From Hymenopellis radicata (taxonomy: Eukaryota > Basidiomycota > Agaricomycetes > Agaricales > Physalacriaceae), in NCBI GenBank assembly GCA_015501595.1, contig JADNRX010000145.1, forward strand, positions 61,078 through 125,077: a stretch of DNA of 64,000 bases, read 5' to 3'. Made by a program: the position numbers and the translations under genes. This document shows, piece by piece, positions 1 to 64,000 of this stretch (positions are counted from its first letter, which is position 1; the number at the start of each line of letters is the position of its first letter). Below the pieces are notes generated by a model. That model saw nothing but the letters and a program-made list of their open reading frames with translations. It ran no database searches and had not been told where the DNA came from.

Positions 1-2063
1 TTCGCCCGAATATCTCCTTGAGGCATTGGACGCGTGTCCAGAACTCTGTTAAGTTCCTCGAATGTGCTGACAATACGCCACGCAGGTGTTGGCATAGCAT
101 GCACCTGTGTAGGGTCTCGCATCTTTGGCCGAGGCGGTAAAGGAATATCCGACTGAATCCCTGCCTCAATACACGCATCATTAAGGGCATGCAGAAGCTC
201 ATCCATAGGTAGGCCCTGCTCGACGTGAGTTTTCTGTGCGAGGGTGATTGGCGAGCAGCATAAGACATCAGCTGCGGGAATAGGTGCCACCACTCCTGCG
301 TCTACCATCTCATCCAGCTTCGCATTAAACCATGCCTTCGCTGGTGGTGACATTCGGCGCTGCCCGATCTTCCGTTTGAACGTTACGCCCTCCGGAATCT
401 TCACCGTAAACTCTGCATCATCCACCACTAGTACCTCCGCCATCGAGAGTGCAAAACAGTCGGCGTACGACCGAATTGTATCCTCAACTCGTTCACGCTC
501 AGCGCTCGTGAGATCCGTGCCAATTGTGATAGCGTCAACGACAGCTTGAATGCGACAGCTATTGAACGGGTCCGTTTTCCTGGTGAAGATGTTTGATTCT
601 TCATGCAGCACCTGAACCGGCACCTCGATCTCCTCTTCTTCAACTGTGTCCCAGTCTTCCGCCACGTAACCTCTTTGCATCTGGATCATCGCTAGAACTT
701 GCTTCGCCAACCGTCGCTCAGTCCGCCCCTTCTTCGCCGATAGACCTTGACTTAGGCGCCAAGCTGTACGCTCTTCTTGAGTACGTCGTTGTCGAATTAC
801 AGGTGGATCTGAATGAAGCACTGTGTCAGTCGAGTTGGGTTCTGGCACATGTGAAATGGGTAACGAGACTTCCCTCGTCGGGGAGTGCGAATCCCCGATG
901 AAGTTTGCGCACGTAGAGTCTGTTGACTCTGATTTCCCGCGGTTCTGTGCTCCAACTTGTCCTAAGTCCTCCTCCAACTCACTGCTTCTGGTTGGTGCCT
1001 CTGTTGAATTTTTTGATTCAGTATCAGATAGCATTTTGGCAGATCCTGCAGCATGAGAAACTTCCCTCGTCGGGGAGTGCGAATCCCCGATGAAGTTCGC
1101 GCACGGTGGGTGTAACAACCCATTATCATCATCTTCGCATCTGAAGCGAACACTCTCCCAGTCACTGTATGTATCTTCTCCTCGCTCTTGTCCTTCCATC
1201 CCTGTAGGTGCGCATGCCAAATGACTCCAGTCCTGTAAAACAATCTTGTCAGTATTATCCCCTTCAATCTCATCATTGGAGACTCGCCAGGTCTCTCGCC
1301 TTGAGGGTTCCCGCACCCCGGGCAACCCCTGCAAGGACGCTCGCGATTCGGTGACAAACGTCACTGGGTTCTCACCCAAGGCCGTGGCGTCCGCTCGGGA
1401 CATATTTGGCAACACAACCTTCATCTCCCCTACGGTCATCGCCACTGTGTCTGTCGAGTATTCATGCACCGCACGAAACTCTCGTAAGAGAGGCTTCCCA
1501 AACAACACCTCCCAGCTCCCCCCCCCTGCAAATATCTCAAAAGCACCCCTCCCGACTACACCTCCCAGGGTAACCTTCCCTTCCTATACTCCATCAGACG
1601 GCACTCTAACACCATTTGCCATCCTCAGCCATCGCGACGATGGCTTCAATGCTCCCAAACGATGCGCCACCTTGTGGAAAACCACTGAATCAATCGCCCC
1701 CACCATAGATCCATCGTCGAACACTGCTGTGAGTCGCACATTTTCTCCTCGTGGACCCTCTAATATTACGCGTTGTGTATATGGCCGGTCGCGTGGCGCC
1801 AGATCCTGCTTGTTCCCAGTATTGTTCACGCCAGTAGAAGCAGAATAAAACATGAATTCGTTTCGATCGTCGTACACAACAGGAAGTATCTTGGTAGGAC
1901 AACTGTTCACCGGAGGCTCGACATTGTTGCAAAGCACCGGCGTAATATCAATAGACGGAACATGTTTGTGTGTGGATACACTTGAAAAATCCCGTGCGGC
2001 TTGTAGAATCTGGGGGGGAAATGCGCACGGTACGGGATATGAGGCGGGTATGGTCCTGAGCAT
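1..2063 (-). pseudogene. Ty3/Gypsy retrotransposon protease and start of reverse transcriptase (decayed, runs off left edge)
   Basis: One minus-strand frame is open from 2063 to the window edge except for one TAG at 1584-1586. It reads in order: a retropepsin-like segment (VRLTAVFDDGSMVGAIDSV, active-site triplet D-D-G where D-T/S-G is usual), then WEVLFGKPLLREF after the stop, a low-complexity linker, and the start of a reverse transcriptase ending WRIVSTFEELNRVLDTRPMP at the edge. This order is that of agaricomycete Gypsy pol proteins. The TAG stands where a Trp (TGG) fits the context, so it looks like a nonsense mutation. A direct repeat near 868-915 and 1056-1105 duplicates part of the linker. 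RNase H and integrase would lie outside the window. Identification is strong; whether any copy is active cannot be judged here. Confidence 0.85.
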
Positions 2064-2746
2064 AGCCTCCAGTGCTCTAATCGCAGTAGTCCGCTCCTCG
2101 AAACGCGCGAGTCTGACACCCTCCGCCTGCAGAATAGCAGTTGCTCCAAATTGAGCTCGTCAACCGCCCGTCTGAAATCCGTCCAGCTCGTTATCGTAAT
2201 CCCCGCCAGAGGTGATCTCAATGAACGCGGCATGCGGTCCTTGACGTCGTCGATGCATAGCCCTGCAATATCTGGGATTTGGTGAGCCAAGCGGGTAACC
2301 GCATTGACCCACACGCGAATCATCATCTGCTTCGTGCCACCAACCACCACTCAGCTCGTCATATTCTCCTCCGTCAACTCGGTCGCCTTCGCTAACAGCG
2401 CTGCTCGCTTCTCGTGAGGCCTTTTTTCCACTGAAGTGACATCCGGCCACTCCACCTCGAATGCGTCTCTCAGTCCCAACACGGCGCGCGTAGATTCCCA
2501 AGTTGTGACTGGATTGGCGGTATCCTCGGTCAGTTTGTTGATCCATCGACGTGCGTCAGAGTGGCGGGGGAAAAGTGTTTTCAGGATTTGAATCCGCGGG
2601 CCGTCATCAGGGATTGTGTCGGAATGAAGCAGAAAGTATCGGGAAACGCGATCTATGAACTCTCCGGCGTTCTCGCCCTCGCGCCCATCGCCATAGAAAG
2701 TCGCGTTGTCGATATCACAGTAACCCATTTTTCCAGAACGAAACAC
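1907..2746 (-). pseudogene. Gypsy gag-like region (broken)
   Basis: Minus-strand reading from 2746 begins MFRSGKMGYCDIDNATFYGD and continues through a helical segment with HSDARRWINKLTED and VTTWESTRAVLGLRDAF, the kind of capsid-like N-terminal region seen in fungal Gypsy gag. A TGA at 2351-2353 interrupts it; the same frame resumes with VNAVTRLAHQIPDIAGLCID. A shift of frame is then needed (between about 2063 and 2120) to reach the protease frame. It sits directly downstream of the primer-binding site and upstream of pol, as expected for gag. With one nonsense codon and a frame break it is probably non-functional, although a programmed frameshift between gag and pol cannot be excluded by eye. 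Confidence 0.7.
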
Positions 2747-2836
2747 GAGGCGAATCCAACACGTTTAACGACACGTGAGAGCTAAATCCACGTGAATGCA
2801 CGAAAAGAAAGATAAGGCAAGTCCGAAATGGCTTGC

Positions 2837-2859
2837 TTCGAATCCCGTCCTCATCACCA
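2837..2859 (-). other. Primer-binding site of the Gypsy element (tRNA 3'-end complement)
   Basis: The plus strand here reads as the 3' end of a tRNA: loop TTCGAAT, stem CCCGT, acceptor CCTCATC, discriminator A and CCA. Read on the minus strand it is TGGTGATGAGG... directly 5' of gag, where the primer-binding site of an LTR retroelement belongs. The 5' LTR should therefore lie to the right of 2860. A CA-type LTR end (GTCCA on the minus strand) stands two bases away, but the outer LTR end could not be fixed because the second LTR is outside the window. No tRNA body is present, so this is not a tRNA gene. Confidence 0.7.
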
Positions 2860-3088
2860 GATGGACTAGGGGTATCCGACCACGCTCGCGACTCGAGACG
2901 GACGATGATGGCAAGACGCAGACGATTGTGGCTGTGCTACAGCTTAACACGCACTACATCTACTTCTGGATCGGTACACATTGGTGCTCTACACGACTCG
3001 ATCTCCGGACGCCCAAGTCCCGCTCTCTCTGCCCGCTCTCTCTTCCCTTGGTCTTCGTCTCCATTGGGACCTTCCCTGCCTGGGCTAC
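2860..3088. other. Presumed part of the Gypsy 5' LTR; no gene seen
   Basis: This stretch lies on the LTR side of the primer-binding site and contains a pyrimidine-rich run and no convincing reading frame. It is assigned to the LTR by position only. Confidence 0.4.
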
Positions 3089-3322
3089 CTAGCCCACCAC
3101 GCTAGCAGCAGGTGAAGGAAGTGGCGCTGAAGAAGGTACTGGTATGTCGTGCATCATAGCCGACAGCGAGGAGGAATTGGCCAGAGGCGGGAGGTAGGGA
3201 TTGGAGATATCCCATCCGGCAGGGTCATCGGGGCCTGGAAAACTAAGGGCCGCCAAATCATTAAAGTTAATGGTGGCCAGAAATGCGGGATCACTGAAGT
3301 CGAGTCCACCAAAGTCGTCCAT
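3089..3322 (-). CDS. Small acidic hypothetical protein or orphan first exon (77 aa)
   Basis: The frame starts MDDFGGLDFSDPAFLATINF, includes GPDDPAGWDISNPYLPPLAN and ends in a Pro/Ser-rich tail. The composition (acidic and hydrophobic start, W-D-I-S-N, then P/S-rich) is ordered rather than random and looks like the N-terminus of a fungal regulatory protein. It ends close to the presumed LTR of the Gypsy element, so the rest of the gene may have been replaced by that insertion. I do not recognise a domain. It could also be spurious. Confidence 0.35.
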   Translation of the reverse strand: MDDFGGLDFSDPAFLATINFNDLAALSFPGPDDPAGWDISNPYLPPLANSSSLSAMMHDIPVPSSAPLPSPAASVVG

Positions 3323-3692
3323 TGTCGTCTATGAACCGCGCCGTAGGATAAGCGAGAGGCAAGAAAAGGTGGGTTAAACGAACCAAAAGCTGTAGGCAAA
3401 CACCGCGTCTACCAGTGCAAACACCGCGCCTCATTTTACGTCTGTAGTAGCGTCGTCAAGAACCTTCTAAGGCAAAAGCCGAGCAAGTCAATGGCGCCAT
3501 GTTGACGATGCCACACCTTGGATGCATGTTGCTAGACGAGGAGAGACAGAAAAAGCTTGCAGACTGGGCATTGGCCAGCTCACAGCGACCATGATGGTGG
3601 AAAGCAACATACGGAAAACTTCTATACACCGGGTAACTCGAACCATGTGCTGGCTCTAAGCACGTGAGGGTTGCCAACCAACCACCATCATC

Positions 3693-4215
3693 ATGCCCGC
3701 AAAATTCAAACCAGCCCTGACTCACTATCGCTCAGTACCCCCGCTAGAGCCCATTGATACCCTTATCGTCTTAACCTCCGACGACGAGGAAGAGCGCAAC
3801 AAGGAAGAAAGTTCTGAATCCGATTCCGACAACTCGTTTCCCTCCCCCTACCACGAAGAAAGACTCATTTGCGAGGCCGATCGGGAATTCGAACGGCAGG
3901 TGGAGGAGGAGGCGGATAGACTTATGATGGCGAACCTTGCTGAGGACTCGGTTGGGCCATCAAGCACGAAGGCGGAAGAGGTCTATGTCATCTGGGATGG
4001 CGAGCTGATGGGCATTTTCAATTCACGGTGCGTATCATTAGTTCTACCAGGTCTACCAGAGTTGACGCCCTATCAGAGCGGACGTTGAGCATGCCGGCTA
4101 CAAAAATATGCAACACTTCACCTCGCGCGAGTCAGCAGTTCGCCTATGGGACAAGATGTGGGAGAATGGCAAGATTGACGGTTCCAAGCTTGTCTACTTG
4201 GTCATTTGTGGGTGA
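3693..4215 (+). CDS. RNase H1 N-terminal (viroplasmin-like hybrid-binding) domain protein, 157 aa
   Basis: Model: exons 3693-4027 and 4077-4215, joined over a 49 bp GT-AG intron. Splicing restores the frame from GIFNSR into ADVEHAGYKNMQHF. The N-terminal ~110 residues are charged and acidic (TSDDEEERNKEESSESDSD). The C-terminal ~50 residues (YVIWDGELMGIFNSR, GYKNMQHFTSRESAVRLWDKM) have the layout of the small alpha/beta domain at the N-terminus of RNase H1, which binds RNA/DNA hybrids: Y-V-x-W-x-G, G-I-F-x-S and a final F-x-S-x-x-x-A helix. No catalytic RNase H domain follows; the protein stops soon after LVYLVICG. Free-standing proteins of this kind are common in mushroom genomes, but their job is unknown. 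Assignment of the fold is moderately sure; function is open. Confidence 0.65.
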
Positions 4216-5350
4216 CGACTTGGTATGGCCCAGACGATGTATGTGCGTTGAACTCTCCAGTATCGACCCTGCTGATGGAAATAGTGCTTCCGCAGTGAAG
4301 ATGGCCTCAGGCAGTGATGAACGCCAGGTCATGGTTGCGCGCGATCCTGATCTTGGATGGGCGGTCTTGAATGACCATGCGAGGCGTGGTCTTCTTAAGT
4401 TTATCTGAAGCGCGTGTACTATACTTTTGTATTTCTTGGACTTGCTTAGTGTTGTATTTCTTGGGCTAATTGTATTGCGCTGCTGTGATATTTTTTTTGT
4501 GTGATTTCATTAATGGTGTTAAAGGCCCCGTTGACCCTGATATTCGATCATGTTCACCAACGTACAACAAGGTACTACAAGATATAGCAACACAAACAAA
4601 CTGCAACTATGGAGGTAACAGTTCTTAGATACGGTTATGGGAGGTAAGGGGTCTGGGCTTGGGACGTGTGGCTGGAGTGGGAGCGTGATAATGACGCGAG
4701 TGTAAGAAGTACGACGTTCCGTCAGGACCTTTGGTCCACGACTGCCAAGCTACTCCATACCGAAGACCACACTTGATATTTTTCTAGAGAACTGTCAAAC
4801 ACACTCTAAGGAAAAGAACAGTCCAAGACGTACATCGATGCGTGCCTTCACGCGCTGGTAGTGCTTGCTGCGTGTCTCGTTGATTTTATAGGGCAGAGGG
4901 TACAGCTCATTGTAGGCTAGGCAAAGGCGTTCCCTGAAACCGTCGAAAAGGCTGGGGCCAGACGGTGTCGATTGAGTGTGCAGCATGAACTGCAGACCCC
5001 ATTCACGAAAAAAAACAGCCTGTTCCTCAGGGATATCCTAGAATACGATCAGGTGACAAACAACGCGTCAAATATAACCACCGCGTACCTTAGGCAGTCC
5101 CGGAGGGCTAGAAAAAAGATCTTTCGAAGTGGTACTCATGGTGACTGTTTGAGAGCAACTGCTTTTTGCATCGGATGGTCGGAATTCAGACTTTAAAGTC
5201 CCGAAACTCAGCTGTCAGACGGGAGGACGGCAGACGAAGCCAAACGTAAGAGACGAAGTTTCCAGAAGAGCCGACGCACTCAGAGGCGGGAGAGAGGCAT
5301 CATTCAAGGAGGTGTAGGGGAGGCAAGGTTAAACACATATATTTGGATCT
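4216..5350. other. No gene seen
   Basis: Intergenic stretch without a supported reading frame. The downstream side of the hybrid-binding gene is T-rich (around 4420-4500), which would suit a 3' end. Short frames near 4795-5196 have no exon structure or recognisable composition. Confidence 0.5.
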
Positions 5351-6033
5351 CTACATCATTCTATCCTTCTGATACAACAGTTCCTTCTTCTTGCGCGCCT
5401 TCAAGAGAAGACCCTTTTGAGCATACGCCCACATATCTGCGATGTACCTATAGGCAGTCGAAAACCCCTGTTGAATCTCGTTAACATCACGCCAATACTC
5501 ATTCTCCAGGCCAGCCTCCTTCTCGATGTCTGCCAGAGCTCGACCAATAATGGCCAACTTGTCCTTGAGTGTTTCTTCATGTCCGGAAATGTAAGAGCAG
5601 CCATCGATCACACCCAGATCCTCAAACTCAGCAACAACACCAGCAGCCCAAGGAATCAAGGCATTGTTGGTGGCGGCTCGCAACTGGCCGTCCAGGACCC
5701 TCATGCGACGTCTGAGGCGATTGCACAATTGTTCATCGAATGACCTATATGAACAAATGTGAGTGTACTGTTCAGAGAGAGATGATGGGGCACGCACTTG
5801 TCTGAAGATGCCTGTACCCTCTGAGAACGACGTTGCCGACCCTCCTTTGCCGCCTTTTGGTGATAACGATCCTTCATTTTCTCCAACTGCTCTTCGCGAT
5901 TCCTGACCAAAGACGTCAGTGTAGGCGAAGACTAGAGCTAAATTACAACGTACTTGTGATACCAGATGTGTTTGCTAGCACAGGCAGCCGCCTTCTTAAG
6001 TTCGGGAGTGTCGTAGAGCGTGGGCCTGACCAT
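5351..6033 (-). CDS. Hypothetical basic/helical protein, 192 aa, three exons
   Basis: Model: exons 6033-5954, 5902-5798 and 5744-5351 (minus), with introns of 51 and 53 bp that start GTACGT and GTGCGT and end CAG and TAG; phases agree across all junctions. The protein starts MVRPTLYDTPELKKAAACAS, continues with a highly basic helix (NREEQLEKMKDRYHQKAAKE, GRQRRSQRVQASS) and ends in a helical region (KDKLAIIGRALADIEKEAG, lysine-rich C-terminus KARKKKELLYQKD). The N-terminal pattern of a short LY-x-TPE segment followed by Lys/Arg-rich helices recurs in mushroom hypothetical proteins found near transposons; no enzymatic motif is visible. It lies about 320-400 bp from the end of the dioxygenase gene, on the same strand, and might be a third gene of that element. 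The gene structure is convincing; the function is unknown. Confidence 0.65.
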
Positions 6034-6433
6034 GACTGATCGTGGATAGTGTGCAAGCCAGGACAGGCAGGCCGATCACAATTACTATAGGTATCTACCT
6101 TACAGGTCGAGTTCACTAGACATTTACTAGATATTAACACACAGGCTTCATATAATCGCCTACAAGTCTGTAGATCCCAAGAATACATTTATTCAAGCTT
6201 TTACCAATTTAATTCACCCCAGTAGCTACCTTGTGAAGTCTCCAAGGTTGGTCGAGCATGTCGCCAATATTCTTCGGAGAATGCCGAACTCGCCAAATTA
6301 TATTCGATTTAATGGCACATTTTCGAATATTTAAGGGATGAAAGACACTTCAATTTAGTCTACATCAATAACAGGTAATAATTTTATAGCGCGCGCCAAG
6401 GCAGTCTCACGACGACGAATCACACCAACTCTC

Positions 6434-7944
6434 TCAACTGCACTGCCCGTCAACTCGATGGTACTGTTCAACTTGAAACCATTCTCCACCCAACGAACCA
6501 GACCAGCAGCCATGTACTGAGTGAACGATCCGCGATCCGCGCGTCTCACCAGGCTGAATCGGCGTGTTGGAGTGCTCAAGAAGGGCAGAGGGAAAGAATA
6601 TGGTGCTCCCTGCGGGGAACTCGATGACTAACCCAACTTCCCACAGAACGAGGTGGCCACCGCGCTTGTGGTCGAATAAGCCGCAGGGCGTCGTGGGGCA
6701 TGGGCCAGGGATGAAGTTGAGGTGGTCGCGATGACGGCGAGTAGCGACGATAGGACCAAGGTTAAAATGAGCGCCGCCCAGAACAGTGTTCTCAAAATTG
6801 CGACGAAGCCGGGGGTTGCGAGCAATAATCCGGTGGAGGACTTGGGCGTAGTGAGCGTGCATCTTAGGAAGGGCTCCTTCGAACGCGCCTAAATAAATTG
6901 TCAAACAGCATGAATGCAAGAGAGTGTTTGAAACGTACGGTTGACGAAGCCGGAGAGACGATGGAGAGCTGGTAGACCACGGAGTTTCTCCACAATTCGT
7001 GATTCCCACCACTTGAGTCGCAGGTTACCAGGAGCGACAGATCCATTGCCCAAGGAAATACCGCTGCCGACAGCAACGTAGTCCCCGCAACGATGAGCTT
7101 CCACAACGGCGTTCGGGCGGGACATGATCTCCTCGTACGCCGCCTTGTACGCCTCCCACAATTCCTTCTCGACCTCATCCCAGCGCTCCTTCGGACGCCC
7201 AGCGAGGAAGATGAGGAGTCGGCGCTCACTGTCGAGGATTTTGACGGGGTCGCTGAAAAGCGGTGAGTGCTAGTCGCTGATAAAGAAACAATTAACGCAC
7301 TAGCCATCCCATTCGATGAGCCTAAAATGCATCAGGTCCAGCAACTCTTGCAAGGTATACTCGCGTCGATCTCCTGCATCCCGCTGTCCTTGGTATCCGT
7401 GGCCAGTGATGGTGTAGTGAGTGGACAGGACCTGCGCAGCAGCGTACGCGGCAGCGGTGCAGCGCTTGACAGAGCTGCCGAGCAACTCCTGCTCCAGCTT
7501 GCGAGCGTCGCGACGTTTTTGCTTGTAGCGACGCCGCGCTTTAGCCTTGCGTGAGGCGTTCGGAGCCGTCGCTGGCTGGTCGGGGGACGGAACGCTCGCG
7601 TCGTTGCGAGGTGAACGGCGGAGCGGAACGGAGGCCTTAGCAGAGACGGGCTCCTCAGCGTCACCGGTTTCTTCGCTGTCGGAATCGTCTAACGGTTGAG
7701 CCGCGGCGCAGTTGGCGAGCTCCTGGATGCTAATGCCAACTACATAGTGGCCAGCGTCGTCGTGTTCGAGCGAGGGGATCGTATACGGTGAGTAGGCCTT
7801 ATGGGACCGCAGAATGCCTGAAAAGAGGTCAGTCAAGCCGTCGGGCATAGCACAGAGCGTCACCAAGGGCGGTGCCGCGTCTGCTTGCCGGAGCGTCACC
7901 AAGGGCGGTGCCGCGTCGCACGTACGGTCTGACATGGCGTCCAA
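6434..7944 (-). CDS. TET/JBP-type 2-oxoglutarate/Fe(II) dioxygenase of a KDZ-associated family, C-terminus frameshifted
   Basis: Model: exons 7944-7301, 7252-6939 and 6888-6434 (minus), introns 48 and 50 bp. The N-terminal ~190 residues are charged and low-complexity. Exon 2 ends the helical part; exon 3 holds the oxygenase core: HRDHLNFIPGPCP (metal ligands H-x-D), GGHLVLWEVGLVIEFPAGS, then FFPSALLEHSN (second His) and QPGETR (candidate 2-oxoglutarate Arg). TET/JBP enzymes oxidise methyl groups of thymine or 5-methylcytosine in DNA, and fungal members are known to have expanded with KDZ transposons. After GETR a 7 bp duplication (GGATCGC GGATCG, about 6529-6541) moves the frame, giving a 470-aa product ending at 6434. 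The alternative frame to 6355 carries the expected end (SFTQYMAAGLVRW). Ligands remain but the last ~75 residues are lost. ATG at 7935 is an alternative start. Confidence 0.8.
7855..7917 (-). repeat. In-frame tandem repeat in the dioxygenase N-terminus
   Basis: A 27 bp core is perfectly repeated at 7855-7881 and 7891-7917 with a period of 36 bp. It codes for DAAPPLVTL twice, separated by RQA, and leaves the frame intact. It looks like a recent replication slip. Confidence 0.85.
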
Positions 7945-8008
7945 CGTTTGGGGAGGGAACGAATACAGGTAAGGTAGATGATGATGGTTAAAAGGGAAGT
8001 TGCTGCAC

Positions 8009-8057
8009 CGACGGATCGGACTTGCAAGCTGATCCGTTTTGCAAGTCCGATCCGTCG
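8009..8057. promoter_or_regulatory. 19+19 bp inverted repeat in the divergent promoter of dioxygenase and transposase
   Basis: CGACGGATCGGACTTGCAA (8009-8027) is matched perfectly by its reverse complement at 8039-8057, with an 11 bp loop. It sits in the 188 bp between the starts of the dioxygenase (7944, minus) and the transposase (8133, plus). Being symmetric and central, it could be a binding site for a dimeric regulator or for the transposase, acting on both genes. The repeat is seen directly; the role is inferred. Confidence 0.7.
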
Positions 8058-8132
8058 CACCGGAGTCACGTGTTGTTCAAACTTCCGGCTCCACTCCCAC
8101 ATCGACCAAGTACCTCCCGCGCGCGACCAACA

Positions 8133-11100
8133 ATGTCCGGTAGAGGACGGCGCAAACGCAAAAACGTTACCGTCACCCTTTTGCAAGATGGGGAGAGCTC
8201 ACAGCAAAAACTCGTATCTGCGCGACAAATCAAGCGCTACAAGCGGGCCAATGCCTTTGAAGCAGACCCTGGTATGTTTTCAAATTCTCTCAATTGCAAT
8301 TCAATCTGAAATTGCTTAGCGTGGACGACTGAGGAGGTTCAGCTCGGCGTTGATGGTGACAACGAATTCAGCCTGGACGACGTGGTTGATGGGTCAACTA
8401 TTCTGCCTATCAGTCATGCTGGCGGAGAAATGGCCGCCTTGGAGGAGAATGACGGCCACTGGTCGGATGACGACAGTGATTCGGAGGCGCGTGCACCGAA
8501 GGCGAAGAAGAAGAAACGGAAATATCACGACACGCGTAGTCGCAATGATCGAAATCACCGTCGGAATGAGGCGTTTAAGGAACTAATGTCAGATGCGGTT
8601 GACGCGTATATGCAATGGTCGCTGGTAGACGCTGGGAAGGCACGAGCTGCTGAGGATGTAGAAATGGGAGAGGGTTGTCTGACGCTGTTAGCGATTAGAC
8701 TTGAAGGTGTGCCATATGTTTTCGGCGCGATGCAACTGGCTGATTCAAGAGCAGGGACTTCAATGCAAGACTTCCCCATTCTTCCTACAGATCAGAGCCA
8801 CTTTGTTACATTAATCCGCAATGGTTTCATACCAGCCTCTCCTGAACGACCGAACGTCGCTATTTCCATCAAAGCTCTCGACTATTTCCATCGTTGTCAC
8901 CTTCACTGCCCCCAGTTCTCCATCCAAGCCTTTACGCGCGCACTCGCCGATCTTCATAATGTGTCCTTTAAGACGCATTATCAGGAACACATGCGCGTCT
9001 GTTACGACATTTACCTTGATCTTCTGGATCGTACTAGACAGAAGGTCATGGATGTCCTGAATCGTGACTATGAAGACTGGCGACTGGAGAACTTCTGTCC
9101 CTGCTGTACTTACGAGCTCCGCGGTGAAGCAAAATTAATGTTCGACATCCTCTTCACCATGGATGGCAATGATTCCCTTAAACGTCTTTTTGTGGAACGT
9201 ACCCGCGCCCGTGATGCCGACGACGAGAATGACAAGCCTGAGCCCTGTCGTTGGGCGCGACTTGATCTACGCGATGGACGCGGTACCTATATCATGCAGC
9301 CCTCGGAGGTGAATCAATTCTCAAAGGACGCGATTGGAGAGATGCTGGTGACGGAAAGAGCTGATGGGGAGGAGGAGAATCCATGTAGCGATCGATGGAC
9401 CAACATGCAACACGAGTTGGTATCTCTCACTTGGAAGGTCTTTGACGAGACGGGGTGGTTCCTCTCTGTCTGTCGTCACGGGTTCGTGATGATTGCATGC
9501 GACATGATTGCAAGTGGCGAGCTGTAAGTTACTATTTCATAGAATCATCAAGAACTGCACTAATTGCTTTCAGGGTTAAATATCCACTAGCTGTTGTCAA
9601 TCGCCTCTTGACCGTCCTCAAGAAGAAACTTGGCGGAGGATATGATATTGGCTGCAAATTTATTACAACTCTTATGCGTTCTCCGGTTGCTCCCTTCGCT
9701 AAGAAACATGCCTATAAATCCTTTGTGGGGCTCTTTCATGGACATGCTCATTGTCGCTCGTGTCAGCTTAAATTCCTGGGGACGTATGTTAAGGGAATGG
9801 GCTTGGAGGACTTGGAGGGTTGCGAGCGCTTCTTTTCGCGCTCGAATGCCCTAGCTGCGGTTATTCGCCACCAATCAAGATTTCATCGCCACCTTGAGAT
9901 GCGCATGTACATGCAACATATGGACCGAACGGTGACATATGCTAATCTTAGTAAGCTTGGCTCGTTTTCCGCTCTTACTTTTCTAATGCACATCCAGGCA
10001 AATTCCTGTGTAACAACTATAAGCAAGCTCTATCAATCCTGGCTGAGCATCCCCTTTTGGATCGGGCCATGCGTCAATTGAGTGTGGAGGACGAGTGTAT
10101 CTTTGAGGAGTGGCTGGAGGCCGAGAAGCTGTATCTGCAGAACCTGGTGAAGGAGCCTGAACAGGAAACGTTGGACATGGAGTATCTACAGGCGCTGCAG
10201 TCGTTCTACTCGCTCGAGTGAGTCAGCCCTATCGATGTTCCGCATTAGACTAACAGTATGTCAGGAAACGAGTTCAAGATGCCCGTAGACTTTGGCGTAG
10301 TGATACACCAAGTTCATTTGGAACGACGCCCGACAATACCAGAACAATTGAGACGGGCCGCCGTCATCTCTATGAAGATTACAACGAGACTAGAAATAGG
10401 GTCAAGGATTTGGAAGTTCGCCTGAAGATTGCAGTCCGGTGGGTGCCAGACTGCGAGGAGTGGAAGAAGACGTCCCAGCTCCTGGTAGAGCGAACTTATC
10501 GCCGGCGGTTAGATAACCTAGAGAGGCTTGTGGTGTCCCGCATATTCGAACTAACAAAGATGAACATATCAGGATCTGGTAAGCACCACTCATTATACAA
10601 CATGTGCAGCTGTTTACATGTATTCGACAGGCTATAAACTCCGTAAACATATCGCGAAGAGCCTTCAAGTGCGGTCCAAGACGATCAGAACGGCACTGGA
10701 GGCCTACAACACCGCAGCAATACCTTTGGGTAGAGCATCGCTGTCCTGGGATCAGGTCGTACAGTACGCGTTCCTCGCCGACTTTGACCTGCTTCGCGAC
10801 GTTCGGGAGGACATGAGCCAAAAGCCATGGGCAACACCCAAGGGTCGCGGAGCCCTTGACCGCTACTTCAAGCTCAATCGGGCCAGGGAGGAAATAACGC
10901 GACTGGATATTGAAATCCGACGGCTGGTGACCAAAGACCTTATTCTGCGGCAGCGGGAGGCATCACTGGCTTCGACATCACCTGCGCTTGCTCATCAGGT
11001 CGCTCTATACCGCATAGAGCGTGGACGCTTCGACCATTTGCACCTCGACCGCTTTACAAGGCTTGTGCAAAAATATCACGTGATTCCGCCCACAATCTTG

Positions 11101-11268
11101 GTTCCAGGGGAGGCAGTGCACGATGCACCTGATAGGAGTGGTACGGCCGGTCCGAGAGACACCGGTAGCAGCGTTCCCGATGAAGACAGTGATGCTGAGA
11201 CAGATATCGAGGAGGAGGAGGAGGAATTGAGTAACATAACAGAAGCATTAGCACGAGTAGATATGTAG
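8133..11268 (+). CDS. KDZ (Kyakuja-Dileera-Zisupton) family transposase, complete, 963 aa
   Basis: Model: exons 8133-8271, 8320-9523, 9574-9950, 9998-10217, 10265-10578 and 10631-11268; five introns of 46-52 bp, all GT-AG and phase-consistent. The start (MSGRGRRKRKNVTVTLLQDG) is basic. The central part carries the family's hallmarks: ENFCPCCTYELRGE with clustered cysteines, FTMDGNDSLKRLF, FDETGWFLSVCRHGF, VGLFHGHAHCRSCQLKFLGT, GGGYDIGCKF and GLEDLEGCERFFSRSNALAA. The Asp and Glu in MDGN, YDIGC and GLEDLEG are the likely acidic residues of the RNase H-fold active site. The C-terminus has KMNISGSGYKLRKHIAK, FLADFDLLRDVRE and an acidic tail. KDZ transposases move DNA by cut and paste and in basidiomycetes travel with TET/JBP genes, as here. 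No stop or frameshift was found, so the enzyme may be active. Terminal inverted repeats were not found. Confidence 0.92.
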
Positions 11269-11566
11269 TGGTATGTTGTGTAATTCTTGTACAAACCGCC
11301 GTGGAAATAATGAATCCCGCCCTTGACAATGAGCGGGAGCGTCGGGACAGTGATCGGCAGCGACGATGACGCCATAAGTATGCCCGAGGTGCGGGCCGAG
11401 GACCGCTGCTGTCGGTTACCTAGGTAGGGGTCTAACACGCGCGCCAAGTTCAGCTTTATACAAGGTTTATTGGAGTACAGTACATTTAGTACAGATCTAT
11501 ATAAACGGTAACCGTCACCGGCTACACTGTGACAGGTAAGGGACTAAGGGATATTTGGGACATATA
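11269..11566. other. KDZ flank up to the broken end of H1; no gene seen
   Basis: This stretch should contain the right end of the KDZ segment, because homology to the H gene family starts only at about 11567. I compared it by eye with the left flank and found no clear terminal inverted repeat. Confidence 0.45.
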
Positions 11567-12217
11567 GGTGTCATGGAGAAGTGGTACTTTTTTTGACTGG
11601 GAATGTAGAGTGCACAGACTTTCCACCATGAGGTATCGGTTTTGCTGGACATGATGCGAATGAGCAAGGTGTGAAGGTTCAAGCAATAGTTGCTCCACTA
11701 CAAATCAGACTACATAAGCAACACAATGTGATGTCTACTCACCGAGCCGTACTTTTCTTGCTGTGAAAGTATCCGATGCCCCTCCTCTCTTGCAGCACCA
11801 CCTACAGTCTCAGCAAGTACAGCTATTGCATCCCGACTCCGGTCTCCAACTTTCTTCACTGCATCAAACCATTGGTCATAGTCAATCCTGGAAATCCATT
11901 CACTGGTCCTCGAATCCCCGACGAGATCTTGCACGTCACTAATCATCACTGTGAGAGGTTCATACCATGACACAAATGCCGGTGACATACCTTGCCTGGA
12001 CGTGCTCCCATTGCCTTGCCTGGACGGGATCCCTTTCCGAATCAATTATGTATTGAAGGATAAGCTCCTCATCCTCCGCCATGCGCTCCTCATCTTCATA
12101 GGACCCGCAACTCTGGTAGTCAGATTCGGCATCTTCATCAGAGACTTCGTCATCAGATACGTCCCGCGTCGTAGAGTGGGCATCCGTGGAGGAGCTGTCG
12201 TGGCCAGAGGCGGGCAT
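11567..12217 (-). pseudogene. H1: truncated copy of the H gene (partner of F-A)
   Basis: The start MPASGHDSSSTDAHSTTRD and the acidic segment DEVSDEDAESDYQSCGSYED match the family. Exon 1 is 12217-11991, exon 2 is 11938-11743 (ending QQEKYGS) and exon 3 begins at 11673 with TLLIRIMSSK. The acceptor before exon 3 is changed from CAG to CAC. After KYHFSM (about 11567) homology stops and unrelated sequence next to the KDZ segment follows, so the four-helix core and everything after it are missing. The missing part is not found further left in the window, which means a simple KDZ insertion does not explain the break. It lies downstream of F-A in the same orientation, as in the other modules. Confidence 0.8.
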
Positions 12218-12791
12218 GATGAGGGTAAGAGGAAGCGAAGGAATGCTGTTGATGCCGCACACACGTGAATGATTCCTGTGCTCGGACCGGCGCAGGACTC
12301 ATCGATATTGATAGAGGAAGCTGTTTATGATGGCATCCCGTTCAAGAGGAAGCCGGAGTGTGCAAGATTCCGGAACAGCAGAGCTCAGCCTTCGTAATGC
12401 TGCCGTGATCCTGAGAAGCGACCCAATTGAATCCATAAACAGCGTTGCTGACATTGCGCGGACCACCTTTGTTTTATGGCATACTACAACGTTGTTGGGC
12501 GTGGATGGCGCGCTATAGCGGTGCACCTTGCTCAGAGATGCCTCGTCGAACAGAAATTGGACAGCGGTACACTGGTCATACAAACCTCGCTGAAGAAATG
12601 GTTGCCCAACAAACGAGTAGTTGTCCTCCGCAGACTCTGAATAGTGAACTACGCAGTCGTACATCAGTGATGAAATCAAAACTAATGACAAGCCAAACAA
12701 ACACCCAATATTAAGGTAGTCTCGTAGAACAGACTCCATCCAAGAATGAAAGCAACAAAAGAAGAACGGAAGACCGTATGCTAGATCATCG

Positions 12792-13111
12792 TTACGGCCC
12801 CAGCTTGACCTCCCTCTCGTTCCTCTCCTCATCGCCCACGTCCATCGCCTCCTCCGAACCAGACGCCGATCCCGGGTGCGTGATAAGCGTAAGGCCACCT
12901 ACAGACGCCTCGACGTCCATCGCCTACTCCTCCACATCTGCCTCTGCCTCCTCGTCCCGTATCCGTTCTAGATCAATCTCCGTCCTGCTGCGACGCCTGC
13001 CGAACCTTCACCCTCAACGTCGGTCTGCGTATCGCTCACGGTCTTCAACCTGTACAGTGTACAGGAGCTAGACTGTTCAAATTCTTCAACGCATTCGTAC
13101 TAGCCCGCCCG
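12792..13111 (-). pseudogene. F-A, C-terminal part with the RING deleted
   Basis: Read on the minus strand, about 13102-13040 matches the start of F exon 2 (TNALKNLNSLAPV) and then jumps directly into the acidic tail (EDRERYADRR..., ending at a TAA at 12792-12794). Everything between, including both RING exons, is missing. The tail still aligns with F-B (DVEAS-GGLTLITHPG and the final EREVKLGP). This copy can therefore not make a RING ligase. Confidence 0.8.
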
Positions 13112-13383
13112 CGAGCATGCGGAGGTGTGGGATGAGGCACCGGGGGTTGTTTTAGGACGAGGGACGTTTCTCAACCACGTTAGGTTGAGCCCGGCGGATA
13201 CTGAGAGTAGGGCGAGTGTGTTGCGAGATGGCGATATTGTCCAGCTTGGAGTGGACTATCAAGGTGGGACGGAGGATATTTCTAAGAGTGTCAAGATACG
13301 GGTAGAGGTGGGTCGGGAATGGCAGGGCGGGAAGAACACGTTGAAGTGAGTCAGTTCCTGCAAGGTTTCTACTGCGCTAATGG
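13112..13383 (+). pseudogene. F-A, inverted 272 bp segment (second half of FHA domain)
   Basis: The plus strand here codes for GRGTFLNHVRLSP, SRASVLRDGDIVQLGVDY and KIRVEVGREWQGGKN, the second half of the FHA domain, followed by the start of intron 1. The pieces on both sides of it belong to the same gene on the minus strand. Order is otherwise kept, so this is an inversion in place. Breakpoints are about 13111/13112 and 13383/13384. Confidence 0.8.
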
Positions 13384-13607
13384 ACACTTGTTCATCATAG
13401 TCGATGTTCGACGCTTCGTAAACCACCCAACGCGGACAGCCGCGTCGCCCTCCTTGAGATCGCGCGTGATAGCATTGAAGCGCAAGGCACGGTCCGAGTG
13501 GAGGTGCGGCACGAGCCGTATGCGATGCGTCCCGCCGACACTCACTACGACTGCCGCTGTCGTCGGCACGTTCACGGCGCCCCGCTTTGCCGCCTTTCGA
13601 GCCCGGG
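13384..13607 (-). pseudogene. F-A, first half of FHA domain (between inversion and MULE)
   Basis: Minus-strand reading gives MNVPTTAAVVVSVGGTHRIR, LVPHLHSDRALRFNAITRDL and KEGDAAVRVGWFTKR, matching the beginning of the FHA region of F-B. The conserved Gly-Arg of the first FHA loop (IGR in F-B) reads VGW here. The piece is bounded by the inversion on one side and the 9 bp target duplication of the MULE on the other. Confidence 0.85.
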
Positions 13608-13616
13608 ACTCGGGGT
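13608..13616. repeat. MULE target-site duplication, left copy
   Basis: ACTCGGGGT, identical to 17204-17212. Joining the flanks across one copy restores the reading of F-A around PNNP-SPG, so the duplication marks the insertion point. Confidence 0.92.
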
Positions 13617-13673
13617 ATTATGGGCAATCGCACCCTCCTGGCTAGCGGATTAGATAATCAGTTCCCATGACGT
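13617..13673 (+). repeat. MULE left terminal inverted repeat (57 bp)
   Basis: Matches the reverse complement of 17147-17203 at 56 of 57 positions (T versus C at position 52). Confidence 0.92.
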
Positions 13674-13684
13674 AGTCGGGTTCA

Positions 13685-13760
13685 CGGCAGGCAAAATTTG
13701 GGCAGATTTCGACGGACTACGTCACTAGTCCGTCGAAATCTGCCCAAATTTTGCCTGCCG
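13685..13760. repeat. Perfect 35+35 bp hairpin near the MULE left end
   Basis: 13685-13719 and 13726-13760 are perfect reverse complements separated by CGTCAC. Arms begin CGGCAGGCAAAATTTGGGCA. It lies between the left terminal repeat and the transposase start. The right end has no counterpart, so this may be a small palindromic element nested in the MULE, or a structure used in its transposition or control. Confidence 0.85.
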
Positions 13761-13849
13761 CGTTTTAGGCTTAGTTAATCAATTCCCACGACAAATTGGT
13801 GCCGGAATATGTACTTGTGTGCGTCTATAGACTGCTGTACACTGCCAGT

Positions 13850-16800
13850 ATGAGTAATAACGCGTCTGACACGTCGAAAGAGGAAGGTAAGTGATACTAC
13901 CGTCATTACTTATACCCTGTATTCTACTGAAATGATTAGAAGAGCGCAAGTGCTCCCACTGCAAATACCGTGGCAAAGTCTCGACCTTCCCCCGCACTAA
14001 AAACCTTGGATATAAGAAGAAATGTGTCTCCTGCGATACCCGGGACACGACTCGAAGGCACACTAATACATCCGACGCGTCAAAGGAGAACCATAGTACT
14101 TCCGCTTCTGCCCAAACGTCTACTCGGCCACCAACCACGGGTGTGCTATCAGAAATGGAATGGCATGAGGCGGCTAAGATGATACGTGACCATAAGGGCC
14201 ATGCCTTCGAATTCGAAGCAGTTGTCCATCTTGACGCGCTTCTGACCGAGATACAAGTCACCGCAAATGATGACACGGTCAGCGATCCAGCTGATCATGT
14301 GACTCAACCCGTGGAAAGTGCTCTCATGGCGCGTCAAGTGGCCCGCGAGATCAGAAATCTGACAGACTATCGATTCATGTACGTGTATCCATCAGATTTC
14401 CTTCTTTATGTACTAATGTTCCACGGAACAGATATAAGCACTACCGTGACAGTGACTCCAGATCCAGAACATTTGTTTTCTTCTGTGCCCAGCTCAAAGG
14501 GCAGGAGACGAAGGAAAGGCTTGTAGAAGACCCTAAGAGGCAGCGTATGCGAATGAAGATGGATCGTTTTGCCTGTAACGGATGGTTGCGCGTGACCTTC
14601 GCGAATGATGATGCATCTACCGCGCGCATTCGATTGATGCATCACCACGCGCATACACCATACGTGGACATCAATCTTGGGCAGAAACAGAAGGATCTCA
14701 TAAGGGATCTCAAGCATCTCGCCCCATCGAAGGTGATTATGATGTCCTTCCAATATTTCTGATTCTTACATTTAATTACCTAGATTTGGGATAAAATCTT
14801 GGCCGACAACCCAGACAATGAATACACGGAGAAGCAGGTGTACAGTGAATGGATGCACCAGAGTGAGAAGGAATGGAGGCTTGACAATGACCAAGTTAAG
14901 TCTGCCGAGAAACTTATTCGGAGCGTGGAAGACTACACGACTCAGGTGATCCCGATCACACCGCGTCCGGGAATCCACGCCATCGCGTTTGCACTAAAAG
15001 AGCCGCTTGATGCAATTGGAGCAGAAACTACTGAGGTAGCCATGGATTCAACATGTACGTGATTTATTTTAGATGAGGCCGTTCTGACAGCTAGCTGAAT
15101 AGGGAAAACCAATCAAGCCGGGTATGAGCTTTACAGCCTCGTTGCAGAGCTCAATGGATGTGCGGTTCCTATTGCCTTTATTTTTACAACGTCGGACGGG
15201 ACTGCTGAGCCCGGTACCAAGGATCTCATGCTCCAGGACTTCATCGATTTTATTGCAAAGCGATGTCCGAATATCAAGTTCACCGACTCGGATAAGGAGA
15301 CATCCGAGATCAATGCATTTCAGGCTAAGATGCCCCAGGCGAAGCATCAGCTTTGCTATTGGCATTCGATTCGCTACATCGAGACGCGACTTGGAGAGGA
15401 TAAACCCCCGGCGGCGTATGACCCTCGTAGGGCCAACAAAATCTTCGACTTCATTGATCCTACTTGGGCACCCGGTGTTACATCTGGTCTCGTTGAGGAT
15501 GGTGTCCATCCGGACTCTATTGATCCACCTGACGAACTGGAGCCGCTTAAGATTCACATCAATCTTACAACTATGGAGAACATTCCTCAGCCACGACGCG
15601 AGCCTCTAAAGCCGCCGCCGGTACCAACTTGTCGTCCTCCGGTGATGATCCTTAAACTGGGTGACACTCGTACCCCAGTTTACCCAGCTCCTCCCGCCGC
15701 GCGTAGTCAAGATCTTCCCCTCTTTTGCCCTAAGGAGTACCGAAAGCCCATTATCGAAAAATTCCGAGTTCATCTCCATCAGCACCCTTCCATCCCCATC
15801 AATGATACCGCCGGGACGATGCTCTCCAGCGATGAAATCCATCGCCGGGCAGTCCAAGACATCTACAACTTCTGCTTTGAGCGGGACCTATCTCAAGTAT
15901 GGGCATACCTGTGGAACCGCTGGTATACTCCGAAACAGTGGATTCTGTGGGCACGTGCTGCATGTGATGCAATTCCGCGGTTGAAGACAACAATGATTGT
16001 GGAGTCCCTCTGGCGTCAAATCAAGCGGCGCGACCTCCCGCAGTTCAATCGTCCACGTCTTGATCTGGTAACTCATGTTATGTTGAAGTTTCTCCTTCCG
16101 CGGATTAATCGGAAGGTGGCTTACCTACAAGATCACCGACGCCTGGGACGACCAAAAGCTCTTGCTCCGTGGCAATCAAGCTTTGCTCAAGATTGGCGCA
16201 GCATGAGCAAGCCCGATGAGCTTCGATCCATGGAGCAGGAGCTTGCATGCCTTAAAGACACGTCGCGTAAGGGACCGGCACGCGCAGAACGTCTTGCAGA
16301 TATTGAAGCTGAGCGTGATCGACCGCGTGGGAAGTACCACACTTCGGTGGAGCGTTGGACGTGCTCTTGTCCATCCTATCTCATCAGCCGGTTTCTCCTT
16401 TGCAAGCATCTTGTCAGAGAGGCAAACCGGCTGACAAATAATGCACTGTGCAATGATTACCGCTTCTTCTTGAACTTGCGACGGAATCACTACGCACCGT
16501 ACTACACCATCCCTGGAATTCACAAGGAATCGACGAGCTCTGAGGATGAGGAGTGCGAGGATAGGGAGGTTGAGGTTATTCTTCTCGGAGGATACACCTC
16601 ACGACGGAAGACCAACAGGTCTGCAGTGCAGTCCGAGCCAAAGGAGACCGTTCCGGAGTCAATGGATGTCAATTCCGAGCCGCCGATGATTGTCGATCCC
16701 GAGCCCGAAATGGATCTAGATAATGCAATCGACATTGATCAAGAAGGGGCACATAGCGAAGAAGAGGGTCCTGAACGCGTGAGTGCAGTGCTAGATATCC

Positions 16801-17056
16801 GGAGCCAATAGCCTGATGACAGATGTTCCAGATCTTCTTCAGCGATGCCGAGATTCTACACTACAAGCGGTGCTTTGAGGATATGCTAGGTGTAGCACAG
16901 TCCAAGACAGGTGTGCATCCGAAGATGGGCAAGATTTTGCGGGACATCTTTGGTCGGGTAGAGGATGTGGGTGGGGACATTGGACGAGAGAAGCGGCGTC
17001 GGACAGGGTCCAGGACATGGAAAGATAGTACTCAAAACACTTTATTCATGGACTAG
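13850..17056 (+). CDS. MULE transposase with SWIM zinc finger, complete, 985 aa
   Basis: Model: exons 13850-13886, 13940-14378, 14432-14732, 14784-15054, 15103-16778 and 16823-17056; introns 44-53 bp, GT-AG, phases agree throughout. The N-terminus has a Cys-rich zinc-binding motif (CSHCKYRG ... CVSCDTRD). The catalytic region reads AMDSTWKTNQAGYELYSL (first Asp), FTDSDKETSEINAF (second Asp) and KHQLCYWHSIRYIETRL, the pattern of basidiomycete MULE transposases. A SWIM finger, WTCSCPSYLISRFLLCKHLV (C-x-C...C-x-H), follows. The last exon (DAEILHYKRCFEDMLG) is basic at its end. If the intron at 16779-16822 is not removed, the protein would stop at 16811. The gene fills its element from near the left to near the right terminal repeat. 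No disabling mutation was seen. Confidence 0.92.
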
Positions 17057-17146
17057 AGTAGTACATATCAAAAGAGCATCGTAGTCATCGGGGAGAACTG
17101 GCTCGATGACAGACAGTAGCTAAGTTCCGCTAAGACGCCGGCGGCG

Positions 17147-17203
17147 ACGTCGTGGGAACTGATTATCTAATCCGCTAGCCAGGAGGGTGCGATTGCCCAT
17201 AAT
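17147..17203 (-). repeat. MULE right terminal inverted repeat (57 bp)
   Basis: Reverse complement of 13617-13673 with one mismatch; followed directly by the target duplication ACTCGGGGT (17204-17212). Confidence 0.92.
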
Positions 17204-17212
17204 ACTCGGGGT
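17204..17212. repeat. MULE target-site duplication, right copy
   Basis: ACTCGGGGT, identical to 13608-13616. Confidence 0.92.
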
Positions 17213-17753
17213 TGTTCGGATCAGGGCTGACTTTGCCCTCCCGGCTCTGCCGTCGTCCGCAAGTTTAGAATGGTAGAAGCGCGGGGCGGGAGAGTCCTCG
17301 TGTGTGAGATGCGGCGTGGCGGGATGCAGCGGCGGATCCATCGGTAGTGCTGGGTTAACCGTCAAGGGCGATGTCGGTGCGGTGAGACGGGCGACGTGCG
17401 CGGTGGAGTGGAGGAGTATGGTGAGCGGGAGGGCGACTGCAGAGTCCGTTGGCTGGGACCAACGGAAGCTGGTGTTCCTAGAGTTGCTGGCGCTGGTCTG
17501 ATCTTGGATCCGGCTGTGATGCAAGAAACCGATGCTGCATCACCAGGCGTGCTGCTTCTAGTCTCGACGGACTCGTACGACGGTTGGAGGAACACGTTGA
17601 GTGTGGATTCAAGGCGGGTAAAAGTGTCGTTGAGTTTGTACGAATGCGAGGATCTTGCTGTCCGCCTGGTGTCAGTGGCAGTCGAGTCAGGAAATGATGC
17701 ACCGCACCTCATAGCCATATCAATTCTCTGCTGGTCTCCGTCGCGTGTGTCGC
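17213..17753 (-). pseudogene. F-A, 5' part up to the MULE insertion
   Basis: The minus strand matches the N-terminal low-complexity region of F-B and F-D: the start context GATATGGCTATGAG followed by GTGCGG, the Ser/Pro-rich stretch, then MDPPLHPATPHLTHEDSPAP and the codons before PNNP, where the MULE lies. Small frame differences against F-B indicate decay. Together with 13384-13607, 13112-13383 and 12792-13111 it makes one former gene spread over 5 kb. Confidence 0.8.
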
Positions 17754-19340
17754 GTTAAGGAGGAAGAAAAGAGCGTGGGGGATTATTTCCTCTTTGGACT
17801 TGCACGTGGAGTTTAGCACGTAGTTTGGTTTTCATGGCAAACTGAACGTTGTTATTGGCACTTTTGACGATAGCTTCTCCTCCCGAAGGTCTGATAGATT
17901 GGGAAACAGAGTACGGATGTTACAAGTCCTAAGTACTTCTGAGGTGTGTGACCTACATATCGTCGCCGGTACCGTGCTATGGTCGCGATATTCATCCCAG
18001 CACGCTCAGACCACCAGGAAGCCGCACAGTCCAGAAGGTGGTCGTAGTACCGGACGAGAGGCTTGACAGAGCACCGACCTGGAAGGAAAGAACGGTGCAA
18101 GATAGACGAAAACTCAGTGCTCTTTATACCACTGGTGGCTAGAAGCTGATAGATGAGGCGGACGTCTGTGCACAAAACATCAAGTAAGTGACTCACGGGT
18201 GTTCCATTGCATCAAACTATCTTGCATGGTGAAAGCCCTGTTCTCAAAGAATAAACGCTCCCGTGATGTAGTTCGACTCGGAGGACACTTACCAGTACTT
18301 ACGGCCCATATACACCCACTAAACATTGAACTCCCACTCGTACATTGCTACAAGAAGGTCAAGGTGAAGTTCCCGAGACGAGTATACTTCCAACAACCCA
18401 TCCCATCGAGTGCGCCAAGAAACAATTTCAGGACGGGAGCCGAAAAAGAAGTCAAGGCAACGATTGGGCGCCTAGACAGCTATTATACGCGGGAGAATTC
18501 AACCGGGACCTCTCTGTACAAGTGTCAGTTTCGCCTCTGCATTCTTTCCGGTTTCCCACTCACTCTCACGTTCCCTCCACGCCGATTTTCTGCTGAAGAT
18601 TCGTCGTCTCGGCGCATTCTGCGGAGTAGAAGGGCGTTAGCGATTCTGGGCAGCAAAATGAACAACTTCACCAGTAGTAAGTCCTGCACTGTGACTGCTG
18701 AAACCTGTTTCCCGGCTTAAGATGTCCAAGTTCAAATCAGCTCGACACAATATCCGCGTTCAAGTTCGCACCAGGCCGGGACACCGGGTTCAAAAGCGAG
18801 AAGATGCCCGAAAACACATTCCCGGATGACTGTTCCTGCAACCCTTGGAAGTCGCCAATCGATGCCCTCCAAGGAGCAAGACACGAAAGGCGCTCGATTT
18901 GTCGTGAGCCGGTTGTGAGATCAAGAGAAAAAGTCGGGACAGTTGTTCAGACGGTGCTCTCCAGAGTTCTGACAGTCCCAAGAGTATTACCCACGCAACT
19001 AGTCGGGATTCACGATCAGAACGTCAAGAGCGTAGAAGACGTCAAGGTGCAGACGATGTAGAGGTGCGTAGGTGTTGCCAGGTGCGTTGTTGTATTCGGT
19101 ATGATCATTACAAAAGCACTGACGCACGAGTACCAAAAAATCCCATCGGATATTGAAAAGAGCCGACGCCCAAAGGTTGTGAATTGAGGACACGCCTCGA
19201 CGCGACATGATGGCGGGAGGAAGAAGTCTTCGATCAGGCAACCAGATCTGGCAGTTTGATGGTTTGCCTTTTACCATCACGTTACCACCACCAAACCCGT
19301 ACACCCATCTACCCTGCACCACCATCCACTTCCACGCATA
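17754..19340. other. No gene seen
   Basis: Many short frames on both strands, none with family resemblance or consistent splice structure. Contains a few intron-like GTAAGT...CAG intervals, so a decayed gene is possible, but I could not reconstruct it. Confidence 0.4.
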
Positions 19341-19350
19341 CGACCGCTGC

Positions 19351-19672
19351 CCGAGCTCGATAGGCGCGTGTTGTTGTTAGCTTTGCATTTTGTCGTTTGC
19401 CTTGCATTTGTTCTGAAGACCGCGACCCGAGCACGACAGGCGCGCGTCTTGCCACCACCACATCACTGCTGCCCAGATTTCTTTAGACGTTGAAGGCCAC
19501 GACCCGAGCTCGATAGGCGTGTGCTACGTTCTGCTGTGACCCGAGTTCAATAGGCATAAGGATTGTTTTATTTGTGTCTTAAGATCTTGGATCGAGGACG
19601 TTGAAGGCTACGACCCGAGCACGATAGGCGTAAGCTACGTTCCGTTGAAAGCCGCGACTCAAGCACGAGGCG
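19351..19672. repeat. Six dispersed copies of a 16 bp motif
   Basis: Variants of CCGAGCWCGATAGGCG occur at 19351-19366, 19427-19442, 19504-19519, 19541-19556, 19615-19630 and about 19659-19672, at irregular spacing, several followed by GTGCTACGTTC or TAAGCTACGTTC. No open frame runs through them. This could be a decayed minisatellite or a cluster of binding sites. Confidence 0.65.
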
Positions 19673-19781
19673 TGAGCTATTGCGAGAGACATGCAAACCG
19701 CTTCTGTCTTTTTCTACCTTATCGTTGAACTGGCATCCTGTGTACGTCGGTTCAAGCGACGAAGATGGCCTCATATATATC

Positions 19782-19796
19782 TTTTTTTTTTTTTTT
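19782..19796 (-). repeat. T15 run (possible poly-A tail of a minus-strand retrocopy)
   Basis: Fifteen T residues followed by GGCCGCCTGCAG. On the minus strand this is a poly-A run; no reading frame upstream of it could be recognised. Confidence 0.4.
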
Positions 19797-20112
19797 GGCC
19801 GCCTGCAGCTGGCTCAACGTTGGTAAAGTTTTGGTGGCTTCAGTCGCACTGTACAGTTTGCCGGTGATTGCCGGATGAGGCTCACGCCGAACAAGCCGAG
19901 CACTATCTCTGTTGAATTGTGAACATACTTCTCGTATTCTCCTCTCCTTTGGTGCTCCTGCCTGATCTTGAAGTTCTACCGCCGTGGTTCGACGGTGAGC
20001 TCGGCTTCTTGGGAGGGTAGAGAGCGCAAGAGACGTACGGGTGATGGCTTATGTCGTCATCGCGTGCGCACCTCTTGCGGCCAGCCGGTCCTGTGGGCCC
20101 AATCGGCTGTTT

Positions 20113-20133
20113 AACAACAACAACAACAACAAC
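20113..20133. repeat. (AAC)n microsatellite
   Basis: Seven consecutive AAC units. Confidence 0.9.
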
Positions 20134-20339
20134 GTTCTCTCCATCTTGTAGGTGTATTTCTTTCACGTACGACGCCTCGACGCCTCTCTGAACGACAATT
20201 GTGTCGATAAACGACCTTGGTTCGCGATGAACGGGGCCGTGGATTACAGCAGCATGGACGACCTCGCCGGCCAGGCTTGGATTCTGTGTCAGTGGTGCGT
20301 CTTTTCTCAACCTTTTCGCGTTATTTTACAATGATTTGG

Positions 20340-21340
20340 TGCTAGATTGTCTTCCAATAATCTGCAACTTTGTGCGTTTTGCTTCCTTCGGCGCTGTTGA
20401 AATGTAGGCTAACTTTTCGTAGTATTTACGGATGGACCGCGGTGGCCTTGCTACCGCCACCACGGGCCTTCTACACTCAGGAAATCCCCGTCGTCATGAT
20501 GGACACCGAACATTTGACGTGGGACAGGCTGGCTGTCCTACCCGGACCGGCTTTTCGTCCAGACAAAAAGGTGATGTTTAAATTCTAACCTATTGTCCTT
20601 AGATAAAATCTGTTCGTCCATCAAAAGCCGTATGTCCTGCTTCGTATTCCGCACCTTCTTGTGTTCACCGCATTCCATTAGTCGAGGCGGCTTTACCGCC
20701 GCCTCCCATGTTCAAACGACTGGAGGAACAACGCCTTGTCTGGGGAACACCCCGTTTCGCGACTAAAAGCATGTGTTGACCTGAGTCGCCGTCTCGGCTT
20801 TGCTTCTAACAAAAAGGTTCAAATTTTTGGTTAAATTTCACGCTCAATGCTGACCTGTTTCCATTGCCAGTTCCTGCGCCTTACCACCATCGATTCAGAC
20901 GTCTACTTAATAATCGCCGTTGATGGTGATATTCATCCTATAGGATTCGGGTTTACGGACTGATTGGGACGCTTACGCGGCGGACTTCGCTAGGCGTTCT
21001 GGCCGAATTTTCACGCTCACTTGTTACGCCAGCGCGATGTGATTGCGTTCAACGAACTGAACAGTAGTGTTGGCGCCGCTATGTTCGTCCCGCGAGCCCT
21101 TGCTGCTGGGATATCGCCATTCGTTACCCTAATTGACGCCACACTTCGACTTGGGTTTGGACACTGACACTGACGATGGTCGTCAACGGATGGCACCTTT
21201 ATTACTCCCCACAATTGCCGTTTCACTCCAGCAACCACTGCCCTCATGTATCTTCTCCCACAGATAGATATCAATGCCATCGTATTCCCTGCTCGGACAA
21301 TTACCACATAAACTTGCGATGTCCCTTGCATCAACAGCGA
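20340..21340 (+). pseudogene. Decayed repeated gene X, copy 1
   Basis: Pieces of a split gene that recurs in this window: YGWTAVALLPPPRAFYTQEI, LAVLPGPAFRPDKK, FLRLTTIDSDVYLIIAVDGD, then IHPIGFGFTD and WDAYAADFARRSGRIFTLT, and later FNELNSSVGAAMFVPRALAA-type sequence around 21045-21110. Intron-like intervals separate the pieces and stops break them. Copy 2 (24060-25170) and copy 3 (40130-40530, minus) share the same order. I do not recognise the family; a transposon-encoded or telomere-proximal multi-copy gene would fit. Confidence 0.5.
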
Positions 21341-23028
21341 CTAGTCTACCGGACAAACGGGAGCCTTCACATCCGACCCTCCCTCCAGCTCTTCCTCCTC
21401 CTCGACAGACGCGTCCGGTCCGATTCTACATCCTTCAACCTGCATCAAGACGGTGAGTATCGAGCTGACTGGAAATTTCGGTACCGACCTTCACTAAAAG
21501 TGTACGCAACATGTGGTGGGTCATTTTTTGGCCCTCGCGGAAGTCATCGACACGCGATTCGAGACGCGTCTGCATCCTGCGGAGGTCGTAAAGTAACCCT
21601 GTGGTCGAAATGTCGCTTCGAATCTTCAGGGGTGTTAGGAGGACTAGCTCAGCAACTACGGCGCTCACCTTGAACGCGATTCGCGCGTTGTCGACTCGTA
21701 CACGTAGGTCTTTGACTTCGGCATTGATTTTCCCGCGTGCCGTCAAGTATCTGAGGCGACTAAGTGTCGATAGCCTGGTAATTCTTCGTTCGACTTCGCC
21801 AATGGCTCTATAACTAACATCAGAGATACCAGTGGAGTCCAGTAACAGGGACTTACGCGCATAGGTCAAAGAGACTTGCAGTCGGAATAGCAGGTTCATT
21901 GGAACATGAACCAATCTCGTTGATGATCGCGAGTGTTATGCATACTGTATGCTCGGCGAGGGCTTTGCATTCGTCGCGGGCCGCGCGCGCAACCTATTAC
22001 GAGCAGAGTTAGTGGTCAGCATATACTTCGGAAGGTTACTTGCCTCTGCAGCACTGATAGTCTTCCGCAGGATTCCGCACGCGCCCTCGAGCACAGCTCC
22101 AAACACCGGAACCAGTTTCGCGACACTCTCCGCGATGTCGAGGCATGTGACGATGTTCACCATGTTTGTTGGTCCGAAAATTGATGCTGAATCAGAGGAA
22201 GCGGAGGCGTAGCCCACATTTCGAAGCTTGGACAGCGCGTCATTGCGAGCATTCATCTCCTGTAAGTATGGGAGAGCAATCCGCATGACTTCCGCAAGAT
22301 CCTTCGAAGGTCTGTCTGGTGAAGGATCCAATGACATCCTTCTCCTTCCCTCAAACAAACTGGAGGTGAAGGAGAGGTGGTACATTCTTTGACTGGGAAT
22401 GTAGAGTACATGGGATTCCCACCAACTGTTATCGGACCAAGCTCCTTTGTTGGACATGACGAGAATCAGCAAGGTCTGGAGGGTGTAGAAATAGTTGAAC
22501 CCCTACAAATCAGACTACATAAGTAATCCAATGTGATATATACTCACCCAGCCATGCTTTTCCTGATCTGAATGCATGTCATGCCACCGCTTTCTTGCAG
22601 GTCCACCTACAGTCTCAGCAAGTACAGCCATTGCATCCAGGCCCCTCTCTGCAACTTCCATCAGTGCGTGAAACCGTTGGTCAAGCTCAATTTCCGAAAT
22701 CCATTTTGTACTGGTCATCGAAGCCCCGACTTGAAGATCTCGCACGTCGCTAAGCATCATTGTGAGAGGTTCATACCATGACACAAATGCCGGTAACATG
22801 CCTTGCCTGGATGGGCTCCCATTCACCCGAATCACGTATGTATTCAAGAATCTCAAGCTCCCTATCCACATATTCCTCCGCCGTGCGCTCCTCATCCTCA
22901 TCTGAAATATAGGACTCGCAACTCTGGTAGTCGGATTCGGCATCTTCATCAGGGAAGTCGTCGTCCGATAGGTCCCGCGTCGTAGAGTGGTCATCCGTGG
23001 AGGAGATGTCGTGGGCTGAGGGGGGCAT
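21341..23028 (-). CDS. H2: H-family protein, apparently intact, 456 aa
   Basis: Model (minus): 23028-22802, 22749-22548, 22475-22044, 21993-21857, 21807-21669, 21623-21489, 21439-21341. All phases agree. Introns 1 and 3 use GC donors (GCATGT and GCAAGT). The acidic N-terminus contains STTRD followed by LSDDDFPDEDAES. The core LDIAESVAKLVPVFGAVLEG and ARDECKALAEHTVCITLAII is a pair of long amphipathic helices typical of the N-terminal four-helix domain of fungal MLKL/HeLo-like proteins (inferred). The C-terminus differs from other copies: after the last intron it reads an acidic tail (VEEEEELEGGSDVK) to a TAG at 21341. Skipping that intron would end the protein at 21435. No F gene is found upstream. 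Very similar to H3. Confidence 0.7.
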
Positions 23029-24059
23029 GATGAGGGTAAGAGGAAGCGAAGGAATGCTGTTGATGCCGCACACACGTTAGTGATCCTGTGCTCGGACCGG
23101 CACAGGATTCTTTGACGTTGCTGTATATGATGGAATCCCGTTCAAGACGAAGCCGGAGTGTGCAAGGCTCCGGAACAGCAGAGCTCAGCCTTCGTAATGC
23201 AGGCGTGATCCGGAGAAGCGACCGAATTGTTTGATCAGAGTCTAGAGCTTGTTCCTCCTCAAGGACCTAAAGAAAATCCTTGATTTTGAGAAATCAACAA
23301 GCATCTACACAGACCTTAACATCGACGTCCTCCTTAGCAACGGTTGAATGCATTTGTAGTGGGTGTGCGAGCACGGCACAATGAACAGCGCTTCCCGTAT
23401 TGAGACAGCCAATAGACATCGTGGTTGACAAGGAGACGAGCAAACGAGGTGAGTCCACGTCGAGTCCAGGCAGAATTCACGTCGAGTATCGAATTGTAGG
23501 CCATCAGTTCATTGAGATCCGAGGCGTAGCCTAGTAGCGTCGTCCAAGCGGTAGGAATCAGAGTTCTAGTAGTCCACAGCCCATACCTGCTCAATTTGTC
23601 GAGAAATAGGTCGGACTGTTGGAAAGAAAGAGATGCCGAGGTACAGTAGTAGCAAAGGTGCGTATTGAACTTCCAGACAAGGTACCAGCATCGTCGCTCA
23701 CCCCGCAAGATATTCGTCAAGATAAGGACACGTCATAACCAAGAGCCGTTCATTCGTCGAGAATCGCGTTCGGATTTTTCCCAGAGAAGAAAGCGACGCC
23801 AGAGAAGACTATTGATGACGGACAGTCCGAGGTGCGTGTTTGTGGTAGGCATGATTCCAAACGAGACGACGAAATTGGCACCTACAGACACCCATCACCG
23901 TCCGAAGGAGCCGATTTTCCAAGGAGACAGGGATCAATGCAGGAAGTAAATGAGAAGAGGCAGGAAGACCTCGATCACAGCTTAATCCAAATCCGGTAAG
24001 TTGACTCTTACCTTGTTACCGTCACCTCCTTGATTCTTGAATCTGATTCTTCGCGTCAG
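23029..24059. other. H2 upstream block, then sequence without a recognised gene
   Basis: 23029-23230 is the conserved H upstream block in minus orientation, including the CCTGTGC...GCACAGG hairpin. Beyond 23230 homology stops. About 24005-24065 is a reverse copy of repeat R3 (see 40745-41540). No gene is supported. Confidence 0.5.
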
Positions 24060-25170
24060 TGACGCGTTGGCGCCTTCAGATTGACAAAGACTCAATTTTT
24101 CTACCAGCTGGACGCGCTAACAACGGAATCTTAGAGTCAGAGCAGTGTGGTTTGCCTCGGCGGCCAGGCTTGGGTGTAAAAGGTGCGTTTTTTTCACGAC
24201 TTTTTCGCGTTATTGTTGGGTCATTTGGTGACAGATTGGCTTTGAATACCTCCCCGACGCTGTGCGCTTTTCTTCCTTCGGCGGTGTTGAACTTCACGCT
24301 GATTCAACATGCTAGTACATGTGGATGGACCGCGGTGGCTTTACCACCGCCACTACAGGCTTTCCAGACCAAGGAAATTGTCGGTGTCTTCACAGAAACG
24401 GAGCTGTGAACGTAGAACAGGCGTGCCTGTCCCCGCCGGACCGGCTTTTTATCCAGGCGAAAAGGTGTGTGTTTCGATTTGTTGTAATGCTTGACTTCTG
24501 ACCTATCATCCCTAGCACAGATTTATTCAGCCCATCAAATGCCGTATGTTCTGCTCCGTTTTCCAGTGTATTCTTGTGCTCGTCTCATTCCATTAGTCGA
24601 GGCGGCTTCGCGCCTCCTCCCATGTTCAAACGACCCCAGTAACAACGTCTTCTCCTGTCTTGGGAACACGCCATTTTACGACTACTACTGTGTGTTTGCC
24701 TCCCTTCTTTTCTTAGGAAAAGCGTGCGAATCTTCGCTCTGAATTTCTCGTTCAATGCTGCCCGGGTTCATTAGGTCCTGCGCCTTGCTACGATAAACTT
24801 TGGCTCGAATTGTTTCTCGATGGACAATTCTTTGCCCGTGACGGCGATCTGGATCTTGTTGACCTCGGCTTTAAGTACGGGATACAGTACGTTCAGGAAC
24901 CGAACTTTACTACTACTAGGTATGTTAGTTCTTTCTGCATGTATTCCCTGACTAATTCGTTGCACCAGCGCCATGGTATTGTGTTAAACGCAGTGACTGA
25001 GCGCGCCCTGCGAGCCCCCTCACTACTGGGATATCGCGGTTGTTACGCTAATGGACGCCACACTTCAACTTTGGTTCCGCACTTCCTCGAGATGGTCGTC
25101 GTCAACGTATAACACCTTTCTCGGTCCACCGCAAACGCTTTCCGACCCCAGGAAACGTCTGCCCTTATGT
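24060..25170 (+). pseudogene. Decayed repeated gene X, copy 2
   Basis: Parallel to 20340-21340: CGWTAVALPPPLQAFQTKEI, then a GPAFYPGEK-like segment, PLVEAAS, and FDGQFFARDGDLDLVDLGFK around 24815-24880, again with intron-like breaks and stops. Divergence between the copies and shared order show an old duplication. Confidence 0.45.
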
Positions 25171-25622
25171 TGGACCATCTTATATCGCCGTGAACGCTTC
25201 ACATCCAACATGCCGTACTAGATCATCCAACCTTCGCTTGACTACCTCCGCTTATCCCAGTCTGGATCGGACAGGTTCAGCCCGATGGACCTTTGGGACA
25301 TCCTGGCGACAAATTCGTTGTCGGGTAGGTTATCATGTTTTATCGCACTTTTTAAACTAACGACTTAATTCAAGCACTTCATTACAGTTGAATCACAGTA
25401 ATCAGCAGCGCTCACACTGCGAGCTGCTCACTGCCGAGAAGACGACTTCGACGTTGGATTTCTTGTGGTTGTTGATGAGTAGACGTTTGTCTGGATCATA
25501 TTCCTACTCCAATTCGAAGATGGCGAGGTCGATAACGTGTTCTGCTCAAAGTCTACCATATCAACCAGTGGATCAACAGCAATTAGCCTAAACGCCACGG
25601 GAGCCTGGTCATCCGCCCCTCC
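25171..25622. other. H3 downstream flank; no gene seen
   Basis: The end of this stretch carries the 3' flank shared by H copies (a variant of CCAGTGGATCAAC). Nothing else is recognised. Confidence 0.45.
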
Positions 25623-27265
25623 TCAGTCTGTTTCCTCGACATACGTGTCTCCAGCTCTACGTCCTCGAGCCTGCATCAAGACGGTGAGTATCGAGCTGAC
25701 TGGAGAAATGGGGACCGACCTCCGCCAGAAGCGCATGCAACATGTGGTGTGTCATCTGCTGACCCATGTAGATATCCTCAACACGCGATGCGAGATGTGT
25801 CTGCATCATCCGGAGGTCGTACAGTAACCCGGTGGTCGATATGTCGCTTCTGATCTTCATGGGGGTTAGGGAGGACTAGCCACTAACTACGACGCTCACC
25901 TTGAACGTGATTCGCGCGTTGTCGACTCGTACACGTAGGTCTTTGACTTCGGCGTTGATTTTCCCGCGTGCCGTCAAGTATTTGAAGCGGCCAAGTGTCG
26001 ATAGTCTGGTAATTCTTCGTTCGACTTCGCCAATCGTTCTATAACTAACATCAGAGATACCAGTTGAGTCCAGTAACAGGGACTTACGCGCATAGGTCGA
26101 AGAGACTTGCAGTCGGAATAGCAGGTTCATTGGAGCTTGAACCAATCTCGTTGATGATCGCGAGTGTTATACACGCCGTATGTTCGGCGAGAGCCTTGCA
26201 TTCGTCGCGGGCTGCGCGCGCAACCTATCGCAAACGAAATTAAATAACGGTAGCAAGCATACTTCGGAAAGGTTACTTGCCTCTGCAGCGTTGATAGCCT
26301 TCCGCAGGATTCCACACGCACCCTCGAGCACAGCTCCAAACACCGGAACCAGTTTCGCGACACTCTCCGCGATGTCGAGGCATGTGACGATGTTCGCCAT
26401 GTTCGTTGGTCCAAAGATTGATGGCGAATCAGGGGAGGAGGAGGAGTAGCCCACATTCCGAAGCTTGGACAGAGCGTCATTGCGAGCATTCATCTCCCGG
26501 AAGTATGGAAGAGCAATCCGCATGACTTCCGCAAGATCCTTCGAAGGTCTGTCTGGTGAAGGATCCAATGACATCCTTCTCCTTCCCTCAAACAAACTGG
26601 AGGTGAAGGAGAGGTGGTACATTCTTTGACTGGGAATGTAGAGTACATGGGATTCCCACCAACTGTTATCGGACCAAGCTCCTTTGTTGGACATGACGAG
26701 AATCAGCAAGGTCTGGAGGGTGTAGAAATAGTTGAACCCCTACAAATCAGACTACATAAGTAATCCAATGTGATATATACTCACCCAGCCATGCTTTTCC
26801 TGATCTGAATGCATGTCATGCCACCGCTTTCTTGCAGGTCCACCTACAGTCTCAGCAAGTACAGCCATTGCATCCAGGCCCCTCTCTGCAACTTCCATCA
26901 GTGCGTGAAACTGTTGGTCAAGCTCAATTTCCGAAATCCATTTTGTACTGGTCATCGAAGCCCCGACTTGAAGATCTCGCACGTCGCTAAGCATCATCGT
27001 GAGAGGTTCATACCATGACGCAAATGCCGCTAACATGCCTTGCCTGGATGGGCTCCCATTTACCCGAATCACGTATGTATTCAAGAATCTCAAGCTCCCC
27101 GTCCACATCATCCTCCGCCGTGTGCTCCTCATCTTCACCTGAAATGTAGGATGCGCAACTCTGGTAGTCGGAGTCGGCATCTTCATCAGAGAAGTCGTCG
27201 TCAGATATATCCGGAGCCGTAGAGCAGTTGTCCGTGGAGGAGCTGTCGTGGGCAGAGGCGGGCAT
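25623..27265 (-). CDS. H3: H-family protein, apparently intact, 439 aa
   Basis: Model (minus): 27265-27039, 26986-26785, 26712-26281, 26224-26088, 26038-25900, 25854-25720, 25670-25623. Phases agree; introns 1 and 3 have GC donors. N-terminus MPASAHDSSSTDNCSTAPD keeps T-x-x-D although the neighbouring residues differ from other copies. The core (LDIAESVAKLVPVFGAVLEG, ARDECKALAEHTACI) and the later helices (VERRITRLSTLGRFKYL, KDLRVRVDNARITFK) are well conserved. The last exon ends GRRAGDTYVEETD. Over exons 2-3 and the introns between them it is almost identical to H2, which points to recent duplication or gene conversion. No F gene stands upstream; the sequence breaks into unrelated DNA at about 27470. 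Confidence 0.75.
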
Positions 27266-27469
27266 GATGGGGGGAATAGGAAGCGAAGGAATGCTGTTAA
27301 TGCCGTACACACGTTAATGTTTCCCGGGCCGGCACAGGATTCTTTGACGTTGCTGTATATGATGGAATCTCGTTCAAGATGAAAAGACTTCAGAACGGCA
27401 GAGCTCAGCCTTCGTGATGCTGGCGTGATCCGAAGAAGCGACACAATTGAAAACATACACAGCATCTCT

Positions 27470-28550
27470 GACATCGAAGCCGTCTCGTTCGCTTCGTTCC
27501 CTTGGCCGGCCGCGGGCCCTCCACCCCAAATCACCTGGTATTGCTGAAACCTCGTCACATCTCGTCGCTGAGCTTGGCTTTGGTTTAGACTCTGAAGATG
27601 CCCTTCCTGTTCTGAGTCTTACGTGTCAGTGGCTTCCCTGGACGTAAAGTTTTTTCCGAAGTCATTCCAAAATGCGCGCGCTTTCTTTATACTGCTCGCA
27701 CGGCTTTTAGTCATTTGTTCTTCGGAGTAAGCATGCCGCTGCGACCTTCGCCTTGACAGTTTTTCTGTCGATGCGGGTGGAGAGTTACAGTCGAGAAACG
27801 CCGTGGTTCTCGCAGCAGTTTGAAGTCGGAGACTATCCCTCGTGATGAAAGTAGGCGAGGTTAAATTGCGCCACATTGCGACAGAGCACTGCTTTAGTTA
27901 CGGGAGGAATGCCGGTAAAAGACCGCAGAGGATCCCAGTGTTGTCCCAGTGCGTCGTTCACCCAAAGATGGAAGTGACAGAGTAAGACCAGGAAAGAGAG
28001 CCAGAAGTCAAGCGAACATAAAGACGTTTAGGCCACGTTAACTGTACTACTGTACATGGTGGTAAACGGCAAGAGTAAACGACGGAACTACGGACGCGTA
28101 AGCTAAGGGTTACGTAAGCCGGGCCGAAGATCCGACAGCTACGACAGGAAGTGCATCGTAAAGAAGATATGTGTCCCGTAACATCTATGGGCGCTAGTAG
28201 TGCGCACTCGCTCTATGCTGTTAACAATTAAGCTTGACTTGTATTGATGATCATGCTCACCGCTGTACGCGTCGTGTAGCAACGGTCCAAGCTGGAACGT
28301 TGAACAGTGATATTCGTCTGTCCAGCACTGATGTTCCGGATATAGATTTTCGCAATCGATAGACGTCGGGCGCACAGATTGATTTACGGACGCAGTGCGA
28401 TGGAGTAAGAAAAGGGCGAGACCGAGGTGAGAAATAGTCAGATACTCTGGAATGTGGATCCCAAGTAACAAGGTTAAGCGAGTCCAATCTAAACGAGGTC
28501 AAAACTGAGACACCGAACGCAGCCCAAGAAGCAAACAGCATTCCCTTCGT
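27470..28550. other. No gene seen
   Basis: Separates the minus-oriented H2/H3 pair from the plus-oriented modules. Contains an uninterpreted 66-aa frame (27447-27647, plus) and an 85-aa frame (27619-27876, minus), neither recognised. Confidence 0.4.
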
Positions 28551-28552
28551 CG

Positions 28553-28562
28553 GCTATATAAG
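28553..28562 (+). promoter_or_regulatory. TATA box of F-B
   Basis: CTATATAAGG stands about 30 bp before the first in-frame ATG of F-B. A start of transcription ~30 bp downstream would fall at about 28583-28592, so either the ATG at 28590 has almost no leader or the next ATG (28671, MLTQLPNAS) is used. Confidence 0.6.
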
Positions 28563-28589
28563 GGCAAAAACCTCTCACCAGCGTGCATT

Positions 28590-30549
28590 TTGCCCATCAC
28601 CGCCGGTGTCTCCACAGCCCAGGCATCCCCAGAGAGCAGCAGGCACACGACTGGAAAAGGCAAGCCCCCGATGCTGACTCAGCTACCCAACGCTTCCCTG
28701 TTCACCACCACCTGGACGCACTCTCCGTCCTCCTCGTACGACTACGTCGAGACCAGAAGGAGCAGCAGCAGCAGCAGCAGAGTCTCCAGCACCTGGCGCC
28801 GCAGCGTAGGATTCCTGCATCACAGCCAGATCCAAGATCGGAGCAGGACCAACAATTCCAGGGGAAGGAACAGCACCAGCTTGCTTTGGTCACAGCAAGA
28901 CGACCAACACCTAGCGGACTCTGCAGCAGCCCTCCCGCCCAACATTCTCCATTCCAGCCTAATCCATTCCCCCGCGTACGTCGCCCGGCTCGCCTCACCG
29001 ACATCGCCCACGACGGTCGCCCCAACACTCCCGATGGATCCGCCGCTGCATCCCGCCGCGGCGCATCTCACGCACCAGGACTCTCCCCCTCCCCCTCGCG
29101 CCTCCACGATCCTAAACTTTAACCTGCTCCGTGGACGACGGCAGAGCCAGGAGCGCGAAGTTAGCCCTGATCCGAACAACCCGCCGAGTCCCGGCCTCGA
29201 AGGCGGAGGCGGCCGAGGTATCATGAGCGGCATGGGTATGCTTAGGAGGCGGCGAAGCGGGGGCGCCGTGAACGTGCCGACGACACCGGCAGTCGTCTTG
29301 CCGAGCGCTAGTGTCGGCGCGACGCATCGCATACGGCTCGTGCCGCACCTCGACTCGCGCCGTGCCTTGCGCTTCGATGCTATTACGCGCGATCTCAAGG
29401 AGGGCGACGTGGCTGTGCGCATTGGGCGCTTCACTGAGCGGTCGAATCCGCCTACAGCATCGACGACGACGAACAAGATTGCGTTCAAGTCCAAGGTGGT
29501 GTCCCGTGCGCATGCGGAGGTCTGGTGCGAGGCGCCGGGCGTGTTTTATGTGCGCGATACGAGGAGCAGCAGCGGGACGTTTCTCAACCATGTTAGGTTG
29601 AGCCCGGCGAATACCGAGAGTAGGGCGAGTGTATTGCGAGATGGGGATATTCTCCAGCTTGGAGTGGACTATCAAGGTGGCACGGAGGATATTTATAAGA
29701 GTGTCAAGATACGGGTAGAGGTGGGTCGGGAATGGCAGGGCGGGAAGAATGCGTTCAAGTGAGTGACTTCGTGAAAGATTTTCACAATACTAATGCCGGG
29801 CTAGTACGAACGCGTTGAAGAACTTGAAGAGTCTGGCTGCAGCACCTGTACAGGTCTCCAAATCTGGTGCAGGCAGCAGCAAGTCGAATATACCGGATTG
29901 CTGTATCTGTGCGTGCCTACCATTCCCTTAATATTCCCACCAATCGTCTTTCAGGTCTCTTTGCGGTGTCTATACGGCAAGCGCTTTTCATCGCGCCGTG
30001 TTCACACACATTTCACTACAAGTGTATTCGACCGTTGTTGGAGAACCACCACCCTGCGTTTACCTGTCCGCTGTGCCGAACGTTTGCAGACCTTGAGGAG
30101 GACGTAGAGGTTGAGGTAGGCATCTATGCTCTTTCCGTATTCTACAAACCAAATATTTTTATCAGGTCCTTGAGCAGGAAGAAGAGGCACTAGACTCTGA
30201 CGCAGACGACGAGGCCGACAAGCCCGCTACGCCTTCAAAGGCAGCAAAGGAGAAACGACGTCAGGAAGACCGTGAGCGAGATGCAGGGGCAGAGACCGAG
30301 GTTGAGGGTGACGGTTCTGCTGGTCGGCGTCGCAGCAGGATGGAGATTGACCTAGAAGGGATACGGGACGAGGAGGCAGAGGCAGAGGCAGACGTGGAGG
30401 AGCAGGCGATGGACGTGGAGGCACCTGTAGGTGGCCCTACGCTTATCACGCACCCGGGCTCAGCGTCGGGTTCGGAGGAGGCGATGGACGTGGGCGATGA
30501 GGAGAGGGTGGTGAATGAGAATGAGAGGGAGGTCAAGTTGGGGTCGTAA
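28590..30549 (+). CDS. F-B: Dma1/CHFR-like E3 ubiquitin ligase (FHA + RING-H2), intact, 605 aa
   Basis: Model: exons 28590-29758, 29805-29908, 29955-30115 and 30166-30549; introns 46, 46 and 50 bp. The N-terminal ~210 residues are Ser/Pro-rich and disordered. The FHA domain follows (about residues 245-390) with the landmark residues RIGRF, VVSRAHAEVWC, SSSGTFLNHV and LRDGDILQLG; FHA domains bind phosphothreonine peptides. The RING-H2 finger reads DCCIC ... APCSHTFHYKCIRPL ... FTCPLC (C3H2C3), built across exons 2 and 3. The C-terminal tail is acidic and Lys/Arg-mixed. This FHA-RING order is that of the Dma/CHFR/RNF8 ligases that act in mitotic checkpoints and DNA damage. It is the only intact F copy here. 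The start is uncertain: other copies have an extra short first exon, and 28590 may lie in what was intron 1. Confidence 0.88.
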
Positions 30550-30579
30550 CGATGTTCTGGTACAAGCTATATCTGTTTT

Positions 30580-30690
30580 TCTTTTTGTTGCTTTCATTGT
30601 TGGATGGAGTCTATTCTACGAGACTACTATAATATCGGGTCTTTGTTTTGCTTGTACTTAGTTTTTGATTTCATGACCGATGTGACTACG
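30580..30690 (+). terminator. Conserved 3' block of F genes
   Basis: A T-rich segment (TTGTTGCTTTCATTGTTGGA, then GAGTCTATTC and GACTACTATAATAT) directly follows the F-B stop codon and recurs after F-A (about 12775-12665, minus), F-C (37585-37685) and, eroded, after F-D (44080-44160). Its place and conservation suggest the 3' untranslated and polyadenylation region. Confidence 0.5.
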
Positions 30691-30889
30691 TAGTTCACGA
30701 TCTAGAGTCTGTGGAGGACAACTGACGACTCGTTTGTTGGGAAACCATTTCTAGAGCGAGGTTGTGTGACCGGTGTAGGCCCCTGTCCAATTCTCAACAC
30801 TTTCTTTTCGACCACGACCAAGGCATCTCTCAGTGAGGCGCACCGCTATCACGCACATCCACGCCACTACAATGTCGTAGTATGCCATA

Positions 30890-31116
30890 AAACAAACGTA
30901 GTTCCAGCAACGCTGTTTATATTTTCAATTGGGTCGCTTCTCCGGATCACGCCAGCATTACGAAGGCTGTTCCGGAGTCTTGCACACTCCGGCTTCGTCT
31001 TGAACGGGATGCCATCGTATACAGCAACATCAATGAATCCTGTGCCGGTCCGAGCACAGGATCATTAACGTGTGTGTGGCATCAACAGCATTCCTTCGCT
31101 TCCTCTTCCCCCCATC
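30890..31116 (+). promoter_or_regulatory. Conserved upstream block of H genes with two short hairpins
   Basis: This block precedes the ATG of most H copies (here H4). It contains CCGGAGT/ACTCCGG (30972-30978 and 30986-30992) and CCTGTGC/GCACAGG (31039-31045 and 31054-31060), each a perfect 7+7 bp inverted repeat, then a conserved GCATCAACAGCATTCCTT and CCCTCATC just before ATG. The equivalents lie before H1, H2, H3, H5, H6, H7 and H8, in part eroded. It is probably promoter and leader of H. Confidence 0.6.
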
Positions 31117-32747
31117 ATGCCCGCCTCTGCCCACGACAGCTCCTCCACGGATGACCGCTCTACGACGCGGGATGTATCTGACGACGACTTCTCTGATGAA
31201 GATGCCGATGCCGACTACCAGAGTTGCGGGTCGTCCATGTCAGATGAAGACGAGGCGCGCACGGCGGAGGATCGTGTGGATGGGGAGCTTGAGATTCTTG
31301 CCTACATGGGTGATGGTAAATGGGAGCCTATTCAAGTAAGGTATGTCACCGGCATTTGCGTCATGGTATGAACCTCTCACAGTGATGATTAGCGACGTGC
31401 AAGATCGTGTCGGGGCTTCGATGACACGCACAGAATGGATTTCGGAAATTGAGCTTGACCAACGGTTTGATGCACTGATGGACAGCCAAGAGAGGTGCCT
31501 GGATGCAACAGCTGTACTTGCCGAGACTGTAGGTGGACCTGCAAGAGTGTGGTGGTATCAGATACTTACAGACCAGGAAAGGCGTGACTCGGTGAGTATA
31601 TATCACATTAGGTTGCTTATGTAGTCTGATTTGTAGAGGGCCAACTATTTCTTCGAACTTCAGGCCTTGCTCAATCTCATCATGTCCAGCAAAGGAGCCT
31701 GGTCCTATAGCTATTGGTGGCAATTCCACATACTCTGCATGCCCACTCGAGGAATATGCCACTACTCCTTGACCTCCAGCTGCTTTGAGGGAAGGATGCT
31801 GCTTGATTATGCACTGGACAGACCTTCGAAGGATTTTGCGGACGTCATGCGGATTACCCTCCCGTACTTTCGGGAGATGAATGCTCGCATCGATGCACTG
31901 TCCAAGCTTTGGCATGTGGGCTACTCCTCCTCTTCCTCTGATTCAGCATCGATGTTTGGACCAACGAACATGGCGAACCTCATCACAGGCCTCGACATCG
32001 CGGAGAGTGTCGCGAAACTGGTTCCGGTGTTTGGAGCCGTGCTCGAGGGTGCGTGTGGAATCCTGCGGAAGACTATCAACGCTGCAGAGGCAAGTAACCT
32101 TCCGAAGTATATGCCGAGTCACCACTAATTCTGCTCGTCATAGGTTGCGCGCGCAGCCCGTGACGAGTGCAAGGCTCTCGCCGAACATACAGCATGTATA
32201 ACACTTGCCATCATCAACGAGATTGGTTCAAGTTCCACTGAACCTGCTATTCCCGCTGCGAATATATTTGACCTATGCGTGTAAGTCCCCGTTACTAGAC
32301 TCAACTGGTATTCTGATGTTAGTTGTAGAACCATTGGCGAAGTCGAACGAAGAATTACCAGGCTATCGACACTTAGTCGCCTCAGATACTTGACAGCACG
32401 CGGGAAAATTAATGCCGAAGTCAAAGACCTACGTGCGCGAGTCGACAATGCACGAATCACGTTCAAGGTGAGTGTCGTACTTTCTGAGCTAGTCCTCCCT
32501 AACCCCCATGAAGATAAGAAGCGACATTTCGACAACAGGCTTACTGTACGACCTCCGCAGGATGCAGACGCGTCTTGAATCGCGTGTTGATGAGCTCTGC
32601 GAGGGCCAAAAGACGACACACCACATGTTGCGCACGATTTTGGTGGAGGTCGGTACCGATCTCTCTGGTCATCTCCGTACTCACGCAGTGTTGATGCAGG
32701 TTCGAGGACGTAGAACCGGAGATGCGTATATTGACGAGGCGGACTGA
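31117..32747 (+). CDS. H4: H-family protein, intact, 452 aa (partner of F-B)
   Basis: Model: exons 31117-31340, 31393-31591, 31664-32089, 32144-32280, 32329-32467 and 32514-32747; phases agree at every junction. Intron 1 has GTATGT, intron 3 a GC donor (GCAAGT...TAG). Residues 1-75 are acidic and Ser-rich (SSTDDRSTTRD, DDDFSDEDADADYQSC). Residues ~76-140 hold VGASMTRTEWISEIELDQRF and AVLAETVGGPARVWW. Residues ~210-330 carry the helical core LDIAESVAKLVPVFGAVLEG / ARDECKALAEHTACITLAII, like the N-terminal four-helix domain of fungal MLKL/HeLo-like proteins, which can act in membrane permeabilisation and cell death. No kinase, NACHT or other effector domain follows; the end is RGRRTGDAYIDEAD. 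The four-helix assignment is an inference from pattern. It lies 568 bp after F-B, the one pair in which both genes are intact. Confidence 0.8.
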
Positions 32748-35700
32748 GGAGAAGGGAGTGAGGGCTCTTGTTTTCTAGAGGCTATTCGCCATGGATTCAC
32801 TGGTGTATATGTGAGAATTTAAGCAGACAACTTAGTTAAAACAACGCGAGGGTGTATCGGTGCATAGATTTAAGATTGCGCGTGAAGGCGGGGTTCCAAG
32901 GACAACACCACGCTTGTCGAGGTAGAATTAACAGCTCTCAAGGGTGCTGAAAGTGTGTGCTACGACACAAAGCGAGAACGAACCTTGTACACTGGAGTCG
33001 TCGACGAAAGCCAGACAAAGATTCGTCTACAGGGAAGGTAAGCAAGAATGGCGAAGAAAGGGAGTTTTTGACACCGTACCAGATGTACCAGATAGAGACG
33101 GGATGTCTACGAAAAAGCGTCAACCGTCATTGGTTGTCGTATCGTGTAAAGCACATGCTCAATAAGTGCTTGGAAAAGATAGTCAGCGACGTTGGAAAAG
33201 ATAGTCAGCGACGTTGGTGAAGAACACAGCGAAGACGACACTTACCAGAGTGTTCGGAGCAAGAGCACCGAGAGGCAGGAATGCGCAAGTGAAAACCCGG
33301 TGGTGGTGGGAGAAACGAGGCTCACTCGTCTTATCAACCTGAATGTCGCGTTATAAACGCGGCTACCAAAACTATCATCTTGAAAGGAAGAAACGTCGTT
33401 GTAAAATTCGTGAACGACCAAGAGGGGAAAAGAGAAAGCAGGAAATGCTTATTGACGCGTCGAAGAGGCAGAGATAAGATACCTGTGCGAGTCAAGTAGC
33501 CGAGCTCCTGATAGCAGAGGATACGACATGATGGGCAGAGGAAGAGACGCCGATCGTCCAAATGCGGCAACATGATGGTTAGCTCTTACCATCATGGCCG
33601 AATCCTTTTTCTTGTATCCATGACACGCCGGTCAACGGAGACGTAGCCGACCACTTGCAATGCAGAGAAAGCTAGCAGCGGGAGACTAGACTTGGGTCCC
33701 GAATGAGACGGGGGCGTACTTCGTGCACCTGATTTGTTTGCGAGGGCTGGTGTCTAGGTATTTAGTGGGCCCATTGCTTCGACGATTCGCTGACCACTCG
33801 CGGAGAGGTGGGTATAAACTTCTATTACGCCAACGCGTCGGAAGCTGTCAATTCTTTCGCTGTTCAACAAGCTAACGACGTGCATTTAGGATCATAGGAT
33901 TTGTCCGCTTGGGGCCCCTGGTACTGCATCGTCAGTCCTATAATACAGCACAGAGGTCGCGCTGGTACTTCTCTAATACGAAAACGGAGGCGGTGAGAAA
34001 CGTGCGCACGCTCGAAGCCTCCTCGAAGGTTTTGCCGCCACCACTTCTTTTTTCAAACGCCTTCTCTCTTTGTTTCCAACGCTCTGATATGTGTGTTCGC
34101 TTGTCTTATCGTCAACGAGCTCGCTAACGACTTTGTCAGAATTTCTTGTGTCCGCCGTCTACCACAACGTGGATGACATATCCGCCTTCCCTTGGCTATC
34201 GTCCATGACGATGAGCTACTTGGTGCGTAGTCGTTGCCGATGGTTATAACTGTACTCATTAATTTTGTCAGACATCGCCTCGGCCACCTTGCTTTGAGCT
34301 CGGATGGTAAGCTCTCCTAACCATGCTCCTACGCGAGCACCATCACTCACTATCTTTATGGTAGATACGGCGCCCATGACCATGGACTCGAGCCCAGGAT
34401 TATCTCTTCAGGAAACTCTGGCAACAGCGCTAGAGAGCATGGAGACTCGATATTATGCCGTACGCCGACCTTGTGCTTTCTTTCTTCAGTCCTGCTAACG
34501 ACTCTGTCAGACCTCGGGACTATGACCGTTGGTCGCGACGACACTTTTAATATGAACTCCCGACAAACGGTATAGCCTTGGTCACTGCCAAGGTGCTTTT
34601 GGGCTTGTGATTTGTTTTGGCTTCGTTCTCGCTGTTGAGAGGAAGGACGACGATATACAGGCCCTATCATGTCTGGGTAAATTCAATGCCGTACCTGGTA
34701 TCGTTGGCATTGGTATGTGTACGAAGCTTGCTGTGGTCAACATTCGTTAACAAAATATTCCAGCATTCGTTTGGGAGACTCCAATGTCGTCCGTGTCGAA
34801 CGCGCCATCAGACGTCGGTCCGTGATATTGGGAGCGCGATGTCGGGATGATGAACCCCATACCCTCTTGCTTCGAGGTATACCACATTCAGGACCAGCAT
34901 CAACATCGTCATTGTGGTGATGTTTTCTAAGTTTAACTCGTGTGGTTACAAACTGATAGTGTCTGTTGGGCAAACATGACGGCGGGGATCGTCGCAGAGC
35001 GGCGGGATAAAGCGTAGTGGTGGTCCTAGATGTGACGCGAGTCGTGAGTGTCCCAATACACAGTGCGTAAGTCGTCGCACCGTTCTTCTGTTTATGATTG
35101 ACGCTGACTCCGCTTCACAGTGAGGCTATGTGTTCGGTGCACTGTCTAGTTCTCGTTCACCGGTAGTAAGCTGGTCTTTGATGGAATTCATGCCTTTGCT
35201 CATTGGTAGTTCTATTACAGACTTGATCTGACAGAGCTTGTGAAGCGAGTCGGTTCGTGTTTCCTTTAATATTCCGGAAAGTTCTTGCTGACATTCCAGT
35301 AGACTGAGTAGTACTTATTACTACTGTGTGACGTATACGGTGAGTCTTCTTTGCAGTTTCTCTGAAATCGTTACTCACGTCTTGTGCAGTACTTACTTGA
35401 GGCGCGGTGTACGTAGTTACAAAAGGTAAGATCTGATGTTTTCGAAGAGGGTTGGAGCTAACGAAGGTTTTGCGGAATATAAATGGTTCTATTGCGAGTG
35501 GGAATAGAATAGGGTAGATTTCAGTCAGGGCGTGATACGTGAGGGATGATCTAGCCGCGATTATGATGCGGCGGTTAACGTCGTCTTCAAGTGCCTGACA
35601 CGGCACGGTCCCAGTTCCCGTTAAAGTGCTCCTCGCGTCAAGGCTGGATGTTTTCGAGTAGCGCGATATGAGGAACGATCCTGTATCTCGGTAGTACGTG

Positions 35701-35800
35701 AGTGTGTACGTGGACACGCACGCCCACACGGACCCCCTGACACCGGTCCCCCACTTATTCCCGTCATGCCAACATAGACTCTAACTCCACCACCGCCACC
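32748..35800. other. No supported gene; scattered decayed exons
   Basis: Begins with the H 3' flank. Contains a 22 bp tandem duplication (about 33174-33217, GGAAAAGATAGTCAGCGACG). Around 34100-34960 short open pieces are separated by intron-like GT...CAG intervals (for instance MDSSPGLSLQETLATALESM at about 34381), as from an eroded split gene, but no family could be named. Confidence 0.4.
33174..33217. repeat. 22 bp tandem duplication
   Basis: TGGAAAAGATAGTCAGCGAC plus GT is repeated twice head to tail; a simple slip in non-coding sequence. Confidence 0.75.
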
Positions 35801-36026
35801 GCGATGGAATACGACCGCTGGGAGCCCTCCAGCCATCTCTTCTCTTCCTCTTCAAAGGCAGCCGTCAACGTAGAAGACAGCGGAGACGAGCGGTAACGAC
35901 ACTTGCGAGGCCTGGATTACGACCGTTGCGCGGTGCATTTGGACTAGGCCAAGAAACGAGTCGGGAATCAGACAAGGATACACGAGAAGGAAAGCGGAAG
36001 TTTGCCGTAGGGATCGCTATAGATGT

Positions 36027-37565
36027 ATGTGTGCCGTTCTTCTACCTGACTTGGCTGGCACTGACACCCAGCAGCCTGTCAACGACCTCCCCAAACCGCA
36101 GTCAGCGACACCCTCACCCTCCTCGACGCACACCCTAACCCTCTTCGACTCTCCTCAACAACCCCCGCACGCAGAGGACGATGTGGCTCCTCAAACATCA
36201 CCCTCACCTCAAGCGGATAAGAAGATCCTCCCGTCGTCATCCCAGGCAGTACCCCTCGCACTCGACGACCGCCCAACCCCACTCGACTCCTCACCCAGCA
36301 TGTCGTACGACTACGTTAAGACCAGAACCAACGGCTCGCCCACCATACTCCTCCACTCCCCTCGCTCATGACGGTTAACCCACCACTACCGTTGGATCCG
36401 CCGCTGCATCCCGCCACGCCGCATGCTTCGTGGACGACGGCAGAGCCAGGAGCGCAAAGCTAGCCCTGACAACAACCCGCTGAGTCCCGGCCTTGAAGGC
36501 GGAGGCGGCTGAGCTGCATGGGTACGCTTAGGAGGCGGCGAAGCGGGGGCGTCGTGAACGTGCCGCCGAGTCGCAGTCAGTGTCGACGCGACGCATCGCA
36601 CCCCGACTCCCGCCGTGCCTTGCGCTTCGATGCTATTACGGGCGATCCCAAAGAGGGCGACGTGACTGCGCATTGGGCGCTTCACGGAACGGTCGAATGC
36701 GCCTACGGCATCGACGACGACGAACAAGATTGCGTTCAAGTCCAAGATGGTGTCCCGTGCGCATGCGGTGGTCTGGTGCGAGGCGCCGGGCGTGTTTTAT
36801 GTGCGCGATACGAGGAGCAGCAGTGGGACATTTCTCAACCATGTCAGGTTGAGTCCGGCGAGAGTATTGCGCGACGGAGATATTCTGCAGTTTGGAGTCG
36901 ACTACCAAAGTGGGACGGAAGATAGTTATAAGAGTGTCAAGATACGGGTAGAGGTGGGTCGGGAATGGCAGGGCGGGAGGAATGCGTTCAAGTGAGTCCT
37001 TTCTTCAAAGTTTCTACTCCACTAACGGCTCGCTAGTACGAACACGTTGAAGAATTTGAAGAGTCCCTTTTAAGCCTCTTTGCTGTGTCAATACGACCAG
37101 CGCTTTTCATCGCGCCGTATTTCACTACAAATGAATTCGACCATTGCTAGAGAACCACCACCCTGCGTTTACGTGCCCGCTGTGCCGAACGTTTGCCGAC
37201 CTTGACTCAGAGGACGTCGAGATTGAGGTAGGCCTCTATGCTAGTTCTGTATTCTAAAAACCAAATATTTTTATCAGGTCCTTGATCAGGAGGAGGAAGC
37301 TCTCGACTCTGACGCAGACGACGAGGCCGACAAACCCGCTACACCTTCAAAGGCAGCAAAGGAGAAACGACGTCAGGAAGGGAGATTGATTTAGAAGGGA
37401 TACGAAACGAGGAGGCAGAGGCAGAGGCAGACGTGGAGGAGCAGGCGATGGACGTGGAGGCACCTGTAGGTGGGGTCGGCGTCGGGTTCGGAGGAGGCGA
37501 TGGACGTGGGCGATGAGGAGAGGGTGGTGAATGCGAATGAGAGGGAGGTCAAGTTGGGGTCGTAA
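36027..37565 (+). pseudogene. F-C: decayed FHA-RING ligase (partner of H5)
   Basis: The Ser/Pro-rich N-terminus is open to LLHSPRS at 36371, then several frameshifts follow. The FHA domain is still readable at 36747-36995 (VVWCEAPGVFYVRDTRSSSG, TFLNHVRLSPA, VLRDGDILQFGVDYQ). Intron 1 is recognisable, but exon 2 is shortened and fused into the RING. There the segment that codes for C-S-H-x2-H in F-B is deleted, leaving FIAPYFTTNEFDHC and a stop. The acidic tail has a further deletion and ends VKLGS at 37565. Ligase function must be lost. The conserved 3' block and H5 follow in the usual order. Confidence 0.85.
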
Positions 37566-38030
37566 CGGTACAAGCTATATCTGTTTTTCCTTTTGTTGCT
37601 TTCATTGTTGGATGGAGTCTATTCTACGAGACTACTATAATATCGGGTCTTTGTTTTGCTTGTAATTAGTTTTGATTTGATGACTGATATATGACTGACA
37701 GCGGCAGTAGTCGTTACGAAGAGAGTAGTTCACCGTCTAGAGTCTGTGGACATTTTTACAGCGGTATAAAACAAACATACACTGATAATGCAATGTCAGA
37801 AACGCTGATTATATTTTTGAATTGGGTTGCTTCTCCGGATAACGCCAGCATTACGAAGGCTGAGCTCTGCTGTTCCGGAGTCTTGCACACTCCGGCTTCG
37901 TCTTGAACGGGATGCCATCATAAACAGCTTCTTCTATCAATATCGATGAATCCTGTGCCGGTCCGAGCACAGGAATCATTAACGTGTGTACGGCATCAAC
38001 AGCATTCCTTTGCTGCGTCTTACCCTCATC

Positions 38031-39622
38031 ATGCCCGCCTCTGCCCACGACAGCTCCTGCACGGATGACCGCTCTACGACGCGGGACGTCTCTCACGACT
38101 ACTTCTCTGATGAAGATGCCGATTCCGACTACCAGAGTTGCGAGTCCTACATTTCGGATGAAAATGAGGAGCGCACGGCGGAGGATGAGGAGCTTGAGAT
38201 TATTCAATGGATAAATGGTAAATGGGAGCCCATTCAAGCAAGGTATGTCGCCGCCATTTACATGATGGTGTGAACCTCTCACAATGATGCTTAGCGACAT
38301 GGAAGATCGTGTCGGGGCTTCGATGACCAGTAGTGAATGGATTCCGAGTATTGAGTATGAGCAATGGTTTGATGCACGGGTGGAAGGTACAGAGAGGTGC
38401 CTGGATGCCATAGCTGTACTCGCTGAGACTGTAGGTGGACCTGCAAGAGTGTGGTGGCATAACATACTTTCAGAACAGGAAAAGAATGGCCCGGTGAGTA
38501 TATATCACATTGGGTTGCTTATGTAGTCTGATTTGTAGAGGTTCAATTATTTCTTGAACCTTCAGGCCTTGGTCTTTCTCATCATGTCCAGCAAAGGAGC
38601 CTGGCCCGATACCTACTGCTGGAAATTTCATACACTCTACATTCCCAGTCAAGAAATGTGCCACTACTCCTTGACCTCTAGCTTCTTTGAGGGAAGAATT
38701 CTGTTCGATTGGTCTATGGACAGACCTTCGAAGGATCTTGCGGAAGTCATGCGGATTACCCTCCCGTACTTTCGGGAGATGAATGCTCGCATCGACGCAC
38801 TGTCCAAGCTTTGGAATGTGGGCTACTCCTCCTCTTCCTCTGATTCAGCATCGATGTTTGGACCAACGAACATGGCGAACCTCATCACAGGCCTCGACAT
38901 CGCGGAGAGTGTTGCGAAATTGGTCCCAGTGTTTGGGGCTGTGCTTGAAGGCGCGTGTGGAGTCCTGCGGAAGACGGTCCAAGCTGCAGAGGCGAGGACT
39001 GTTCTGTAGCGCGCATGGTGGTGTCCAACTAATTCCTTACTAGAACGCTCGAAGCGCTCGCAGCGAATGCCAGGCTCTCGCAGAGCACACAGCCTCCATC
39101 ACCCTTGCCATCTTCAACGAGATTGGACCCGCGTCTACGCTCCGTGGTGCGGATTTTAACAGAATTTGTGATCTTCGGGAGTACGTTGACGTGTCCCCTA
39201 CGCGATTCGATGCTGACTGGCTTCACTCATAGAACCATCAAGATCGTGGATTCCAGAGTCCAGAGTCTCTCGAAGCTCGGGCGGCTGAGGTACTTGGCGT
39301 CACGCGGACGAATCACCGCCGAGGTTATGGAGCTACGTTCCCGAGTGGACAATGCACGCATCGCATTCAAAGTATGCTTGTTACGTCTTCGATGTGTATG
39401 GCTGCTAATGATCTTCAGATTCGAAGTGATATCTCCACAACGCAATTACTAACTGACCTGAAGATCATGCATACACGTCTCGCCTCACGTGTTGAGGATA
39501 TCTACGAGGGCCAAAAGGCTACACACCACATGTTGCAGACGCTTCTGGTCGATACACACACAGTCATGATGCAGTTTCGAGGACATAGAACCGGAGACGC
39601 GTATGTCGATGAGGCAGACTGA
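38031..39622 (+). CDS. H5: H-family protein, apparently intact, 438 aa (partner of F-C)
   Basis: Model: exons 38031-38242, 38295-38493, 38566-38991, 39044-39180, 39233-39371 and 39419-39622. Intron 3 has an unusual GCGAGG donor, weaker than GCAAGT in other copies, so splicing there may be poor. N-terminus SCTDDRSTTRDVSHDYFS keeps T-x-x-D. The second half belongs to a subfamily shared with H8: NARSARSECQALAEHTASIT, FNRICDLR, KIVDSRVQSLSKLGRLRYLA. The C-terminus lacks the last-intron segment and reads VDTHTVMMQFRGHRTGDAYV. Exons 1-3 are nearly identical to H8. Confidence 0.72.
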
Positions 39623-40129
39623 GGAGAGGGGAGTGAAGGGCTTTTGTTTTCTATAGACTAATCCGAGTCGCCGTCGATCCACTGGTTTGTAGTGTAAGGG
39701 TTTAAGCAATATGACATCAACATTTCCTCGTTTGAGAAGATATCTCAACGCGGGTGTCTACTACCAGTGTATGGAGTTGAGAGGAAACAAAGATGTGGGA
39801 TATCAGCTGTCGTGGAGCTCCCGACTTGATCTCACGACGTCTTGAACAAGGGTGTTAGTACGAGTCAAAGCCGCCAAGCTTCAAAAACTCACCAAAGCCC
39901 CAGAATCCAAGCAAGGCTGCTCATATTTTATACCGACCTTGAGCGGAACCGAAGCCATCCAGACATGGGCAAGTATAGGGCCCATATACCGTCCGCCTTC
40001 CCGTTACTCATCCCGCCGCGACCTGACATGGAGCCCATCGGCCCAGGGTCGGTAAGACCCAACTGCATCAGATCCAAATCGGCATCAGCGGATGCCGTTA
40101 GCCGAAGACAGGATGGTCTAGTATGGGTC
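39623..40129. other. H5 3' flank; no gene seen
   Basis: Contains the common H 3' flank (GATCCACTGGTTTGTAG) and then unassigned sequence bordering decayed gene X copy 3. Confidence 0.45.
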
Positions 40130-40530
40130 CATGTCGAAATGTGAAGGGTTCTTGGCAATGGTCCAACGTGAGGGCAGTTGTTGCTGGAGCTGAACGGCGA
40201 TTACGGAGGCGTAATAAAGGTGCCATCTGTTGACGACCATCATCCGCGAAACCCAAGTCGAAGTGTGGCGTCGATTGGGGTAACGATGGTAATATCCCAG
40301 CAGCAAGGGTTCGCGGGACGAACACAGCGGCGCAAACACTGCTGTTCATTTCGTTGAACGCAATCACATGGCGCTAGTAGAATGAATCAGCACGAAAATT
40401 CAGCCAGAACCAACTAACACACCTAGCGAAGTTCGCCGCATGAGCGTCCCAATCCGTCCGTAAACCCGAATGCTCCAAGATCCACATCACTGTCAAGGGT
40501 AATGATTCGACGTCTGAATCGAATTCTCCT
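40130..40530 (-). pseudogene. Decayed repeated gene X, copy 3
   Basis: Minus-strand reading has GFTD and WDAHAANFAR, an intron-like interval starting GTGTGT and ending CTAG, then RHVIAFNEMNSSVCAAVFVP and RTLAAGI. This is the same order as in copy 1 at 20900-21110. The joined reading shows that a real splice junction once stood here, but the gene is incomplete. Confidence 0.5.
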
Positions 40531-40744
40531 AAGATATGCTGGTGGCAAGGCAGAGGACCTAATGAAACCGGTCAGAAATGAGCAAAAGAGTTAAAGCGAA
40601 GATTCGCCCCGTTTTTGTTGAAAGAAGGGCGGAGCGCCGAGGCCAGTACACGCTGTAGTCACACGAAGCAGCGGATTCCCAAGTCGTTTCGGCGCTTCTC
40701 GAGTCGTGTGAGCGTGCGGGCGGCCGGCGAAGCCCTTTCACCTA

Positions 40745-41540
40745 TTGGAAAGCGATGAGGACAAAATGCGGCGGAATACGAAGCGACACGTACCCTTTTC
40801 GATACCCTTTTCGATGGCAAGGCAGATAAAATCTAACGAGACGGGTCAGAATGCGAACATCAAAATGAACCGGAATGTGCACCTTTTGGCATGGAAGAAA
40901 AGCCAGTCCGTGAGCAGCAGAATGAACCGGAATACGAACTTACAAAACATACGACATTTAATGAACGAACAGATCTGATCTAGTAAGGACAACCTGGCAG
41001 AATTCATACATCAAAATGAGGCCAAATGCGCACCTTTTGGTGCAGTGAGACTCACGCAAAGTAGGTACATATCCAAACGAATCTATAGCAGAAATGAGCC
41101 CTGGAAAGGCGGAAAAAAGGACAAGAAAAACGCACGTTTCACCTCGCCATCCACCTTTGCTAATTTGTAAGCTTCCGTTGTTCGCGTTCCAGCTAGTTGA
41201 AAGTCTGTTGTTGATTCTGTAGGCACCGCAGGCGCCGACGCGTCGCTGACGCGAAGAATCAGATTTGAGGACCAAGGAGGTGACGGTAAGAAGGTAAGCC
41301 GCATTTGGCTGCACATGATCGACATGCTTCTCCCTCCTCCCATCATGTCGCGACATGGCTCCTCCGTAATTCGACCCGTCTCCTGTCGAAATTCGGCTTC
41401 TTCTCACGTCTACTGGCATGTCTGGGTCCTGGATTGCTACTTTCTATTACTGCTGCCGAATATGACACGACGCACCGTTTCAACCCTCTCTTCTCATTCC
41501 TCCCACTCGGAAATCCAACCACAGTTCTCGACAAATTGAG
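40745..41540 (+). repeat. Repeat R3, copy 1 (remnant that includes a MSRHGSS start)
   Basis: Three plus-strand copies of this block lie at 40745-41540, about 46240-46800 and about 52810-53600, each upstream of an F/H module; part of it also occurs reversed at 24005-24065. Shared landmarks are a block with AAGCGACACGTAC and GGCAGAT, a GCGCCGACGCGTCGCTGAC segment, then CCCATC followed by ATG TCG CG and GGCTCCTC, coding MSRHGSSVIRP here, and ATATGACACGACGCAC further on. None keeps a long frame. It is probably an ancient gene or transposon that was carried along as modules were duplicated. Confidence 0.55.
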
Positions 41541-42837
41541 CAACTCTGATCAGGCGTTCTGGCCGATATCTGGGTGCGTAAACGATGACGTCCCCAACTT
41601 GTAGGACAAGTCGGCCGTAACAGTTGCAGAGGCGTTTAACACTCACCTTCTCCTCTTCTGTGCCATGGCGTCTGCTGGCTTGGCCCTAATTGGGCCCTCA
41701 TCTCGACTGATTGGAGAGATCCAACTCCTGGGAATGCTAGAACTCTGGAGAGCACCGCTTGAACGACGTTACGCACCTTGTCTGGCGCTCAAACCAATCT
41801 GAACTGGCATCTGGGGGAATTGCACACCGACAATCACTGTCTACACCTCGAGTAGTCAATATACGCATTTTATAGACCTTCCTTGTGCCTACCTGTCCCT
41901 TCATATAAATCTTCCGCCGGCGAGCGGAGTCCTGACCGTAACGTGCTTACCGGATAAGACAACGGTGATTCACAACTTACTCTCTTTCGAGAACGTTCCT
42001 AACCCCGTGTTCAGCAGACAAGTGCGGTGGAGATGAAGGTGAGCTTAGCGCACAATTTCTGCCGTTCGAGCATTGACAGTGAAGGCCACAGTAATGGTAA
42101 GAAGGAAGGGGGAAATGGGGAGAATCATCTGAGTCTGACCATTGCCACACCCCGGGTGGATTCTTCCGTGTCCAATTTCGCACCAATTCTATCGTGCTGC
42201 CTTGACTCCGTCTAGATAGACATCTTCAAGATGTCTCGGCACGTTCCTCGACAACGTTCCCCGCGATACTATGCCTAGCTTCTTCACCGCCTGTGTGTAG
42301 CAGATGCCCACCTTCACTCCAGTAGAAGGTGTATCAAAATTGGCTATGAGGTGATCATCTGTGTATTAACCGCATCAAGAATCCGACGGTTACGGAGAGT
42401 CTCTTGAGTCCTTCCGAACTGTCCTTTGAAATCAGGAGTTGCCTGCCAGTGGATGTACTTTCCTCTGTACGGAGGCTCTCGATATCCTGTTGACAATAGT
42501 GATATCCGTATGTATCGATTCCTCTTAACGAGACGCGTTTGACTAGACCACGGAAGCGTGAATTCATTCAGGACCCAATTGTTTACTACCACAGAAGCAA
42601 GTTCTGAAGTAGCTTGTACATCCTTACTCGATTGAGCGTTCGGGAGGGGAAGTTGGTGTCAAAAATCTGAAAAAAACGACATCGTTTAAACGTTTTTCAC
42701 TGAACCTTTCTCGACGGCATCTCAAGCCGGAGAAAGGGGACACGAAGCCCAAACAGGAAATATTCCCCACGCTCCTTTCTCCTTCATCCCAGTCATCCCT
42801 TTTCTCCTCGTCACGCATCCGTCAACGCGACAGACAC
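41541..42837. other. No gene seen
   Basis: Continues from R3 to the start of F-D without a recognisable reading frame or repeat boundary. Confidence 0.4.
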
Positions 42838-44060
42838 GATGGAGACCAGTGGAGCATTGATATGGCCATGAGGTACGGTGCATTGTATTCTGATTTGATT
42901 TGCACTAACACCCGGCAGTCCGTCAATGACTTGTCCAAACCTCCACTCAGTCAGCGACCCCTCAACCTTCTCGACTCCCCACCCAGCATGCTCCTTCAAC
43001 CACCCCCCACACTCAGAGGGCAATGTGCTCCCCCACGCAGCCACTGCCCTCGCCTCTGCTGCGGATAGGAGGATGCTCGCGTCATACAAGGCACGCTCAA
43101 CCCCCCGCACCTAGACATGTCCTTCCTCAACGCCGCCCACCACCCTCACCTCTACTCAGGCGGATGTCCCACACCAGCACACCCCCTTCCACCTCAGTGA
43201 GCTACCCAACACCTCCCTCTTCACCACCACGTGGACGCACTCTCCGTCCTCCTCGTATGAAGAAACGCGGCAGAGTCTCCAGCATGGGCGCGTTGGATTT
43301 GAGATTCAAGAAGGACCAGCAATTTCAGGAGCACCGGCTTGTGTTGATCCCAGCAAGACGACGAACACCCAGCGGGCTCTGCAGCCGCCCTCCCGCTCAC
43401 CATACTCCTCCACTCCTCCGCGCACGTCGCACATCTCGCCTCACCGACATCGCCCTTGATCGTCGCTCCTACACTCTCGATGGATCCGCCGCTGCATCTC
43501 GCCGCGCCGCATCTCACGCCCCCCCCCTAATTCTACAATCCTAAACTTGCGAACAACGGCAGTGCCAGGAGCGCAAAGTCGGCCCCGACTCGAACAACCC
43601 GCCAAGTCCGGGCCTCGAAGGCGGCCGCGGAATCATGAGCATGCTTAGGAGGCGGCGTAGGCGGGGGCGCCATGAACGTGCCGACAACACCGGCAATCGT
43701 AGTGTCGGCGCGTCGCATCGCATACGGCTCGTGCCGCAATTCGACTCGCGCCGTGCGCTGCAGTTCGATGCTATCACGCGATAGCCAGGAGGGCGACGTG
43801 GTGAGCAGGAGGAAGAAGCTCCAGACTCTGACGCAGACTGCGAAAGGCAGGAAAGGAGAAGCAATGGCAGGAAGAAGGGACCGAGGTTGAGGGTGAAGGT
43901 TCTACAGGTCGGCGTCGCAGCAGGATGGAGATTCATACAGGACGATGAGACATACGTGGAGAAGCAGGCGATGGACATTAAGGCGCCTGTAGGTGGCCCT
44001 ACGATTATCACGCAGGGGTCAGTGTCTGAGTGGGAGGATGCGATTGACGTGGGCAATGAA
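42838..44060 (+). pseudogene. F-D: decayed FHA-RING ligase with FHA half and RING deleted (partner of H6)
   Basis: The leader GATGGAGACCAGTGGAGCAT and GATATGGCCATGAG|GTACGG...GGCAG|TCCGTCAATG show the old first intron. The Ser/Pro-rich region is open for 173 codons to LILQS. A first FHA part follows out of frame (SVGASHRIRLVPQFDSRR-like, about 43700-43780). At about 43800 the sequence jumps from the codons for EGDV into the acidic tail (EEEAPDSDAD), so the rest of the FHA domain and both RING exons are gone. The tail ends near 44060. Confidence 0.8.
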
Positions 44061-44539
44061 GTGTTTTCACAAGCAGTCCGTTTTTTTCGTTTTCGTTTTA
44101 CTTTTGGGATGAGTCTATTTTAGGATACTACGATAATATTGGCTGTTCGCTGTAATTAGTTCATTTCTGATAGATGAAAGCCGCACTGACAGGCACGTCT
44201 TTCCCTAGGCTGTCCCCGCGAGCCACTGGACGAGCAGCAGCGCAAGCCTAGTCTTTTGCATAAAACCTACATGAGATGATCCATTGCGAAACAATGGAAC
44301 ACGGCAATGTAGACGCTGATAAGTGGATGTCATGCGGAGTATTTCTGTCTTCAATTGGGTTGCTTCTCCACGCATTTGGATGCGGTACGAAGGTTGTTCC
44401 GGTGTCTTGTACATTCCTGGATGCCGTCACATACAGCTTTCTCTATCAATGTCAATGAATCCTGTGCCGCATTGAGGACGGGAAGTATCAACATGCGTGT
44501 GGAATCAACAGCATTCCTTTGCTGCGTCTTACCCTCATC

Positions 44540-46193
44540 ATGCCCGCCTCTGTCCACGACAGCTCCTCCACGGATGACCGCTCTACGACGCGGGACCTAT
44601 CGGACGACGACTTTCCTGATGAAGATGCCGAATCCGACTACCAGAGTTGCGGGTCCTACATTTCAGATGAAGATGAGGAGCACACGGCGGAGGAATATGT
44701 GGATGGGGAGGTTGAGATTTTTCAGTACATGGAAAATCTAGAGAAATGGGAGCCCATTCAAGCAAGGTATGTCACCGGCATTCGCGTCTTTGTAGGAACC
44801 TCTCACAATGATGCTTAGCGACGTGCGAGATCTCGTCGGGGATTCGAGGACCAGTATTGAAGGGATTTCGAGGATTGAGTATGTCCAATGGTTTGATGCA
44901 CTGGTGGACAGTAAAGACCGGTTCCTGGATGCAATAGCTGTACTTGCTGAGACTGTAGGCGGACCTGCAAAAGTGCAGTGGCGTAATATCCTTTTATATC
45001 GGAAAAATCGTGGTGCGGTGAGTATATATCACATTGGGTTGCTTACGTAGGCTGATTTGTAGGAGAACACCTATTTCTTCCTCCTTCAGATCTTGCTCAA
45101 TCTCATCATGTTCGGCAAAGGAGCTTGGAGCGATAACTACTGGTTAAAATTCCATGCAGTCTACATTACCAGTCAAAGAATGTACCACCTCTCCTTCACC
45201 TCCAGTTTGTTTCAGGGAAGGATTCAGCTTGATTGGTCGCCGGACAGACCTTGGAAGGATCTTGCGCAAGTTATGCAGATTGCCCTACCTTACTTCCGGC
45301 AGATGAATGCCCGCATCGACGCGCTCTCCAAGCTTCGGAATGTGGGCTACTCCTCCGATTCCTCTGATTCACCATCGATTTTCGGACCAACAAGCATCGC
45401 GAGCCTCGTCACATGCCTCGACATCGCGGAGAGCGTCGCGAAACTGGTTCCGGTGTTTGGAGCCGTGCTCGAGGGTGTGTGTGGTATCCTTCGGAAGACA
45501 GTCCAAGCCGCAGAGGCAAGTTGCCTTCCGAAGCATATGTGGACTGTTAATTTAATTTGCAACAGGTTGCGCGTGCAGCGCGCGACGAGTGCAAGGCTCT
45601 CGCTGAACATACGGCCTGTATAACACTTGCTATCATCAACGAGATTGGTTCGACATCCAATGAACCTGCGATTTCGAATGCGAATATCTTTGATCTATGC
45701 GTGTAAGTCCCCGTTACTAGACTCAACTGGTATTCTGATGTTAATTGTAGAACCATCGGCGACGTTGAACGAAGAATTACCAAGCTATCGACATATGGGC
45801 GCTTCAAGTACGTTATCGCCCGCGGGAAAATCAACGCCGAAGTCAGGGACCTACGTGTGCGAGTCGACAACGCGCGAATCGCGTTCAAGGTGAGCGTCGT
45901 TGACTCGTAGTTGCTGAAGTAGTCCTCCTGACACCCCTGAAGATTAGAAGTGACATTACAGCAGCGGGGTTACTGTACGACCTCCGCAGGATGCAGACGC
46001 GTCTCGAATCGCGTGTTGAGGATATCTACGTGGGTCAGAAGGCTACACACAACATGTTGCGTACGATTTTGGTGGAGGTCGGTACCGATCTCGATTCTCT
46101 CCAGTCAGCTCGATACTCACCGTCTTGATGCAGGTCAGAGGACGGAGAACCGGAGATGCGTATATCGATGAGGCAGAGCAGGGGAGGATGTGA
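44540..46193 (+). CDS. H6: H-family protein, apparently intact, 440 aa (partner of F-D)
   Basis: Model: exons 44540-44766, 44819-45017, 45090-45515, 45566-45702, 45751-45889, 45943-46077 and 46134-46193; phases agree. Intron 1 GTATGT, intron 3 GCAAGT. N-terminus MPASVHDSSSTDDRSTTRDL keeps T-x-x-D. Core LDIAESVAKLVPVFGAVLEG with a Val for Ala change after it (GVCGILRK). The last exon (RGRRTGDAYIDEAEQGRM) is reached only by removing a 56 bp intron that starts GTCGGT; without this splice the protein stops at SARYSPS soon after exon 6. The same choice exists in H2, H3 and H7. Confidence 0.72.
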
Positions 46194-46239
46194 AGGCTCC
46201 CGGTTTTCTATGATGCGGTAAGAATTTGACCAGGCAATA

Positions 46240-46800
46240 CGACGTCAAAACGCAGATTAAACCTAATGAAATGGGTTGGATTTTTGAACATGCAATGACA
46301 ATGAACCTGGCAAATGCTGCATACCTTGTTCAATGTAATTAGTAAATATCAACACTGCGAATGCGGCCTCAAACAAAGTAGGTACATGTTTCAAACGACT
46401 CTATAGTAGAACTGAGCCCCGACAAGATGAACAAAAGAACGAGAAAGACGCACTTTTTCACAGAAATCCAAGCCACGCTTCTCTAATTCGTAAGATTCCC
46501 TTGGTCGCGTTCCCATCAGATAGAGAAGTCGATTCATCGTTGATCCTGGCGGCGCCGTAGGCGCCGACGCGTCGCTAACACAAAGAATCGGATTGAAGAT
46601 GGAGTGATGGAGGTAAGAAGGTAACCATCAATTGCCTCATTTGGCTGCGTCTATGATCGACATGCTCTCCTTCTTCCCATCATGTCGCGACGCGGCTCCT
46701 CTGCAATTCGACCCTTTTCGCGTTGAATATTTGACTCTTTCAGACATTCGATTAGATCCTGCGGGTCGTATGTGTCAGTACCTTTCGAATGGTCCCCCTC
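46240..46800 (+). repeat. Repeat R3, copy 2
   Basis: Contains GGCGCCGACGCGTCGCTAAC (near 46563), the CCCATC/ATG TCG CG start (MSRRGSSAIRP at 46679) and flanking blocks shared with 40745-41540. Confidence 0.5.
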
Positions 46801-48128
46801 CGCTAAAATCTGACTCTGGCTCTCGGACAATGGAGCGTGTTTGACAATTTGAACTGTCAGAACTTTGGAGAGCACTGTCCGGACGACTCTACACATCGTG
46901 TTTCGATTTCCTTGACGTTCAGCCCATTCTGACCCCGAATTGAGATGTTCTGGGACTCGAAACAGTCAGGATACGCGCTGTGCGGTCGTTTCATTTGCCT
47001 GCCTCGTCAACGCCGTTCTCCACCGAAGCCTAGATGAAAGTTTAGCGCAGGAGACGGAGAGTTTACCAATGATAAACTTGTGCCGTTGACAAGGCACCTT
47101 ATCGTCGCATCGGTGCATCTTGTCACTCTCGTTTTATCGGCAACGGAAGGTGTGTCTTATACAGTCCTCTTGACAATGAAATCTTGTAGCTACCTCGATT
47201 CCGACGGCTGTCCTGAACAGCAAGTCGGACCCGCTTACACTGAACATGCTCAGCACCTTCTGTCTGCTCCAATATTTGGTACGTCAATCTCCCGCATTTA
47301 TGCTGTGGTGTGAGGCTGAGTGAGCCATAGGTATGTAGTACCGACGTTTCATCAGATCTGTCTACGAGGGGAGACATAGAAAGACTTTGGTGAAAAACAT
47401 TTTGCTCATCCTTGTCGAGTCCGGATCGCTGTAATCTTTTGGGTGAGAGATTCATCTCATTTTCATAATCGTCCTCGAATCTCACGCATCGAAGCTTCTG
47501 TTCCTCCTGTCGGTTATTTAGGCGACGGACCATTGTAAGTTTGTCAGACTGAGGCACGAGGGAGGGCAAACTGAGGTCTTCGGACACGTAAGTGATGCGA
47601 TCAATTTCTTTCTCTTCCGCTCCTCCATCACGGTCGTCGTCGCGTCAGAGAAAGTCGGGCGCGCTGACTCGACGGCGGTCAGCTGGCACCCGCAGCTTTG
47701 TTTTTTCCATTTCTAGTGGCCTCGATGTTTTTGGCCACTCTCTCGACTTTCTGGACTTCGGCTCGATGGAGCGGTTTTTGCGGTGACAGCACCCGGCGGT
47801 GCTTCCTAGGCCAATTTCGGGGCTGCGGCGATTGCGACGCGTCGTAAGCATACCTACTCCTTCTCTAGTGGGTGTCTGCAATCGCCCGCTACTCGCTGAT
47901 TTTTGCAGTCTCGGAACGCCTATCTTGTTTTGTCACCGCGCTACACGTGCATTGCCATCGCGCGCGCTCGCCGCTGCTTTCTCCGCCCCGCTACCACTGC
48001 TGCCGACACGGACCACTTTGCTACCGCTTCATATGTTGGCAGTGGTGACTGCTGCTACTTTCGCTACGCTACGCTTGTCGCTACTTTCATGTATGGCAAT
48101 GCACTTTGCTACCTTTTCCTGCATTCCC
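46801..48128. other. No supported gene
   Basis: A 154-codon minus frame at 47123-47587 (MSEDLSLPSLVPQSDKLTMV) has a protein-like charge mix but no splice context or relative in the window. From about 47590 the base composition changes (C/T-rich, GCTACxx motifs), which leads into the minisatellite and may mark a separate insertion. Confidence 0.35.
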
Positions 48129-48313
48129 GTGTATTTGTGTGGCCGGGACACACAACGCTATGCAACTGCTATGTTTTCGCGACACGGTACTGCTACCTGT
48201 TCGCATCCCGTGTATTCTGTGGCCGGGACACAGTGCTATGCAACTGCTATGTTTTCGCGACACGGTACTGCCACCTGTTCGCATCCCGTGTATTCTGTGG
48301 CCGGGACACATGC
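48129..48313. repeat. ~80 bp minisatellite, 2.3 units
   Basis: Units start at 48129, 48210 and 48288 (81 bp, 78 bp and a partial one), each beginning GTGTATT and containing GTGGCCGGGACACA and TGTTTTCGCGACACGGTACT. Units 1 and 2 differ at a few positions. The repeats are in-frame open by chance in two frames; no protein is implied. Confidence 0.85.
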
Positions 48314-48560
48314 TACACTTACTGCTACGTGAGTGGTACGATGCAGTCCCTTCAGGCCCTTCGTGTTTGGGTATCTGTACCACTCACTTTGCAGGGAGAT
48401 TCCATCCTCACCAGCCCGCCGGATGCGTCGCTGCGCTCCTTCGGGTTTGGGTATCGCGGCTGACTGCCTCAACCGGAGTCTCCCTGTCGGGGCCCAGGGC
48501 ATCCCCTGCGGGGTGCCCTCCCCATAACCTGCTACATGCTGTCCCATGTTATGTGTTATT

Positions 48561-48586
48561 ATGCACTGGTATTGCTACCAGTGCAT
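48561..48586. repeat. Perfect 11+11 bp hairpin
   Basis: ATGCACTGGTA / TACCAGTGCAT with loop TTGC. Another inverted pair, GTGAGTGGTAC and GTACCACTCAC, stands near 48328-48388. Both border a G/C-rich tract (about 48480-48530). Confidence 0.7.
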
Positions 48587-48984
48587 AGCATTTCATCTTA
48601 AGCATCCAACAGTGTCTAAAGATTGGGATATAGCCTTGGTCTGGAGTACTTCATGCCTCATTTCTCGGTACATATTCTGCTTCAATCGTCAACGTAGCTG
48701 ATCCCGAACGCTTTGACAGGGGATATATGTTTCGGCTATCATCCTGGTCGCGGCGCTATCCAACTCATCCTCCCCTGTTGTGGGCGTAGGCATGCATCGC
48801 CGGCGTGACCTTAGACCAAATGCACTTCGCACCGCTAGTGGGATCCTAGTTCGACACATCTGATCCGGAGTCTAGCAATACCTTCCGTCCAGTCAATTTC
48901 GCCATCCTACAGGACTTGGAGGGCCGACGTCGACAGCCACGCCAGCTCATTTGGTTTATCCAGTAGGAGGAAAGTAGCAACGCG

Positions 48985-49106
48985 TACCTATACACGTGAC
49001 AAGCGCGCTGCTTAAAATTTGTCCGGCGGTTCCGGGTCTGGTCATCCTGCCACCATCAACCCGCCCTCGCGCGTCGCCTTTCGCGTTTTCCGCCTCCATC
49101 ACCAAT
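48985..49106 (+). promoter_or_regulatory. Duplicate of the C2H2 gene promoter, fused to F-E
   Basis: This segment repeats, in the opposite strand sense, the promoter and 5' end of the zinc-finger gene (60285-60405): CTATACACGTGACAAGCGCG, TTAAAATTTGTCC, GGTTCCGGG, CATCCTGCCACCA and CCCGCCCTCGCGCGTCGCC are shared with only a few changes. It includes the CACGTG E-box (48993-48998). At about 49107 it switches to F-gene sequence. Confidence 0.85.
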
Positions 49107-49731
49107 GGTACAAGTTTCCAAGTCAGGTAGTCGAATGTACCAGATTGCTGTCTTTGTGCGTACTTTCTCTTCCCTCGATGTTATCTATTAACCGCTTCTT
49201 CAGGCCTGTTCGCCGTCTCTATACGGCAAGCGCTTTTCATCGCGCCTTGCTCCCACACATTCCACGACAAATGCATTCGGCCGTTGCTAGGGAACCACCA
49301 TCCTGCGTTTACTTGTCCGCTGTGCCGAACGTTTTCAGACCTTGAGGAGGACGTCGAGGTAGGCCTCTATGCTCTTTGAATATTCTCAAAAGCTGAACAT
49401 TTCTATCAGGTGAGGAAGAAGCTCTAGACTCCGACGCAGACGACGAGACCTACAGGCCCGCTGTGCTTTCAACGGCAGCAAAGAATAAGCGACGTCAGGA
49501 ATACCGTGAGCGAGACGCAGGGGCAGAGTCCGCGGTTGAAGTTGAGGGTGTGCGGGTCGGCGTCGCAGCAGGCATGGAAAGGGAGGCGGCAGACACGGAC
49601 ACGGACACGGAGGAGCTGGCGATAGATATCACGCACCCCCGAGTTCACATCTGGTTTGGAGGAGGCGATACACGTGGCTGATGAAGAGAGAGTGCTGAAT
49701 GTGAACGAGATGGAGGTCAAGCGATTTGTGC
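49107..49731 (+). pseudogene. F-E: 5'-truncated FHA-RING ligase with an intact RING (partner of H7)
   Basis: Starts within F exon 2 (VQVSKSG-like) with the N-terminus and FHA domain absent. The exon 2/exon 3 splice signals are kept (T|GTGCGT...TTCAG|GC), and joining gives DCCLC then LFAVSIRQALFIAPCSHTFH and DKCIRPLLGNHHPAFTCPLC, a complete RING-H2. Exon 4 has lost a few bases and drifts: it is open to GGGDTRG at 49681 in one frame while the original end (DEERVLNVNEMEVK) lies in another. With the zinc-finger promoter in front, this could be transcribed as a RING-only protein. Confidence 0.8.
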
Positions 49732-50130
49732 CTGAAGAAGGTGTTTCACTGTGGCACTTGCGCCGCTGTCAACTATTACGTTCATACGGCCTCGGTGGCG
49801 AAGGTTGTCCAATAAACTCGTTGTTCGCTGTCCTCGATGACCCTGGATACAAACTACACAGTCTTGCCCTCTTCCTAGAAATCCACTACTGCCGTTTTCA
49901 ATGCGAGGCGTCATACGTCCACAGATAATGCAATGTCGGAAATACTGTTTATGTTCTCAATTGGGTTGCTTCTCCGACGCCAGCATTACGAAGTGGCGCA
50001 CTTACCGGATTCATCATGGACGGGATGCCATCACATACAGCAATGTCAATGAATCCTGTGCCGGTCCGAGCACTGGATACGTGGATGATCCGGCGTCAAA
50101 TGCATTCCTTCGCTGCCTCTTACCCTCATC

Positions 50131-51744
50131 ATGCCCGCCCATGATATCTCCGCCACGGATGACCGCTCGACGGCTCGGGATGTATCTGACGACGACCGCC
50201 CTGATGAAGATGCTGAATCCGACTACCAGAGTTGCGGGTCCAACATTTCAGATGAAGAGGAGGAGCGCCCGGACGATCGTGTGGATGAGGAGCTTGAGAT
50301 TCTTCGCTTCAATCAGGGTACATGGGAGCCCTTCCAGGCAAGGCATGTCACCGCCATTTGCGTCACAGTGGTATGAACCTCTCACAATGATGCTTAGCGA
50401 CGTGCAATATCGTGTCGGGGCTTCAATGACCAGTACAGAATGGATTTCGCTAATTGAGTCCAAGGAGCGGTCTGACGCACTCCAGGAGAGGAAAGAGATG
50501 TGCCTGGATGCAGTGTCTGTACTTGCCGAGACTGTACATGGAAGAGAGGAGTGGCGTCCAATACTTGCAAATCGCTCGGTGAGTATATATCATGTCGGGT
50601 TGCTTGTGTAGTCTCATTTGTAGAGGGGCAACTATTTCTTCGACCTTCAGGTCTTGGTCGTTCTCTTCAGCCAGGGACCTTGGACAGACATACGGGGGTT
50701 GGAATTCCGTATACTCCGCATTCCCAGTCAAGAAATGATTCAATACTCCTTCACCTCCAGGTTGTTTCCAGGAAGAATTTACTTTGATTGGTCGCTGGAT
50801 AGACCTTCAAAGGATCTTGCGGAAGTCATGCGGATTGCCCTCCCGTACTTCAGGGAGATGAACGATCGCAACGATGCACTGTCCAAACTTCGCAGTGTGG
50901 GCTACTCCTCCTCTTCCTCCGATTCGCCATCGATTTTTGGACCAACAAACATGGCGAACATCGTCACATGCCTTGACATCGGGGAGAGTGTCGCGAAACT
51001 GGTTCCGGTGTTTGGACCTGTGCTCGAGGGCGCGTGTGGAATCCTGCGGAAGACTATCAACGCTGCAGAGGCAAGTAACCTTCCGAAGTATATACTTACC
51101 GCTAATCTGACTTGCAATAGGTTGCACGTGCAGCCCGCGACGAGTGCAAGGCTCTCGCTGAACATACAGCCTGTATAACACTTGCTATCATCAACGAGAT
51201 TGGTTCGACATCCAATGAACCTGCGATTTCGAATGCGAATATCTTCGACCTCTGCGTGTAAGTCCCCGTTACTAGACTCAACTGGTAGTATGTCTGATGT
51301 TCCTCATAGAACGATTGGTGAGGTCGAACGAAGAATTCAAGGTCTATCAAGACTTGGTCGCTTCAAATACTTGACGACGCGGGGGAAAATCGGTGATGAA
51401 GTCAAAGACCTACGTGTCCGAGTCGACAATGCGCGAATCGCGTTCAACGTGAGCGTCGTAGTAGTTGCTGAAATAGTCCTCCTAACAGCCCCGAAGATTA
51501 GAAGCGACATTACAACGGCGGGGTTACTGTACGACCTCCGCAGGATGCAGACGCGTCTCGAGTCGCGTGTTGAGGATATCTACGTGGGTCAGAAGGCTAC
51601 ACACAACATGTTGCGGACGATTCTGGTGGAGGTCGGTCGGTACCCATCTCTCCAGTCAACTCGATACTCACTTTCTTGACGCAGGTTCAAGGACGTAGAA
51701 CCGGAGACGCGTATATTGATGAGACAGAGGAGGGGCCGATGTGA
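50131..51744 (+). CDS. H7: H-family protein, apparently intact, 427 aa (partner of F-E)
   Basis: Model: exons 50131-50342, 50398-50578, 50651-51070, 51121-51257, 51310-51448, 51497-51631 and 51685-51744; phases agree. Introns 1 and 3 have GC donors (GCATGT, GCAAGT). The N-terminus is shorter (MPAHDISATDDRSTARD) but keeps T-x-x-D. Exon 2 is 18 bp shorter than in the relatives. The core LDIGESVAKLVPVFGPVLEG has Ala to Gly and Ala to Pro changes. The end is RGRRTGDAYIDETE-like (QGRRTGDAYIDETEEGPM). Intron 5 is also open in frame, so a longer isoform could be made. Confidence 0.72.
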
Positions 51745-54600
51745 AGGCTCCCGATTTTCTATATCTTGATACAATGGGCACCACAGGTTGATGCGGTAAG
51801 AGTCTGAGCAGGCAATACGACGTCAATATTCATCCGTGTGAGAAGATACACCAACGTGGGTATCTAAGAGCCGGGAATAAAGAAGAAGATATCAGATACC
51901 AGAAGGAGCCAAGTAGATACGAGCATAGTCTGATACGGAGAACATGGTCGTAATGACGGCAATCAGACTAGGACTGGCGTATTTGATATCTCGAGAGAAT
52001 ACACAGGCCGCCGTGCTCTGAAGCTACAGAAATCGTCCTAGAACGACGACCCAAAAGTTGGATATGTTATACTAAATGGTTGAGACTTACCTCGGCGACG
52101 GGCTGGCGCTCTCTGGAAAGAATTCAGCCGTGATGGATCATGGGCGACATCACCGGCTGTCAAGATTGTCCCGCCTGAAGGATGTATCAGTAAGCTCCAT
52201 GTAATGCGGCGGAAGTACCGCAGCTCACTGCTATTCAACCGAAATCCAGGTACTGAATCGAGTTGTAGGTCTAGCAAGCGCAGCAGACTGAGGTCACGTA
52301 CAATAGAAGCCGTTATGCGAGCAGCGAGAGGGCTGCACAGCGAGCTCAACGGCGGGATCCTAGGCGAAGCAGATGATGAGACGGCGACCTATTAGCGATG
52401 GGTCCAGGAAGGCAAAAGTAAAATTGAAGTGTGGCGTAAACTTCGGGTTAGACGTCACTATCACCGCAGTGAAAACGCGAGCGCAGGGGCGAAAAGACCG
52501 CTGTCCACCACGTTCAACTTCATCGATAAAGTAGCCCGGGAATCCAGGTAGATCAACCTAACAAACCTTAGGAAGTTAACCACCTAAACATCCTAATTCG
52601 TTTGGTAGACTCGAAGCTAGCAAGATTCGGATCGCCATTAAAGGCGAGAAATGTTCGTAGAGAAGTAATTGCAGGAAGTAATTAAATCAGGTCAGGATTG
52701 ACCGTAGCGAAGATTCACACTTTTTTCGCAGAAAAAAAGCCGGAGTCGTCTCAAAACGAGGCGTCGTTCCTGACGTTCTTTCAACGTCGGAGGCAGCGGC
52801 GAAGCCGGCTCGACTAATGGAAAGGGATGAGCACAAGCATGCAGCAGAATATGAAGCGACACGTACGTCTTTCATGGAAAGGCAGATTAAATCTAATGAA
52901 ATGGCATCAGATTGACCGCAAACGCCCACCTTGTCGCCTAGACAAAAAGCTGGTCTCGCGAAGACAACTACGCCCGTCCTGGAGTCAGATATCCGTCTCC
53001 ATGGTAACACAACAATTCCTCTAGATGCAGGCAGCCTGTCCAGGTGCTGCGTTTTCGAATGCCCTGTCTTCTTCGTTAATGCAAGTCCAAGCACTGAGGA
53101 TGAAAGAAAACCCACGGAATAAACGCCCGCATTTCGCATGAATCTACGGCGATACTGAGCTGGAAATAAACGAAGACAAAGAAAGAAAAAAGCACTTTTC
53201 GCGAAAAATTCAAGTCTGACCAGGGACGCCATCCACACTTCGCAAATTCGCAAAGTTCCATTGGTCGCGCTTCCAGCAGATAGAGACGTCGATTCATCGT
53301 TGATTCTGGCGGCGCCTACGACGCGTCGCTGACACAAAGAATCGGATTTGAGGATGAAGGTGATGGCGGTAAGAAGGAACCATCACGTTGCCGCATTTGG
53401 CCGCCATCTATGATCGACATGCTCTCCCTCTTCCCATCATGTCGCGCCACGGCTCCTCTGCAATTCGACCCTTCTCCTATTGAAGTTCGGGTTCTTTCCA
53501 CGTCTTATGTGGGTCCTTGATTGTTAGTTCCTCTTACTGGTGCCGAATATGACACGACGCACCTCGTCAATCCTCTCTTGTCGTTCCTCCCTCTTGGAAA
53601 TCCAAACCCGAATTGAGCGCCTCTCGCTCATGGCGCTGGGTCGTCCTGGCCCATATCTGGTGATGTTAACGACTTGTAGGACACAAATCAGCCGTGAAAT
53701 TTGTGGAAGCGTTCAACACGCACCTTCTCCTCTTCGGGCTTGTCCATATTCTGGTGCTGAATCTCGACGAATTCAGGCGATATGATAACATGTGGGACTC
53801 TCAGAACTTTGCCCGCGCACGGCTTGGACGATGTTACGCACCTTGACTGGACTTCTCTGTCCTTCTCTAAATTCTGACATCGGATCTTGGCGAATCGAGC
53901 GCCTACAATTGGACGGGCAGCACGGATTCTTCCTGGATTTGATCTGGACTATTCTTGTATGCGCATCCACTACGAGGCCCGTCTAATGTTTCCCCCGACG
54001 ACCTAGGAGAAGGTAACGGGGTACTCACCTAATGATTTTGCGACTGAATGATTCATAGGCGCCAGATATACGACGCATGAGCTCCCGGACGACAACGGTG
54101 ACGAAATGGGATGCTCCATCGTTGAACAATGGAACACGACGAGACGGGTAATTCGACGTCAATAGTCGCCCGGTTTGGCGGGAATACTACTTATGTGCTC
54201 TCACATGGAGAGCTGTAGGTCAATGGAGATTGTTCATCGCTGCAGCACTGGGGAGATGATAGGTTTTTATCGCACATTTTGCTTTGAGATAACTTGGACA
54301 GATTGCCGACCCGCCATTTCGGCCATCCAAGGGTCACATTGGACCTCCCGTGCCCACATTGGCGTACGGACTCATGTGGGGATCTGATCGGCGACAGGAT
54401 TATGGACTCACAGGTATCTTACTCCACAGCTTCTCCGTCGCCGCGTAACTTATCAGGCTCTCATCTATACTGTGCTGTCTGTACTTCGCTTCGTGTATTT
54501 CTCGTACGTGTGTCGCGACTTCAAATAATGATTGGTTGCTTCGTTCAGAACTTCGTTCACGGTTAAGAAGTCGGTCAAGCTTCTGAAGCGCTGATGCGGC
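51745..54600. other. No supported gene; contains repeat R3, copy 3
   Basis: Starts with the H 3' flank. R3 lies at about 52810-53600 (GCGCCTACGACGCGTCGCTG, MSRHGSSAIRP at 53439, ATATGACACGACGCAC at 53546). A 216-codon minus frame at 52687-53337 crosses the repeat and is judged to be chance. No F copy was found upstream of H8. Confidence 0.45.
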
Positions 54601-54818
54601 GATGTTATGAGGAGCCTCAACAGTGTTTATCGTTGAAATTGGGTCACTTTCTTCACGCGTTGGATCGGCACGAAGGCTGTTCCGGAGTCTTGCACATTCC
54701 GGATTCGTTTTGCACGGGATGCCATCGGATACAGCAATGCCAATGAATGCTGTGCCGGTCCGAGCACAGGACGTATTGTGGCATCAACAGCATTCTTTCG
54801 CTGCCTCTTACCCTCATC

Positions 54819-56364
54819 ATGCCCGCCTCTGCCCACGACAGCTCCTGCACGGATGACCGCTCTACGACGCGGGACGTCTCTCACGACTACTTCTCTGATG
54901 AAGATGCCGATTCCGACTACCAGAGTTGCGAGTCCTACATTTCGAATGAAGATGAGGAGCGCACGGCGGAGGATGAGGAGCTTGAGATTATTCAATGGAT
55001 AAATGGTAAATGGGAGCCCATTCAAGCAAGGTATGTCGCCGCCATTTACATGATGGTGTGAACCTCTCACAATGATGCTTAGCGACATGGAAGATCGTGT
55101 CGGGGCTTCGATGACCAGTAGTGAATGGATTCCGAGTATTGAGTATGAGCAATGGTTTGATGCACGGGTGGAAGGTACAGAGAGGTGCCTGGATGCCATA
55201 GCTGTACTTGCTGAGACTGTAGGTGGACCTGCAAGAGTGTGGTGGCATAACATACTTTCAGAACAGGAAAAGAATGGCCCGGTGAGTATATATCACATTG
55301 GGTTGCTTATGTAGTCTGATTTGTAGAGGTTCAATTATTTCTTGAACCTTCAGGCCTTGGTCTTTCTCATCATGTCCAGCAAAGGAGCCTGGCCCGATAC
55401 CTACTGCTGGAAATTTCATACGCTCTACATTCCCAGTCAAGAAATATGCCACTACTCCTTGACCTCTAGCTTCTTTGAGGGAAGAATTCTGTTCGATTGG
55501 TCTATGGACAGACCTTCGAAGGATCTTGCGGAAGTCATGCGGATTACTACCCTCCCGTACTTTCGGGAGATGAATGCTCGCATTGACGCGCTGTCCAAGC
55601 TTCGGAATGTGGGCTACTCCTCCTCTTCCTCTGATTCAGCATCGATTTTCGGACCAACAAACATGGCGAACCTCATGACATGCCTCGACATTGCGGAGAG
55701 TGTCGCGAAATTGGTTCCGGTTTTTGGAGATGTGCTTGAGGGCGCGTGTGGAATCCTGCGGAAGACGGTGCAGGCTGCAGAAGTGAGTACTGTTCTGTAG
55801 TGCGCACGGCGGTGTCCAACTGATTTCTTTCTAGAACGCTCGAAGCGCTCGCAACGAATGCCGGGCTCTCGCAGAGCACACAGCCACCATCACGCTTGCT
55901 ATCTTGAACGAGATTGGACCCGCGTCTACACTCAGCGGTGCTGATATTAACAGAATTTCTGATCTTCGAGAGTAGGTCGAGACATCTCCTCCGTCATTCA
56001 ACGCTAACTCGCTTCAATCACAGAACCATTAAGATTGTGGATTCCAGAGTCCAGAGTCTCTCGAAGCTCGGGCGGCTGAGGTACTTTGCCAGTGCCTCAC
56101 GCGGACGAATCACTGCCGAGGTTATGGAGCTCCGTTCCCGAGTGGACAATGCCCGCATCGCGTTCAACGTGTGCTCGTTACATATTTGATGTGTACCGCT
56201 ACTAATGAGCTTAGTAGATTCGAAGTGATATCTCAACAATGCGATTACTGTACTATTACGACCGTAAGTTCACGTCACACGTCACAAGGCCTCCTTATCT
56301 CTTGATCGGACACCGAAAAACGCCTCTGATCACTTATCGGGTGTGGGAAGCTGAAAAAAATTAA
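54819..56364 (+). CDS. H8: H-family protein, C-terminus replaced by a MITE, 422 aa
   Basis: Model: exons 54819-55030, 55083-55281, 55354-55782, 55835-55971, 56024-56168 and 56218-56364. Intron 3 has an ordinary GTGAGT donor, unlike the GC donors of the other copies. Exons 1-3 are nearly identical to H5; exon 3 has one extra codon and exon 5 two. In exon 6, after MRLL, a 149 bp MITE adds about 35 foreign residues and a TAA at 56362. The displaced original end (MMQTRLASRVDDIYDGQQTT to GHRTGHAYVEEAN, 56414-56602) lies beyond it. The acidic N-terminus with TTRD and the helical core remain, so a shortened protein could still be made. Confidence 0.65.
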
Positions 56365-56396
56365 ATATTTGTGAACATGCGGTCGTAATAGTACAG
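56248..56396. mobile_element. MITE 1 (149 bp) in exon 6 of H8, TA target duplication
   Basis: Ends CTGTACTATTACGACCG and its perfect reverse complement, flanked by TA on both sides (56246-56247 and 56397-56398). Removing the element and one TA gives the H5-like reading CGATTACTAACCGACC. TA duplication and short inverted ends suggest a Tc1/mariner-type non-autonomous element. Confidence 0.9.
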
Positions 56397-56654
56397 TACT
56401 AACCGACCTGAAAATGATGCAGACACGTCTCGCATCGCGTGTGGACGACATCTATGACGGCCAACAGACGACACACCACATGTTGCATACGATTCTGGTG
56501 GAGGTCGGTACTGATCTCACTGGGCAGCTCGATACTCACACAGTCTTGGTGCAGGTTCGAGGACATAGAACCGGACACGCGTATGTCGAGGAGGCAAATT
56601 GAGGACGGGTATGAAGGTCCTGGAGGGTAATACTGTTGATCCACTGGTTTGTTT

Positions 56655-58054
56655 GGGCACATAGAAAGTAGCGGGACCCCTCGCGGGACTGTGCGCTAGC
56701 GCATCCCGCGATCGCGCAAGCTGCGCTAGGGTTACATTAGGGTTGCGCTAGGACCGGAGTAAACAGTGGGATTACAGAGGGATTGTGCAAGGTTAAACAA
56801 AGTCGGGAATTTTTCCTTTGGCATTTGTATTCTGCATGTAAATTATGGGTAATATGACTAGTCATGCAACCCTCTCGAGGGTACCAAACAGACCAGAGCG
56901 ACATGTGTCGGTTAGTGCCCCTAAGTTATTTCCAAATTCGTACAAACGGCTCGCGCTGCCGCTTTCGTGTAGCAGCGCTGTCTACGAGCTGAGGTGTCAA
57001 AATAGACCATTCTAGCAGAAGAAGTAGGAGTCCATGTTCACACTGGTACATTCACGGCGTTCAGTGTCGCGTGGCACCCCTCAAGTTCATGAACACTGCT
57101 CTCCGATCTCAGAGTCTCGTCTTGGTCTCCTCCCTCTGATTCGTTCTCCACCCCAGAGAGGTATTACGGAAGACAGTGCACAGCCAAGACACTACACTTC
57201 ATCATCACTTACAGTACTTGGTTCTTGCCGCCAACACGATGTTCTTATTCATTGACTGGGATGGAACCGATATCATTAGCGATCCACGGTCAAGTCCACG
57301 GTCCGTGACTCACCCAGGCGTTGTCAAGTCAATGTTGATTGCCATTGGTATCATCATTGTCATTTACAACCTCGCGCACAGCTGCGCTATATGACCTTGC
57401 ACTATCCCGCTAGCGCATTGCGCTTGTGCGCTTGTGCGCGAGGCTGCGCGAGGCATGCGCGAGCACTCCCGCGAGCTGCGCTAACGCCCTTCCCGCTAAT
57501 GCGCAAGCGTGACACAGGCATACAATCTGTATCTTAAGTTTTCAAATAGGACTGGATGGTGAACTCACAGGCTGGTGATGATCTATCGTTCAGGACACCG
57601 ATCCTTCTCGATTCAACCTTGATCCGGCGGGAAGGATTGAAAGTACTTACTGGTCATGTACTATGCTGCCGTAGAACCGAACTAATACCGTCTCACCCAT
57701 CCATCGAGTTACTGTGCCGGTGCGGACTCAAGTGATACCCTCTTCAATCGTGCTACCGTCAACGTAAGGACCGGATGTCATGGCGCTACAGGTTCTGAGG
57801 CCTGAGGCCTGAGGGTTCATCAGGAAACAAACTAAATTCTGCATCAAGTATGCTGCTTTCCATACGTCGTATATATACAGATCACTATTTAATGTGCTCT
57901 ACCAGGGAGAGGGAGGACGAGAGAGTGTCTGGAATTGCGCTAGGGTTACGCTAGGGTTAGAGCGTCACAGCGTGACTGCGCTAGCGCCATGCGCGAGTGC
58001 GCGACCCGCGACATGCGCTAGTGCGCGAGGGGTCCCGCTAAAATCTACGGGCCC
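56655..58054. mobile_element. Non-autonomous DNA transposon, 1400 bp, with 9 bp target duplication
   Basis: Ends are GGGCACATAGA ... TAGCGGGACCCCTCGCG and, at the right, the reverse complement of GGGCCCGTAGA ... TAGCGGGACCCCTCGCG: about 31 bp with five mismatches. GGTTTGTTT is duplicated at 56646-56654 and 58055-58063. Removing it rejoins the H 3' flank (CCACTGGTTTGT ... GAGTCTGAGCAGG), which is continuous after H7. The ends are rich in GCGCTAG and GCTAGGGTTA motifs, repeated in both orientations (56690-56755, 57410-57510, 57935-58030). No transposase is encoded; two 72-73 codon frames (57034-57255, 57176-57394) are unassigned. The 9 bp duplication suits a MULE-mobilised element, but the ends differ from the MULE at 13617. 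Confidence 0.85.
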
Positions 58055-59018
58055 GGTTTGTTTGTATGAGTCTGAGCAGGCAACACGTCAGAAGATACAC
58101 CAACGTGAGTGTCTGCTATCCGAGAACACTGTCCCCAGGGTAATGTCCGTCGGTACATCGAAGCGTCGAAGCAGACCATCATACCACACATACCACCGAC
58201 GTCAAGTGGGCCCGCCGTTACCCGCAGGACTACAACGACGGCATAAGCGTCATTCTTGAGCATCACATTGACTCCGACTCGGTGGGAACTGGGGTCTAAA
58301 GGAAACTTTTTAGTACGAAGAAATTGTCCAAATTTGTAAATCTCACCAAACAAGAAACACAACCTCACAGTGGGTTCCGCTCAAATATCGGGTGGCCTTC
58401 CAAATCGCACTCGAAATCCCGACATCCCGTGCCGGGGTGAAGCGGGTGGGCGTATACGCAACGGAGATCATGATACCGGGAAGAGGAGACCAGTAGGCAC
58501 TTGATCATAATGGAGTTCAGTCAAAGCTTGAGATCGTGGTCTAGTAGGTATTTTAGTCGAAGTGTCGCGATACCAGTGGAAGCGCATCTGGCGTGCACAT
58601 CCCAGCTATTGTCGGAGCAGAAGGCGCCGTCTTGGTGTCCATTCGGTAAACAATAAGGGTGACGGCGACGGCGCAACGAGAAGACGGCTAAAGAGAGTTG
58701 AGCGACGTCGACAACACCGTCCATCGATTGAACAGACCGGTTCGCGGACACCTTGCTTTCAACGTCTCAAGGCCTACAAGAAAATTAACTAATTGTTCAA
58801 GAGAACAGAAGAATTCGTACCTCTGTGTACAATCGGATCCGAAGGATTGTCAAGTAGGCTCCAAAATCAGCACCGAGGTCCAGCAAGAAGCGCGACAAAT
58901 TCCTCGCCATCTAGGCAGTGAAAACGAAGCATTCACTTTCGAAGAACCACAAGCAGAGGCAGCAAAAACAATTATATACACAAGAACATCCTGCCACAAA
59001 AAAAGAGATCGCATCGCA
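58055..59018. other. H 3' flank and spacer; no gene seen
   Basis: Begins with the rest of the H8 3' flank (GAGTCTGAGCAGG, AGATACACCAACG). No family sequence follows before the zinc-finger gene. Confidence 0.45.
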
Positions 59019-60264
59019 TCAACTAAGCCTCATCCTCTTCCCACCCACACTCGCACTAGCACTAGCGCGCTTACTAGCCCTGGTAGTACGCATCTCGCCA
59101 GCCATTCTCATAACCCTCTTCTCATACTCATAATCATCCTCCCCACGCTCCTTCTGAGCGAGCTCCTGAGCCTCATCCTCCGAGTCATCACCCATATGAT
59201 CCAAAATATCAGCCACGCCTTGCCTCGAAATGGGCGCCGACGACGTCTGTAACAAACGCGGGACGGCATAGACAGTGCGACCCGTAATGGGGAGCGATGT
59301 GGAGAAGGGATCCTCCTGCTGGATAGGCGGTGGCTGTTGCCGCGGAAACGGCGGCGGCAGTGGCTTTTGACTTGGCGCGATCTCGCGCGTGCGCCGGTCT
59401 CTCTCCGGCGATACGTTAATTGCATGGCACCACGCCCACTCGTCCTGTACCTGTGGGGGAGGAGGAGGAGGGGGCGGGAGAGCCTGCGAGTATGGTACCA
59501 GCGGCGGAGGACGAGGATAGCCGTGTGAGCGCGCAGGCGGGAAAGGATATGGGGGAGGCGGAGGCGGAAGATGGTGGACTTGCGATGGTTGGGGAAGGGG
59601 AAAGTGGTGCTGTTGGTGAGGAAACCAGTACCCGTCCTCGGCACTGCCAGCCGATGTCGCAGACGAGCTGCGTGAGATGGACGCGTTACGCGTACTGGGC
59701 CCGTCTATAGGATACGCGCCGTATTCCGGGTAGCTCGGCTGTTGCGGCGGGTAGTGGTGTCCGTACGACTCCATGGAACGATGGTGCTGGTGGTAATCAG
59801 GCTCGGGATGAGGCAAATAGCGCTCCCGCTGATAACGTTGCTCCTGCTCGCGCGGATATTGATCGGCCGAGTATCGATGGGCAGGTCGACGCGGCACGTC
59901 GCGCGCCGCGTCGTCCTCCGCATCGTCGTCGGGAAACTCTTCATCCGTGTGCGTACGCAGGTGTCGCCGCATGTTGCTGTTTACGCTGAACGTCTTTTCG
60001 CATCCTTTCCAAGGACACACAAATGCTACGTAACCTCATAAATCAACACGCCGTTGCAACGCAGAAAGACAGGAAAAACGCACGTTTGGCACCTGTGTGC
60101 GTGTTCATATGTACCTTGAGCGCGCTCGGCCTGTGGAACGCCTGTCCGCACTGCTGGCACGCGTGTATCGCCGTCGACATCGTCCTGGGGCTTTTTCCGG
60201 GTCTCTCGGTCGTCCTTCTTCGAGGCAACGGGGGTGTGTATACGGAGAGCTTCCGTATACACAC
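59019..60264 (-). CDS. Proline-rich C2H2 zinc-finger protein, 395 aa
   Basis: Model (minus): exons 60264-60084 and 60025-59019, with a 58 bp GT-AG intron whose removal joins GAK to PFVCPWKGC in frame. Two adjacent C2H2 fingers: CQQCGQAFHRPSALKVHMNT-H and CPWKGCEKTFSVNSNMRRHL-RTH, split by the intron. The rest is low-complexity: acidic after the fingers, then H/Q/Y-rich, then long proline runs, and a C-terminal part with ILDHMGDDSEDEAQELAQKE and a basic end (ASASVGGKRMRLS). This layout is that of a fungal DNA-binding transcription regulator. Start options are 60264 (MCIRKLSVY) or 60180 (MSTAIHACQQ); the second sits right before the first finger. Its promoter has been copied to 48985-49106. Confidence 0.85.
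60234..60264. repeat. Perfect 13+13 bp hairpin over the first possible start of the C2H2 gene
   Basis: GTGTGTATACGGA and TCCGTATACACAC with loop GAGCT. It covers the ATG at 60264-60262, so in the mRNA it would put that start in a stem. This favours the ATG at 60180. Confidence 0.75.
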
Positions 60265-60284
60265 ACGCGCTACGTGTCCGTTGG

Positions 60285-60405
60285 CGATGGAGTCGGAAAA
60301 CGCGAAACAAGGCGACGCGCGAGGGCGGGTTGGTGGTGGCAGGATGACCAGACCCCGGAACCGCTGGACAAATTTTAAACAGCGCGCTTGTCACGTGTAT
60401 AGGTA
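60285..60405 (-). promoter_or_regulatory. C2H2 gene promoter region
   Basis: Contains CACGTG (60392-60397), an AATTTTAAA box and a G/C-rich tract; near-identical to 48985-49106 reversed. Shared retention suggests that this is the functional promoter unit. Confidence 0.6.
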
Positions 60406-61465
60406 CACGCGTTTCCGATCTGTCGCCTATAATGCTGTCTCGTATTTGTATCGGCGTAGCTCCAGGACCAAATGGCTTAGACTAGAACTCACTAGCGTCG
60501 ACACCGCTTCACTCGACTCGATTTCCATCGCACACCCAAAATATCGCTGGGTAGAGATGTGTCATACTACATAAATTCTGGTCTCAAACTTACGCTCACA
60601 AGCTTCTCATCGTTTTGTCGGGGAGGAGGAGCAACTAAAGTGATAGAGTCAGAGGATCGTGCTCGCGGACAGTTGGCGCCAAGGTCTATACCAGTCTTTC
60701 CCACCCTGTTTCCTTTCTACGTTTGCATAAGAAAGCGTGGATTCCAACTATAGGACAGTGCCAGTAACCTTCAAAGACAGTTGTTCAATGAAGGGTGAGA
60801 TTAGGATGGATGGGCACCGGCATGAATTGCTATTGAGGAGCTAAAACACCGCCGAGGATTCCATTCTTGTCGCGCCGTGCACGTCTCTCGCCTGCTCCTT
60901 CCCATATCAGAGAAGTAAGTACCAGCGCGACCTTTGGGGTATATTACGCACCTGACAACGTGGATCAGGGGCCCGAGGAAACACTCCTATCCTAAAGGCA
61001 TTGTTTGACTCTTTAGCTTGTTGAACAGCATAAGAATTGACAGCCTCCAACGCGTTCGCCTGCTAGAAGTATATACCTCCCGCCAGTGGTCAGCGAATCG
61101 TCGAAGCACAGGGCCTTCCCTATACCACGGCACCATCTCCCGCAAATAAATTAAATGAACGCGCGTCTCGTTCGGGGCCTGCACCGAGTCGCGCTCCGCC
61201 GCTCGGCTTTTCTGCATCGCAAGTCGTCGGCTACGTCTCCGTTCACCGACTCGGACCCAGTCATGGCTATAAGAACTGGGACTTAGCCATGATGGCGAGA
61301 GGTGGCGACACATGCTATGTTCGTATATCCTTGACTCGCGCAGGTATCTTGTATCTTCCTCCTGTATTCCTTTCTATGAACTCCACGCACCGAAGTAGCG
61401 TACTATCGATAACTCGACACCCGCATTGGTGTAGCGTCTCCCGGGCCAACAAAGAAATATTGATG
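60406..61465. other. No gene seen
   Basis: Short frames only (for instance 108 codons at 60987-61313, minus). No repeat family or splice structure recognised. Confidence 0.45.
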
Positions 61466-61467
61466 TA

Positions 61468-61720
61468 CTGTACTGTTTCGACCGTAAGTTCATGGGGCGT
61501 GACGCGTTATGCAACGAACTTACAGGAAACAAGTTCGTTTTCAGGCACGGAGCCGCGACTTACCTTATTTGGACGTCCCGCCGTAGGCGGGAGCGAAATT
61601 TTTGCCATTTTGGGTGATATGACCCTGGATTTGAGGTCCGTGATGCGTTATGATTTAAGCTAAGTTCGGTTCTCAGGCCCGCGTGACGCGTTATGCGAAC
61701 TTACGGTCGAAACCATACAG
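61468..61720. mobile_element. MITE 2 (253 bp), TA target duplication
   Basis: Left end CTGTACTGTTTCGACCGTAA, right end the reverse complement of CTGTATGGTTTCGACCGTAA; flanked by TA (61466-61467, 61721-61722). A GACGCGTTATGC block is repeated in opposite orientation inside each end. The ends are related to those of MITE 1. Confidence 0.85.
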
Positions 61721-61803
61721 TATTGCCTGCTCAAACTCTTGCAATATAAACCAGTGGATCAACGGTGATTACCCTCCAGAACCTTCACCCTCCTCAGATT
61801 GCC

Positions 61804-62394
61804 TCACGCGTAGTAGGTTCTTCGTCCTTGAGCCTGCATCAAGACCGTGTGAGTATTGAACTGAGCAGAGAGAGAAATCGGGACCGACCTCCACCAGAAG
61901 CGCATGCAACATGTGGTGTGTCGTCTGCTGACCCATGTAGATATCCTCAACACGCCATGCGAGACGTGTCTGCATCATGCGGAGGTCGTACAGCAACCCT
62001 GTAGTCAAAATGTCGCTTCAAATCTTCAGGGGTGTTAGGGAGGACTAGCTCAGCAAGTACGACACTCACTTTGAACGCGATTCGCGCGTTGTCGACGCGC
62101 GCACGTAGGTCTTTGACTTCAGCATTGATTTTCCCGCGTGCTGTAAAGTATTGGAAGCGGCGAAGTGTCGATAGCCTGGTAATCCTTCGTTCGACCTCGC
62201 CAATGGTGCTATCACTAACATCAGACATACCAGTGGAGTCCAGTAACGGGGACTTACGCGCATAGGTCAAAGATATTCGCATTCAAAATCGCAGGTTCAT
62301 TGGATGTCGAACCAATCTCATTGATGATGGCCAATGTTATACAGGCTGTATGTTCAGCGAGAGCTTTGCACTCGTCGCACGCTGCACGTGCAAC
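61804..62394 (-). pseudogene. H9: 5'-truncated H copy
   Basis: Exons 4-7 of the family are present on the minus strand: CDECKALAEHTACITLAIIN, VERRITRLSTLRRFQYFTAR, KDLRARVDNARIAFK, GLLYDLRMMQTRLAWRV. Homology ends exactly at the acceptor site of exon 4 (TAG at 62397-62395), where MITE 3 begins. Exons 1-3 are not found beyond the MITE, so more than the MITE insertion was involved. The C-terminal reading is degenerate (QGRRTYYA and a stop). Confidence 0.8.
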
Positions 62395-62397
62395 CTA

Positions 62398-62638
62398 CTG
62401 TACTACTGTAGTATTTCGATCAATTCGTCAGGTCTTGTGACCTGTGACCGGGTCTGACGAAATTTTTGTTTCGTCAGATTACCATATATGGCAATAGCCG
62501 ACGCGGCGGAGCCGCGTCGGGAGGCCAGCGGGGCCCCGCCAGGGGTTTTTTCGCAAAATTTTCAGTGACCGTTGTGACATTTCGTCAATTCGAAGGTCCT
62601 TGTGACCTGTGACGAACGAATTGAACGAAATAGTACAG
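62398..62638. mobile_element. MITE 3 (241 bp), TA target duplication
   Basis: Right end is the reverse complement of CTGTACTATTTCGTTCAATT; left end CTGTACTACTGTAGTATTTC has a 7 bp extension or duplication before the matching CTGTAGTATTTCGATCAATT. TA stands at 62396-62397 and 62639-62640. Inside are further inverted blocks (TTGTGACCTGTGAC in both halves) and a G/C-rich centre. Confidence 0.8.
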
Positions 62639-64000
62639 TATTACGGGCAAGTCTTCACAGATTTTTCCAATTTTTTTTTGATGGAAACCCGATTAGGATT
62701 TCCAGGCGATCGGCGGGGTCCGATAACACAGGTGGCATTACCCATGGCAGTAAAATTTACCTGCCACCGTGGCAGTAAGGCTGGAGCTGGGTTGGAGTAA
62801 ATGATCGGTTTCAGCCCCGGAAGAGCCTTATATGGAAAGTCTTCGGTGATCAGCTTAGAAAGATATTCTTTATCTGCCGGTGATGTGCCTTGCAATGTGA
62901 CCTGTGCTGAATACATGTTGTTTACATGTTTCATATTTTTGTTACATGAGGCCGCATGAGGCTGCTATCAACAGTGGGCGCCAGTGCCAAGCACCGAATT
63001 CACCTAGAAATGACAACCCGGCATGACAATGATGAGATAATGTGGTTTTACGAGCTGAATGGATTCAATAGTGTATATTTTCCTTCTACTTGCTTATTTA
63101 TAAGATCCAAATAGTTCATACTCATTTCTATTCCTTTAATCATCTCCTCACTCTCTGTTATGCCGTCTCCTCACTCTTGTCGCATCTCCTCGTCACATCT
63201 CCTCGCTCTCCTGATCTTGATATCACACTTCATATCCTCCTTAGCATCACACTCACATGCACGCTAGTAGCCCCTGTGCAATGGCTCGGGGGTTGCCAAC
63301 AGGCATAAAAACATATACTGAGTTGACATGGGTACTTGTAAGGTCAGTTGGTACTCTAGTGGGCACTTCGGACACAGCATTCATGGAGTGTCGTTGGGCG
63401 CACAGGCGCACACTCATCAGCTCAAGGGTGAATACTGCAGGCTACCCCAGGTACCTGCCTGGTCCTGTAGGGTGAGTGTGGACCAACCGCGGGTAAGGGT
63501 GCACGTTCAAACTCAATCACGCATGGGACATCCGTGTGATTTACTAGTGATGCCGCCCAACTCCTTAAAGATCCCCATTCCCAAGTTGGATACAATGGCG
63601 CAAGGGTATAGCCAGCATCTTGAAGCCAGTCGCCATTTGCTTGTAGCCTTGCGCCAATATCCTAGCGACTTGCTTGAAAGTTGATTCACATCCAGATTGC
63701 CGATCTGCCTAAGAAACGTGCATCTGCAGCACTCAATGCTGTTCTTTGCACCATTATAGTTGTGGATTGCGGTAGTGAGATCTGGAGATAAGAATGTGCT
63801 TACTAAGCAGGACTTCAAATCCTTACTAAGCGGGGTTATCTGCCATCCCAAGATAACCCCGGCTTAGTAAGACAGACTTTTCTCTCCCTTTGCGATCATA
63901 TTCCGCTCAGGCCAACATCTCTGGCACTTTTCAATGACAATGAAGAAAGGATATGAAAGCAAGGCATAATGTTGAAACATGATATGAAAGAGAACACATT
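62639..64000. other. No supported gene; one inverted repeat
   Basis: A 97-codon minus frame ends where MITE 3 begins (62641-62934; PALLPRWQVNFTAMGNATCV), unassigned. At 63822-63841 and 63851-63871 lies an inverted repeat (CTTACTAAGCGGGGTTATCT against AGATAACCCCGGCTTAGTAA-G) with one extra base in the right arm; CTTACTAAGC also occurs at 63799-63808. It may be a small MITE. Confidence 0.45.

Follow-up and report, generated by a model that had tools for sequence, protein, structure and literature searches.

Mosaic evolution of a gene family lying beside a Dma1-type FHA-RING gene in Hymenopellis radicata: candidate nonself-recognition switches

The explanation favoured here, tentatively and at somewhat short of even probability, is that the H genes of the mushroom Hymenopellis radicata are a mosaic, fast-evolving family of intracellular nonself-recognition switches with an NLR-type output domain, and that F, which precedes many of them, is a Dma1-type gene that is mostly broken where it stands beside H.

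The window, that is, the whole stretch of 64,000 nucleotides that was analysed, contains nine H copies, H1 to H5 on the plus strand and Hm1 to Hm4 on the minus strand, the last of them starting at about 62400 (Table 1). F-derived sequence stands immediately before five of the nine, oriented as they are and separated from them by about 404-581 bp: F1/H1, F2/H2, F3/H3, F4/H4 and a minus-strand F relic with Hm1. The repeated F-then-H order described in the initial annotation is thus real, and the shared intergenic blocks and shared intron positions it listed are found across the copies. The five F genes it counted reduce to one, as only F1 is intact and F2, F3, F4 and the minus-strand F are relics. 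The four H copies it left without a recognisable F indeed have no full F directly upstream, but a RING scrap of 28 codons precedes Hm2. The array is built of duplicated blocks of 1-2 kb with about 70-92% identity, far above chance; together with the broken F and H copies, these blocks agree with the earlier picture of an array that expands and decays. Reading through exon 6 meets no stop in six of the nine H copies (H1-H4, Hm2 and Hm3). Of the other three, Hm1 and Hm4 are truncated, and a short inverted-repeat element interrupts exon 6 of H5. The database protein P0147 corresponds to the C-terminal half of H2.

Table 1. F- and H-derived features of the window (positions counted from its first nucleotide)
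Feature	Position	Strand	Description	Basis
Hm1	11560..12217	-	truncated H copy, 5' half	
F relic upstream of Hm1	12798..13599	-	scrambled; FHA piece 13107-13337 inverted	
F copy, 5' piece	17204..17554	-	detached	
Hm2	21393..23028 (low end approximate)	-	stop-free through exon 6, class A	
F RING scrap	23335..23418	-	28 codons, before Hm2	
Hm3	25623..27265	-	stop-free through exon 6, class A, without F	
F1	28671..30549	+	intact Dma1-type FHA + RING-H2 gene, 4 exons, 578 aa	spliced model, Pfam
H1	31117..32747	+	intact H gene, 7 exons, 444 aa, C-terminal class A	gene models
F2	36210..37688	+	F relic; RING start deleted, stop in remaining RING	
H2	38031..39625	+	stop-free through exon 6, last exon differs, class B	
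F3	43193..44060	+	F relic without FHA and RING	
H3	44540..46193	+	stop-free through exon 6, class A	
F4	49129..49721	+	F relic, RING and tail only, without FHA	
H4	50125..51744	+	stop-free through exon 6, class A	
H5	54819..56605	+	class B, without F; inverted-repeat insert in exon 6 at about 56246-56398	
Hm4	61816..62418	-	truncated H copy, 3' part	

The mosaic character of the family is evident from the H copies themselves. Of 28 extracted copies, 19 preserve the exon phases from exon 1 to exon 5 and are free of stops through exon 6. In pairs of these 19 the median dN/dS is 0.67 for the acidic N-terminus, 0.85 for the middle, 0.21 for the exon-3 helix and 0.20 for exons 4-6. Within the middle domain, codons 91-195, a stretch picked after a scan, have a dN/dS of 1.32 when pooled over pairs that are related to one another (codon bootstrap 1.02-1.76), and the ratio exceeds 1 in all seven pairs that share no copy. 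For codons 236-429 it is 0.25. The middle domain has a dN/dS above 1, and the C-terminal domain is under purifying selection. The C-terminal exons fall into two classes, A with 14 copies and B with 5 (support 100/100), and in the tree of the middle domain these classes are intermingled (AU p 1.75e-67); H1 and the copy C513_a have a dS of 0 in the middle and of 1.48 in exons 4-6. The C-terminal classes have been swapped between N-terminal halves. Both classes are also present as gene copies in Mucidula, so that two genera have them. The diversifying middle, the conserved helical domain and the swapping of modules are in keeping with a recognition or conflict family; the initial annotation had likened the F-H pair to a self/non-self or conflict system.

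The association of F with H looks different when followed through the genome. The H family of H. radicata comprises about 54 loci on 17 contigs. F sequence lies upstream at 18 of them, but F is complete at only one of these 18, and its FHA and RING core is uninterrupted at three; another 18 H loci sit on 11 contigs that have no F match at all. These counts do not agree with the proposal of a one-to-one module of ligase and target and lend no support to a fixed F-H pair. Duplications that began within F and stopped beyond H would have carried pieces of F along as passengers. Position, not selection on the pair, explains most F-H pairs of H. radicata, and a repeated two-gene order should be treated with caution, as it can be a mere trace of duplication.

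F1 itself is a well-preserved gene. Its product has an FHA domain (PF00498, 5.7e-13) followed by a RING-H2 domain (PF17123, 1.2e-11; PF13639, 3.4e-9), and the initial description of F as a Dma/CHFR-like protein holds for F1. As in the FHA-RING ligases Dma1/Dma2, CHFR and RNF8, both domains are present, and the core is 78-80% identical to that of its eight best database relatives. F1 differs from these ligases in its surroundings, which include two more near-copies and many H-linked relics. Of the FHA-RING genes of this genome, F1 is the closest to the Dma1-type proteins known from other mushrooms: in a database set made up of the 120 best matches to F1, which favours F1, its identity to them exceeds that of C717 in 10 of 10 species for FHA and in 9 of 10 for RING. 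The exact place of F1 in a tree of the F core is weakly supported. By similarity, F1 is probably the Dma1 gene of this fungus.

The near-copies of F1 on contigs C458, C513 and C685 were compared over FHA, linker and RING (241 codons, read in the F1 frame). The three pairs have 20, 24 and 12 synonymous differences and not one nonsynonymous codon; strong purifying selection acts on the FHA-RING core. This conservation needs no link to H, because F1 is similar to proteins of the Dma1 type from other mushrooms. The idea that F1 is a guarded protein was set aside, since the near-copies have no amino-acid change in FHA and RING. A 1-nt deletion after the RING in the C513 near-copy and an exon 1 shorter by 4 nt in that on C685 may be assembly errors. 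C458 and C685 have colinear blocks in common (86-94%). A 4.3-kb flank on C458 is unique in the genome, and a 3-kb flank on C685 has only 66-81% matches elsewhere. A Rad9 probe for allelism found one locus, and an Rpc82 probe had no match. The three contigs may represent divergent haplotypes or segmental copies.

H1 consists of an acidic N-terminus, a variable middle and a conserved, predicted helical part at about residues 235-429 of 444. The family is narrowly distributed: a profile search with 7995 candidates scored matched 45 proteins, 43 of them named as Hymenopellis radicata or Mucidula mucida and two nameless, so that Mucidula is the only source of named relatives outside Hymenopellis. 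The earlier label of H as MLKL/HeLo-like finds no direct support. A Pfam scan of H1 is empty at E<=1, and among 37 members the matches are scattered and at noise level, the best being MLKL_N with E 0.15 in one of them. Profile searches against HeLo, HeLo-like, MLKL N-terminal and RPW8 models gave no significant match, and neither did Goodbye or any other family. A sequence search of the PDB with H profiles returned nothing and then a single spectrin chain (E 0.42), and neither in H1 nor in any of the 37 members does Pfam detect a NACHT that would point to an attached NACHT or NB-ARC. The MLKL_N family had no match in the genome, but the controls gave no match either. Two AlphaFold2 models of H have low confidence (pTM 0.31 and 0.30); searches with them in Foldseek and VIA found no HeLo or MLKL relative, which does not imply a difference in fold. 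The helical part is C-terminal, not N-terminal as in HeLo and MLKL.

A connection to NLR proteins is suggested by gene structure. The C-terminal domain of H and the N-termini of the NACHT receptors of this genome, of which 8 of 18 NACHT matches were examined, have the intron phases 0/2/0 in common. In the receptors, the A-B intron has phase 0 in seven of the eight, the B-C intron phase 2 in all eight (one with a phase-1 alternative) and the C-D intron phase 0 in the four loci where it can be called. Exon C measures 139 nt in the four of eight loci with both ends called, as does H exon 5 in 16 of 16 copies; exon B measures 125-137 nt, compared with 137 nt in H (16/16 copies). Splice-anchored similarity, for which five of the eight receptor loci were used, is above that of shuffles (p 0.005 and 0.008), and in the exon C test on the same number of loci an offset of +3 outscores an offset of 0. 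The link rests on gene structure because hhalign of H against the NACHT N-termini failed, with a probability of 0.2% and E 0.29, that is, without profile-profile similarity; five of the NACHT N-termini, when scanned, matched no HeLo or MLKL family. The intron positions, phases and exon length suggest that the C-terminal domain of H descends from the domain that is N-terminal in these receptors, and by this route they lend indirect support to a possible HeLo-like origin. If so, the domain was freed from its receptor, relocated to the C-terminus and joined to a variable domain.

Several known systems resemble H in part. The executioner bundles of HET-S and MLKL are N-terminal. Like fungal HET-S/HELLF HeLo domains and animal MLKL, H has a predicted all-helical module in a family that evolves in the manner of nonself-recognition genes, but its helical part is C-terminal and no match in sequence or fold was found. 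The N-terminal domains of NACHT NLRs, the basidiomycete MLKL-like ones (BaMLKL) among them, share with H a helical domain and an agaricomycete expansion; in H, however, the domain is C-terminal behind a variable domain, without NACHT or an evident amyloid motif, and the likeness in gene structure, to the NACHT N-termini of this genome, comes with no profile match. A passage of PMC9815663 reports that BaMLKL homologues standing free of NLRs number in the hundreds. The plant RPW8/HR cluster, described in part of PMC6684095 as a non-NLR cluster with copy-number variation whose domain is likened to MLKL/HeLo and which works with NLRs, is similar to H as a cluster of non-NLR genes; it varies in C-terminal repeats, whereas H varies in its middle domain and has its C-terminal half swapped. 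The HNWD allorecognition NLRs of Podospora, for which an excerpt of PMC4986451 gives diversifying selection and sequence exchange among members, share both features with H. Their variation sits in the WD repeats of an NLR; in H no repeats or NOD were found.

Other explanations of the data have to be weighed. It is unlikely that F controls H in trans: the FHA domain of F1 would read phospho-threonine in H's acidic N-terminus and the RING of F1 would ubiquitinate H, so that a single F1 restrains many H proteins. The FHA and RING of F1 are intact and under strong purifying selection, and 18 H loci retain upstream F sequence. The TxxD motif is an FHA ligand, and in the 19 intact copies T11 and D19 are kept in 19/19 and T16 in 17/19, while at positions 17 and 18 the commonest residue is kept in only 11/19. 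This conserved, acidic, Ser/Thr-bearing N-terminus with its TxxD site would allow trans-regulation of H by F. Passages of two papers give pSpT as an FHA ligand motif (PMC4655838) and describe Dma1/2 as ligases considered to find their phosphorylated substrates by means of the FHA domain (PMC9010424). Yet the distribution of F in the genome, complete at one H locus and missing from 11 H-bearing contigs, argues against such control, and Dma1 identity accounts for the conservation of F1. Other N-terminal residues of H are equally conserved, the sites would suit CK2 just as well with no part for F, and the literature collection that was searched has no paper with both Dma1 and HeLo.

Another rather unlikely explanation is that H is an orphan family that expanded in a role outside immunity, such as that of a regulatory or scaffold protein, its middle domain merely relaxed and its copies plainly hitch-hiking. 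The missing domain match, the named relatives from two genera only and the transposase-like frames in the neighbourhood of H would agree with this. A relaxed domain, however, would give a dN/dS near 1, not above it in seven of seven pairs, and two C-terminal classes have been retained and swapped in a strongly constrained domain. The quick turnover of copies, their mosaic make-up and their spread and decay in one lineage would suit a selfish element, such as a family of killer meiotic drivers spreading as killer/antidote variants; this is very improbable, given that the C-terminal classes are common to two genera and the C-terminal domain has been under long-lasting constraint. Rapid mosaic evolution as seen in H is compatible with other conflicts too.

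If the H proteins are nonself-recognition switches, the diversifying middle domain is predicted to bind variable ligands, and the conserved, predicted helical C-terminal domain is the likely output module. Binding of a ligand would release the helical domain, which would then damage membranes or recruit an NLR pathway, leading to cell death or arrest as a response to nonself or to a pathogen. A bolder and quite improbable version combines these elements into an NLR-independent system of variable cassettes. In the roughly 54 H loci, sensor halves that can be exchanged for one another would be joined to a killer domain of NLR origin in either of its two old classes, the neighbouring Dma1 would act as a brake through CK2-type phospho-threonine at the H N-termini, and loss of the brake or a nonself ligand would cause death at hyphal fusion.

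According to a review (PMC8229728), all current models of somatic incompatibility in basidiomycetes are built on work in ascomycetes. Eighteen germplasm strains of H. radicata have been resequenced (PMC10847261). The H family, in which one module diversifies and another is conserved, copies exchange parts and the burst is confined to a single lineage, supplies concrete candidates for tests in strains of a cultivated mushroom.

F, the FHA and RING-H2 gene, stands in front of H in much of the array, and most of its copies are broken. A genome of H. radicata was published together with that of Oudemansiella mucida (PMC8480192), and the assembly containing the window (C458:61078-125077) comprises 75.5 Mb. 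Tblastn and self-blastn detect nine H copies in the window, H1-H5 and Hm1-Hm4. F-derived sequence precedes five of them at a distance of 404-581 bp and in matching orientation, and in front of a sixth lies a 28-codon scrap of F. The order, orientation and spacing described in the initial annotation are thus correct, but its five F genes are not: F1, the copy before H1, is alone complete, and the others lack the RING start, the FHA domain or both, or are rearranged. H1-H4, Hm2 and Hm3 are stop-free through exon 6, H5 is interrupted in its last part, and Hm1 and Hm4 are truncated. Several database models of H begin within the gene, so that the public annotation of the family needs care.

Features of the window, with their positions and properties
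Feature	Position	Properties
Region around transposase-like frames	7000-11300	no second copy in the assembly at E 1e-10
Two open frames	8382-10078	match KDZ transposase (1.6e-20, 2.2e-39) and CxC1
Open frames	15228-16808 and 59022-60020 (-)	resemble MULE transposase/SWIM and C2H2 zinc fingers weakly, under curated cut-offs
F1	28671-30549	complete, FHA and RING both present
F1 intron 2	29909-29954	20 of 46 sites differ from the C513 and C685 copies, those two being identical
Database model P0001 (617 aa)	31117-36500	joins H1 to sequence farther 3'
H1 intron 3	32090-32143	GC-AG intron; across the family, 16 of the 17 class A copies of H have a GC donor here and 10 of the 11 class B copies a GT donor
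Inverted-repeat insert in H5	56246-56398	28-nt inverted ends, 93% complementary; frame broken
Recurring segment	~58732-60457	repeated at 94% at C685:176136-177872
~235-bp repeat adjoining Hm4	61466-61700	at least 32 further matches on other contigs at 85-99% identity (40 of 396 candidates scored)

Clustering of 148 genome matches to H and two window copies yields 56 clusters on 17 contigs, read here as about 54 loci, since one cluster is an inverted piece within another and two are the halves of one split gene. By assignment made by hand, 18 H loci have F sequence directly upstream on the same strand; they are spread over six contigs (six on C458, four each on C513 and C685, two on C651, one each on C829 and C622), with gaps of 238-594 bp. 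F is complete at one of these 18 and keeps an uninterrupted FHA+RING core at three, its integrity being judged from tblastn pieces everywhere save in the three near-copies of F1. No F match at E 1e-5 occurs on 11 contigs holding 18 H clusters, with 75 of the 91 F candidates scored and F perhaps undercounted. Pieces of F without H exist too, for example on C954 and at C685:103.7k. Colinear blocks (86-94%) with different flanks, C458:86.6k-93.9k with C685:82.7k-89.8k and C458:119.8k-121.5k with C685:176k, represent either divergent haplotypes or a segmental duplication.

By similarity, F1 appears to be the Dma1 gene of H. radicata. In the FHA+RING core it shares 78-80% identity with the eight relatives that score best in the database, and the FHA domains of further FHA-RING genes of the genome are 67% (C717), 62% (C125) and 60% (C720) identical to that of F1. 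When F1 and the C717 gene are compared with ten other mushrooms, F1 is closer in the FHA domain in all ten and in the RING in nine, within a set (the best 120 of 1188 database matches to F1) whose choice favours F1; its position in the tree is without firm placement. Across the 241 codons of FHA, linker and RING (one of them a gap in C513), synonymous differences number 20, 24 and 12 in the three pairs of F1 near-copies on C458, C513 and C685, and nonsynonymous codons are absent, which indicates strong purifying selection on this core. The N-terminal 214 codons have 4-6 nonsynonymous codons and the tail 3-4. Besides the divergence of intron 2, the RING exon of F1 is richer in silent changes, and this stretch is likely a conversion tract.

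The initial annotation had F controlling H in a two-gene module. The F relics, the broken pieces upstream of other H copies, speak against such a fixed pair and show that most extra F copies can be dispensed with. They are most simply read as fragments carried along by duplication units that start in F and end after H. The N-terminal threonines of H would let a single F1 act in trans on many H proteins: T11 is conserved in 19 of 19 copies, T16 in 17 and D19 in all 19, positions 17 and 18 are variable, and two of the 19 have an otherwise dissimilar exon 1. Sites of this type suit CK2 and FHA binding. A pSpT core is an FHA-binding motif (PMC4655838). Other N-terminal residues are conserved equally, so the threonine sites as a putative F target are no more than a lead. 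The F-H order itself is mostly a trace of duplication around a gene resembling a housekeeping Dma1.

H1 has seven exons and encodes 444 residues, in which an acidic N-terminus is followed by a middle domain and a predicted-helical C-terminal part. A Pfam search found no significant domain in H, and the HeLo-like character first ascribed to it was thus not borne out by profile. Database relatives number 23 by single-sequence and 45 by profile search, and all those that are named (23 of 23; 43 of 45) come from Hymenopellis radicata or Mucidula mucida, among the ~8000 candidates scored in each search as sharing most words and having 0.55-1.75 times the query length. Intron 1 of several H copies also has a GC donor.

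Of 28 extracted H copies, the 19 that keep phases and frame were used for dN/dS, the remaining loci lying outside this set. The median pairwise dN/dS is 0.67 in the acidic N-terminus, 0.85 in the middle domain, 0.21 in the exon-3 helix and 0.20 in exons 4-6. Windows of 30 codons inside codons 91-195, a region picked after the window scan, give 1.11 to 1.77; pooled over this region, dN/dS is 1.32 (codon bootstrap 1.02-1.76), all these values being pair counts and not site models. Seven pairs sharing no copy, hand-picked from a tree of H copies, give 1.33 (1.01-1.78) for this region and exceed 1 in 7 of 7; codons 236-429 give 0.25-0.28.

The C-terminal exons 4-6 fall into two classes, 17 of the 28 copies belonging to class A and 11 to class B, with DNA identities of 82-94% to the reference of their own class and 64-68% to that of the other. 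For the 19 copies that are intact, 14 of class A and 5 of class B, one branch with 100/100 support separates the classes in exons 4-6, whereas the middle-domain tree needs five class changes and rejects keeping class B together (AU p 1.75e-67, 175 log units). H1 and C513_a, an H copy elsewhere, have no synonymous change in 177 codons of the middle domain and a dS of 1.48 in exons 4-6; two copies on C685 (C685_g and C685_h) show the reverse, with a dN of 0.33 in the middle and 0.016 in exons 4-6. Mucidula proteins fall in both clades, one in A and three in B, so that the classes are older than the split of the genera.

On balance, and judging from the indirect evidence of shared gene structure, it is somewhat more probable than not that the C-terminal domain of H and the N-terminal domain of the NACHT receptors, the NLR-type genes of this genome, are of common descent. 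The phases of introns 3-5 in H are 0, 2 and 0; for the introns in the N-terminal regions of eight of the 18 NACHT matches, phase 0 is called in seven, phase 2 in eight (one with a phase-1 alternative) and phase 0 in the four that are callable. In all four callable loci, the second and third of these receptor introns enclose an exon of 139 nt, which is also the length of H exon 5 in 16 of 16 copies keeping all six phases, and H exon 4 has 137 nt against 125-137 nt for its counterpart in seven receptors. Splice-anchored similarity over five receptor loci peaks, for exon A, at offset 0 among 21 offsets (shuffle p 0.008); for exon C, p is 0.005 at offset 0 but offset +3 of 25 scores higher. Hhalign of H against the NACHT N-termini did not detect the relation (probability 0.2%), and no HeLo/MLKL model matched the five receptor N-termini scanned. 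BaMLKL domains are described as belonging to the commonest NLR N-terminal superfamily of Basidiomycota, with hundreds of free-standing homologues (PMC9815663).

The H family does not appear among the titles listed for basidiomycete incompatibility genes with NACHT or for Agaricomycetes MLKL/HeLo-like clusters, and the literature search yielded no paper pairing Dma1 with HeLo. A comparable plant case is the RPW8/HR cluster (PMC6684095). The selection, swapping, copy number and gene structure of H are observed features of the family. On the favoured reading, H would work as an intracellular recognition switch, in which the variable middle domain would sense by binding a ligand and the conserved helical domain, with its putative ancestry in a NACHT-receptor N-terminus, would then signal or kill. 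The H family is a strong, though unproven, candidate for a recognition system.
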